Origin: Leucocoprinus leucothites
Taxonomy: Eukaryota > Basidiomycota > Agaricomycetes > Agaricales > Agaricaceae
Length of the DNA: 64,000 nucleotides
NCBI GenBank assembly: GCA_013368445.1
Contig: JAACJO010000002.1
Location: forward strand, 186,001-250,000
Direction: 5' to 3'
The translations under genes were made by a program, and so were the position numbers. Below, piece after piece: positions 1 through 64,000 of the stretch. Below the pieces are notes generated by a model. The model worked only from the letters and a program-made list of their open reading frames with translations, was not told where the DNA came from and made no database searches. Numbering within the stretch: position 1 is the stretch's first letter; each line of letters starts with the position of its first letter.

Positions 1-647
1 GAGCACTAGCATGAACAGACAAGGGCAGCTAAAAGTAGTTGTATCCACGGGACGTAATTTAGAATGAATAGCCTGCTGGAGTCCGGCTGGAGCACGCAAC
101 AAAAAGGATGGATCACTCGTGCATAATTCCGTAAGTACCAGCAAGCACCTTGACTGAAGACTTCTGTCTGAGATAGTAGCAAAGAAACCTATTGTCACAT
201 TTTCACAATTGAAAGTGAAGTCAACGAAGAAAGATAACAAAAGCAAAGTACTGCAATCGAGGACTCGGTCATTTGATTAATCAGCGGTTTGTTGAGTGTT
301 TGTTTTAGGTTATTGACTTAAAAACGTGCCCACGGCTCTTTCGGCCCTAACCTCCGTTAGTCTTGAGGTTTTCATAAGGTGATCCAGCAATAGCGTTATT
401 GTTACTCATATGGAGGCAGAGAGATTATTGACTATCTATTTCAGGATAATGGAATTACAGAATGAATGTTGGTTTCAAAAAGCGAGAAGGAAAGGATGGT
501 TTCAATGAGAGCTACAGGATTTCAAGCGATGAACAATGAACCAAGAAAGATATCATATACCGACAAAAACAATTGTTATCTGCCCGCTGGGCAGGAGATT
601 GCGACCGGTTCCCAGGTTCCCTACTCCGTCGTTTCCCTCAGTAGTGA

Positions 648-812
648 TTATGCGCTATTGAATGCCCGCGATAATTTCCAAGTGGGAGCGCCACCGCCCC
701 CACCACCACCGCCGCGTCGACTAAGGTCAAACATTTGACCCTCCTCGGGTATAGGTGCTGCGAGTGCCGAGGTGGCCAATAGAAGAACAAGAGATACGAT
801 TTGGACCTTCAT
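648..812 (-). CDS. small secreted Gly-rich peptide (54 aa)
   Basis: A 54-codon frame opens with ATG at 812 and ends with TAA at 648-650. Residues 1-19 form a clear signal peptide (MKVQ, then a hydrophobic core of Ile, Val, Leu and Ala, ending in SALA), with likely cleavage before APIPEEG. A Ser-Arg-Arg dibasic site at about 31-33 could be a Kex2-type cut. It is followed by eight Gly and the tail APTWKLSRAFNSA. A TATAAAAG box lies about 160 bp upstream on the same strand, which supports a real gene. No family is recognised. It may be a small secreted protein or a processed peptide precursor; a spliced, longer form is possible because the Gly codons contain GT. It has no CAAX end, so it is not a standard basidiomycete pheromone. 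Confidence 0.55.
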   Translation of the reverse strand: MKVQIVSLVLLLATSALAAPIPEEGQMFDLSRRGGGGGGGGAPTWKLSRAFNSA

Positions 813-968
813 AAGGGCTGGCGACTAGGGGAAACGTTTGGTCAGGTTATTAATCATGGTTTTGAAGAGGCACAGGAACTACGTACCTACTTAGCGCTAC
901 TGGGCTGGGATATGTGTAAGGGGGATTGGAAAGAAGCGTTTGTTGAGGAGAAGCGAGTAAACGCCAGG

Positions 969-976
969 CTTTTATA
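969..976 (-). promoter_or_regulatory. TATA box of the small secreted peptide gene
   Basis: TATAAAAG on the minus strand, about 160 bp before the ATG at 812. Called from sequence alone. Confidence 0.45.
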
Positions 977-2107
977 ACATAAACAGTATCGTGCACGGTG
1001 TCCGCGCGGTTAAAGCGATCCATTGCGAGACTGAGCTAAACCTTTTGGAGGATGCCACTGATGCAGGAAGTGTTTTGTCTTCATCCGGAGATCATTATCA
1101 AACCGTGGGCTATATTGTGGAGCCTTGTGGGGGGCCTTCACCATATCAATCTCACTGTCTGAGGATGACACTTGACCTTCGCGCGCACAGGTACTAGTGC
1201 CAATTTACCGTGGTCGGTTTAAGTTCCTTGCGGGACCGGAAACAAGACTGTTCATTACCATGCCCGAGGCGATACTCTTTCCATCTCTCAGAGATGCTTC
1301 GAAATCAACTGAACCTGATCTGATCCTTCAGGTTTTCAAGTTCGTGAGGCCCCGTGACATAGGGCAGCGCCAGCGGCCGAATAGAAAACATAGCCGAACA
1401 ATTCACTCTTGACTCTCATCTCACACGAAGTACTGGATGAACTTGGAACTTGCCGACTTCAAGGGATGGTGGCGCAATTGGTGTTCGTTATCAATACTTA
1501 TAGGAAGGACTACAGTTCCTCAGCTCAAGTCGCTGCAGCAAGTGTCCCATAACCCGACCTGTCAAATATAATCGGCTCCCTTCACCGAACGCTAAACTGA
1601 TTGATAGATGGCTGGTTTCTTGGCTTCTGGATTCGCGTTCCGCTGGGGGTGGCACTGGATAGGATTTTTATTCCAGGACAATACTGCTACTAGTAGTGAT
1701 CATCCGTTGGGGCGATCTGAGGCGAACTCCTTGTCCTCGACAAACAATCCTCTCATAATTCTAACCATCGGCGTCAGAGTAACCCAAGACACTTGGCAAC
1801 CGAGGATGCCCGTCAGGCTCCAGGAGCCGGCTTGATCACGACATGACATGCCCCCCGTCAAGTTGATATTGTCAAGGAAATGCGGTGCAGCATGGTAGGC
1901 ACCTGTACATAATCCGTGGGTGATATATACCAATATACAGTCACTGATAAAAATCGACGCGGGCGATCTCACAGTTGCCAGCGCTCTTCCTCCTTATTTT
2001 GGAGTAGTTGGGTTCACGAAATTTCATCGTCACCAACCCTGACAGGGCGTGGCTGTATTTATGCCCAGCTTTAATGCCAAGATCCCTTTCCTTACCAACA
2101 TCCCCCC
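977..2107. other. intergenic, no gene recognised
   Basis: Only short overlapping open frames without domain, signal peptide or splice support are seen. This stretch separates the peptide gene (minus) from the membrane protein gene (plus) and probably holds both promoters. Confidence 0.5.
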
Positions 2108-3191
2108 ATGATGTCCATCGCTGCCGCGATGTCGAGGACGCGACGCGCAGCAAGTCTTCTCCTTCTGTTCTGCGCTTTTTTCGTCGATCAAGTCGCCTGC
2201 AAGGGGGGTAAAGGAGGTGGTGGGAGGAAGGGTGGAGGAAGTGATTTTTCGGGTGACAGTAGTTCGCTTAACCTTGACCCCGGCCTCACCGCCGTTTTCG
2301 CCATCACCATCATTATTGCCGTCTTCACTCTTTACCAACTCGGTCGTTCCGCCAACCGCCTCAAGAAACCCGTCCTACCTCCAGGAGCGCCCACTCTTCA
2401 ATATGACGTCGGAAAGCTCTTCCTCTGGACGTTATTCTCCTACCTCGTCATATACCTGCTATGGAACATCCTCTTCGCCGTGTTCATCGTGGTGGATAAT
2501 GGAATAGCCATCAGCCCCTTGGCAGCAGGCGTCTATTTCGTTGGTCAAGCCTCCGACGTGTTGTTCCTCGGCATGGTCCTTGCTATCATTGCCTACCGAC
2601 AACGGATTCAGCTGAATCCAGGAGAAAAATTGTTCAACCTCAAGTCATTTTTAGATGGATGGGTGTTATCAACCATGTTGCTCCTTGGAGTTGCCCAGGA
2701 CGCACTTCTCGGAGCCGCAATGGGGGGCATGATCTTTCCGAACTCGCTTGACATCTTGAATTTTAGCATCGCATACGAAGCTTTCAACTTCGTTGCGAGC
2801 ATGAATGTCATCGGAACTGCTATCATGGCCTATAGGCGAATGAACAAGAGTGGAATCACCGATAATGTATGTTTTCTTCATTACTTTTTTTTTAAAACCC
2901 TGAGCGCTAGTTACTGACTCAACATGCAAACAGATACTCAGAAGCGCCGCTCTCTTCGTCTCTCCTTTCATTTTCATTCGTGCTCTCTACCGTATTATTG
3001 CCGTTGGGTTAACGGCCAATGTACGAAATGGCGTCTTCATTGATCGTGAAACCCTCTTCATCGTGACCACTGTAATTGGAGGCGTCACCTCTATTATCGT
3101 CGCTGGCCTTTGCCTTTTCATGGGTGCCCCACCTACACCTAAGAAGGGTGATAAGAACAAAGATGTTCAATACGAGCCGGTCAAGGTCTAG
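2108..3191 (+). CDS. multi-pass membrane protein with signal peptide, family not recognised
   Basis: Two exons: 2108-2866 and 2934-3191, joined in phase 0 across a 67-nt GT...AG intron (exon 2 starts ILRSAALFVSPF). The product is about 338 aa. Residues roughly 12-31 look like a signal peptide, followed by a Gly/Lys-rich stretch (KGGKGGGGRKGGG). About seven hydrophobic spans follow, and the tail is basic and hydrophilic (PKKGDKNKDVQYEPVKV). The layout of an extracellular N-terminus plus seven helices resembles fungal 7-TM proteins such as the RTA1-like or DUF7702-like groups, but no diagnostic motif was identified. ATG codons at 2111 and 2129 are alternative starts. Reading frame and splice are well supported; function is unknown. 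Confidence 0.8.
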
Positions 3192-3622
3192 ATTTTACGT
3201 TTTTCTCGGTTTTGGGATTTGTTTCTTTCGCCTCGGTACACTTCTGGTCTTGTTTGATACCCGCACTACGTAATCGACAATTTTGCCCCCAAGACTTTTT
3301 ATGTACATGTCCTGGTACCCCAATGACGCTTCTCGATATTGAATACAGAACGTGTACTACGTCAGTAGTGCACATACTAAAAACGCTAAAAATGGGATTC
3401 GGAACGAAAGTTCTTCGATACGACTCCAAGGGACCAAAATACATGCTAACTACAATCACTACACAAGGATAGCAGACTACGGAGAACACATCAAACAAAC
3501 ACTGTCCATCCACCTGTCATACATCAAGTTCAGGGAATAATAATAACAAAAGAGTATACAACTCCCTCAGCCGTCCCTTTTTGTCAATGACTGAAATGGA
3601 GCGAAAGCGTCATGAAAAGGGT
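3192..3622. other. convergent 3' intergenic region
   Basis: Lies between the stop of the membrane protein (plus) and the stop of the first GMC oxidoreductase (minus). Only chance frames are seen; it is expected to hold both 3' UTRs. Confidence 0.5.
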
Positions 3623-10582
<6,960 letters not shown>

Positions 10583-12839
10583 TCATTTGGTGCTCCTCGA
10601 CCCGAAACACGGAAGCCACTTGTCAAGTGCGAGCTGGAACAAGCCCAGACCAGTAAAGAAAGGCTCCTGTGATACTGGACTATAGAACCCGACTGTGCTG
10701 AAATTTGTATGATTGGCATCCGGCGTCAAAAGAACCCGCATGTCGGAGACATGCACCATGTTTGCGTAGGTCATCCCGAAAAACGTTCCATTATCCGGCG
10801 TTGCGGTGTTGCATCTATTAATATGGGTTAGTGAGCCGATGATCTGCGGTTAATGAGCTATTAAGAGCACTACTCACTCTGGGATTATCACAGTCGGTGT
10901 CCGCTTCGGGGAGTTATCCTCAATGGACGCCAGCCCCATTGTCCTCCAAGGATCAACTGGTATGGCGTAAACATTATAACGAATCACCATTCTAGAGCTT
11001 GAAGCAACTGCACTCACATTCTCCATTCGTAAATAGAACATTCGAGGGATTCATATTCCACCCTCCATACTTGTTAACTTTCTGTGTCTGCGGCGAGGCA
11101 GGTATCGCAGATCCGAACGTATCATTGCATTGTCTCTGAAACAGATCCAACGACAAAAACGCCGTCTCAATTGATAGAGAATTGTTCCGATCACCTCTTT
11201 GGTAAAATCCTGGAGTTCGCCCTCAGCATTGTTCCATTATAAGAATCGACTTAGGAAGGCGTACCGTATTCCGAGCAGTACTGCCACATCCACGACCTGT
11301 CCGTAACGGGATCGTCCTCGAAAGGAATCGAATCATAATCCAGCTCTGATATCGCCCTCAAGAAAGCATCAAAGGCCACCTCGATCCCCTCCTCTGCAGT
11401 AATCCCCTTCTCTGTAGCATCTGCGGTGAAGTTCTTGGTCTCGAGTATATTGCAGAACTGTAACAGAGACTCCTCGAAGCCGTAATACTGATAGAAATCC
11501 AGAGGGTCCATCAAAATACTGGCTGCGCCGACGTCGCTCGTGTCTTCTGCATCGGTCAATGTTATATTATCTGCCTCAGCGGTATTCCCTCCCGGTTTAC
11601 CGGCTCGTGCTTTCAACAATTCAAGCTTCATTTGCATTTTTATTGTTTCATTTCCTCCCATGAGGGCATCGTCGACATGTCTGAATGACCACGAGTATCA
11701 TCGATGAGCAATCAAGATTCAAGTCAGCTCAATCTATTCTTGAAAACAGATCAAAACCTCTCACCGAGTGACACTAACCCAATCTGCAGAGCAATTCCTC
11801 GTCAAGCTCCGCTCTGCAGCTTTATAATAACTCGCCATATCCACCTCCGCTTGTACAGGAGCAGACGACGCCCAAGCCGCAAATACGACTTCTGGATTCC
11901 TAATTCTCAGAAACGATGCTCGAATCCCTGGATAAGACCCTCCAAGAAATATCCATGGAGTTTCGCTGGGGTGTATTGGTAGTAAAAGCGGATTTGTCCG
12001 TTGACCGGAGGTTTGATTAGAAGGAGTCGTCGCCTCTGGGTCAGAATTCTGAGTGTTTCCTGATGATCTCTTGAAGGAGTTAGCAAAAAAAATGAAATCT
12101 TCCAGCGCCTGCTCTGTGTTAAGGAACTGCCATTGATCTCCTGTTGTATTCCTCTGTGGTGAAATGTAAGCAATTGTTTTATTTCATTCGATCTACCAGT
12201 CAAACTTGCTTACATTAACAGGGAAAGGTAGAGAAGCACCATAAAACCGATGCTCCCACAATATAGCCAATCCCTTATATCGCTCCGCTAAACGCATCAC
12301 AGCTGATTGGCCATGAAATTCCTAGAACTCCGATTACCAATTCTACTCTGATAAATTTCATTTAATGACCACACACACCTGTAAGTAATAAGGCAACAGA
12401 GGCGCTGCATCCTGTTCCCCCGAATCAAACACTGATTGACACAATTAACACAATGTAGCAGGTCTTTCAGGAAATTGATATCTCACCGAAAACAGGGCCG
12501 CCTCGTTCCCAGTAAGTAGAGTTGACCCAGTAACGATTTTTAAAGGTTCGCTCTGTCCGGTTGTTGAAGTGGTCCACGGGGATCTACAAACGATAGAGAT
12601 GAGCGCACGATCTGCTCCAATCAAGAGCCCACCCGTACCTCGATGAAGAATTCTCCGCCAGTATTGGTCGAGTTTACATCACTGGCCAAAGACACAAACA
12701 CCTCCGGTAAAGATGGGCGTGCAGGACGTAATACTGGACCAGAGACCTTAGCCGCAGCCCGAGAGATCAATGATCCAAAGCTGACAAGCGCGAAAATTAG
12801 AAAAACTTGAAGTTCCAACTGAGGCCGGCACCAGAGCAT
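10583..12839 (-). CDS. serine carboxypeptidase S28 family (Pro-X carboxypeptidase-like)
   Basis: Secreted or vacuolar serine peptidase expected to release residues after proline. It starts at ATG 12839 with a signal-like segment (VFLIFALVSFGSLISRAAA). The nucleophile motif GGSYPGIRASFLRIRNP lies at about 11900-11943. Family landmarks follow: FYQYYGFEESLLQFCN, then RSWMWQYCSEYG. The acid residue is in FTNGEVDPWRTMGL, split by an intron between Glu and Val. The His is in ANMVHVSDMRVLL. The end DKWLPCFGSRSTK stops at 10583. Many short introns interrupt the gene. The order Ser, Asp, His and the Trp/Cys motif are characteristic of MEROPS S28. It probably takes part in extracellular protein or peptide nutrition. 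Exact internal splice sites in the first third were not all resolved. Confidence 0.85.
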
Positions 12840-13403
12840 TATGTGGGGGTGCTTGAAACCGATACAGCGAAATCACTATCAAGAAAGTTCCCTGGGTACT
12901 GACTAAGACATTAGCGGCCTGCTGGCAATGTGCTATCAGGGCACACAAGGTGACCACCCTTCTCGGAGAAGAATGAGAAAGAAACGACAGAAACGGATAT
13001 TATCCTGCTCCATACCCCATGCCTCGAAGGTCGATTTCTGATCCAAAACGTACACGAGTTTCTCATGACCTGGTACCGAGCTATATATAGCTAAGGAGTG
13101 GTCAAAACTGTACCTTAGGATTGACGCGTCAGAATACTTTTAGGAGGGAGGGTGCCACAGGAAGCAGGAAGAACGACTTGGACAGGGAGCAGCAAGAAGG
13201 CCTGGTCACAGGTCACCAGGAACTAGAACCAGAAGAGTAATCAAGGAAGTGGAAGGAGGACATGGCAGGCTAAACATTTCTTGAGCGGTGAATCGTCCTA
13301 CACGAGATTTGCAGAGTCGAAGAGGATCGTGCTCCCGTCAGCCTTCCAAGTCCCTGTGTAAACGACAACCGCCAATTAGAGAATCCCCAAAAAACCGATA
13401 ATG
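12840..13403. other. promoter region of the S28 peptidase and spacer
   Basis: A TATATAT run near 13083-13089 on the minus strand lies about 245 bp before the ATG. A G/A-rich segment covers about 13140-13270. No coding sequence is recognised. Confidence 0.35.
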
Positions 13404-13470
13404 TCTTATGGGGCTCTGATACCTTAATATCTCATAATGCGCTATGAACAGGTATCAGAGCCCCATAAGA
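13404..13470. repeat. perfect 20-bp inverted repeat with tRNA-Met-like primer-site word
   Basis: Positions 13404-13423 and 13451-13470 are perfect reverse complements with a 27-nt spacer. The right arm begins GGTATCAGAGC, which matches the primer-binding word complementary to initiator tRNA-Met used by many plant LTR retrotransposons. It may be a hairpin or the scar of a retroelement. No flanking LTRs or reverse transcriptase were found. Confidence 0.5.
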
Positions 13471-14051
13471 GATCGTTCTTGGAATCCCTTGGTTTGAAAG
13501 GAGATCACTGTGCTTTGGCCCTGTCAGTGAGAACTCATATTGACTAGGATAGGGTCTCAAGTACTCAGGGAAAATAACGTGAACCCTCATCCTCGAAGGA
13601 AGGGCGAAATTGGAGCATAAGAAAAATGTTACCAGAAAGCTAGAGGTACTACCAGGCACCTTGAATATTAGACCAAAGTGACCAACCAATAGATTTATCT
13701 CGTATTGATCGGACTCCTGGGTCATCAGCCACCAGATCTGACAGTATTGCGACTGACTGACTGCGTTAAAGGTGTATTCGTTTTCCTTTCTCACATAGGA
13801 GCGTAGAATTGCACCTTGCATTCAATGAGCGGCCCTAAGTAAACCTTTTCGTCTACTTTAATCATCGTGACAAATACCCCACCGACTCCAGATCCATCGA
13901 CTACCATATTTGTCACTGGGACTGAGATTAAGCTTAACGAAAAGATGTTGAGGACCGAAGTTGGATCAACCGCATTTGAGGATGACCTGGTAGAATTAAG
14001 GAAAAAGATACATGACCTAGTGCTCAGTGCTCTCCACTGAGAAACTGCCAT
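13471..14051 (-). other. possible fragment of an unknown gene
   Basis: Two overlapping minus-strand frames occur: an 86-aa frame from 14051 (contains DGSGVGGVFVTMIKVDEKVYLG) and a 129-aa frame ending at 13432 (contains YEINLLVGHFGLIFKV). They can be read as exon pieces of one protein, but no family is recognised and no clear start or stop could be set. The second frame runs through the inverted repeat. Low confidence. Confidence 0.2.
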
Positions 14052-14312
14052 TTATCCCTGTACCAACTGATCTTGAAATTCGAGTGATGAGCTAACTAAA
14101 TCCATATAACTAAGAGTGATCGAACGGGTATCTGAATAATGGCACGTTACAATGCCTTTAAGAATCAACAGTGATAATAGCATAAAGGTTTTAAAAGTGA
14201 GTCGAGTGGCGAGTCGAGTATTTGGCCAAAACGTTGAGGAATGACGGAGCCCTAGGCGAAAACATCAGATCGGCGAAGCCCAAGTAATAAACAAATAGAC
14301 GTACGATGAGAA
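14052..14312. other. spacer downstream of the transcription factor
   Basis: No gene seen. Contains the 3' end region of the Zn2Cys6 factor. Confidence 0.3.
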
Positions 14313-17300
14313 TTAAGTCCGTGGCTTCCCATTATCCATTATCCCACACTCCCGCATGAACGAAAGCCACCCTTCATCCATGTCGCTCTCGCTCGTCAGA
14401 CCCATCTCTACCATAGGGTCCATAGGGTTTTGACTTTGAGGAAGAGGAGTAACACCCGGGAAGAAGTTGTTCTCAAGGTATGGGTCAACGCCATAACCCG
14501 AGAAGTTCGTGGAAGTAATACGCCCCGGGTACGGCGCCCCGTCCATCCCTCTTGTACGGGCATCATCAGACCCGACACATTCATCGAACTGGACGAAGCC
14601 GAATCCATGCCAGAAAAGTACTGATCTGGCGGAGCGGGAGTATATCCAGCGTTAGTAGGATTAAGCGACATCCACGCATTTAGTGCTCTGGCATCTGCCG
14701 TCGGCATGCCAGACGATGTGACCAATGATGGATCTTGGCGTGGAGGAGATAGTTGGCTTCGCGACTGCTCCCATTGGTTGAGACCCGAAGGCGCGGATTT
14801 GTTCCCGTTTGGGTTTAGAGAGCTAGGGGTTGGATTACTCTGCGTAGGCGGTCGATAATTTTGCATGGAAGGTGGGATAACACCGGGAGAGGAAGGTATA
14901 CTGGCGATCGACTTGTCAGCGAGGTATCCCACGAAACTGCTATACATCTCCCCCATGTCCCTGCGCGCAGGGCTGTCGGATGATGATCTTCTCGTTTGTT
15001 GCTGAGAGGCGGAAGCGGTAGGTAGCGACGCGTTGGTATGCATGGACTGTGAGCGCGATGACGCTTGGGACCTTCGCATTGAGTCGTGTTTCAGGTACTC
15101 GATCAATGATGGGTGCACGTCGGGCATCGATGAGAGATTGAAAGGAGGGGACGAAATTGGAGAGGTTACTTGAGAAGGTGTACTTGGCTCGGGGGAGGAA
15201 AGCGAGGTTGCACCTCCCGTGAACTTGTGTCTGGTTTTTCTAGTAAGCACGCGTGTTTGTCCTCCAAAGATAGCAAGCTCATCCTCCGCGTCTTTGAGTG
15301 ACTGAGGATAGAAGATGTTTGACATTTGCGGATCTAGTGTAGTGTTATTTCCGCCTCCATTCGCCTGCGCCGGAAGAGTCGAAGAGCAGGACTGCTTATA
15401 TGAGTGCATTGCGTTCTCCTTGAGCTTTCGAAGCACGCCCTGTCGATTGCTAGTCAGCTGATGCAGATCGATGGTGGCACTGGGCTAAAAGAGGGTCTTA
15501 CTAGAGCTATTCGGGCACGATACGACTGAGGTGCCGTTTTTTTAAATAATTCGACTGCAAGATCCAAATCAAGGAGAGCACTCGCTGCGACGGTTGAATT
15601 GGGCGACCTAGCTACCACCGTGCCGACTATGATCTGGGAAGTTCGCTTGTAAGTATCGTATCCTTGGCGGAATGAAGCGTATCAAGATTTACCGCCGCTG
15701 AGAAAGTTTGGCACAGCAAGAACCATACCCTCATCGCTAATGGGGCACAACGTTCAAACTGATGTGCAGCTGCCCTGATAACGACTGAGGCACATCGATA
15801 TGCCGTTAAGAAGGATGGAGCAAATGGGCTGAGCAACGGATTTGCAGGGTGATCGAGCACTGCTTGAGCAAAGAAACTTCGATGTAAATACAACATCGCT
15901 TAAGTGAAGCGCCGGTCAGTCAGCCGAATCGGTTAGCGCCAGCGAAAACCTATACTCACTGACAGTGCGATGCTGACTAGCGTAAAATCCTCTCAAGCTC
16001 AAAGAGCTAGAGTAAAACTCCTCCTCACCATCCTCGCGCGTGGCATAAGGTTTGAAGGCAGCAAAGAAGGACAGTTCTCGAACTTTGTGATCAAGGTCTA
16101 GAACCGTCTTGTAACTAGGCGTCTTTGCAGTTAACGTTGCTTCTGAAACAGCGTTGAATATATCCTTGCCGAACAAATGTTTCATTCTCCAAACTAGGAA
16201 TCACTCAACACATATCGCACAGAGAAACGGTGTGGTTCACTCACATCCATGTTGGCTTGAACCCGAGTTGTCGAGGGTGGCTTCTTCATCAAGGGGGAAT
16301 TCACAGTCGACGTAAGAGAGGTGAATAGAGGGAGGACGACCCAAGGCGAGACTCTAACGTAAAGGTGAATTCGTGGTGCTTAGGTGAAGAAATCCAGATA
16401 ATCGTACTTACGTGAGACATGTCAGCAGCAAAAGTCTCCCAGAATAAATTCCGGCGTTTCTGTACCGTCGCAGGATCCATTCTCCATCGAGCACTATCCC
16501 GATCTATCGGGTCGGAGAGTTGACAGCTGCTTCTCGTTTACTAGGTATAATCAAACTCACGGAGTCCAATCTATTTTCAACCAGTATCAGTTGTCATGAT
16601 GGGCGGTAAAAAAGCGCTCCAACTCACACTCTGTGCTAACTTTGCTGCGCAGCTCATAATGCACCACTAGTAAATCCCTGATATTAATAAAGGAGCACGT
16701 CAGGATAAAATGTGACAAACCGCACTATCCCTCGAGTATTTTCTCCCTGCATGGCTATGATAGGTAGCCATCAGGCCCATAGCCTGCACTGTGCTGATAG
16801 AAGGTGATTCATATACGGCTTTCAAAGATAGTGCAGCGCGACCCAGGTCGTAGTAGTGTTCGGCCTCGGAGTTGTATGGTGGTAGGTTAAGGTCGAGCAG
16901 GGCCCCAAGGGCGAAGATAAAGAAGAGCGTTGCGAGGTCATGGGGTCGTGTATGGTCTACCGGGGGCGATTCTTCTCTATTGCTTTCAGACTTTGACGGA
17001 GGCCCGTCCGACTGAGGGAAGGATTTAGTGTTTGAATAAAGTTTGGGAAGCAGGTCGTTGAAGAGTTCGTCTCTCTTGACAGGCCGATAGAAATATGACG
17101 CATGACTACAATAAGACTCGCAGAGTGACGAAGCGCGTTCCCGCGGTGGGAGATGAGATTCGAGCATGGCCAGAGCCGCAGAGTTGGGCATGTTGACCCT
17201 GGTGAACGGAAATAGGTTGGACATCGCCTCTAACTCAGGCGACAGCGCGAATCGGACGTCCTCTGTTTCCTCTGTATCGCTCATAGTCGTATTTTCGTCC

Positions 17301-18103
17301 TCTTCGGAAGCCTAAGATAAAGCTTGAGTAGAAGTATTCATGCAGATCGAGCTTATACATACCATCATCAAAGTCTAGAATAACGTCAGTTTGAGGCTGA
17401 GATACGTGAAGGCGCTTCATAACGTACCTCAGCACCTGCGGACCTTCCAAAGTATCTCGATTCTCCGGAATCCTCCACCGTTAAAGTGCCCAAGGCGTCC
17501 AGCCCAGCCTCATCTTCTTCATCGTTTCCAGAAGACTTTGGGTTGAGAGCTTCAGAACCAAACTTGAGCTTGAGAAGGTCTTCTCCAAGGAGTGGGTGCG
17601 GCTTATCCGACACTGTCGCTTGGAGTATCGCTAGTGCATCTTCTAGCTGTCGTATTCGATTGCTCATCTCGGATATCTTCCTATGCAGCTGGTCTGTATC
17701 AGCGAGAATGAATCTAGGATATACTCTAGCGACTTTTCGTGAAACGACAACCGAGCAACGCACCTTGTCCCTTGACCAGCCGATAGGATGCCTCGAGCTC
17801 TCGTAAGTTGGGAGGAATAGAAGAAGGTAAGAGAGCGTACCACAGGGACATATACTCTCGCACCCTCGCCTGACACAAGAGCTGCAAGGCACTTTTTTGT
17901 CGCATTTGAGCTTAAGTCGGCGACATTCAGCGCAAGAAAGTTCCCCTTTGGATGGTTTGCTTAAGTTCAGGACCTTCCCACGCATCTAGAGCCCTGGGCA
18001 GCTTACCACGTATCCGCTTCAACTCAATGTCCCTCAGCTCCTCCTCTGTGATCTTCCTTTGACTTCGTCTGGTCGGTATTATGCGAGTAGTGTCGACGGG
18101 CAT
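14313..18103 (-). CDS. Zn2Cys6 transcription factor with fungal-specific TF domain
   Basis: Nuclear regulator. Exon 1 begins at ATG 18103 (MPVDTTRIIPTRRSQRKI...ELKRIRG). It joins the binuclear zinc cluster exon across a short intron to give RGELSCAECRRLKLKC, with the remaining Cys in CDKKVPCSSCVRRGC. A linker SAGQGTR and a coiled coil (LADTDQLHRKISEM, then RIRQLEDALAILQ) follow, as in known basidiomycete factors of this class. The middle homology domain covers LSPELEAMSNLFPF through HDLATLFFIFALGALLDL and later ALSLKAVYESPSI, AMLYLHRSFFAQA. The C-terminal third is Ser/Pro/Gln-rich and disordered, ending WLSFMRECGIMDNGKPRT at 14313. At least eight introns are needed. An alternative start within 17985 lacks the exon-1 fit. 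Target genes are unknown; nearby oxidases and peptidase are possible targets by position only. Confidence 0.88.
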
Positions 18104-18629
18104 GACTAGTAGATCATTGATTTCATTGGTAGATGAACAATCTAGTATTCTCACACCTTTATATCAAGGCGCCTACATTCGGCGTTCAGTTGAAACTGCG
18201 ACTGTGAGAAAACAAAACATCAGAGTCCAAAGGAGCAAATCGCGGTCAACACGGATATTGTTCAGATACGTTGACTAGTTCTACTGGAACGAGCACAAAT
18301 AGTTTCAGGAACAAATCTGGGCATTTGTCTTTGTCCTTAAGCCTGTACATCTATGAGTGTAACATGTTTAAACCGAAGGCAAAACGTTTGGATTTAGTCG
18401 ACTTTTGGTGTTCTTTCCCCAAAAGAAGCGAAGAAGCAAAAAAATTTCATTCAAGAAAAAACACTCCAAATTACACAAACCCGTTTGCAATAGTCAGCGA
18501 CCGATGACAGGCGACCCAGGGTACCACTTTCACCCCACCAGCCTTCTGACCAATGGCCTATCAATATCAATAAGTGAACATTGGCGTTCAAATGTACAGG
18601 CTATACGGATCAGTCACCGAAGCATAACT
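18104..18629. other. intergenic region upstream of the transcription factor
   Basis: 526 bp between the factor's start and the stop of the coiled-coil gene, both minus. Only short frames without support are seen. Confidence 0.45.
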
Positions 18630-21600
18630 TCATGTGATAACTTTCTTCCTCTTCTGCCGTCCTCTACCAGTTGGCTCCGGTGCCTGACTAGTATTGTTTT
18701 CTTGATTCCCCCTTTTCCCCGCAGTCGTTCGCTAGATCAGAAAGCATCAACTATCGTACCATAACCACAAAAATATACATACCAAGCGCTTCTTGGATGG
18801 GACGCCCTCAGGCACCGGGACATTCTCACTCATGCGTTTGACCGTCGCCTTCGCGCGAGGCTGAGGTAGATCGTTTTCCACTTCAGAATCATGCCTAGAC
18901 AGATGGACGAAGGAGATCACGGTTCCTTTAGCCTTAGATTGGAGTGGAGACTGCGGTGGGGTGGATAGTTCTGATGGCATCTGGGACGCCATGGGGATCA
19001 AGTTATCCTCTTGTATCAAATCAGCCTGTAAAGACTGGCGTTAGCAGGGAAACGTCGATATTCTTGAGCTCCGGACGCACCGGAACAGAAGCCATGGTAG
19101 CATCAATAGGCTGGGGAGGACCAGAAATAGGTGCTGGTGCTGGTTGCTGAATGGTTGGCCCCATGGGTATGGGTGAAACCTTGAGATTTAGGATCGTCGA
19201 TAAGTCCGGTACAAATTCGGTCGGATGATAGGCCAGAACTAGCGATGATTCCAATTCTGCTATCCTTGCCTGAAGACCAGAGATCGTGGCGTCTCGCTAA
19301 GAGAACAAGCGACTTCAGCATGAGGCAAAATGACAGCAGACCATAAACTCACTCGCTTAATCTCATTGTCTTTCGCTACCGCCGCTTGTTCATGAAGATC
19401 TTCCGCATCCTGCAACATGCTCGACACAAAATCTTTTTCAATATCGGACTATCCAAGCTGGTCATTAGCAGGCGAGAATACGTCAACAACAAGTACGAAC
19501 ATACCAAAGTTCCGGCTTGGTAACGCTCACGAAACGTCCTGTGTCGCTCTAGCATCTCTTCCTTCTCGTTCACTAGTGCCTCGACTCGACCTTCTAACTC
19601 AAGAACAGCCTTTTCCCCCGCAGAGTTGGCTTTGGTAGCTTCTTCGTTCCTCCTTGCCTTCAGTTGTTCAATTGCTCCCCTCAACTCCTGAACTTCCGAT
19701 CTGTACCCCTCCTGTCGCTCCTTCCAATTCGCTGTTTCACGTCTCATAGCGGTCTCATGATCGGCTTTAGCGTCACTGAGCCCCTTTTGCAGCCCTTGAA
19801 TAACACCCTGAAGCTCATTCATCCGCTTCAATGAAATCTCTTCCTGAGCCTTCCTATCGCTACGCATGCTATCAACTTCGGCAGATAAAGTGGTTTTTTG
19901 CTCATTAAGGACGGCTATTTCTGTCCGGAGCGCAAATTCGGCTGCCTGGTTATTTTTCTGGGCAAGTGTAAGCGATGCCATATAAGGCCAAGCCGACACG
20001 TCGACGCTCACACTGGCAATTTCAAGTTTCTCATACATATCTCCAAGCTCCTCCTTTGTGAGTCGTAGTGTGCTAGTTTGTGTTTCATGACGATCTTGAG
20101 CGCTCTACAATTAATTAGCGTTATCCTACTAGAACGACACCAGAATAGGGTTACATACCATGACTTTCGCATTAAGTAGGCACAATCTAGGCTCCGTGGT
20201 CACCAACAGTGCTCAGTATGCTCGAGGAATAAACGCACTGTTCGTCTTTTCCACTGATCTCCTTCATTAAATTGATAATCTTAGCCTCGTGCATGTCGAC
20301 TTGTCCTGCAGCTATCAACCCTCTGATGCTAGTTTCCTTCAACTCCTGTTGTAGGCGAGCCAAAGTAGCTTGCTCTTGCAACAGCCTATATGCTCGATGA
20401 GCTAATGAGCGAAGCCAAATGCTTCCACGAGACATACGATGTACGAAGGTGTTCCCGTTGATCTTCACTAAACTCGTATTTCGCCTGTAAAGCTATAGCG
20501 TCCTGCTTCTGCTTGTTTATTGTCTCCTGCAGTTCAAATAACCGAAAATCATGCCTCACAAAAATATTAGAAGTTGACGAAGGGAAGATGAAAAAGGAAC
20601 AAAAACGTACTGTGACTGAATTTCCTTCTCGTGAGCTCGAGCACCTTCCCGTACGCTTAACAAGTTTGCTTCAAGTCTGGTAGTGCATCATAAGCTATCC
20701 GACAACCAACGATTAAAGGTTCTGACTCCTTGAAAGCGATTTTCAGATCAGATAGCCTAGCGTAGCAGTTAGTGTTGACGTCCTCTCTGACATAGAAGCT
20801 TGTTTTAGAAACCACTCACTCAGAAGTAGCTTCATTTCTTGAGTTCACCGCATCCTGCATCTGGGTTCGAAGCATGAAGGCCTCCTTCTCTGCATTGATA
20901 AGTGCATCCTTGGCCTCAACCACTCGGTCCTGTAATCTAGAAAACGATTGTTACTACTTTGGATGCAGAGAGCTCTACAAGGCGATGCGAAACTTGGTTC
21001 GAGAAGTCGTCTCCTCGGACAACCTGCGAGTGAGATCAGTAACCTCCATTTGCAGCTGGAGCTTCCTTAATACGACGCCATGAGCTTACACTTCGGAAAT
21101 CAGGAGTCAGATAACGTACTCTTGTTGTAGCGGCCGAAGGATCAGGAGCTCTGTGTTCATTTCCTCACTCCGTTTCTCGACCTGGTTCATCCTGGATGCA
21201 CACCGGTTCAGCCCGGAAGCAAGTGTAGGAGCGAAACAGCTCTACTTGGCCTCGAGTTCCGCCGATTGTGCCAATAAGGCGATTCCATGTTCCTCGAGAC
21301 TGCGAATCCTGGTAACCGATTCGAATGCCCTCTCCTCTGTTGAAGTGTCAGTTTACGAAGCAGTGGTACCCGAGGCCAAATACATACCTGAGGCAACGAG
21401 CGCCTCCCTCAGTTTGGCATTATCGGAAGCACTTTGTACTGTGCGTCCCCAAACTTCTCCCTTTTCGGTCTCAAGCTCGCGTACACGAGTAGTGACTTCA
21501 GCCAACTGGGTTGTTGTAACATGCAGCTTATCGCGATAAAAATCGTTGACACGTTGCGCTAAGCAAAAAATACCATCAGCTTGCACGAGCCAGGCTCAGG

Positions 21601-22958
21601 CTAAGAAGAGCACTTACATTCAAACAGCTCGTCCTTGACCTCGATCAGTGTGATCCTGGCGTCGCGGAGTAACTTTCCGGTATCATGTTTGGAGATTTCT
21701 GACCGAAGAATCAGGACAAGCTTCGTGGCATGAAGTTCGATCCAACCCACCATTGGCAGTAGCCGACGCGAGGATTTTAACTTGCTTCACGTCATTCAAC
21801 GCATCGTCTGTGGCACGCCTGTACGCGTTATAAGAGTCGCCTAATTCCTGCAAATTCTTTTCCAAGGTTCCGTACCTAGAACGAACGACGTCAGATGGAA
21901 ACAAACTAGAAAATTGTAATAAATGCTTACGCCTTCACAAGCTCTTGAATTCGCCTGTTCGCATCTACAACCTTCGCAGTCAATCCCTCTCCTTTCACAA
22001 CCTCCTGGTTATATGCCGCCTTAAAGCTCTCCTTCTCCTTCGACGCCTGCTCCAACCTCTCCACAAAATGCAAGTTCTCCTCCTCCTTTACCCTCACAAC
22101 ATCACCCATCTTGGTTAACTCCTGAACTTTCGCGTTCGTCGCAGCAGCACTCCTCTCAAGCTGACTCTGCAAAGACCCAATCCTAGCAGAATTCTCTCCC
22201 ATCTTGACTCTCATCGTCTCCAGCTCCCGACTCATCTGAGCGTGTTCACGCACGATGGTACTTCTCGCATTCTTTAGCGTGATAATCTGATACCGCAATG
22301 CCTGGATTTGTTTGTTCTGTTATGAGAATATATGCGTCAGTATATGCGTTCAATACCAAAACTGAACCGACATACCTGCTCAGCCACAGTCTCATGCGCA
22401 CCCTTCAGTTCCTCAAACGCGTTATCATCCGATACGCTACTGTCAAGGAGACCAGGTTTATCCTGAGATGGAACAGCCGACGTCACTTCTCCCTCGACCC
22501 ACTGATCTTGAATCGGAGGAGGACTGGAAGACGGTTGCTGCGGCGTCGCTATAGCCAAGGCTATCAGTATCTGTCAAACCCCGGTTATATGCACATAAAA
22601 GCAGACTTGGTTGCTGAAACTCATGCGACCGAAGCTGAGACTGGTGCACAGGCGTCACATTCGCTCCAGAACCACGCAGAAGATTGATATATGGAGCTAA
22701 AGTCGAGCCTTTGTCGCGTTTGGGAGTCTGAAGAAGGCGATGCTGTCGCTGTGGAGTCTGAAGGCTGTTCTCGTATGACTGTCTGTCCTTCCTTGGGATA
22801 CCCTCGGTGAGCCTGCCAGTAGGCCTGGGTGAACTCGTCTGAGCGTCGCGCACAATCTTCGCAAAAGGATTTAAGTATGCAGAAGACCCTCGGTGGTGAC
22901 TTAATGCGGAAGTGAGGGGAGTAGAATAGGGAATATGTTCATTGTCACCGTTGTTCAT
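18630..22958 (-). CDS. long coiled-coil protein with C-terminal basic tail
   Basis: Multi-exon gene starting at ATG 22958 (MNNGDNEHIPYSTPLTSALS). The N-terminal ~150 residues are polar and disordered. Long heptad-rich stretches follow: NARSTIVREHAQMSRELETM, SLQSQLERSAAATNAKVQEL, LARLQQELKETSIRGL, and KNNQAAEFALRTEIAVLNEQ. The last exons are Pro/Ser-rich (SELSTPPQSPLQSKAKG) and end in a basic cluster (GRGRQKRKKVIT), with TGA at 18630-18632 after a spliced exon starting RTTAGKRGNQENN. The basic end could be a nuclear localisation signal. The architecture fits a structural, spindle, kinetochore or nuclear scaffold protein, but no named family is identified. About fifteen or more short introns are needed, and their exact borders are only partly resolved. 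Confidence 0.75.
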
Positions 22959-23270
22959 AACCAAAATGTGAAAGATCAAGAGACAAGGGGCGAAATTCAA
23001 ATTAAAGGAGCGCGTTGCCTCACGTGAGAATCACGTTGTATGTCACGTGCCTTGCCCTGATCAATGATCTGTCGAACGTCGAGTTGGATAGACTAACTTT
23101 GAACCAAAGCGGAATATCCACCGGGATCTGCTCAAATTGTCTCCACTCGCTCGTTGTATAGGGTAAATAATAGATTGTGGTATAATATATTCACAGGTAG
23201 AATAAGTTGGGTATACATTTAGATGAAAGAGTTCCCCATTGCCAACCGACATGACCAGCCATCCCTCGAC
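22959..23270. other. promoter of the coiled-coil gene and AA5 3' end
   Basis: 312 bp. No gene. A CACGTG-type word occurs near 23020-23050. Nothing else recognised. Confidence 0.3.
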
Positions 23271-25700
23271 CTAGAACTCGACAACATCACCAAAGACCAT
23301 AGCCATAGAGATTGCCAGAGCAGCCGAGAGGCCCATAGTCAAAGTGTCCACAATGTCCTGGATCGAACGACCAGCACTCGAAGTCTTGAAATCCTGAGTC
23401 CACTTCGGCATCGCCGGTTCCGGTAACGGCTCCAAGGCAAGCACCTGTTGTCGACCGAGTTTACCAGAGCCAACCATAATTTGAATACCAACGGAAGGAA
23501 CACCATTCACGACAACGAAAAGCAGAGCAGGGCCAGGCGCCATGATAGCAGGATTAGGAGGCATCTGAGAAACACGCAGAAAGCCGTTCTTGTCCGGAGT
23601 AGCACCATATGTTGACTCGAGTTCCACGTAACGTTGACCCATGTTCTGGAGATGAAGGGTTATATAACAGTGATCATGATTGACGTGGAACATACCATGC
23701 TGTGCGTCGAGAAACCTGGTCGAATGACCACGACTTTCGTCTTGGCAATATTGGAGATGTCGCCTCTGAGGTCGTCCATAGTAAGAGTAATCATGAAAGA
23801 AGAACCTCCGTAAGAAAGCTGCGTAGGGAGTCCTTGGGGTTCCGGACGCCGAGCGTTGTAATACGAAGGGTAAAAGCGTTCAACTTTGTACTGCGTCGGA
23901 TACTTCACACCATCTGTCGCGTAATCAGAGTTGGGGTTCGAACCAGCAATGAGGACAGAGCCTGGAGGAATAAAATAAACATGAAGAAGGAACCACGGCG
24001 AATGGGCAAATACCGTCTGGGAGGAGCAAAGCGGACGAGTGATACAAGCGAGGGATCTCGCTTTGTGAGAAGCCCTGACTTGACCATCGTTCACCTTGAG
24101 AGGCACTCGCGTTGAAAACCAGTGGCATAAGCTGAGGGTCATCAGCGTAGGACTGTCCAACTGCCCAGCTGTTGTTGCCGTATCCAGCAGTTCCTGGAGT
24201 GAGGCATCAGAAGGAGAGCGTTCTCACGAGAGGATGCAGAAAACTTACCAAACTTCGCGCCATTCGTGCAAAACACAGTACCATCAGGAAGAAGCACAAA
24301 GTTAGCCATAGTGCGTCCATCTGGAAGAGGATCATCATGCTGGTAACTCGGAGACACATCAGGCGTAATCTTCACGCAAGAAGTAGAGGCCTTCTCTTTG
24401 ATGGCGATGAAATTAGGATCACTCCATTGGGGAGTAGTCACGTTCGATCCACCGCAAAACAAAATGGTCGCAGTCCAGTTGTTGGCAGGTGTCATTGGCA
24501 GCACCACTGTACCCGCGCTCGCTGGATACGTCCTGACTGCATCAGGCATGGGATCCAGAGCAATCTCCGCCCCAACCTTATAGTCAAGGATAATTGTTGC
24601 CCAGTTTGCCTGCAAAAAGATTCGTCCGGACGGCAACAAAAACGCTAGTGGGAAGAGATTCGTAGGAAGGGTATTAGAAAGGAATGGAGAAAAAACCGAG
24701 CCACCCTTGGTGGGAAGAACTCGTAAGTTGGGTTGTTTTGACTAGGATCGTTCACGTATCCACCCCAATGACATCCTCCAACCTAGGTTCCATACTTGAA
24801 CTGAGTATTAGATTAAAATCAAGAAGACACGTACGATGATCATGGTGCCATCCTCTAAAGTTTCACTAAAATCCTATTAGACATGTGTGCGAACGATCAA
24901 AAATATCAGAACGCACAGAGTTGGATACCATCTTTCATCGGTGTGGGCATGGGAAAGTCCCCACTCGCATTTGCCATCGTCGCAAGGGTTCAGCATACTG
25001 CAGACGAAAAAAGATTGAACCTGAGTCCCTGAACAAATTTCAATGACATACCGAATCCTAAAACACAAATCAGTAGCATTTTGTAGCAGAATGTATGTTC
25101 ACCCACGAGCGACGTCCATCAGGATCATTGTATGGCAGCCCACCTGACTGACTGGCAGCTTGCGCACCACCATATGTCACCGCCTGATTACCACCGACAT
25201 TCAACCAGGTCCCATTCCCGAGCACGTTCCCGCCCTACAATAGTCGTTGAGATTCGAGATTAAAACGGGAAACCAAAGTCATACAGCACAGAATGAGTTA
25301 GTGTAGACGTTCATCGGCCTCTGCCATTCAGACCCTAACGAAAACTCTGCGACAAATCACATCAGTCTATGGTACGAATCAAATAAAAATAAAAATGACA
25401 AGACCTTGAGCCCACGCGGGGTGACCATCGATCTGTGTAGGATTATTCTCCACCTTGTCAACGATATAAACCTTATCCGTCGTGCCCAAAAACATCTAAG
25501 TAATTTCCCCCACTCAGTACGCCGAGCATATGCATATACAACCCCATACCACTCACCTGCTGAGCGCTAACAAGACTACTACCAACCACTCGAAACTTGC
25601 CTGGCTCCCCTTTATGCTGTGGCTGACCTGGACTTGTGTCGCCCAAAACACCATGGAGGGAGGCGAGAAGCAAAGCACCGTAGCAGATCCGCGGCCTCAT
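23271..25700 (-). CDS. glyoxal oxidase-like copper radical oxidase (AA5_1)
   Basis: Extracellular enzyme that oxidises small aldehydes to acids and makes H2O2 for peroxidases. It starts MRPRICYGALLLASLHGVLG (signal peptide). Copper-site residues match the family: the Cys in NSFCAGGNVLGNGTWLNVGG and the Tyr in DERWYPTL (these form the Tyr-Cys cofactor), the Tyr-His pair in IPRLYHSSALLLPDG, and the late His in GFSTHSM. Kelch-type and C-terminal beta segments follow (TYGATPDKNGFLRVSQMPPN, LLFVVVNGVPSVG). The end is a Ser-containing linker and a hydrophobic stretch (LTMGLSAALAISMAMVFGD), so the enzyme may be membrane- or GPI-tethered. About ten short introns. Function is well supported by the residue set; the preferred aldehyde is not known. 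Confidence 0.9.
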
Positions 25701-26139
25701 GAGGTATATAGAAAGAATGTAGGGTGGCGGGTATATATCAGCTCGTCAAAGGTCGTGAAGATAGGATAAAGTAATGTACAAAGCAATAAACGAACGTGGG
25801 CGGTCGTTGAGTTCAAAACCGACCTGTGTTTGAAACTCTCAAACGCGGTCTGAAGAGTTTGGATATGTGAATTAAAAAATCACGTGGTCGTAAACAATGA
25901 CATCATAGCAATTTAATGGGGTACTTGAAGTTTCCGACGTTCCCGCTCAGATTTCGAGAGCTTGTACTTGCCGAAAGTGAGCTGAGGTCGCTTACACTCC
26001 AAACATCCGTGAACAAAAAAAAAACCCATTTGTCTGTCAGATAACCCATAGACCAAGTATCTTATTCAGGATCCGAATAAGGCCACCCCAAAGCCCCTAC
26101 CTCCACCGTAGTCACAACCACAACTCATCTCCTCCCACC
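25701..26139. promoter_or_regulatory. shared divergent promoter of AA5 oxidase and GH5 gene
   Basis: 439 bp between head-to-head starts. TATATA on the minus strand near 25733-25740 is about 35 bp before the AA5 ATG. No other gene is seen. The arrangement allows co-regulation. Confidence 0.4.
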
Positions 26140-28060
26140 ATGCGCCAATTCCTAAACCGCTTCAAACATCCGAAGCCCACTCTGACAACACTCTTCCACC
26201 AGTCACAAACCTCCCGGAGTCATTCTACCAAGAACAGGACCTATTTCGCTTCAGAAAGCAACGCGGTGTAAACTTAGGTCAGTAGTCCCGTTTCAACCAT
26301 TCACAACACCGCCAAGCCCCCAAAACAGAGTAACCAATTTATCAATATCCATGTTTTGCCTCGAGATAAACTCTAACCGTTTTTTTCTTCGTGCATCTAG
26401 GCTCTTGGTTTGTCCTGGAACGATGGATCTCCGATGGCCCATTCCGATCAGCTGCGCAACCCGCACAAAGCGACTTGGACGTCGCCCGTGGAAAAAATGC
26501 GAAATCAATTTTAGAAGATCATTGGAATAATTGGATAACGGAAGCTGATTGGGCTTGGTTGAAAGATCGTGGTTTCAATGCTGTCAGAATTCCTGTAAGT
26601 TATGAAATTGACACGGGAAATTGTGGATTAAAGTGGTAACGAGATCTGTCAAATGATTTTTGTTTGATAGATTGGATATTATCATCTTGCTGGGTTAGAC
26701 CCGTCGCTACTCGAAGGGACAGATTTTCATGAGTTTACGGACGTGTTCGTAAACGCTTGGGCGAAAATCCAAGAAGCATTCGAGCTTGCTTACAAGTACC
26801 GTATCGGTGTTCTGATCGGTCAGCAAACCCATCACTGTCTATAGAGCCACTCGCGATTCATTAACACTCTTCTAGACCTACACGCCGCTCCCGGCAAACA
26901 AAATCCCGACTCCCACTCCGGCACTTCCAACGCCCCCACCTTCTTCTCCTCCAAACACAACCAAAACCACACCACACACACCCTAACCACCCTCCTCACA
27001 CACCTCAACCACTTCCTCCGCTCACACAACCCACCCCTCCCAACCTCATCGGCATCGAACTCCTCAACGAACCACACCCACCCTCCGACCCATCCCTCCA
27101 ATCCTGGTACACCACCACTATCAAAAAACTCCGTTCCGTCGACGCCACAATTCCGGTTTACATCGGAGAATGTTGGCGAGTTGACTCTTACGCAGATTGG
27201 CTTGTCAAATCTGGTGGTGCCGGTGCTAGTGGAACTGGGCTGACAGTTCTCGATCATCATCTTTACCGTTGCTTCACCTCTTCTGACATTAGCACCTCCG
27301 CTCAAGTCCACGCACGCGCTCTCGACCCTGATTCAGAAGGCCAAGGCACACCTCAACACTTCTCTTCCGTCTCTGAAAAACTCGGCCAAGTGCCCGGAGG
27401 GGGGTCAGGTCTAGTCATCGGCGAATGGTCCGGGGCTTTAAACCCCGGTTCTCTTCAATCGAGTACTTCAGGAGGTTGGGAAGAAACTAAACAATACATC
27501 GACGCTCAACTCCGATTATACGATAAAACATGCGCTGGGTATTTCTTTTGGACGTTTAAGAAACAACATCCGGGCGATAAAGGCTGGAGTTTACGTGACG
27601 CAGTTGGTGCTGGGACATTTCCGGACCGTATTGGACTTCGCTTAACCACATCTAGCGGCGAAATTAGCATTGAGCCGGATGAAGTAGCTAAGGCCAAATC
27701 AGCCACCAAAGGAGCGGCTTCTGGTGCGTCAAAGGCGCCCCCCTCCTTGACGTCGTAAATAAAAAATAATTAATTTGTGGCTGGACAGAATCCCACCGCA
27801 AGTGGTGGTCGCAATTTCCCGGCAAATACGAGCACGGGAAATTCGACGACGGATTTGATAAAGGATGGGACGAAGCACTCCGATTCCTGACATTCGATCT
27901 CAACGGCCGAGATTCGCTCAGTGAATTAGGTTTCACTCGAGCTTGGGCTCGGCGACAGACAAAAGATCACCGAGGAAATTATTGGGAGTATGAGCATGGT
28001 TTCCTCCAGGCTGTTAACGAAGCCCGGAATTTCTTTAGTCGCCGTTACGGCTTCACTTAA
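26140..28060 (+). CDS. GH5 exo-beta-1,3-glucanase-like, two apparent frame breaks
   Basis: Fungal glucan 1,3-beta-glucosidase type of GH5, acting on beta-1,3-glucan of cell walls. Exons read ...RFRKQRGVNLG | SWFVLERWISDGPFRSAA...GFNAVRIP (26401-26594) | IGYYHLAGLDPSLLEGTDF...GVLI (26671-26818) | DLHAAPGKQNPDSHSGT... (26876-27723) | SHRKWWSQFPGKYEHG...RYGFT (27789-28060). The acid/base Glu is in IELLNEP and the nucleophile Glu in VIGEWSGAL. Two breaks are seen. The ATG at 26140 (MRQFLNRFKHPK) is one base out of frame with LPESFYQEQDLFRFRKQ. Near 27039-27043 the frame shifts just before LIGIELLNEP. No intron explains either, and each needs one missing base. It is either a decaying gene or an assembly artefact. 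No signal peptide is visible. Confidence 0.75.
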
Positions 28061-28477
28061 ACATGTCAAATTCTTAGTTTCACGTTGATTGTCAGATGAT
28101 ACGGGGCCTGACGTCGGACTCCGAGGTTTAATTAGACATTTCACTGTGTACAGTACTATACAAACGTCATCAAAAACGCTATTAGCTATTAAGCACATGG
28201 CATGCTACCTACATAGCCTTCTGTGCGAAAAATATATACAATAGTCATGAATGGATGAATGAATGAAGGTTTCCGCATGAAGATGAAGAGGGGAACAACA
28301 AAAAGAAAAATCATAAAAGACATGAACAAGTCCAGTCATAACATCAACACTTAGTAGCAATGTGAAATAGAATGGAAGCGGCGTTGAATGAACGACAGAC
28401 AATAACGGCCCAGCCGTACACCTGTCCTTTCATTACCTCGCCAAGGTAAACCCACAGGGTTAACCTACTATCCGTAT
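28061..28477. other. convergent 3' intergenic region
   Basis: 417 bp between the stops of the GH5 gene (plus) and the disordered protein gene (minus). No gene recognised. Confidence 0.4.
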
Positions 28478-29793
28478 TCACCGAATACGGAGACCCCTAA
28501 GCGCACCCATCACCTCATCCATATCCTTAACATTCCATTCCCCACTCCAATCCCTTTCCTTCCTATACCCGAATTCAACATTATTAATCGTCGAAGTCGA
28601 GACCGACGCCTCCCTACTACGTCCAACAGCATTCCAATCATGTTCGTCAAGGGAACGCGACGGCTGACGACCACTAGTAACAATAGGCTGAGCCAGTGGC
28701 TGGTCACCGCGGTCTTGCTCAACAACAATGCCTTGGCGTAATCCCACTGGGGTATGAACAAGGGAGAGACTCCGCGGTCGCTCCTTGCGCTTGGCTGTGG
28801 TAGTAGTATCTACGTTGGTTGTGTTGAAAGTGGTAGTAACTGTAACCACCGGGGTTTGAGGCGGAAATTTTGATGATGCCGCAGCGGATGATAAATTATC
28901 ATTAGCACCGAGGCTAGCCTCGTTAGTCACACTATCAGGGATAGTGTCCTTAGCGGGCAAGGCGGGGGCCGGGGGTGAACGGCTCAGACTCGATCGAGAT
29001 GAAGGCTCGTTCGGGCGACCCGCACCGGTTGCTGACCTTCTTCTGCGGCTAGGAGCTCGGGAAGCAGAGGTTGCCTGTGCTACCGTAGAGCTAGAAGCAC
29101 TAGTGCCCGCAGGCTTTGGCGCAAGCGAAGCAGTTCGTGGCGGAGGATTACCAAAAACCAACTCGGGCGGAATAGTCTCGCCTAGCGTACGCATCAGCTT
29201 GGCCATTTTCCGCCGACGATCGCTGTCTGATAGCTGTTTTGATCCCGTGGATCCTGCGGTTGAAGTTGATGGGAGGCGGGTAACCGGGGAAAGCGGTGAA
29301 GAGGGCAGGGCTGGGGAAACATTTCGTGGAGGAGTGGGTCGGGAGCGCAGACGGTAAAGGAGGGGTTGTGACAGCTGTTGTGGCACTGTTTTGTTTCGCT
29401 GGTGAGCAGGCTTGGCCTTCTTTTGCATCGTCTTCAAGGCCACCGGGTCTTCGAGCTTCACATGCGGAAACTCGATGGAAATAGGTGACGAGGCACTCTT
29501 CCAGTGCTTGGTCAACACTTCGGTCGGGGACGGGATCCAGATGTAACTCTCCGCCTCACATGAATCGAGGCTCGTCCGGGATGAGGATGCAGATTGTGCG
29601 TAAAACACCTTTCCTTCTCGACGGAAAGCCTTTGTACCGGGTGTTAATGGCGGTGGAAGAATAGCACCGGACTCGAGGACACGAGGTGTTGTGCCCAGCA
29701 GTGTACCAAGCTTCTGTGTCGATTTCAGCAGCTGCTTGCGCTGAACGGGGTCGAGATTGTTGGTGGTAGGAGGAACGGGTAGAGATTAGCCAT
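28478..29793 (-). CDS. disordered Ser/Pro-rich protein, apparent N-terminal frame break
   Basis: The long frame ends at 28478 and extends upstream past 29608 without needing a Met there: it reads NNLDPVQRKQLLKSTQKLG, then TTPRVLESGAILPPPLTP and KVFYAQSASSSRTSLDSCEA. The most plausible start is ATG at 29793 (ATGGCTAA...), but that ATG is one base out of frame with the following SLPVPPTTNNLDPV, so one base seems missing at about 29785-29788. The body is low-complexity with many Ser, Pro, Thr and Arg, and ends in a conserved-looking block (NNVEFGYRKERDWSGEWN, VKDMDEVMGALRGLRIR). This looks like a basidiomycete protein of unknown role, perhaps a regulatory scaffold. The function is not known. Confidence 0.65.
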
Positions 29794-31452
29794 TGAAGTT
29801 ATATCAGAGTAGAGCGTCCGGAGCACTCTTAGAGATAATCAAGAAAGAGGAAAACCAAGAAGGAAAAGATATAGGGAAAGAGAAGGAGAGTAGAGACAAT
29901 GTGGGTAGGACACAACGTGGTTGGGCCATGGCAGGCGAGTAATTTTATATCTCGGGACAATAGACTCTCAACAAAGGGGCTGATGCCCGATTAGGGAACA
30001 ATTAATCGGGCTTCGCGAACCTCGGACACAATGCCTGTGATGGTCACACACCGTCACGCCGTCGTTGCCAGGGAACAGCATTGCCTTACCACCCAGCCTC
30101 CTGGTGACATCTGTACAATTTGCCCGCTTCATCATAGACCCCCGGTGTAACTTGCCTCATCTGTCCTAACACATGGCTGAGTATACCGAGGTATACCGGG
30201 CTCTTGTCATCTTGACTGTTCAACTGAGCTCTTGCTGTTACAGCGTTATCCACGTGTTTCGTGGGCAGATTAACCTGCACATGTGTATATTGAATCTTAA
30301 CAGCCCGGTAAACAGTGTTTTAGGTGTTCAACCTTGCGTCAGAGGTAGCGTCTATCAGGCTCCCATGACTTTATTGCTCGCATGTGCCTTGTAAACTAAT
30401 CTATGACCCGTCTATCATGAAACTCAATAAATCGAATCTGCTAACCCTGTATCAGTACGCTAAATTTCGACTCATGCTTTACTACACCTTCATATTATTG
30501 TTCTTTATCCCTTCCCCGATTTCCCCTTCAGAAACATTTCCCATTCAAGAATCTCGGTACTCACGGTACAGCGGCCCCCAAGCTCCGCAAACAAGATACA
30601 AGGACCACCGCCCAAGAAGTCTTGATGCTGTTTATATATCAGTAGTGGTCTTGTATTCTACTTTTACGAATCACAACGTATTACTTCTTCTATTCTTCTG
30701 AGTACCACAAGGGTAGAGCCCCCGCACTGGACTGATCGGGGAAGCATATGGTTGATCCTGATGTCCTCCACGGAAGCCCAGCCACTCATGATCGCCTTCA
30801 GCTAAGTACTAACAGCTCCCGGCGCTAAAAACCCTCGGCAGTGCTGTCCGGAAGCGCTCAAGGCGAGCTTAGTCCGAGGTATGTTTTTGCCTCAACTGGT
30901 GTGCCCGACAGTTAATGCTTTTCGCACATCCTCCCGGTATCCCTTTCAGCTTATCTTGATGATCCGCGCCGACTTGACTTGTACTCATCAGATTCCTAGG
31001 CAAATACCAATCACAACTTGATACACAGAGTTAATGGTGTCACCGTGATCTTCGTTTCTATCCTTTCAGTCCTATCTCAAGCAGATGTATTCCTGTTAAA
31101 TTCCCCGAGAACGACCGGGTGCTGTTCGCTGAGCTTAAGCACTAACCCAAATTCGCTGCCAATTCAATATCAGTTCTTCAGGGAAGATCGTGGCAGGGTC
31201 TATGTTCATGAAAAGCCTGTTATCACATGAACAAGGAACGACTCGAGTCAGAAAGCTTCAATGACTCATCACCGCCATCCGAGAACCCATTTAACCACCT
31301 CCAGGGGTTGTGTACAGGTATCCTGTCCACCCAACAAAGTTTCACTTGCTATTTTCGTTGCTCTATCACTCCGGCCCGGCCATCACCCGATCAGGTAATT
31401 AAGCAGCATCTCACTATAGGACCCCTTCCACAGCTTTACAGAATAAACTACG
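29794..31452. other. gene-poor intergenic stretch
   Basis: 1.66 kb upstream of both the disordered protein gene (minus) and the aminotransferase (plus). The short frames here lack motifs or splice support. No tRNA or repeat was found. Confidence 0.45.
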
Positions 31453-33209
31453 ATGGAGAATGTCGACCCCGCAGACCTTTACAGACAAGGTCCTCCGACG
31501 TTCGGGCATGAGCTCTTGAAGTACTTCCCACTAGATCCGGATTACATTAACCTAAATAACGGTATGTTCGCTTCCTCCGAGTGAGTCAATGACTCAGCTG
31601 CGTTTTAGGTTCATTCGGCACTGCACCTTATGTCGTTCATAAAGTCGCAAACGACTTGACACTCAAACTCGAAGCCAACCCCGATAGATTCTTGCGTCTC
31701 GATTATCTCCAATATCTCACCGATGTTCGCGAGAAGCTAGCAAAGATGGTTAATGCTCAGCGGGACGAGATCGTCCTAGTTCCCAACGCCTCCGTTGGTA
31801 TCAACACCGTTCTACGGAACTTTGAATGGGAGAAAGACGATGTCATCATATGCTGTACGTTCTTTTCCTCACCTTGACCAACCAACCAATTCACTCAATA
31901 GCAACCGCCAGTCAACACAAGCTACAACTCCGTCCACAAAACAGCCTACAACCTCGGAGACATCTCTCCCAACCCAACCGTATCCGAAATCCAACTCCTC
32001 TTCCCAACAACACCACAACAAATTATCGATCAGTTCCGGGATCACGTCAAAGGGTTACCGAAACCCGAAGGCAAGAAACGTGTTGCTATTATTGATAGTA
32101 TCATTTCGAACCCAGGAGCACTCATTCCATGGAAAGAGCTTGTGAAGATTTGTAAAGAAGAAGGAGTTTGGAGTGTTGTAGATGCTGCGCATTCGATTGG
32201 GCAGGAGCAGAAGATCGATTTGACGGAGGCTGCTCCTGATTTTTGGACTTCGGTATGTTTGCTGTTCTCCCATGCCTTCCGAGTTTTATGATCTGACTTT
32301 ATTCCGTACCTGTCGGTATAGAACTGTCACAAATGGTTGCACGCTAAACGCGCTGTTGCGATGTTATATATTCCTGAACGGTAATACACGCCACCCTCGA
32401 CTCCGATGTCAATCTCTTGACGTTCTCATTTTTCAATGTTCTGCAGCAATCGCAACCTAATTAAAACTTCTCTCCCGACTTCTTACGCGTACAAACCAGT
32501 TGCAGAGCGTACACTCCAAGATTTTCTTGCTCAATGGGAATGTACGACCTCCTCCACCATCAAAATTAATTCTCACTTCAAAAACTGATCGGTGATACTT
32601 TCAAATAGGGAACGGTACAATGGATTGGATCCCTTTCCTCATCATCGGAGCTGGTGAGATTTTTCGTAGCTATATCAAGTTCGAAACACAGTAACTGAGC
32701 TGATAATCCAAAGCCTTGGATTTCCGTAAATGGATCGGAGGCGAAGCCAAGATCTTCGAGTACTGCCACAATCTTGTTCTGGAAGGCGGTAAACGTATGG
32801 CAGAAATATTTGGTACCCAAGTTATGGACCCGAATGGCGAGTTTACCTTGAACATGGTACGTCCCTTCCATCCCAGCACATTCTCAGCTTTTTGGAAATT
32901 CTTATAGGTCAACGTCGAACTCCCATTCCCTGCGAGTATACCCCTGTCTTCTAAAGTTGACATGCTATTCAAGAGAAAAATGTTGATCGGGAGGAACGCA
33001 TATTCCGCTCATTTCTATCATAACGGTCGTTGGTGGACACGGTGCAGTGCACAGGTTTACAATGAGGTTAGTCTCCTTGGCCGATCGATCGTTTTCGTGA
33101 CTTTGTGTTAAAAACTTGGTGATAGATCCAAGATTTCGAGAAGATTGCAAAGATCTGGATAGAGGTCTGTGATGAAGTTAAGCGCGAGGTGGAGGCCGAT
33201 TCGAAATAG
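31453..33209 (+). CDS. class V PLP-dependent aminotransferase (isopenicillin N epimerase-like)
   Basis: Cytosolic pyridoxal-phosphate enzyme of the aminotransferase V / cysteine desulfurase-like fold. It starts MENVDPADLYRQGPPTFGHE. Exons read through LDPDYINLNN | GSFGTAPYVVH, then DVIIC | FNTSYNSVHKTAYNLGD (acceptor after ccag at 31910). VAIIDSIISNPGALIPW and the Asp/His of VVDAAHSIGQEQ bind PLP. The Schiff-base Lys is in TSNCHKWLHAKRAVAMLY. WNGTMDWIPFLIIGA and ALDFRKWIGGE then follow, and the end is VCDEVKREVEADSK with TAG at 33207. Eight or so short introns, all in frame. Fungal relatives include hercynylcysteine sulfoxide lyase-like (ergothioneine) enzymes and isopenicillin N epimerase-like proteins; I cannot choose between them. 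Confidence 0.88.
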
Positions 33210-33476
33210 AGGGATCTGATGGTACTTTGGATGCAATAAGTGGTATTTTCGGAGGCTGAGATGAATATTATGTACAAGATGATAACTACATATACCCATG
33301 GTGCTTTGTGTGTTCGTATTCTACATGAGGCATGGTTGTCAATGGTCATAACATGAGATGAAGTGATGAATAAATTAAATGATAAAATGCAAGTTGGAGA
33401 TGAAACCGAATAATGCGAATGAGATCAGGAACGAAAAATGAAAACAAGCTTTTTAAAAATAGAAGTTGATTTTCGT

Positions 33477-34165
33477 TCAACAATCGACAGCAACATCTGC
33501 TTGCCAGACATTATCACCGATACTGTAAAGGGCGACAAGAACAATCTTCTCGAACTCAATCCCACCATTGCCGATTTTCCACTGCGGACAAGACGTCGAC
33601 GAAGCCATCGCCTTCTGCACATGACGTCAGCAAAATGATTATCTTAAGCAGATATCCGACTACTAACCTCGACAAACCGCCAGAAATGCATCGCGATACT
33701 TGCACCAAGCTGAATACGAGTCATAGAAGGACTTGCAGGAGTACTATATGACCAGTTCAAGTGATCGTAACCGGGCCACTATAAAAGGGAGTACCGGTCA
33801 ATATTCCGATCATATCATAAAATAGGAGATCAGGCACATACCATAATTCGAATGTTAATCTGTTGAACATTGGTATGAGCCAAAACCGGGTCATTTCCCC
33901 CAGCAATCATCTGTGCTAGGGCATTCGCACTCCTCGCGCTAAAATCAACGATCGAGACTCCCTGTTTAGAGTACCCGATGTAATCGAATGAAATTGGCTG
34001 CGTCATTGGTTGGCCTGAAGCTTTCGCAGCAGCCTGAGGTACTCTGTGCCGGCGTGTACTTGTGAATTGTGATGGCGACGGAGTCAGAGCACCGGAGAGG
34101 GATGAGTAGCCGGAGACTTGGGAAGGGAAGATGGGCGAGTGAATGGGGTTGTGGTAGCGAGACAT
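33477..34165 (-). CDS. family copy A (type I), 190-aa unknown protein
   Basis: Member of the eight-copy local family. Three exons on the minus strand: 33842-34165 (324 nt), 33668-33778 (111 nt), 33477-33614 (138 nt), all phase 0. It starts MSRYHNPIHSPIFPSQVSGY, with a Ser/Pro-rich N-terminus and a basic patch (RRHRVPQ). The likely folded part begins ISFDYIGYSKQGVSIVDF and contains WPGYDHLNW, ASPSMTRIQLGASIAM and the terminal block VLVALYSIGDNVWQADVAVDC. There is no signal peptide or membrane segment, so it is probably cytosolic or nuclear. Most like copies E and H (type I). It pairs head-to-head with copy B. TATTTAA lies 139 bp before the ATG. No family recognised. Confidence 0.85.
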
Positions 34166-35526
34166 CTCGGTGATGTTCAATTGAGATAGACGTTTAGAGT
34201 TTCAGATTATCGGGTACAATCAAGCTCGCTGAGAAGACTCGAGAGATAGTCGATGAGTCGATGGGTGGTTGGCTCTCCTCCCTCATCTCTTCCAGAGTTA
34301 AATACCATGAAGCTCGTTCATACATGGCTTTGGACTTGAAGAATTCACCCTCAGCTAACACTTCACATAGCACTATCGTGTTTTGGTTCAGTGAGGTCGT
34401 GTCCAGCGCTCTCGATGAAGGTCACCACTAGACGTCGTTGAGTGATGCACAGGGTAGCGCTCGTGGCGTCGAAATCAAATCACATCCCATATACGGTATC
34501 GAGGTTCACTTCATGGCTTCATATTCCTTTTGGGTTAAGGTTCGGTTACGCCAGAGGTGAAGTGGCTTCCATGGGACGAGTTCTTACGCAAACAGGCGGC
34601 AGTTTGATATCACATCAGGGATAAGGGACCACGAGGCTGAATCAACAAGCGAGTGGCTCAATCATCCAACGGTCACAGGAAAGTAGATTCAGGTTCTTGT
34701 CATAATCATACACAGTTGCGATTATTTAGATCTTGCTCGAGCTGTCCGAGATATACCAGTGAGTTCACTGAGAGTTATATTCGAACTCTAAAGCTGTCAT
34801 TATTTCCACATCAGTAGGAAGGGACGAAAGGTGTGCGGGATGAAATCCGAACGTTGAACAGAGATGAACGCAATCGAGTATCAGCACCGATCGGATAATT
34901 TCCAAGCATGATATATTCTACGCTTGATGCTAGACAGTCAAATTTCGACTTTGAGGAGGGTGCAAGTGCTTTCCGAGCGCTTCATGGACGGTGTTATCGG
35001 AACGTTCAACACGCCCAGTTGAATTGTGTGGACACATCACATTGCTACAGGACACCTTCGTAACCATCCAGCAAAGTGTCCCTGGAGACTTACCATGATT
35101 TACCTTCTGCCTTCTTGGATGTGATAACGACCGAAGGTCTAATCACAAGCGCCCTCCGGTAATTTACAAACGGATCAGATTCCAACCCGGCTACCAGTGT
35201 GATGAGATCAATTCACCGGCTCGCACCTCAGCGTGCCAGTTCGATTGCCACACTTCAGCAAATCACACCCCAGTCTATCACTCCCGACCTTCACTGGACC
35301 CTCAGGGCGCGCCATCCCGCCAATGTTCACAGTACGCGTCCAAGTGAAGGACTCTACGAGCACAAAGTCTCAACACATGGGAGCTCCAGCTTGTATAAAT
35401 CATGGATGAACTTGAGCTTGAGTCACCAACAGCCTTCGAGCATCTCGAGCATCGAACCTCAACGACATCGCAGCACTTATCTCATCTCAAGAAGTCTAAT
35501 ACTCTATAGTCTAACTGCGATCAGAC
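34166..35526. promoter_or_regulatory. bidirectional regulatory region between copies A and B
   Basis: 1361 bp between divergent starts. TATTTAA (minus, 34298-34304) serves A and TATAAAT (35394-35400) serves B, 133 bp before its ATG. A paired element ACCACTAG...GAGTGAT at 34424-34446 lies about 260 bp before A. CCGGCTCG occurs at 35217-35224. Several AATCAC words occur. No gene was found inside. Confidence 0.55.
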
Positions 35527-36214
35527 ATGTCTCGCTACCACAACGCCATCCACAGCCCTGTCTTCCCCTCTCAGATCTCTTCCTACTCTTCCCTATCTGG
35601 CGCCCTCACACCGCCACCGGCCCAATTCAACTCTTCTCGCCGCCGCCGTGTGCCACAAAACGTCTGCCGGACATCCGGTGGACCAGCCTGTGGCCCTATT
35701 GGATTTGACTATATCGGTCAGGCAGGGCAAGGAGTCTCGCTTGCCGACGTTAGTGCTCGGTCGCAGAATGCGATCAGCCAGTTGGTAGCCGGAGCCAATG
35801 ACCAGGTCTTGGCGGGGACCGGAATCAGCAAGCTCCACCTGCGGATCATGGTATGTCCTATTTTTGTATCCCGACGTTGATGGCGGGCTGACTTGGCTTG
35901 GAATTGTAGTGGACCGGGTATGAGCACTTGAACTTTGTGCAGAGCATGCCGGCGAGCCCAGCTATGTCTCGTGGGCAGCTCGGTGCTAGCATTGCGATGC
36001 AATTCTGGTCTTTTGTTGCAGTGAGTATATTTTCTGCCACTTTTAGTAGTCGGCTTGATATTGACTTGGCTTTCAGCAAGCCCAAAAGTCGTCAACGACG
36101 AACTCTCAGTGGCAAATCAGCCAAGAAACCATACCATTTGAGAAGATATTCCTTGTTGCCCTGTACAGTCTTGGTGACGGGATCTGGCAAGCAGATGTTG
36201 CCGTTGATTTCTGA
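35261..36214 (+). repeat. segmental duplication, unit 1 (copy B and its promoter)
   Basis: About 954 bp nearly identical to 46072-47024, covering roughly 265 bp upstream of the ATG, all three exons and both introns. The proteins of B and F differ at only four of 190 residues by eye. The similarity decays before the AATCACACCC start and right after the stop codon. Confidence 0.8.
35527..36214 (+). CDS. family copy B (type II), 190-aa unknown protein
   Basis: Three exons: 35527-35850, 35910-36020, 36077-36214, sizes 324/111/138 as in the other copies. It starts MSRYHNAIHSPVFPSQISSY, has the basic patch RRRRVPQNVC, then IGFDYIGQAGQGVSLADV and WTGYEHLNFVQSMPASPAM, and ends FLVALYSLGDGIWQADVAVDF. 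Type II copies (B, F, G) share QAGQGVSLAD and the exon-2 phrase SRGQLGASIAMQFW, which set them apart from type I. No signal peptide or transmembrane helix. Nearly identical to F, so a recent duplicate. Divergent from A across a shared region. No known domain recognised. Confidence 0.88.
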
Positions 36215-37473
36215 TCGACTACATCACTCTTTCATTTTGGGGTTAATTTATTCTTTGTCAAAACAACGCTTCAATGTACATTATCGCGCAATCACGGCCT
36301 CCTCTTTATGCTTCTTATGATACCTATGTCACCTATGTAGCTATGCATATGCTTTCCCGTAGCCCTAGTCCATATTTCTTTGCTATTCTCACCTCTTTGT
36401 ATTAACATGGCATATCAATTTGGCACTTTTGGAGTTCGATGACCTAACAATATTTTGTGGTTTCTTCAAGAAATCTTCAAGAAATACATTTCAATTGGCA
36501 TCAGCTGGCCATGCCCTTCGATAGTCAATAAGGGATCTACTTCTTTGATCGGCGCCCAAACATGGGATCTGAAGAACATGAAACGATGGAAACACTAGCC
36601 GCCTTCAGCGGCTTATTGTAGCCTCACAATCATTGACAAAACGTCATCTTGATCCCGATGATCATGCATTGTGTTTGTTCCGAGACTTTGTGCTTGTGGG
36701 TCCGTGGGTTTTTGATACTGACTTTTTAAATTCCATCCTAATCCTCTCTCTTTCAGCGGCAATAGCTCACTCCGCATTCCGAATACTGTGGAGATTCCAC
36801 GGTGGTACACAATCATGTATAATGCATACTATGGTTTCATCTTGCTCTCTTGCTCCTTCCAGATGATGTTTACAATCACCTTACTATGGCAATCCACAAG
36901 GACACTCGGTAGGACAAACGGAACGTCAACACGCCTAATCACAGCCCTTGGTATCACAATCACATCTAGCGCCATCAACCTCCAATCAGTCACTCGATGA
37001 CTCAGGAGGAACTCGCTTACTTCCGTCCACTGTCCTTCTCCGGCCAATCATGTTCCACCACTATCCCAATTCGGACAATCGTGGCTGCCTCGTTGCTGTG
37101 ATGTGATAGAAGGGGAGACCGCGGCCACTCACCTCCCTTTGCCACAATCACAACCTGCATCACACACCCTATCACGTCCACTCTCAATCACATTTCGCTG
37201 TGATCTCCGTCGTTCGGAGGGCCCTTTGGACATCACTCACTGGCTATCACTCACAGAATACACTGATGTGAAGAACGACATAACGTTGCATGAACGCTCG
37301 CGAGTGGTATATATCACGATGGATACTTCGAGCAAAGTCAGTGCGATCTGCACCTTCAAGAGACAGTCTTGTCTTCGAGGAAACTATCTACGAATAGCCT
37401 TGACCTCATTGACCAAGTCTCACACAAACGTACACTGTGATCCACAAGCTCAAACACCCTCGAGTTTATTACT
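36215..37473. promoter_or_regulatory. upstream region of copy C, rich in AATCAC words
   Basis: 1259 bp between B and C. At least six AATCAC words cluster mainly at 36880-37200, with further ATCACT words near 37230-37260. TATATATC at 37308 is 166 bp before the ATG. No gene recognised. Confidence 0.45.
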
Positions 37474-38162
37474 ATGTCTCGATACCACAATACCATCCAT
37501 CCTCCCGTCTTTCCCTCTCAGCTCTCAGCTTACTCGACGCTTTCGGGTGCACTGATTCCTCCTCCCTCCCGATTTACCTCGTCACGGCGTAGACGTGTTC
37601 CGCAGATCTTGTGCAAGACATCCTCTGGTCCGATGTGTGCCCCAATAACTTTTGATTATATTGGCCAGACTGGACAGGGTGTCTCCGTTGCCGACTTCAG
37701 CGCACGGTCGCAGAATGCTCTGGTACAGATGGTCACCGGGGCGAACGACTTAGTTCTAGCAACCACGGGCGTAAAAACCGCTACTCTACATATAATGGTT
37801 GGTAGTCTATCACTTATGCAGTGATTCACCTCACTTAACTCTTCTCCTTGTAGTGGACCGGATACGAACGCATATCGAAAACCAAGTTCAATCTCCCTGT
37901 CTCTGCTGCTACATCTCGTGGCCAGCTAGGAGCAAACATTGCTTTGCATCTCTGGGCTTTCGTTGATGTACGCTATTTTATGAAAAATACTGACATGATG
38001 AAGACTGACTTTCGCGGTATTTAGGAGGCAACCAAAGCCGCAGCGAGTGACCCTCAGTGGGAGATTAGCGCAAGAGGAATCAGATACGATAAAATTGTGC
38101 TTGTGGCGCTTTACCATGTCGGAGACGATGTGTGGCAAGTTGACCTTGCTGTCGATTTCTGA
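37474..38162 (+). CDS. family copy C (singleton, type II-like)
   Basis: Three exons: 37474-37797, 37854-37967, 38025-38162. Exon 2 is one codon longer than in the other copies. It starts MSRYHNTIHPPVFPSQLSAY, has RRRRVPQILC, then ITFDYIGQTGQGVSVADF, and ends VLVALYHVGDDVWQVDLAVDF. The QTGQGVS phrase puts it nearer to type II, but exon 2 (WTGYERISKTKFNLPVSAA) is clearly its own. It is not part of a head-to-head pair: B lies upstream in the same direction and RIM2 is convergent downstream. All frames are intact. Confidence 0.85.
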
Positions 38163-38849
38163 GTCCCGTGGCGTCTACTCTTCATACCCTCCTCCAACAT
38201 CAAGGTCAGAAGTTAATATCTATTTTTGTCCCCATCATTTGTATAATAAGCGCTTTGATGTTGTACTTGGGATTTATGCTTTCACGTTTTCGTATTAGCT
38301 CTGTATTTGTTGTTCATGCTTTGCTTTCAATGTAATTCAAATCGCTGTATTCACTCCCAGGCAAACTGCCACGCAAAAATTGTGATATCTCTAAATCCCA
38401 AGTGTATTAACCGAACTACCGCTGCCAGAGAACGGCCGTTAGCCAAGTAAACGAACAGAAACCGAATTATATATGTAATAACGAAAAGCAAGAAAGCGAA
38501 GCATCCGACGACGGGAGAAGTAGCTATAAAATACACAGGTGGGGTGCTACAGGACCATTTAGGGCCCAAAGGGTTTCTAGTAGTGCAAATATTAAGGCAA
38601 TTATTGTATGGCGACACATAAATGCGTATGAATGATTTTGAGTGCTAGGGGTATTTGATGAGAGGGGCGATAGAGCATGCTACAGAGGAAAGTGCGTCAG
38701 AGGCGTGTTCCAAGAAAAACAGCGCAAGAAGTGTCGCAGCAAGTAGCAGATCATGAAGATCGAGGAGATACGTCTAGAGCTGATGGCGGGCGGGGCTAGG
38801 CTCAAAGAGCAAAATCGTAGCGCAGGAAAGGGACACGGCAAGTAGATCA
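38163..38849. other. convergent 3' region between copy C and RIM2
   Basis: 687 bp with no recognised gene. Contains the two 3' UTRs. Confidence 0.4.
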
Positions 38850-40014
38850 TCACCACCGAAGGATACCTTCATAGATGAAGAACATTACGGCGGCATTGGG
38901 AACCACCCGCATCAAGTGAGCGCTCAGACCACCGTACAGCGACTTAACACCCTCTTCTGCGATGATCAACCTCAGTGTTTGCCATAGGCCAGTGTACTTG
39001 ATGACACCGTTCACACGTGGCTCTCGCAATCGTGTTCGCAGCACCTGTATTATACGTAAGAATCAGAGAACAAAGAGAAAGCGAATCGGAAGGCGAACCT
39101 CGTGAGGATATGAGACTAGACTTGCGACACACTTGGCTGTCCCTGCACTACCTATCATGCCTAGCCACTCCATTGCACCACCTTTTCCTTCCGTATTTAC
39201 AGTCATTTTCTTCAGCCTCTCATACAATACCCACTGTATGGTCCCCTCCGTCACTCCAAGGTAGCTCGCGGATAGTCCCTTATAGAACCCTTTGATCCCC
39301 TCATCTCGGAAAATCTTCTGAATGCACAACCAACTCCCACCAATGCCACCTCTACGTGATTGTGGGATTCCAGTGACTAGCTGGGACGCGGAAAGCTGCA
39401 TACGGGTCTTGACAACCCAGATGGGGTTGGTTACAGAACCGGTGACGATACCGGCTAGCGCAGCTGCGGAGAGGTGCACGAAGGAGTTTTCGCGACCTTC
39501 GTTGAATGTGTTGGCAATGATAACTTTGCCGTTGCCGTAGGTGTAGAAATTTATCGAACGTGCCGGAATGACACCAATTAGTGTTGGTCCAAGACCTTTG
39601 AAGAGAGCACGAGGGGATTCGTCCCGGTAGATGTCACTGTAGAAACACGTAAAAAAACCAAAAGAACATAAGAAAGTGGAGCAATTCTCACCGCAGGATG
39701 TGCCCCGTTTCTACAAAATTCCACAGCAGGCCTCCGTGCCTGGGACCATGAAGTAAGGCGCCCCCAGAGCCATTCGCCATTACCCCTATTGCTGCATGTC
39801 CCTCGCGGAAAAGACTCGACTGTAGACGCGTCTTTACAACATCAAATGGGCTTGTAACAATGGCGCCGCACATCCCTCCAAGACTAGGATATCTGTCAGT
39901 ATCCCATATGTTTTATGAGACGCGAAAGCACACATACCCGCCAGCTACGAAATGTCTCCAAGACTTTGCTGGCAGAAAGCCAGTTGTCGGAGTTCCGTTG
40001 TTGTTGTGCGACAT
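38850..40014 (-). CDS. RIM2: mitochondrial pyrimidine nucleotide carrier RIM2-type
   Basis: Inner mitochondrial membrane carrier of the SLC25 family, exchanging (deoxy)pyrimidine nucleotides between cytosol and matrix. It starts MSHNNNGTPTTGFLPAKSWR at 40014. Three carrier repeats with the Px[DE]xx[KR] signature are seen: SPFDVVKTRLQS, NPIWVVKTRMQL and SYPHEVLRTRLRE. The Trp-for-Asp/Glu change in repeat 2 (PIWVVK) is a hallmark of the RIM2/SLC25A33/36 group. GPTLIGVIPARSINFYTYG, GLSASYLGVTEGTIQWVLYE and GGLSAHLMRVVPNAAVMFF also match that group. It ends ...IYEGILRW at 38850. A few short introns. It shares a 157-bp divergent promoter with RPC8. High confidence. Confidence 0.93.
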
Positions 40015-40171
40015 CGTCTTGGTTGCTTTTCGAAGGTATTGGCCCGGGAGGTTTGCCAGACAACCAGTGGAGGAGGATAAGTTAGGAGCAAATGAATTTG
40101 GGGAATTTTTCCCCGGTCACGTGAAAATAAAATGATAATTTCTAAAATTACTTGGTTAAGTTATCAGCGCC
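40015..40171. promoter_or_regulatory. compact bidirectional promoter RIM2 / RPC8
   Basis: Only 157 bp separate the two divergent ATGs, so both promoters must overlap. GC/AT mixed, no clear TATA box. Confidence 0.5.
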
Positions 40172-41108
40172 ATGTTTTCTCTTTCCATAATCAAGGTTTG
40201 TCCCTGCGCTCTCCAGGAAGGATTAGCTGAACAATTCCATTCAGGATACTGTTGCAGTTCAGCCGTCACAATTTGGCACTCCTGCAGATGAAGCCATAAT
40301 TGCAGAAATCAACAAAAAATATGCCAATCGCGTTCTGCACGATATTGGACTCTGTATAACTGTCTTCGATCTGAGCCAGGTTGGCGAGGGCAAAGTACGT
40401 TACGGAGACGGATGTTTATGGTACAAAGGTACAAGACCTTCACCCTCTTGCAAGTATAAAGGCTAAAGCTGACTCAAGGCAGTTGTATTTCGTATGGTCG
40501 TTTTTCGGCCATTCACCTCGGAGGTCATCCTGGCCAAGGTGAAATCTTCAGATGAAGACGGCATTCGACGTTCGTGCATGCTCAGCTGAGGTACCATCTC
40601 AGTACTCACGCCTCGGTAGTGACGATGGGATTCTTCGATGACATGTACATTCCGGCTGTTTACCTACCCCAACCCTCGGCATTGTAAGCCCTGCCCCCTC
40701 TTCATTCATTTTTAATCCTCGGCTTATCCCAGCTGTCAGCGACCCAAATGAGCGCGCTCATTTTTGGCTTCCGGACTCCGAGGCGTCTACATCCCAACAA
40801 CTCTTGGATTCTCCTGTTGCCGAACGTATGTACATTGACCAAGGGGAGGTACTCCGAGTGCGGGTTGAGGCAGAGGACTTTTACGACGATGAACCTGGAC
40901 CACCCAAAATGGCTGAAGGGGTAAAGGTTCTGCGAGAACCAAAACGAGCTCCTTATAACATCATCGTGCGTGGTGCTGTGGCTTTCATTCATCTCTTTGC
41001 TCACATGTCCTTCAGTGCTCTATTGCTGAACAAGGTCTCGGCCCAGTAGCATGGTGGTCGAATGCGCAGCAAGTGGAAGAGGACGATGATGCAATGGATC
41101 AAGGTTAG
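40172..41108 (+). CDS. RPC25: RNA polymerase III subunit RPC8 (Rpb7-like)
   Basis: Stalk subunit of RNA polymerase III (yeast Rpc25, human POLR3H). It starts MFSLSIIK | DTVAVQPSQFGTPADEAII. The N-terminal SHS2/Rpb7-N part reads INKKYANRVLHDIGLCITVF and VGEGKVRYGDGCLWYK | VVFRMVVFRPFTSEVILAKV. The OB-fold part reads SSDEDGIR | TMGFFDDMYIPAVYLPQPSA, then NERAHFWLPDSEAS and YIDQGEVLRVRVEAEDFYDD. The last exon begins CSIAEQGLGPVAWW and ends DDDAMDQG with TAG at 41106-41108. Six or so exons, all in frame. Divergent from RIM2. Confidence 0.92.
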
Positions 41109-42274
41109 ATCCTCAAGTTCTATTCCAAATCTCATGGAACGTCATTAGAGCAGTATGTAGTGTTCAATTAATCCCAAATAGAGTTGGGGCGGTTGAAGCT
41201 CTGCGCCGGTCGATCCGGATGGAAGTGTTCTCTGCGTGTTCAAGCAAAGATCTAGGCTATGTCCGTAAGATCAGCCACCACATCCATGTTCTTTGATCCC
41301 GCCTTCAACCCCACCCCCGTTTTCAGAAATCGCTTCCATCTCACCTTCACCTCGAAGCTACTGCAAAACTTCTCCCTCCGTCACTGTTTCGGTTCACCTT
41401 GGACACACAGACGCCCATGGACGAAATAGGTCAGAGTGAGCCATTCAAATGGTTACTTTGTAATGATCGCATTTCATTTTGCACGCTGCGCCATGCAACT
41501 GAGGAACTGATGCATCAGGCCACGGATGTATCGGCTGGATTATATTCTATGTTCCGGTTTCCCTTACTCGCTGTTCATACTGGACACCAAAGCCGCATTC
41601 CTCCACTTCGTTGATTACATGAGGATGTGCCGCACGAGCACGATGCGCCTTGATGAGAATCCGTGAAGGGAGTTAATGAATACCATCTCGATAACTCGAC
41701 CCGAACTTCCGAAGGGTCGAGGGGGCAGGATTGACTCGGACCTCACGAACCCTCCATGCTTCGGTCCGTAAGATATGTAACTACTCCCGCCTGTTCCACA
41801 ACTCTCATTGCAAGGATTCATGTAACTGGACATGAATGCTCCTTCGAGGCCATGGCGTCATCGATGCATCAATCGACTTCTCGTCTCTCGATGACGTCCA
41901 GGACCAATCACCTGGGAGGGTAACGGATCAAGGAAAAGTATCTTGAGCTTTTTGCTAAAAAAAGCTTTTTGACGATCCGGGTTCTTCAGCTAATCTACGC
42001 GGACTTTGATTTACGTTTCTGCCATGTTCGGCCTCTTTAGTCTTACTCGGAGGTCCCCACAATGTTGTATCCCCCAGAAAGATGGATTATCAAAGATGCG
42101 CGACATTATCGGTATGAAAGTACAAACAACTGGCTGGTAGGTATCTGGTTGATGCATGATAGTGTACAGATGCAGGATGTGATAAGTTACAGTTTTCGAG
42201 ATAGAAGCATGAGTATAGCGATGACGTGGGACCTGGTGGAGAGGGGGCTTGGGGATAGCCAAGCGAAATCCTTC
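41109..42274. other. intergenic, no gene recognised
   Basis: 1166 bp between RPC8 and copy D. Frames of 70-80 codons occur on both strands but lack motifs and splice support. Searching by eye for family remnants found none. Confidence 0.45.
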
Positions 42275-42984
42275 CTAGTGCCCTCTATGTGCTGGTGCTG
42301 GGTCGACGGCTATGTCTGCTTGGCAAACACCATCTCCGAAGCTATATAGCGCCACGAGGTAGAGTTGGTCGAAGGTGATGGCGTCAGGGCCTATGCGCCA
42401 GTCGCGCACTGTTGTTGTAGAGGATGTAGCTTTCTGAAGAAAGAGTCAGTCCATGGAGTCGAAGGGAAGAGCGCCTTGAGCATACTTCGCAGAATTTGCG
42501 GAATTGTTTGGCAATCAAGGATCCTAATTGTCCTTTTGTCGTCGTTCTCGGTACAGGGAAGGTGAATGAGCAGTCGATGTGTTCATAGCCCAACCACTGC
42601 AAGTCGGATAAGCACTCCTTTTCATCCTTCTTGCACAGACATAATGCTCACCATGATGCGCAAATCAATCTTTTGGATTCCAGTATTGGCCAAGATGACC
42701 TCGTTAGCCCCAGAGAGGAGGTGGTTGATTCCTCCCTGGCTCTTGACCGAGAAGTCTCTGAGAGCGACCCCTTGCCTCGACTGAGAGAAGTAGTCGAAGG
42801 CAACTGGCATGAAAACTGGCTCGTTGACGGCCTTGCAAGCAGTCTGAGGCACCCGTTCCCTGCTTGAGGACGTAAACTGGGAAGGAGGGGGCACAGGCGT
42901 CAGAGCGCCCGCCAGAGAAGAGTAGTTTGAGAGCTGAGAGGGGTGGACAAGCGTGTGAACTGAGGTACTGTAGTAGCCAGCCAT
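42275..42984 (-). CDS. family copy D (most diverged singleton, 200 aa)
   Basis: Three exons on the minus strand: 42652-42984 (333 nt), 42486-42596 (111 nt), 42275-42433 (159 nt). It starts MAGYYSTSVHTLVHPSQLSNY instead of MSRYHN. The basic patch is weakened to SSRERVPQ. The core reads VAFDYFSQSRQGVALRDF, exon 2 WLGYEHIDCSFTFPVPRTT. The conserved Trp of the terminal block is changed to Cys (SFGDGVCQADIAVD), and the usual stop after the last Asp is absent, adding PAPAHRGH. Frames and splice sites are intact, so it can still be a working gene, but constraint looks altered. Same orientation as copy E. Confidence 0.8.
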
Positions 42985-44478
42985 TGTTGTTCTGGAGGTG
43001 AGGTAGTTGCAGCTGAGGTTTTGGTTTGTAGTGAAGCTGAGTGGTGATGTCTCCAAGCTTCTTATCCTGGTGGTATATATATCATTCAGTCATAACCTGA
43101 TCCTGGATTGCATTCGCCGTCCTTCACACAATCACAGAGGCGTTTGTGATATCAAAGTTGTACTAACCTTCACATCCAAAAAAGGAGCCCTCGAACAAAC
43201 ACACTGATCGGGGAGTGACGAGCCGCCCCTTCTTCCTATCACAGCGCGGCCTCGTTGTGTTCCCTTGTGGGCGAAGCAGTCACCTGATGCTTACTGAAAA
43301 CAGAACAGCCAGGGCGCTATTTGTGATGGAGTCCCCTCGACATCGTCAATGGAGGTCGGCGATTTATAAATAGATTCGGGGACTTGTCCTTCTTGGGTAA
43401 GCTGAAGCAATTAAGGACCGTAGCGAATTCGCCTTTGTTCTCTGTCGCTTACACTCTATGGGGAACTATTATACTAGTGTACTCATACAATGAGATCATA
43501 TTGGTGGGTATCAACTCGGTAAGATTACTATTAGAACACGGTTGAGACAGGATATGAATTCGTCGTCAGCCGCTAGTAGTACCGGCGGGCAGTAACGAGG
43601 ATTATAATCGTGATCCAAGTCCCCTTTTTAGAATGATCACAAAAGGAGTCTCAGGGACGACGGAGAACTGGGAGTGTGAACTCAAAAGAGACGAGTCACG
43701 TTTCTTTGTCGAGGTTCAAGAGTACAAGTCTCAACGGACTATCCCATATACAGTGACTGGCAAAACTATATTGAGACAGAGTCCAAACGGCGGGAGGAAG
43801 TAGCCGAGGCTACGACTGCTATGGTCAGATGTACGGAAAGGCAAGGACACCTACCTCGTTAACTCCCTCCTTCGTTTCCCAGTGAGAGAACCACCGTCTA
43901 CCTATTAACCCCGTTCCGAGAAACTGAGCGCATCTCTGGTGCAGGGAGTGCAGATGCCAACAACGAGTAACCGTACAATCAGTGCAACTCACCAGGAGAA
44001 GTCAGAGTAGACAAGGCCGTCCTCTCAAGTCTATGGTCATCTGCAGCTCAAACAAATGCCTTGAAGTTAAGTGGAGCACTGTGTAGTCGGACATCCACAC
44101 GGCTGGCCTGAAGGGGACAAGAGGGTTACGATAAACCTGCTTCGGTGAAAGTAAGACGAGGTCTGTGAAGGTGAATACCTTGCGGGAAACCACGAGGCAA
44201 GGATGTGATAGAAGTGCAGTATTATCTAATCGCAAGATGTGACGAGCCCGGCGGCTAGATAATCACACGTTTTGTTTAGGGATCTGAAAGGTGACATACG
44301 ATGCTGACCAATCGCGGTGGACTATTGTACATACGTCTTTTATTGCCTACATGTGCCTAAAGTACATTGATCATAAGAGCCAGTATAAGAATGCCAAGGA
44401 GGACCAAGAAATAATGCGATGGAGGAAATAAGTTAGGTGCGGAGTGATGCAGACAACAATCGGTGATGCGCGGGGAAT
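42985..44478. other. intergenic between copies D and E
   Basis: 1494 bp. It holds the D promoter (TATATATAT at 43074-43082) and AATCAC/GTGAT words near 43120-43260. GTGACGAGCC occurs near 43214 and again near 44239. No gene recognised. Confidence 0.4.
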
Positions 44479-45163
44479 TCAAAAATCAACGGCAAGATCC
44501 GCTTGCCAAACACCAGGACCAATGCTGTAGAGGCCCACGAGGACGATTTTCTCAAACTCTATTCCTCCATTGCCAACTTTCCATTGGGGCATGTTGTCGA
44601 TGATGATGTAGCTTTCTGGGGACGTTATTAGTGATCTATTACTTTGCGGAAGGATGGGTGATTTGATATTTACCTCGACGAATCGCCAGATGTGCATCGC
44701 AATACTGGCACCGAGTTGAATACGGGTCATTGATTGACTCGCTGGAGTACTGAATGACCAGTTTAGGCCCTCATAACCAGGCCACTAATTTATAATATTA
44801 GAAACGATGGTATTTTATTTTCAAGAAGCCAGAACTCACCAAAATGCGCAAGTTGATTTCTTGGACACCAGTGTTTGCCAGGACGAGGTCATTGCCTCCG
44901 GCAATCACCTGGCTCAGGGCGTTTGCACTACGAACATGGAATTCCGCAATTGACACTCCTTGCTGGGAGTAACCAATAAAGTCAAACATGACCGGATTTG
45001 CCACGGGGCTGCCAGCGGCTTTAGCGGCGCATTGAGGTACGCGCCGGCGGCGGGGATTTGCAAATTGGGAAGGTGGCGGTGAAAGGGCTCCGGACAAAGA
45101 AGAGTAACCGGAGACTTGGGAAGGGAAGACAGGTGAGTGGATGGCGTTGTGATAGAGAGACAT
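44479..45163 (-). CDS. family copy E (type I), apparent one-base break in last exon
   Basis: Exon 1 44840-45163 (324 nt) and exon 2 44674-44784 (111 nt) match the family. Exon 3, 44479-44615, is 137 nt instead of 138. Read in phase it gives KATSSSTTCP and then leaves the family frame; PQWKVGNGGIEFEKI through VWQADLAVDF is found one base away. The missing base falls in the G run at 44586-44589 (plus strand). It starts MSLYHNAIHSPVFPSQVSGY, with RRRRVPQCAA and VMFDFIGYSQQGVSIAEF, so it is type I like A and H. Exon 1 ends in Leu (RIL) rather than Met. Either a recent pseudogene or a homopolymer error in the sequence. Confidence 0.75.
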
Positions 45164-46339
45164 CTCGATGTGTGGTGATGATATGCGTTTAGAGTTTTAG
45201 AGTTGAAGTGCAGTGTAGTGAGGTTGGGAAGACGACACTCGATCTGAGGGAGCGGTGTTGTTGATCCTCCTCGACAGTCCAACCTCTTCTTAAATAACGC
45301 TATGGACTTGAAGTTTGCTGCATCGTAGCTCCTCAACTAGCCTTCACAGTGTGCTAATGTGCCTCTGCTCGCTGTGATGTGCATCCTTGAGGATGATCAC
45401 TAGCACGTCGGGTGATTGACCAAGGGAATTCCCTCTCAAATCACATTCCAAGGATGGTAAGTGGCACTGGTTCGAGTTCGAAACGAACCGATTGTTACCC
45501 GACGCGTGAAAGGAGGAGTGTGATATTGAAAATGCACTTCTGGAATTTGTAGACGCTCAGGGACTGCCTCGAGGTGGAGGTGGCTCAATCACAGGGTTTG
45601 ATGATTACCTGATTGACAGCCAGTTTGACGGTGGCCTCGATTGGACTGGCACTCAAACATAACTATGGATACAAGATACCAGTGGCTCCAATGCGGTTAT
45701 CTGATTTATGAGTTTTGTAAGAGACGTAAAATTTGAAGGGGATATCTAATCGGATACGGGGCGAAGGCTTTGAATGAGTCGAGGGCATCATCAGAATTGG
45801 CAACAGAAGTATCTTCCTCTGCTGCACGGGACCGACGTTTTCTGTCAATCTATGTCCATTCTCACTCAATGATTACAAGAGTGGAGAGAACGGACGAGTC
45901 ATCACATTGTTCGAGGACTACAATCACAACGTTAATCCAGCTTAGTCCATCTTATACTTGCCGCCGGTGATCAACTGGTTCACCCCCGGTCTTCTTCGAT
46001 TCTGAGTGACTGATTAGCCGGCTCGATTATTGATATGATCTAATCACCTTCGCGGCTACTTACCCTTGGGGAATCACACCCAAGCCAAATCACTCCCGAC
46101 CTTCACTGGACCCGCAATGTGCGCCTTCCCCGACACTGTTCACAGTACGCGTCCAAGTGAAGGACTCTACGAGCACGAAGTCTCAACACATGGGAGCTCC
46201 AGCTTGTATAAATCATGGATGAACTTGAGCTTGAGTCACCAACAGCCTTCGAGCATCTCGAGCATCGAACCTCAGCGACATCGCAGCACTCATCTCATCT
46301 CACGAAGTCTAATACTCTATAGTCTAACTGCGATCAGAC
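45164..46339. promoter_or_regulatory. bidirectional regulatory region between copies E and F
   Basis: 1176 bp between divergent starts. TATTTAA (minus) at 45290-45296 for E and TATAAAT at 46207-46213 for F, each 133 bp before its ATG. ATCAC-N11-GTGAT at 45396-45416 lies about 230 bp before E. CCGGCTCG at 46018-46025. Seven AATCAC/GTGATT words were counted by eye, against about 0.6 expected at random. Confidence 0.6.
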
Positions 46340-47024
46340 ATGTCTCGCTACCACAACGCCATCCACAGCCCTGTCTTCCCCTCTCAGATCTCTTCCTACT
46401 CTTCCCTATCTGGCGCCCTCACACCGCCACCGGCCCAATTCAACTCTTCTCGCCGCCGCCGTGTGCCACAAAACGTCTGCCAGACATCCGGTGGACCGGC
46501 CTGTGGTCCTATTGGATTTGATTATATCGGTCAGGCAGGGCAAGGAGTCTCGCTTGCCGACTTTAGTGCTCGGTCGCAGAATGCGATCAGCCAGTTGGTA
46601 GCCGGAGCCAATGACCAAGTCCTGGCGGGGACCGGAATCAGCAAGCTCCACCTGCGGATCATGGTATGTCCTATTTTTATATCCCGACTCTGATGGCGGG
46701 CTGATTTGGTTTGGAATTGTAGTGGACCGGGTATGAGCACCTGAACTTTGTGCAGAGTATGCCAGCGAGCCCAGCTATGTCTCGTGGGCAGCTGGGTGCT
46801 AGCATTGCGATGCAATTCTGGTCTTTTGTTGCAGTGAGTATTTTTTTGGTCGCTTTTGGAGGATTTGGTGTTGACTCTACTTTCAGCAAGCACAAAAGTC
46901 GTCAACAACAAACCCCCAGTGGCAAATCAGCCAACAAACTATCCCATTTGAAAAGATATTTCTTGTTGCTTTGTATAGTCTTGGTGATGGGATCTGGCAA
47001 GCAGACGTTGCCGTTGATTTCTGA
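46072..47024 (+). repeat. segmental duplication, unit 2 (copy F and its promoter)
   Basis: About 953 bp nearly identical to 35261-36214, same orientation. Includes promoter, 5' UTR, exons and introns. Introns have begun to differ more than exons. Confidence 0.8.
46340..47024 (+). CDS. family copy F (type II), 190-aa unknown protein
   Basis: Three exons: 46340-46663, 46723-46833, 46887-47024 (324/111/138 nt). It differs from B by two residues in exon 1 (VCQTSGG for VCRTSGG; LADF for LADV), none in exon 2, and two in exon 3 (NPQWQISQQ for NSQWQISQE). The terminal block FLVALYSLGDGIWQADVAVDF is intact. It is the type II partner of copy E. Because E may be broken, F could now be acting alone or with a type I copy elsewhere. 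Confidence 0.88.
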
Positions 47025-48023
47025 ATATTTCCTATTATTCCCTTCTCGATGCATTGATCAATTCATTATCCATCATCTTCTCTTCTTCATCTCCATGCTC
47101 TATCATTTACACCACTTCTTATGCAACATGGATATATGCCCATATGTACTATATGTGATACCCTTCCTAATTATATACCCTGCCCTTTCATATCCTCCAA
47201 AAATCGAAGCTGTACTGAGATTTCGGAAATATCATAATGATACATAACAGCAATGACTTTCCCGTAGATGGCTTTGACCTGAGTGAATAATGGGAGAGAA
47301 ATTTAAGGTAATAAAATGATGAATGAGGCTGCAGTGTTATGTTGTAGTGGCCTAAAAATGCATTGTTGGTAGGAGAAGTTTCATGAGATGATCGTGATGG
47401 TAGTAGAGGTTGGTTGCGCTGAATTACAGATTCATTCGCCAACCAATTGTCTTTGTGTAAAAGTGGTCTACATATTAATACCGCATCTCCCTGATTAAAA
47501 TAAGCTCGAGCGTTTTCTTCTCGCCTCAATTTATCCCATTAACGGATTTTCCTCGGATGGACTATAGTAGGCGCTATGATATAAACTATCTTAAATTCTC
47601 ACAAACATCTGAAACTGAATATCGACCAATAACAGTAAGCGGTCGCGGGCGGTGCCTCAGAATTAGGGACGGGACCTTCGACCTATTAGTAGCGTGGGTT
47701 TTGAGCGACTTCGCAGGATCGAATCGTCTTTGTCATTGTCAGTGCGGGGCAACCTACTTATGACGTTAGCCCGAGTTCGAAATGCCACATTCGGGCGCCA
47801 CTTTTGGACAGGGTGAACCCAGCAAGTACCCCACAAGCCTGCTGATTCCCGGAGAACTCGAGTTCATTTTGTGCGTGACCAAAGAGGTAGCTTTTCTGCG
47901 ACATATGAGCCTTATGTTAGAGATCAATCAGCGTGGCTGTGCAAATACTCCAGAACAGCAGTCACAGTGCCAAACAAGCACTAGAAGCTGCGCGACGAAT
48001 ACGTGTCCCTATCTCTTACCATC
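47025..48023. other. intergenic upstream of VPS10 gene
   Basis: 999 bp. No gene recognised; the start of the sorting receptor lies at its right edge. Confidence 0.4.
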
Positions 48024-51000
48024 ATGACGCCTCGCGCTGGCACATTGAGGTGCTGCTGTGTGCTGTGGCTGGTTCTACTAGGCTTTATAGGTCTGGCAGC
48101 TAGCCAGTCTGACCCAAAAAGCGAAATTTCGTCCTTCGACAATCCACCTGCGCGGATTTTCTTCTTTGACGATACTGAAGTGCGTATGGCATCGGTTTAT
48201 GCATGAAATTAATGCTCATAGTGCTTCAGTATGCGATTTATCATGATTCACGCCAGGGACTGGTTTATGTGTCATCGGATGAAGGGAAATCTTGGAAGGT
48301 GGCCGACGATATTCCTCGAGGAAAGGCTATAATGGTCATCGAGCACCCCTTCAACAACCGTATCGTGCGTGATATTTATTAAGAGCCAAGTTTATGTCTT
48401 TATATCAGTTGTAGGCTTTCGTATTGACCGACGGCACCAAACACTACCGAACTGAAGACAGAGGGCATTCTTGGCGACCATTCGAGATGTCAATCTCTCC
48501 CGCACTCGTCCAAAAGCCACTGTCATTCCACTCAGATACCGACAAGTATGGCTACGTTCTGTACCAGGGAACGACTTGTGACCGTGTCGGTTGGAGTGGT
48601 AGATGTTTCGATGAGGTGCGTAGTGAAGACGTACAGTTTCATTGGGAGGCTGACATTGTCAATAGACATACTACACGAAGGATCTCTTCAGCTCAGATGC
48701 AAAGAAATTATTCTCAGACACGTCGAGATGCCAATTCGCTCATGGCAGCGCGGATTTCAAGCACGAAGCGCACCCAGACCTCATATACTGCGTTGCCTTT
48801 GACACACCAGCCTCCAATGGCGGGCATAGTCTTGCTTCAAGTCGGCTCTACTCCAGTACCGACTTCTTTGAGAGTGGGAAGACGGTTGAAGATCTCGGTA
48901 TCGGCAAGAATGCCAAGGGTGTGGTCGCCCTTGCTATCGTGTCGAAGTACGCAGTAGTGGCTCTAAAGGACCTCTCAGAGGCCTCAGACGGAGACATGCT
49001 GCTTTACGTGACCGTGGACACCAAGTCATGGGCCAAGGCGCACTTCCCTCATGCCTCATCCGCTAAGCTCCGCGAAAACGCGTATACAATCCTCGAGAGT
49101 ACAACTCACTCGCTCGGTGTCGATGTTTTGCTGCACGACAGGAGTGCTATTGGTACCCTGTACCTGAGCAATTCCAATGGCACATATTTCGTCGAGAGCT
49201 TGAAGGACACCAACAGGAATGAGCACGGCTTTGTTGACTACGAGAGGCTGTACGGTATTGATGGGGTTGGTCTTGCCAATATTGTTGCGAACGCCAAGGA
49301 GGTCGAACTTGGGAGAGCACGCAAGCTCTTGAAGTCTCAAATCACGCACAATGACGGACGTACTTGGAGCTACATCAAGCCGCCCTCGACAGACAGTGAT
49401 GGGAAAAGAATTTCTTGCGACCCGGTCGACAAAGAGACTTGTTCCCTACACCTACATTCCGTTACCACTCCACACAACTTTGGCCGTATCTTCTCTTCCC
49501 CTGCACCTGGATTCGCCATGGCTGTTGGTTCCATTGGCGATTATCTAAAACCATACAAGGAGTGCGATACGTTCTTGAGCACTGATGGTGGTGATACATG
49601 GCAAATGGTACGAAGGGATGCGCACAAGTACGAGTTTGGTGACCAAGGTAGTATCCTCGTCGTAGTCAATGATGAGGATATCACGGAGACCATCAGATAT
49701 TCACTCGATCTCGGAAAGACCTGGTAAACATCTGTTGTTCCTCTCGAAACTTGTTCATACTGCTGACTATTGATCAGGAAAGAATATAACTTGGGCGTCA
49801 GGTTACGCGCAGGTGCATTGGTCACACTCCCCGACTCTACATCGCAGAAGTTTTTGCTTTTGGGGCAAGTTCCCCGGAGAGATCAGACGAACAAAATTGG
49901 CGAGTTTGTTGTGGTTTACCTTGATTTCAGCCCCACCAGGAAGCGCAAGTGCCAAGAGGACGACTATGAGAAGTGGTATGCCAGGGCTGGTGACGGAGAA
50001 GATGCACAGTGTATCATGGGACATAAGGTATGCGCTTCTAATTGTTCGCTAGTTTTCATCATGACTCACATTTTTTATTATTAAACAGCAATGGTATAGA
50101 CGCCGCAAGCCCGATGCTGATTGTTATGTTGGAGAGAAGTACATTGATCCCGAGGAGCACGACGTGAACTGCGAGTGTAAGGACACTGACTACGAATGGT
50201 GAGTTCTAAAACACGCCTGAATTGAATAGCCATTGACCGATGCCATTCTAGTGATTACAACTTTGTCCTGGAGAATAACAAATGTGTGCCTGCTGGCCCT
50301 GAACCCATTCCCGCTGGCGTTTGTGTAGACAAGAAGACGTTCTCGGGATCATCTGGCTATAGGAAGATTCCTGGAAACACCTGTCAAGGCGGCATCGAGA
50401 AAGATAAGCCTGTCGAAAAAGATTGTTCCAAGGGTATGCCCGTTTTTGAAATTCAATGAGAGCCTGAGTGGCTGAATATGATCACCTGTAGCTGCACCGC
50501 CTGAGGGCAAAGTTATACACCAGAATGTGAGTTAGTTCTCGAGCACTCACTCTATATCTGACTCATTTGTGGACAGTTCGAGTTCAAATCCGAAATCGTC
50601 CAACATGCATATTTTAGACATTCAACTGTACGTACATCCGCTTCCAAAAGTTCCTCGTCCTCGCCGCTTACTCTTTCCTTCCAGACGATTCTGGTCCGCC
50701 TCTCTGACTACACAGTCTGGCAATCAAGCAACGAGGGTTATACTTGGCAACAATTGTTCCCTGACAAACGTATTCTCGCATTCTACCACCATAAATTCTC
50801 CGATGACCGCGCCTACCTCATTTCCGATACCGATGAATACTTCTACACCACCAACTCCGGCCAACAGTGGCACACTCAAAAGGCACCAACACCCCCCAAC
50901 ACCTTTGGCGCTCAAGTGCTCCGGTTCCACCCGGCTGAAACTGAATACCTTATCTGGGTAGGAAATCGTGACTGCGGCTCTGGCTCCGATGGGTCAAAGT

Positions 51001-53353
51001 GTCGTGCGGAAGCGGTATATTCGAGAGATCATGGAAGGCATTGGTATAACGTTGCTGATTATGTCAAGAACTGTGCTTGGGCGAAGGATGCGCTCTTGGA
51101 TGCCGATCCAACAGAGATTATCTGTGAATCGTGGGGGAATAAGAACGGCGCGCAGAGGGATTTCAATGCTATGAATAATAATTTGGAGTTGGTTGAGGGT
51201 GGGCAGTATTATGAGAGACAGAAGAAGCTGTTTGATAATGTTGTTGGGTTCGCGAAGTTTTCAGAGTACTTGGTTGTTGCTGAGGTACGCCGGACGAGGT
51301 TTAATCGGACCAATGGCTAACGGTTTTTTGTCCACAGTTATTGCCGCAACGGCACACTCTAGATCTCCAAGTTTCATTGGATGGTATCAAGTTTGCTACT
51401 GGCCAGTTCCCGCCGACCATGCATCCCACTGCACACGTACGTACAAATGATCCTCCTACCTCCGCGTATGTTTAACAGTTGATTCTTTAGGCGTATACTG
51501 TTCTCGAGTCGAATACGCACTCGCTCTTCCTCCATATGACGATGTCGGAGCCTCCACAGGGACCTTTCTGGGGCAATATCTTGAAGTCCAACTCGAATGG
51601 AACGTATTTCGGTCTATCAGCCGAGCACGTCAACAGGAACGAGGATGGTTATGTGGACTTTGAGAAAGTCATTGGGCTAGATGGTATCGCGCTGGTCAAC
51701 GTTGTTGCGGACCCTAATGAAGCTACAGTTACTGGAAGGAAGAGGTTGCAGACTAGAATCACTCATAATGATGGTATGATACTTATCTTACATTCTGGGA
51801 ATGCTGAAGGCTGATGAGGTCATATAGGTGGAAGCTGGAAGCCATTAAACCCCCCTAAGCAAGATTCGCTGGGCCAGAAGTACGAGTGTGAAGGGACAGT
51901 AAGTGATCTTGCTCCTTGCTCCTTCCGAGTTGAATCTTGACCATGTTGAAGAAATGCGCTCTCCACATACATGGATATACCGAACGGCGAGACCCGCGTG
52001 CTACGTACAGCAGTCCAGGAATAGTTGGCGTCCTGATGGCTGTCGGTAACGTTGGCGAGACCCTCAAGCCGTATAAGGAGTCCGATACGTTCCTTAGCCG
52101 AGATGCTGGTTTCACTTGGGAAGAGGTTCATAAAGACGCACATATGTGGGAGTTTGGAGACTCGGGGTCGATCTTGGTTATCGTGAATGACGAAGGAACA
52201 ACGGATCATATTCTGTATAGCACAGACGAAGGCTTGAGTTGGCACGAGTATCGGTTCTCGGACGAGAAGATACGCGTCATGTCGCTTGTTACTGTCCCGG
52301 AGGATAACAGTAGGAGGTTTATCCTGTTTGGGAGGAGGTTGAGGTTGTATGGTGCAATTGCTGTTCATCTCGATTTCTCCTCGCTCACCATGAGGACATG
52401 TGAGCACTCTCACGTCTCGTCTCACGTCTCGCAATTCCTTTTGCTGACCTAGCTTTAGGTGAACTCAATGAGCAGAGTCCCAATAATGACGATTTCGAGC
52501 TTTGGGGACCGAGTATTGAACGTGAAGAGAGTTGCTTGTTTGGGCGACAAGTAAGCCTTAGTAACTCCATTGATCAAGTCAAAGCTAATCACTACTCAAG
52601 ACACTTTACCACCGCCGAGCGCGCTCAGCTAACTGTATCGTCGGTAACAATAAGTTGGAGGACAGAGTTGTCCGGAATTGCACGTGCACCAATTCAGACT
52701 TTGAGTGGTGAGTGACTCCGGCTATTGAAGTATGTTATTGGTTCTGACAAAGCTCGTAGCGAGTTCAACCATGTTCGCAATGGAGCAGGAGAATGTGTAC
52801 TTTTACCGGGTCTACGGCCGCTCCCCGACGATACATCGTGTCAAGGCGACGACGAATACTGGTACGAGAGGACTGCGTACCGGTTGATCCCCTACTCGAG
52901 TTGTGAGGGCGAGTATCGACCTGATCGTGGCACAGCGCATAGATGCCCAGGGTTCAAGTCGAAGGGAGCACTATTCTGGCTCTTCATGCTGGTGCTGCCG
53001 TTTGGATTCACTGCTCTGGTTGCATATTACTACTACCGTCGTGGTGGTCACAGAAGAGGGTATGCTTTAATCCTTTCATCCTCGTTTTAAATGGAACTCA
53101 TGTTGAATTCTTTCTCTGTTTTCGTAGAACTATTCGTCTTCCAGGAGAAGCATTCTCAGGTCGCGAGAGTGGCTTCCACAAAGCGCTCGATACCATTGCA
53201 TCGGTGCCGTGGTTCCTCCTCGGTATCGCGGGTGTAGCAGCTGAGTGGGCGTCCTCGCGGTTGGATAGAAGCGGATTTAGAGGGAGAGGGGGTTATAGAA
53301 ATGTGCCTATCGATGAGGATGCACAGGTCCTCCGCTTTGAGGACGAAGAGTGA
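48024..53353 (+). CDS. VPS10: VPS10 vacuolar sorting receptor (sortilin family)
   Basis: Type I membrane receptor that carries hydrolases from late Golgi to the vacuole. It starts at ATG 48024 with a signal peptide ([17 protein letters not shown]). Two VPS10 domains are seen. The first has Asp-box turns ([24 protein letters not shown]) and a Cys-rich 10CC module ([32 protein letters not shown]). The second has [24 protein letters not shown] and STDEGLSW, then a second 10CC ([18 protein letters not shown]). A transmembrane segment follows ([19 protein letters not shown]) and a cytoplasmic tail ending [14 protein letters not shown]. Very many short introns. ATG at 48024 chosen because the signal peptide follows directly. 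Confidence 0.93.
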
Positions 53354-54723
53354 GTGAAGTTGACGCTTTATGCATAGGGTTCATTGCTGGGTTCTGTGTT
53401 ATCGAATTTGCTACCTACCTACATACTTCCCGTGTATTTATCGTATGTCCCATGCGACAGTTGTAATTAGGAATTTCTAGTGTAAAATGGACGTTTATTT
53501 AGTCTACTGTGGAGATGCGATGGTTGCGTGATGCTTGTGGAATCTAGACGCAGCTGGCCGGCGTTTCATAATCGTCTTGCCACCCAGATGCTACTTATTA
53601 TCATTACAGAACCGAGGTCGAGACCTCATCCCAGATTTGTTTCTTGAGCATTCTCTTTCAAGTATCCAACCGACTGCCGGATGTGGTGGACCCTTCCTTA
53701 GCCCTTTCCGTCTCTTAATATGAGTTTGGTCGACACATAAAGTGCTATCTCAACCAAACCAAGTGGAAAAATTACCTAGGAATTGATAGCAAAGCTTATA
53801 TGAACCCTCCGAGGAATAGCTCGAGGATGCAAGTGAATTGAAATTGTAATCATACCATACTCCACTTGACGGGGACCCCGGGCAAGCAAAGTCACGATGA
53901 ATGTTAGCCAGAAGCGACGCCCAGAAGCTTGAAGTCAAGATTTTAAAGCCGACAAGGGCGTAGACCAGTTGCTGAGGAAGTTCTGCCGGGGAGCCGCTGA
54001 CGGAAGGTCCAGAACACGAAGAATATCACCGTGGTCACGTGTACTCCTAACACTTATCGAAAGCCGAAGTTTCGTGATTTCTCTTGACCACCATCAACGG
54101 AGTGCCCTATCTGACTGCCATGTTCCAGCGAACGAGCATTTTTTTCATTTTCTCCAGCGACTTCTATCCACGTATCCTTCCATAGGATCGCCGTTTATAG
54201 CGAAGCGGACAGTGGATCACGATCCGCAAGGTTCTGAAGTAAAAGTGAAGGCGATGGAATGAGCTCCGAATTCAACTTCTTCCGCGGCCTTTTGCGCCAG
54301 CTTTTTTCACCAGCTGAAGATACAGGATTGAATTCCAGAGTTCGTCCTGATAGTATCTGGCATGTGTGGTCTTCGTCTCGGAGAGCAAATTCAAGAGAGC
54401 GATCCAATATGAAGTCTCCTAGGGTGATAGTAGGTTACACCCAAAAAGTCGAGACATGCTCCGAGATCATCGAAATGTCATAAGGAGCGATACTGTTCTC
54501 GAAATCTTCCAGCGAAAGTTTCCCTATTAGTGAGACCTTATGTATACTAGCCGTCATTCCCGAAGCCTGAGCTTATTGACAGATCTTTTCGACTTCCTGT
54601 GGGGGCGGCTCCATGATATAATGGCTCACTTTGGAGGAACGCTTGTCTCTACCTCCCAACGTTTTTCTGTCTTTACCCGTTCCTTTTCTCTGTCCTTTTT
54701 CCTTCTCCATCTTGTCGTTAACC
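53354..54723. other. intergenic upstream of the 7-TM gene
   Basis: 1370 bp. No conserved coding sequence recognised. T/C-rich tract near 54650-54710 is typical of a fungal core promoter for the next gene. Confidence 0.4.
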
Positions 54724-57007
54724 ATGGAACCGGTTCTGCACGTGGACAACACGTAAGTACAGTACATTTTCCTTCGTTCCGGATCTGTTTGACCAGTGGA
54801 CAGGATGGGCGTGGCTTTGATAGGCATTGTTATCGCCTCAGCGTAAGTAGGCTAGGTTTATTTTGGATTCTATCTCATGGCCAAGCCTCTATTTTGCAGG
54901 TTCTATGGAGGTACCAATTTCATCAAACATGACCTCGCCTTTGCATTACTCATCGCGCACTTCAGTATCCATTCTCCAGGTTTACTATTATTACACCCAC
55001 CAACAAGATACATGGTATATCAAAACCCTCGTACGTCTCCTTTTTGTTCCCGTCGCCCACCGCACTAACTCATTGCCTCAATAGGTTGGCTTAGTTATGC
55101 TTTTCGAGACAATCCACCAAGCGCTCATCACGCATTCGGGTACGTTGTGCTTTTGTCCTCACCCTACTGAACCTACGGACCAACGGTACCCCCTCCCCAC
55201 CTAGTCTACGTCTACCTTGTCTCGTATTATAACCAACCGGAGATGCTCGCTCAATTAGTTTGGTACGCTCTTCATCGTCTAATCTCGTGATCCTGCTGAC
55301 GCGAAGAATAGGAGCTTATTGGTATTGAAAATTTCTACTCATTTATTCCCGATCTAACTTGCCCTTTCAACGAGGTCGAGGTTTTGTTCAACGTAAGTAC
55401 AATGAACTAGTCTTCGGCGTATTTCTCATTTGCTCTCAGGGGTTTACCGCCCTCTTGGTTCAAAGGTCGGTTTGAAGACTAACCTCACACTAAGTCACTA
55501 ACTCGGTCCATAGCTTCCTCACCATGCGTGTTTGGAGATGTGAGTTCCCTCGCCGATCCGTAAAGCCACAGTTCATTGACTATCTCTCATCCAGTGAGCA
55601 ATCGCCGCATCTGGTTGACTGGCCTCCTCGTTCGTCCGCTCCGGTTCTCTTTTGCTCGTGCAGCTCACAGTATAGGATAGGTCATCCTCGTCACCGGAGA
55701 GTTTGGTATGTTCTCTAACTATCAGGTATTCACAGGTCCCTGATGTCTCTTTTCTAGGATGTGTCGTTGGTACGTCCATCGTGTTTATAGCGAAACTGAC
55801 ACTGACCTAAAGGTTAAATCAGCCTTCACAACCCTTTCGTGAGTACTGTGTTGTATTTGTGAGATAGTACCCGTTAAAACTTTGAATGTAGGCTTCAACT
55901 CCGTACGTACGCAGAGCTTGCCCACCTCAAGGTTCGTGATTAGTGTGGTTTTAATGAACCGGCAGTGCGATTGACTCTTTCACAGCCTCTTTCCATCGCA
56001 GTGAACGCTCTCGCTGCCGCCGGAGACCTACTCATTGCCGCTAGCCTTTGTATCATCCTTCACCAATCAAGGACCGGTTTCCAGAGGTAGGCATAACAGA
56101 GCTCGCTTTGCCTATTTCAACTGAGGTATCGTATCAGGTCTGACACTATGATAAAAAAATTGGTACGCGTCCAGAATGTTTGCCTGTCGAAACCATCTAC
56201 TTACTACTTGAAAGATCGTCTATTCCGTCAACACCGGCCTCCTCACGAGGTGAGCCCACATCTCAGCATCAGTACTCATATGCTCAAGTTTCCCAGCTTG
56301 TGTGCCGTTGCGTCACTGGTCTCTGTAAGGCTTTGTGTTGTACTATGGGATCAAACACTGAAACCGTTAAAGATTGTCCTTGCAGGTCATACGTTCCTTT
56401 ATATCATGTTCTTCTTTTGTATTGGGAGACGTAAGTTGATCGTCCAACTGTCAATATTATTTTTACTCAATCACCCACACCACTAGTATACTCAAACTCC
56501 CTACTTGCCACCCTCAATGCCCGCAAAAAAATACGTGCAGCAGCAGATAACATCCAAAATACAAGTGACAATTTGTCCCTCTCCCTTCGAGAGTTTCCTC
56601 GGTCTGGTGGCATCAACATGGCTACTAAAGTGAGTATGTATTTTTGTGGCTTTGGCCCATATGTAGTGCGTCGTGCACTACACGCAGCCAACCATGTGAT
56701 AGCGCGACCGATCTCACCCTTCACACTTAGCGCCCGACCAATATCTCCATCAAAATAGACACAACCAAAGAGTTCAATACGGACTTGATTCATGAGTGCG
56801 ATAGGGACGATTGTATGACCGTGCGGCAAGCCTTGGATGAGAAACGTAACGAAATTGGGATGGTGAGTTCACGGCTTGCCGAATTATGCGTAGACGGCGA
56901 GAAGCGCTCGACACTGACAGTAACATTTTTACTAGACGTTCGCGAGAAAAGCTTCGAGCTCCACAACTACTACCTTCGCTGATTCTCCCATCGCCCATAT
57001 TGTTTGA
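54724..57007 (+). CDS. DUF6534-type seven-transmembrane protein
   Basis: Basidiomycete membrane protein family of unknown function. Exon 1 MEPVLHVDNT splices to MGVALIGIVIASA. Later exons give YYYYTHQQDTWYIKTL, VGLVMLFETIHQALITHS, VYVYLVSYYNQPEMLAQL, then GFTALLVQS, FLTMRVWR and SNRRIWLTGLL. ELAHLKPLSIAVNALAAAGD and FFFCIGR | LYSNSLLATLNARKKIR are the family's end-of-helix-7 signature. A hydrophilic tail (MATKRPTNISIKIDTTK) ends TTTFADSPIAHIV with TGA at 57005-57007. About twelve or more very short exons. The junction around 54900-54970 could not be placed in phase with GT...AG sites, so one splice site is unusual or a base is missing. Function unknown. Confidence 0.75.
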
Positions 57008-57475
57008 AACCTGCTACAGCCGTTGTGATCTTCTTGAAATGTTAAATAAGTATAACAAAATAGAACCTGTATGTACATAGTCGCTTGGTAACCAATGACA
57101 TCAATATCACCCCTCAGTCTATTGTAAGTGGAGGTCGATGCCTTATTCGAACCCGAAGATTTTTGCCCAAGTGTATAGAGATCAAAAGCCCCGGAGCCTT
57201 ACAATTTAGCCATGTCCCAGGTGCTTGGTTGATCCGTCGACGTCGCAATAAATCAACAGTAAATCAATATGAGAAAGGTATATTTAGAGCAGTCGGGTAT
57301 CTATGCTTCTATATACAGTTACTGAAGGAAAGACATATACGGTGCTGCTTTGACTACATATGGAAAGCATGGACATAGCAGAGGAAATAAACATAAGTAA
57401 GCGAGATGATGATATGTTCGTGTATGAAGCTCAATGCTGAACTAATGCAGGGGGTGAATAAATTATAGAAAAGAA
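57008..57475. other. convergent 3' region
   Basis: 468 bp between the 7-TM gene (plus) and copy G (minus). No gene recognised. Confidence 0.4.
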
Positions 57476-58165
57476 TCAGAAGTCGACGGCGACATCTGCT
57501 TGCCAGATGCCATCGCCAATGCTGTATAATGCCACGAGGGAGATTCTCTCAAACGGGATGGTTTGTTGGCTGATCTGCCATTGGGGGTTTGTTGTTGAAG
57601 ACTTTTGTGCTAGCTAAAGAACAGTTCTCAATAAAAAGTCGAAGTAGTAGGTTGATAAAAATGCTCACCCCCACAAACGACCAGAACTGCATTGCAATGC
57701 TAGCGCCAAGCTGACCGCGAGACATAGCAGAGCTCGCTGGCATGCTTTGGATGAAGTTCAAATGTTCGTAACCGGTCCACTATTACATTAAGATCAAGTC
57801 AGCTCATGATCGGGGCGTCGGGATATAAAAATAGAACATACCATGATCCGCAACTTGATCTTGTTGATTCCGGTGCCCGCCAAGACCTGGTCATTGGCTC
57901 CGGCTACCAACTGGCTGATCGCATTCTGCGACCGAGCACTAAAGTCAGCAAGGGAAACGCCTTGCCCAGCCTGGCCAATATAATCGAAGCCGATTGGGGG
58001 ACAGATGGGCCCGCTGGCTGTCTGGCAGACGTTTTGGGGCACACGGCGGCGGCGGGAAGAACTGAATTGGGCCCGTGGCGGTGTGAGGGCGCCAGATAGG
58101 GAAGAGTAGGAAGAGATCTGAGAGGGGAAGACGGGGCTGTGGATGGCGTTGTGGTAGCGAGACAT
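57476..58165 (-). CDS. family copy G (type II), 190-aa unknown protein
   Basis: Three exons on the minus strand: 57842-58165, 57669-57779, 57476-57613 (324/111/138 nt). It starts MSRYHNAIHSPVFPSQISSY, with RRRRVPQNVCQTASG and IGFDYIGQAGQGVSLADF, and ends LVALYSIGDGIWQADVAVDF. The exon 3 acceptor is at tttag, giving LAQKSSTTNPQWQ; a nearer ctag would break phase. Clearly type II with B and F, and its upstream 230 bp still resembles theirs, but it is older (about ten or more differences). It is the partner of H in an inverted pair. All frames intact. Confidence 0.87.
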
Positions 58166-59468
58166 GTCTGATCGCAGTTATGCTTTAGAGTATTAGGCTT
58201 TGCGTAGCAGATGAGATGGGTGCTGTGATGCTTTCGCTCGAGGTTCGAAGGGCTTGAAGATTGCTGGTGACTCAAGCACAGTTCATCCATGATTTTATAC
58301 CAGCTTAATCGTTCGTGTTACTGTGGTATGTGTCTTGTTCTGAAGTCTCTCCTTCACCTGAACGCGTATTGTGAGCAGTGGCGGGAGGGGCGCCCTCTGA
58401 GGGTCCAGTGAAGTATTGGGAGTGATTAGAGTTGATGTGATTCCGCCCGAGAGCGCTAGTTCCTAATCACATCACAAGCGAGAACTGAACTGGACCAAGC
58501 CGACTTCTTCTTCTTCTAAAGCGAGGCTAGTAGACTGGAATGCCGGAGGTGTTGCCTGTTGGGGATTTGAGAGATTGCCGGGAACGAGGCCCAGATAAGC
58601 GCTGTGATTTGATGGGATTGATTGAAAGTTCTTGTCACCCGAGAGTCGACCTCGAGGCACATACTACTAGCCCTCGTATACTTCATCCGCCTTGGACGTC
58701 ATGGATACGAGTGGCACCGCTTAGTGGCCCCTTGCACCTCCGGAATGAAGAGATCCAATAAAAGAGAGAGGCTTTAGGTATGGGCAAGGAATTTAAATTT
58801 TTGTTAGAGTCTCTGATACCTGATCAAGGATTTACTACATTCGTCGTATAGGACCTGACATAACAATTAGAATATGGTCAGCTGTAGGTATTTTTTATCT
58901 ACGCCGATAGACCATTTCGTCCCGCCACTTCTCGTCGTGCCTAACATGGCGTCATAGCCAAAGTTGTTGATCTGTTCTCGAGAGCCCTTTCAGGATTCAT
59001 GTGCTTGTTGCTATGGCATAATGTGCTGATAAAAATTTAGAGTGGATAGAAGTCAACGAGGCTACAACACTCTTATGTTTACCAGGGGAGAAAGTGGACC
59101 CTGGAACACGCTCTTTTGTGATATCACCACTTCACAAATGACCGATTTGCCGGCTCGATTCCGGGAAACTAGAACCATGCCTTCCTAATCCGGACTGTGA
59201 TTCCACCGAACCACTCCCTTCATCATATCACCCGCCGCCCGAGTGATGCTGGTCGAGGATATGCAGCCCATCGAACAAGGGTTCGCTATAATATGTGAAG
59301 TTAATTCTTGAAGTTCACCCACAGAGTACACGTCTGGGTACTATTTAACATGGGGACTTGGAGGAATACGATACGATATCCAGCACACTCGCAGCCTCTT
59401 CAAATTTCTCAGCTCCCAACACAGATCTAACTCTAAAGCTCTAAACGTCTATTATCTTGTTGATAGAG
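58166..59468. promoter_or_regulatory. bidirectional regulatory region between copies G and H
   Basis: 1303 bp between divergent starts. TATAAAATC (minus, 58291-58299) is 134 bp before G, TATTTAA (59342-59348) 127 bp before H. ATCAC-N11-GTGAT at 59227-59247 is about 220 bp before H. CCGGCTCG at 59150-59157. Five AATCAC/GTGATT words were counted. Confidence 0.6.
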
Positions 59469-60149
59469 ATGTCTCGCTACCATAACTCCATCCATATGCC
59501 GGTCTTCCCTTCTCAAGTCTCCGGCTATTCATCACTCTCTGGTGCTCTCGCGCCACCGCCTTCCCGGTTCGCCAACCCACGCCGTCAGCGGGTACCTCAA
59601 CCTGCTGTTAAAGCGTCCGGGGGACCCGTTGCACAGCCAATCTCATTTGACTATATCGGATACTCCCAACAAGGTGTACCGATCGCCGACTTCAATGCTC
59701 GCAGCGCGAATGCTTTGATCCAATTGATTGCCGGGGGCAATGATCTCCCTTTGGCGAATACCAACCTCAAGCAAATTAATTTGTGCATTATGGTGAGTAT
59801 TTATGAAGCACTGAGCTGAGGCTGGATGCTGACTATTTCCTAGTGGCCAGGTTATGAGCACCTTAATTGGTCATTTAGCACTCCTGCAAGCCCTTCAATG
59901 ACTCGGATTCAGCTTGGTGCGAGCATTGCTATGCATTTCTGGCGGTTCATTGAGGTTGGTATTTCCTTCATAATCAAAATCCGTCGACGTCACAACTAAT
60001 TCCGTTTCCAGAAATCCATGTCATCTTCGACAACTTGTCCCCAGTGGAAAGTCGGCAACGGAGGTATCCAGTTCGAGAAAATCATCCTGGTCGGTCTCTA
60101 TAGTATTGGAACAGACGTCTGGCAGGCGGACATTGCTGTTGACTTCTGA
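59469..60149 (+). CDS. family copy H (type I), 190-aa unknown protein
   Basis: Three exons: 59469-59792, 59844-59954, 60012-60149 (324/111/138 nt). It starts MSRYHNSIHMPVFPSQVSGY, with RRQRVPQPAVKAS and ISFDYIGYSQQGVPIADF. Exon 2 is WPGYEHLNWSFSTPASPS | MTRIQLGASIAMHFW, and it ends ILVGLYSIGTDVWQADIAVDF. With A and E it defines type I (SQVSGY, GYSQQGV, WPGYEHLNW, GNGGI). The plus-strand ATG at 59469 is the first in frame. Intact. Partner of G, in inverted order relative to the other two pairs. Confidence 0.87.
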
Positions 60150-61142
60150 GTTGTTGATCGAAAGGCTTCAATTCCCTCGGATAATTTATTCTAATATTTC
60201 TCGCACCTGCATTATCGCATTGCTATCGAAGTTCTGTTATCATTATGCTCTGTATAGATTATTTGTAGCCCTATGAATTAAATCTGATTGCAGATAAATG
60301 GAAAATGGAACGAGAATTACTACGTATTGGGCATTGTCTAGTGGTTTATCAAAAGGTCACCCTAGCCCAAGCCAAGCAAGGTAGTGTTGTCTCCACAAAA
60401 TTTCCTTCTTGATTACCTTGTTAGCCCTAGCATGGTCTCTAGCGAGTCCAGAACGACTTTCTGTCATTGTCACCGAATCCTATGATTATGTATATACTAC
60501 TAGTCACACTCTCATCGGTTCTCGCCGAGCTTCCTCAGGATACATTTCCTTACTCTTCTTGCTTGAGGGCTGTCTTTAGGCACCCTATCTTCGTCCGATC
60601 CTCGTCTCGGCATGTGTCATCGTTGGCCTGGGTAATTTAAATTGCCAAGTTACTTAAGTGGATATTCTATCAATAACGGAACAGATCAGGGTGGCTGTGC
60701 TCTTGTTTGGTTGAGCGTCTCTGTCAAGCATCCTGGCAGTCTGTGTCATCTTGGGCAATCCCCACCAGAACCTCCGTGGCACTGCTTCATTCCGCCTTAA
60801 TCTTAGGGGAGGATTTACTTCTCCTTTAAAGGTGCATCCAAAATACCAATTACTGTCGTGATATTGCTCATCTAATTGACCAACTGGTGTTGTTCCCAGG
60901 TATCAAGCTATCTTTGTCTAGGTCATCTTGAGCACGTCTACGCTGGCCCTTGGGTATTCCGGGACTTCGCTGTAGATAGTGACTTCTGTAGCATCTCTGC
61001 TGCGCTATTATACCCGGACAACTCTTTGTCTGACCTCAAGGTTGTTTTCTTGAGGTAGGAGTCTGCTTTGACACCGTCACGATGTACCTACTAAAGGACC
61101 AACAAAATTACAGATATATCAGTGATACCATATTTATCTAAC
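60150..61142. other. intergenic upstream of the F-box/WD40 gene
   Basis: 993 bp without a recognised gene. Confidence 0.4.
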
Positions 61143-63263
61143 ATGAACCCATCTTCTATTGCTTCATCTGTAATCCCCCCTGGCCAGGAGAAAGACGAAT
61201 CCTGCACCCATTCCGACCATGCACATCCGTCGGTGCCCTATTCGGCCGCAGCTCACGAGGGAGTTCAACAACCCCAAGCAGCCCATCCTGCCGTTCTTCA
61301 TGCACAGACTCTTTACATGCCCATTGAGTCACCTCCGACACCTGCACCTTCCCCTGGTCCGGTTTCCAACCGTCCCCCGATTTACCCTTTGGGTCTTGCG
61401 AGCAACCATCTCCTAAACAGCCAGGACCCAGTCATCAGGCGTCAAATCCTCACTTCAATTTTGGCGTCATGCACGCCCTCTGAACTGTTGTTCATTTCAA
61501 CGACAGTAGCGCCGCTACTCAAGCGCGACTTTCTCGTTTGGTTGCCGATAGAGTTGTCGCTACACATCCTCAGCTACGTCGAGGACCCCAAATCGCTTGT
61601 GCGTGCATCCATGGTTAGCAAGCATTGGTACAAACTCGTTACGGAGGAATGCGTGTGGAGGGGGATGTGTCGAACGCATGGGTTTGAGGATTTCGACGAC
61701 GATCATTCTATGGCCCGGTGGCAGAAGGAAGATTTTCCTGTTTGGAAAGAAGATTTTTCCTACCGCGAGCACTACAAGATCTCCCATATCACGATGACGA
61801 ATTGGCGTAAAGGAGGTTCATTGCTTCAATCTCATCGCGTTCCCGTCGTTAACGCAGAAAATGGGGTTGTCACTTCTTTGGCACTAGACAGAGAGTGGAT
61901 CGTAATTGCTCTCGCAAACAACAAGATCCACGTCTTCAGTGCTAAGACCGGCGTTCTTGCACGTACCCTTGTGGGTCACGACGCGGGGGTCTGGGCCGTG
62001 TGTTTGGTATCGAAAGGCGGTTACCCTGCCCGCCCCCCTCGGGATGACAATGCGCGCAAAAAGGGCAAGCATGATGTCGACACTCTCAGATCCGGAGTTG
62101 AAAGTCTGAATATCGCTCAAACGCAAGAGCAATATATCTCTCCCTCCTTGAGGACTGCACTCGGATTGGACCTCCATGATGATGGTCCCGGTTCAAGCGA
62201 TACTTGGGAGGATCGACCGTGGCCAAAGGCGGACGCATTTCCGGGGAAATGCAGCGATAGCACCTCTGCATCTCAGGGATGGGGTCAACCGAACGCCCTT
62301 GTTGTTAGCGGAGGGTGTGATAAAGTAATTAAAGTTTGGGACATCAAAACGGGGTATGTGCAACCAGTTTATTATGTGGACCGCTCAACTGACGTCTCCC
62401 TCGTTAGGTACTGTATCTACAATTTAACTGGGCATACTTCAACCGTTCGATGTATTCGTGTCTTACACAACAGGCCAATTGCCGTCTCCGGCTCGCGAGA
62501 TGCGACTGTCCGCGTTTGGGACATACAGCGTGGTCGCGCCCTGCGCGTCCTCCGGGGTCATAGACATAGTGTCCGTTGCCTGGATGTCTGTGGAAACAGA
62601 GTTGTCAGTGGAAGCTATGACACAACTTGTCGAGTGAGTGATACTTTATCGAGCACCGACCCGTAGTAGCTGACCCCGGCATCCATAGGTGTGGGACATT
62701 GACACCGGGGCATGTCTCCATGTTCTCAGGGGGCATTACCATGAAATTTATTCTGTGGCTTTCGACGGGGTTCGGATCGCTTCGGGTGGTTTGGACACCA
62801 CCGTTCGTGTTTGGGATGCTCAGACAGGGTGAGCATTAACCCTTTTTTAATAGCGCAATTTTTCCATCTGACATGGATCTTCAGGGATTGCGTGGCACTG
62901 CTTCAGGGCCATACTGCACTCGTTTGTCAAGTTCAGCTCTCCCCAAACATTCTTGCCACGGGTGGCGCCGATGGTCGCGTTATTACATTCGACCTTTCAA
63001 AGTACACGGTGCTACACCGTATCGCAGCCCACGACTCATCCGTCACCTCCCTTCAGTTTGATCAAAACTTCTTGGTTACGGGTGGAAATGACGGGCGTAC
63101 TAGGCTCTATGACACTGCAACTGGCAGCTACATTCGGGATTTGACCGAACCGAGTGAGACGGTTTGGAAGGTCGCGTATCTGAAGGATACATGTGCGATC
63201 ATGTGTAAGAGGGCTGGCCGGACCATTGTTGAGATCTGGAATATGAGGCCCAAAAATTTGTGA
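61143..63263 (+). CDS. F-box/WD40 protein (Cdc4/FBXW7-like SCF substrate receptor)
   Basis: Probable substrate-recognition subunit of an SCF ubiquitin ligase. It starts at ATG 61143 ([15 protein letters not shown]). Pro/Ser-rich N-terminus, then an F-box: [20 protein letters not shown] and [15 protein letters not shown] at about residues 130-175. Seven WD40 blades follow: [105 protein letters not shown] and [19 protein letters not shown] long insert (about 110 aa) separates blades 1 and 2. Introns: 62354-62407 (54 nt, keeps frame open), one after TTCR and one after AQTG. The end is [10 protein letters not shown] at 63263. Cdc4-like architecture, exact orthology not proven. Confidence 0.9.
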
Positions 63264-63570
63264 TGATTGTTGTAAGATTCTATGCGTGATCTATCGCTTG
63301 CAGGCCTATGTACTAAAGCTAGTGTTCTTGTGACCCATTAATCGCAGCCTGTAGTGTCGAAACAGAGATGTCGTGTCAGCTGTTTGGATGCCGACCTTGA
63401 CTCTGTTGACCTCGATCGTCGAGTTCTGCAAGGTCGACCATATGTTTTCTGATTACGTAATCCCAAAGATTGTTCGACGAAACTGGGACGGGAGATTTCG
63501 TCATTGCCTATAAACGCCATGTTGCTTCATTCTTATCAACTCCACCTCTTTGACCACCATCTTCTAGACA
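63264..63570. promoter_or_regulatory. promoter region of PMI gene
   Basis: 307 bp between the F-box gene and PMI start. No gene seen. Confidence 0.35.
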
Positions 63571-64000
63571 ATGTCTGTATTTAAGGTCGTTCCTACGACG
63601 CAGCAGTACGATTGGGGCAAGGTTGGGAAGAACTCGAAGGTCGCGCTGTTTGCAGCAGCAGGCTTGCCTGGATTCAAACTTGAAGAAAAGGCACCATATG
63701 CTGAGGTATGTGTTCCTTTCAGGCCTCTTTGAACATCGCGATCCGACGGCTTTGTGATTACAGTTGTGGATGGGGACTCATACATCGTCTCCCTCAGAGC
63801 TCACTGAAGGCAAAGGCCCCCTCGCAGATCATCTGAAAGCTCATCCTGAGCTTATCGGCGACCGTGTCATCGAGAGATTTGACGCATCCAATGGCAATTT
63901 ACCATTCTTGTTCAAAGTTCTCTCTATAGAAAAGGCTTTGAGCATACAATCGCATCCTGACAAGCGAACCGCTGAGGCTCTCCACGCCAAACAGCCCGGC
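63571..64000 (+). CDS. PMI40: mannose-6-phosphate isomerase, 5' part (cut by window end)
   Basis: Zinc enzyme converting fructose-6-P and mannose-6-P, needed for GDP-mannose, glycosylation and wall mannan. It starts MSVFKVVPTTQQYDWGKVGK at 63571. An intron follows APYAE (63704 on), and the next exon begins LWMGTHTSSPSELTEGKG. The Zn-site-proximal block LPFLFKVLSIEKALSIQSHP (the Gln and His of IQSHPDK) is present. The frame runs off the end at AEALHAKQPG. No breaks in the visible part. Confidence 0.93.

Follow-up and report, generated by a model that had tools for sequence, protein, structure and literature searches.

Three divergent type I/type II gene pairs in Leucocoprinus leucothites, with type II halves probably homogenised by gene conversion

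The window analysed here is the whole stretch of 64,000 nucleotides from Leucocoprinus leucothites, in which gene modelling places eight three-exon paralogues with GT-AG introns within positions 33477-60149 (Table 1). The deposited proteins are identical, letter for letter, to the models of copies C, F, G and H, and the model of copy A equals the deposited protein over the stretch compared (188 of 190 residues). Copy E slips out of frame in exon 3, as does the deposited P0027 (163 aa), and therefore is either a decaying gene or an assembly error. The family has a ninth member, D9756_002050 (P0051), at C2:253093-253793, 3 kb beyond the window. Four whole-genome searches found no further copy of the family in the genome outside this one cluster: 105 of the 106 matches fall inside C2:219480-253790, and the remaining one, on C7, has E 0.4.

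Table 1 Genes, spacers and upstream tracts of the paralogue cluster, in window positions.
Feature	Position	Exons	Strand	Locus tag and protein, or basis
Copy A, type I	33477..34165	34165-33842, 33778-33668, 33614-33477	-	D9756_002036, P0016
Copy B, type II	35527..36214	35527-35850, 35910-36020, 36077-36214	+	gene model
Copy C, third type	37474..38162	37474-37797, 37854-37967, 38025-38162	+	D9756_002038, P0015
Copy D, fourth type	42275..42984	42984-42652, 42596-42486, 42433-42275	-	gene model
Copy E, type I	44479..45163	45163-44840, 44784-44674, 44615-44479	-	D9756_002042, P0027
Copy F, type II	46340..47024	46340-46663, 46723-46833, 46887-47024	+	D9756_002043, P0001
Copy G, type II	57476..58165	58165-57842, 57779-57669, 57613-57476	-	D9756_002046, P0003
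Copy H, type I	59469..60149	59469-59792, 59844-59954, 60012-60149	+	D9756_002047, P0018
A-B spacer, 1361 bp	34166..35526			spacer measurement
E-F spacer, 1176 bp	45164..46339			spacer measurement
G-H spacer, 1303 bp	58166..59468			spacer measurement
Type II-proximal 5' tract of B	35261..35526		+	spacer comparison
Type II-proximal 5' tract of F	46072..46339		+	spacer comparison
Type II-proximal 5' tract of G	58166..58442		-	spacer comparison
Short element directly upstream of A (type I) start codon	34186..34206		-	spacer comparison
E equivalent of the short element of A	45177-45204		-	spacer comparison
H equivalent of the short element of A	59429-59456		+	spacer comparison

The original prediction had assigned A, E and H to type I and B, F and G to type II, and a 35-row tree recovers both as starred clades (99/94 and 96/95, respectively); copy D joins P0025 at 100/100. 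The rows comprise 27 family proteins, drawn from 65, and the eight window copies, as which P0001, P0003, P0015, P0016, P0018 and P0027 enter; the tree omits P0010, P0034, P0052 and P0057-P0065 as well as 20 rows (P0028-P0032 and P0035-P0049), mostly fragments. When nine type I proteins were compared with nine type II proteins, hand-chosen from five species and leaving out P0026 and P0034 (type I) and P0006 and P0010 (type II), 32 of the 190 positions of P0001 carried disjoint residue sets. The motif GYSQQGV, proposed as a type I feature, is present in E and H, whereas A has GYSKQGV.

Gene order and strands bear out three head-to-head pairs of one type I and one type II gene, A-B, E-F and G-H: there are exactly three divergent junctions, every one of them I/II, an outcome that arises in 16 of 1120 label assignments (1.4%; the types had been named ahead of this count). 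Thus, the layout taken alone is suggestive of pairing, not overwhelming. The pairs do not form a clean cassette array; they are set amid unrelated genes (a mitochondrial carrier, Vps10/sortilin and F-box/WD40).

The intergenic lengths given originally are exact, and their likeness is no evidence of copying, because the type I sides of the spacers have little in common except for 21-28 bp near the start codon. Type I half-spacers score 30, 33 and 36 vs. 27, 31 and 27 for the best of 100 shuffles, a slight excess that comes from the short matches near the start codon. A good match is confined to the last ~270 bp adjoining type II, where the tract of B is 94% identical to that of F (268 columns) and 74% identical to that of G (284 columns). 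Between B and F, identity is 40% before −270, 81-99% from −270 to the start codon and 44% right after the stop codon; the flanks of the two copies are at background (33-48%).

The divergence of all three I/II pairs could be read functionally, each pair encoding an obligate heterodimer, as with H2A/H2B or HD1/HD2, and linkage being kept for joint expression. A possible ubiquitin-like fold would agree with this, such a fold being found in some oligomerisation domains. However, no common bidirectional promoter is visible, because the 1.2-1.4 kb spacers have little in common on their type I sides, and no family member lies divergently beside copy C, copy D or the ninth copy. On the sequence evidence, we consider obligate heterodimers rather doubtful; the reading concerns function and is compatible with the gene conversion proposed below.

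The two types show discordant trees. Type I copies cluster by position with genes from other Agaricaceae, with starred clades for E, which groups with Lbi_g2166 and Sym_04352 (100/96), and for H, which groups with Lgo_002939 and Lbi_g2171 (99/94; 90/83 with Sym_04357 added). Type II copies, in contrast, cluster by species, B with F (98/90, starred) and Sym_04347 with Sym_04353, two type II copies of Leucoagaricus sp. SymC.cos (99/96, starred). Position-wise grouping of type II is rejected by the AU test (p = 6.1 × 10−4 for B with Sym_04347 and p = 1.5 × 10−4 for F with Sym_04353), and in trees by region it is residues 1-108 alone that give starred type II clusters in each of the two species. 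Thus, type II clusters within species against position-wise orthology, as gene conversion would have it, position in the other species being read from locus tags. The order of these tags, strands not seen, also suggests the same I/II layout in other Agaricaceae. Grouping of A with B and of E with F, named in the original prediction as the pattern that would refute it, is absent from the 35-row tree. The matching branching orders that it anticipated for the two types are not found: type I splits into A vs. E and H (89/78, not starred; A, E and H as a single clade are rejected by the AU test, p = 5.9 × 10−5), whereas type II unites B and F.

Copies B and F are distinguished by 4 of 190 residues, and E carries a frame slip; one might suspect an assembly artefact, with two haplotypes of one locus misjoined as B and F. 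This is very unlikely: their flanks are at background identity, their neighbours differ (copy C and the mitochondrial carrier in one case, Vps10 in the other), and the same tree pattern is seen in a second species.

Synonymous divergence is uneven along the type II genes. In exon 1, dS is 0.063 for B/F, compared with 2.82 for A/H and 2.75 for E/H (A/E is beyond calculation); for B/F, it reaches 0.196 in exon 2 and 0.71 in exon 3. Four-fold sites give 4/80 in exons 1 and 2 vs. 5/17 in exon 3 for B/F (p = 0.008) and 23/70 vs. 12/16 for B/G (p = 0.004), whereas the control A/H gives 27/56 vs. 10/15 (p = 0.25). In codons 1-45, the counts are 0/29 for B/F vs. 11/21 for A/E (p = 9 × 10−6) and 3/28 for B/G vs. 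15/25 for E/H (p = 3 × 10−4). Intron 1 of B and F is 92% identical, with 5 mismatches in 59 positions vs. 13 in 53 in intron 2 (p = 0.037). The change in synonymous divergence along the type II gene is tract-like, a result qualified by the type I pair A/E, which also has a 5' gradient. In the binned divergence, the end of copy A was set 7 bases short, shifting the last bins slightly, and the A/H full-length value rests on 561 bases.

Duplication of an ancestral divergent pair, twice and as a unit, with type II kept alike by purifying selection, would account for the I/II composition of all three divergent junctions, for each type being a clade and for three type I half-spacer comparisons slightly exceeding the shuffles. 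However, purifying selection at the protein level would not preserve synonymous sites, intron 1 and 270 bp of upstream sequence while intron 2, the synonymous sites of exon 3 and the 3' flank diverge. Furthermore, the halves of one unit are expected to match in age as well as in branching order, and they match in neither. Because the dS values of the two halves are discordant, we find this course quite unlikely. Pair duplication may explain the origin of the layout, as originally proposed; the type II record would since have been overwritten, and the ages of the halves differ grossly.

Alternatively, each species could have gained its own recent duplicates of type II alone, inserted next to type I genes that were already there, a birth-and-death process consistent with type II clades that follow species and with similarity bounded by about −270 at one end and the stop codon at the other, as in a gene-sized copy. 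Yet a single copying event would hardly yield a dS of 0.06 in exon 1 together with 0.71 in exon 3, and repeated head-to-head landing by type I, with the same locus-tag order in SymC.cos, is improbable; we regard such a history as unlikely.

The explanation that we favour, with a probability of about 0.66, is that the I/II pairs are ancient and that gene conversion, working from the 5' end, has overwritten their type II halves, so that conversion, not fresh duplication, would lie behind the likeness of type II. The three divergent pairs would belong to an old gene cluster of Agaricaceae that probably goes back to a DUF6741-like ancestor; their type I members would be older than the split between the sampled species of Leucocoprinus and Leucoagaricus and would since have evolved independently of each other. 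The type II copies would have been homogenised inside each species, with conversion strongest in the 5' part (about −270 to exon 1), fading across exon 2, with little or no effect in exon 3. It is easy to take divergent paralogue pairs for cassettes that duplicate and evolve together; the opposite histories of the halves here offer a natural test of how conversion, promoter position and linkage affect neighbouring genes.

Among known systems, yeast H2A-H2B and H3-H4 are divergent pairs in two copies whose products are identical or near identical between the copies (PMC10917516); there, both halves are alike between loci, whereas in L. leucothites only type II is. Mammalian HSPA1A and HSPA1B are duplicates in conserved synteny that are kept alike within species by conversion and purifying selection (PMC5865164), resembling the type II copies in this respect; the proteins differ, and the abstract of that paper describes no non-converting divergent partner. 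In Agaricomycetes, HD1-HD2 form a divergently transcribed pair with several paralogous subloci (PMC8305134). As originally stated, the likeness to these mating-type cassettes is one of layout only: no homeodomain was found in copies B and H, in ten relatives or among the four Pfam families matched by any of 33 family members (E <= 1).

Tentatively, the proteins could act inside the cell as partner-binding adaptors, with a basic N-terminal tail that is probably disordered and a C-terminal part that looks ubiquitin-like; type II would be the constant partner and type I the variable one. More speculatively still, and on balance unlikely, this could be a constant/variable-partner system in which recurrent conversion, anchored at the promoter and exon 1, keeps type II expression and the N-terminal tail uniform; if so, the linked type I would be free to diversify, with several specificities sharing one type II.

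This unnamed, conserved Agaricaceae family, also present in the cultivated button mushroom, is probably a diverged offshoot of DUF6741 (PF20526); a search of one paper collection for DUF6741 and for six locus tags found no paper. DUF6741 is matched at E <= 1 by 17 of the 33 members, best by P0008 (E = 1.3 × 10−4, residues 58-186), and three other Pfam families by one member each; the best score listed, 22.6 bits for P0008, lies below the Pfam gathering score of 27 bits, as do the 18.2 bits of P0005. Alignments comprised 27 and 33 family proteins (A1 and A3) and 27 and 45 of 120 listed DUF6741 proteins (A2 and A4), and the profile comparison of family vs. DUF6741 gave 48% probable (p = 1.9 × 10−4). 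Predicted models were compared as strand/helix lists. The order in the family (E58-61 H72-88 E102-109 E118-122 H129-148 E168-178 E181-189; pLDDT 67) recurs in DUF6741 (E29-31 H44-48 E58-60 E71-76 E84-89 E96-98 H99-116 E126-135 E138-145; pLDDT 86), save that DUF6741 has two additional short strands and that its first helix is far shorter. By our own yardstick of intron positions and phases, gene structure agrees as well: the genome's DUF6741 gene (L030), read by eye against the window copies, has its two introns at equivalent places, each in phase 0, and the W-x-G-Y codon comes immediately after the first of them. The family is clustered, whereas DUF6741 is represented by one gene found in the genome. 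A basic stretch precedes the domain in both; however, the family has the N-terminal motifs FPSQ..YSSLSGAL and RRRRVPQ, and DUF6741 has RHRRHS, with R-x-RR-x-S invariant in 45 DUF6741 rows and departed from in the family consensus RRRRVPQ.

Gene models place eight three-exon genes of the family (copies A to H) at the positions originally predicted, between 33477 and 60149 in the window. The models of C, F, G and H agree letter for letter with deposited L. leucothites proteins (D9756_0020xx), and that of A agrees with one across the 188 residues compared; copy D may be unannotated, because no deposited L. leucothites D-type protein was among the returned matches. Exon 3 of copy E is out of frame, as it is in the deposited protein (163 aa), and full-length relatives of this copy exist in Leucoagaricus sp. 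SymC.cos and L. birnbaumii; the frame loss reflects either gene decay or an assembly error.

A 35-row tree resolves five groups, namely type I (A, E, H), type II (B, F, G), a C-type, a D-type (P0025, a JGI protein, is the sole partner of copy D) and the type of a ninth copy; a Cyathus protein stands isolated on a long branch. All three divergent junctions between family genes in the window join type I with type II (A-B, E-F and H-G), an outcome given by 16 of the 1120 possible placements of the type labels. Thus, gene models, tree and junctions bear out the original prediction of two types in three divergent I/II pairs. Locus tags in SymC.cos run Sym_04346 (I), 04347 (II), 04348 (C), 04352 (I), 04353 (II), 04357 (I) and 04361 (ninth type), and in L. 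birnbaumii g2170 (II) adjoins g2171 (I); with order read from tag numbers, not DNA, and types from the tree, this suggests that SymC.cos shares the L. leucothites cluster order, which the L. birnbaumii pair fits. No type II protein beside 04357 or g2166 was found among the proteins returned by the searches.

The type I and type II halves of the pairs differ in age. In the 35-row tree, type I copies cluster across species by position, with starred E and H groupings (Sym_04357 with H, 90/83) and support of only 71/78 for A with Sym_04346, whereas type II copies cluster by species (B+F, 98/90, and Sym_04347+Sym_04353, 99/96, both starred). Constrained-tree AU tests rejected A, E and H as a single clade (p = 5.9 × 10−5), B with Sym_04347 (p = 6.1 × 10−4) and F with Sym_04353 (p = 1.5 × 10−4); a single B+F+G clade was not rejected (p = 0.42). 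Exon-1 dS comes to 0.063 in B/F and to 0.32-0.36 when G is compared with B or F; among type I copies it is 2.75-2.82 or too large to be calculated, and values so high are rough; likewise, 2 of 63 exon-1 four-fold sites differ in B/F vs. 30 of 46 in E/H and 30 of 43 in A/E. Duplication of an ancestral divergent pair as a unit may be right as the origin of the layout but is wrong as a description of sequence history, since the two halves evolve in opposite ways.

Identity between B and F is 40% before −270, 81% from −270 to −200 and 97-99% thence to the start codon; it is 98%, 96% and 89% in exons 1 to 3, 92% and 72% in introns 1 and 2, and 44% past the stop, with dS rising from the exon-1 value to 0.196 in exon 2 and 0.71 in exon 3. 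Such uneven divergence would not readily be produced by a single duplication followed by uniform decay; gene conversion beginning near the type II 5' end would yield the gradient. Fungal meiotic conversion shows 5' polarity, and a conversion start near promoters would fit. Relative to G, codons 1-45 are least diverged (3 of 28 four-fold sites differ vs. 11 of 28 in codons 46-108), and the species-wise type II grouping is starred for residues 1-108 in L. leucothites and SymC.cos alike; region trees of later residues give it no resolution in either species. Counting against conversion, A/E, a type I pair, likewise shows fewer changes in codons 1-45 (11/21 vs. 19/22 in codons 46-108, p = 0.022), so that the first codons may be under some constraint; the same contrast gave p = 0.12 for A/H and p = 0.54 for E/H. 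Nevertheless, B/F differ at none of 29 four-fold sites in codons 1-45 (p = 9 × 10−6 vs. A/E). Low exon-3 dN in B, F and G (0.02-0.06), beside dS of at least 0.71, indicates that the type II protein is also under purifying selection.

The alike lengths of the intergenic spacers (A-B 1361, E-F 1176 and G-H 1303 bp) are not evidence for the copied cassette that had been proposed, because likeness is confined mainly, and strong likeness entirely, to the 266-277 bp adjoining type II (B/F 94%, with G 73-74%). Comparisons of the type I halves gave scores of 30, 33 and 36, where the highest scores among 100 shuffles were 27, 31 and 27; the shuffles preserved base composition, not dinucleotides. This slight excess stems from stretches of 21-28 bp close to the start codon of type I. 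One of the 12 control comparisons beat its shuffles (A-B type II half vs. the region upstream of C, 29 vs. 26), and blastn returned one match of 22 bp, in inverted orientation, between the E-F spacer and the H-G spacer (E = 0.002). The three type II upstream tracts have CTTCACTGGACCC in common, together with sequence surrounding TACGCGT and, at about −130, a TATA-like box; these shared motifs are possible candidate regulatory elements.

Coordinates of the features discussed (window positions unless a contig or locus is named)
Feature	Coordinates	Remark
Type II upstream tracts	35261-35526, 46072-46339, 58166-58442	
Copy D	42275-42984	
Copy E	44479-45163	
Ninth copy	C2:253093-253793 (L029:3093-3793)	fifth type
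Mannose-6-phosphate isomerase-like gene	about L029:98-1030	adjoins ninth copy; judged by eye
Mitochondrial carrier		between C and D
Vps10/sortilin		between F and G
F-box/WD40 gene		after H
DUF6741 gene	C1:2312732-2313203	the one found in the genome
Hydrophobin cluster	C2:314908-336345	65-86 kb past window end
GMC oxidoreductase pieces	4819-8888	minus strand
Zn2-Cys6 transcription factor piece	17386-17985	
Glyoxal oxidase piece	24142-24639	sub-threshold match

Whole-genome searches with the proteins of one type I, one type II, one D-type gene and the ninth copy placed 105 of 106 matches in this cluster and the remaining one on C7 (E = 0.4); since the DUF6741 gene of this genome was not among the matches, strongly diverged copies may have escaped these searches. 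Unrelated genes interrupt the cluster. The ninth copy has relatives in SymC.cos, L. birnbaumii, Macrolepiota and Agaricus; named relatives of the family were returned from Leucocoprinus, Leucoagaricus, Macrolepiota, Agaricus, Cyathus and, distantly, Candolleomyces.

Family proteins have no Pfam match at cut-off, and the sole recurrent sub-threshold match, in 17 of 33 members, is DUF6741 (best in the family protein P0008, 22.6 bits, E = 1.3 × 10−4, residues 58-186); profile comparison gave p = 1.9 × 10−4 with a probability of 48%. Both introns of the DUF6741 gene match the family in place and phase (read by eye), and the predicted DUF6741 model (pLDDT 86) has a helix/strand order similar to that of the predicted family model. 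Shared descent thus has good but not conclusive support; the family was kept outside DUF6741 because the score falls short of the cut-off and the R-x-RR-x-S motif is absent. Towards its C terminus, the DUF6741 model resembles a ubiquitin-like fold, with low scores. Residues 1-66 of the family model are probably disordered, given pLDDT < 50, and contain a conserved basic RRRRVPQ; no signal peptide was seen by eye. Tentatively, and with the odds against it, we favour a putative intracellular adaptor whose C-terminal domain would bind partners, type II serving as the constant and type I as the variable component. Each part of the finding has a known parallel: divergent histone gene pairs for the layout (PMC10917516), HSPA1A/B for the conversion (PMC5865164) and, as another, HD pairs (PMC8305134).

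Elsewhere, 7 of the genome's 21 hydrophobin matches are clustered beyond the window, and the window itself holds a Zn2-Cys6 piece, a glyoxal oxidase piece and two GMC oxidoreductase pieces, which are probably tandem paralogues, with an 82-bp repeat (76%) nearby.
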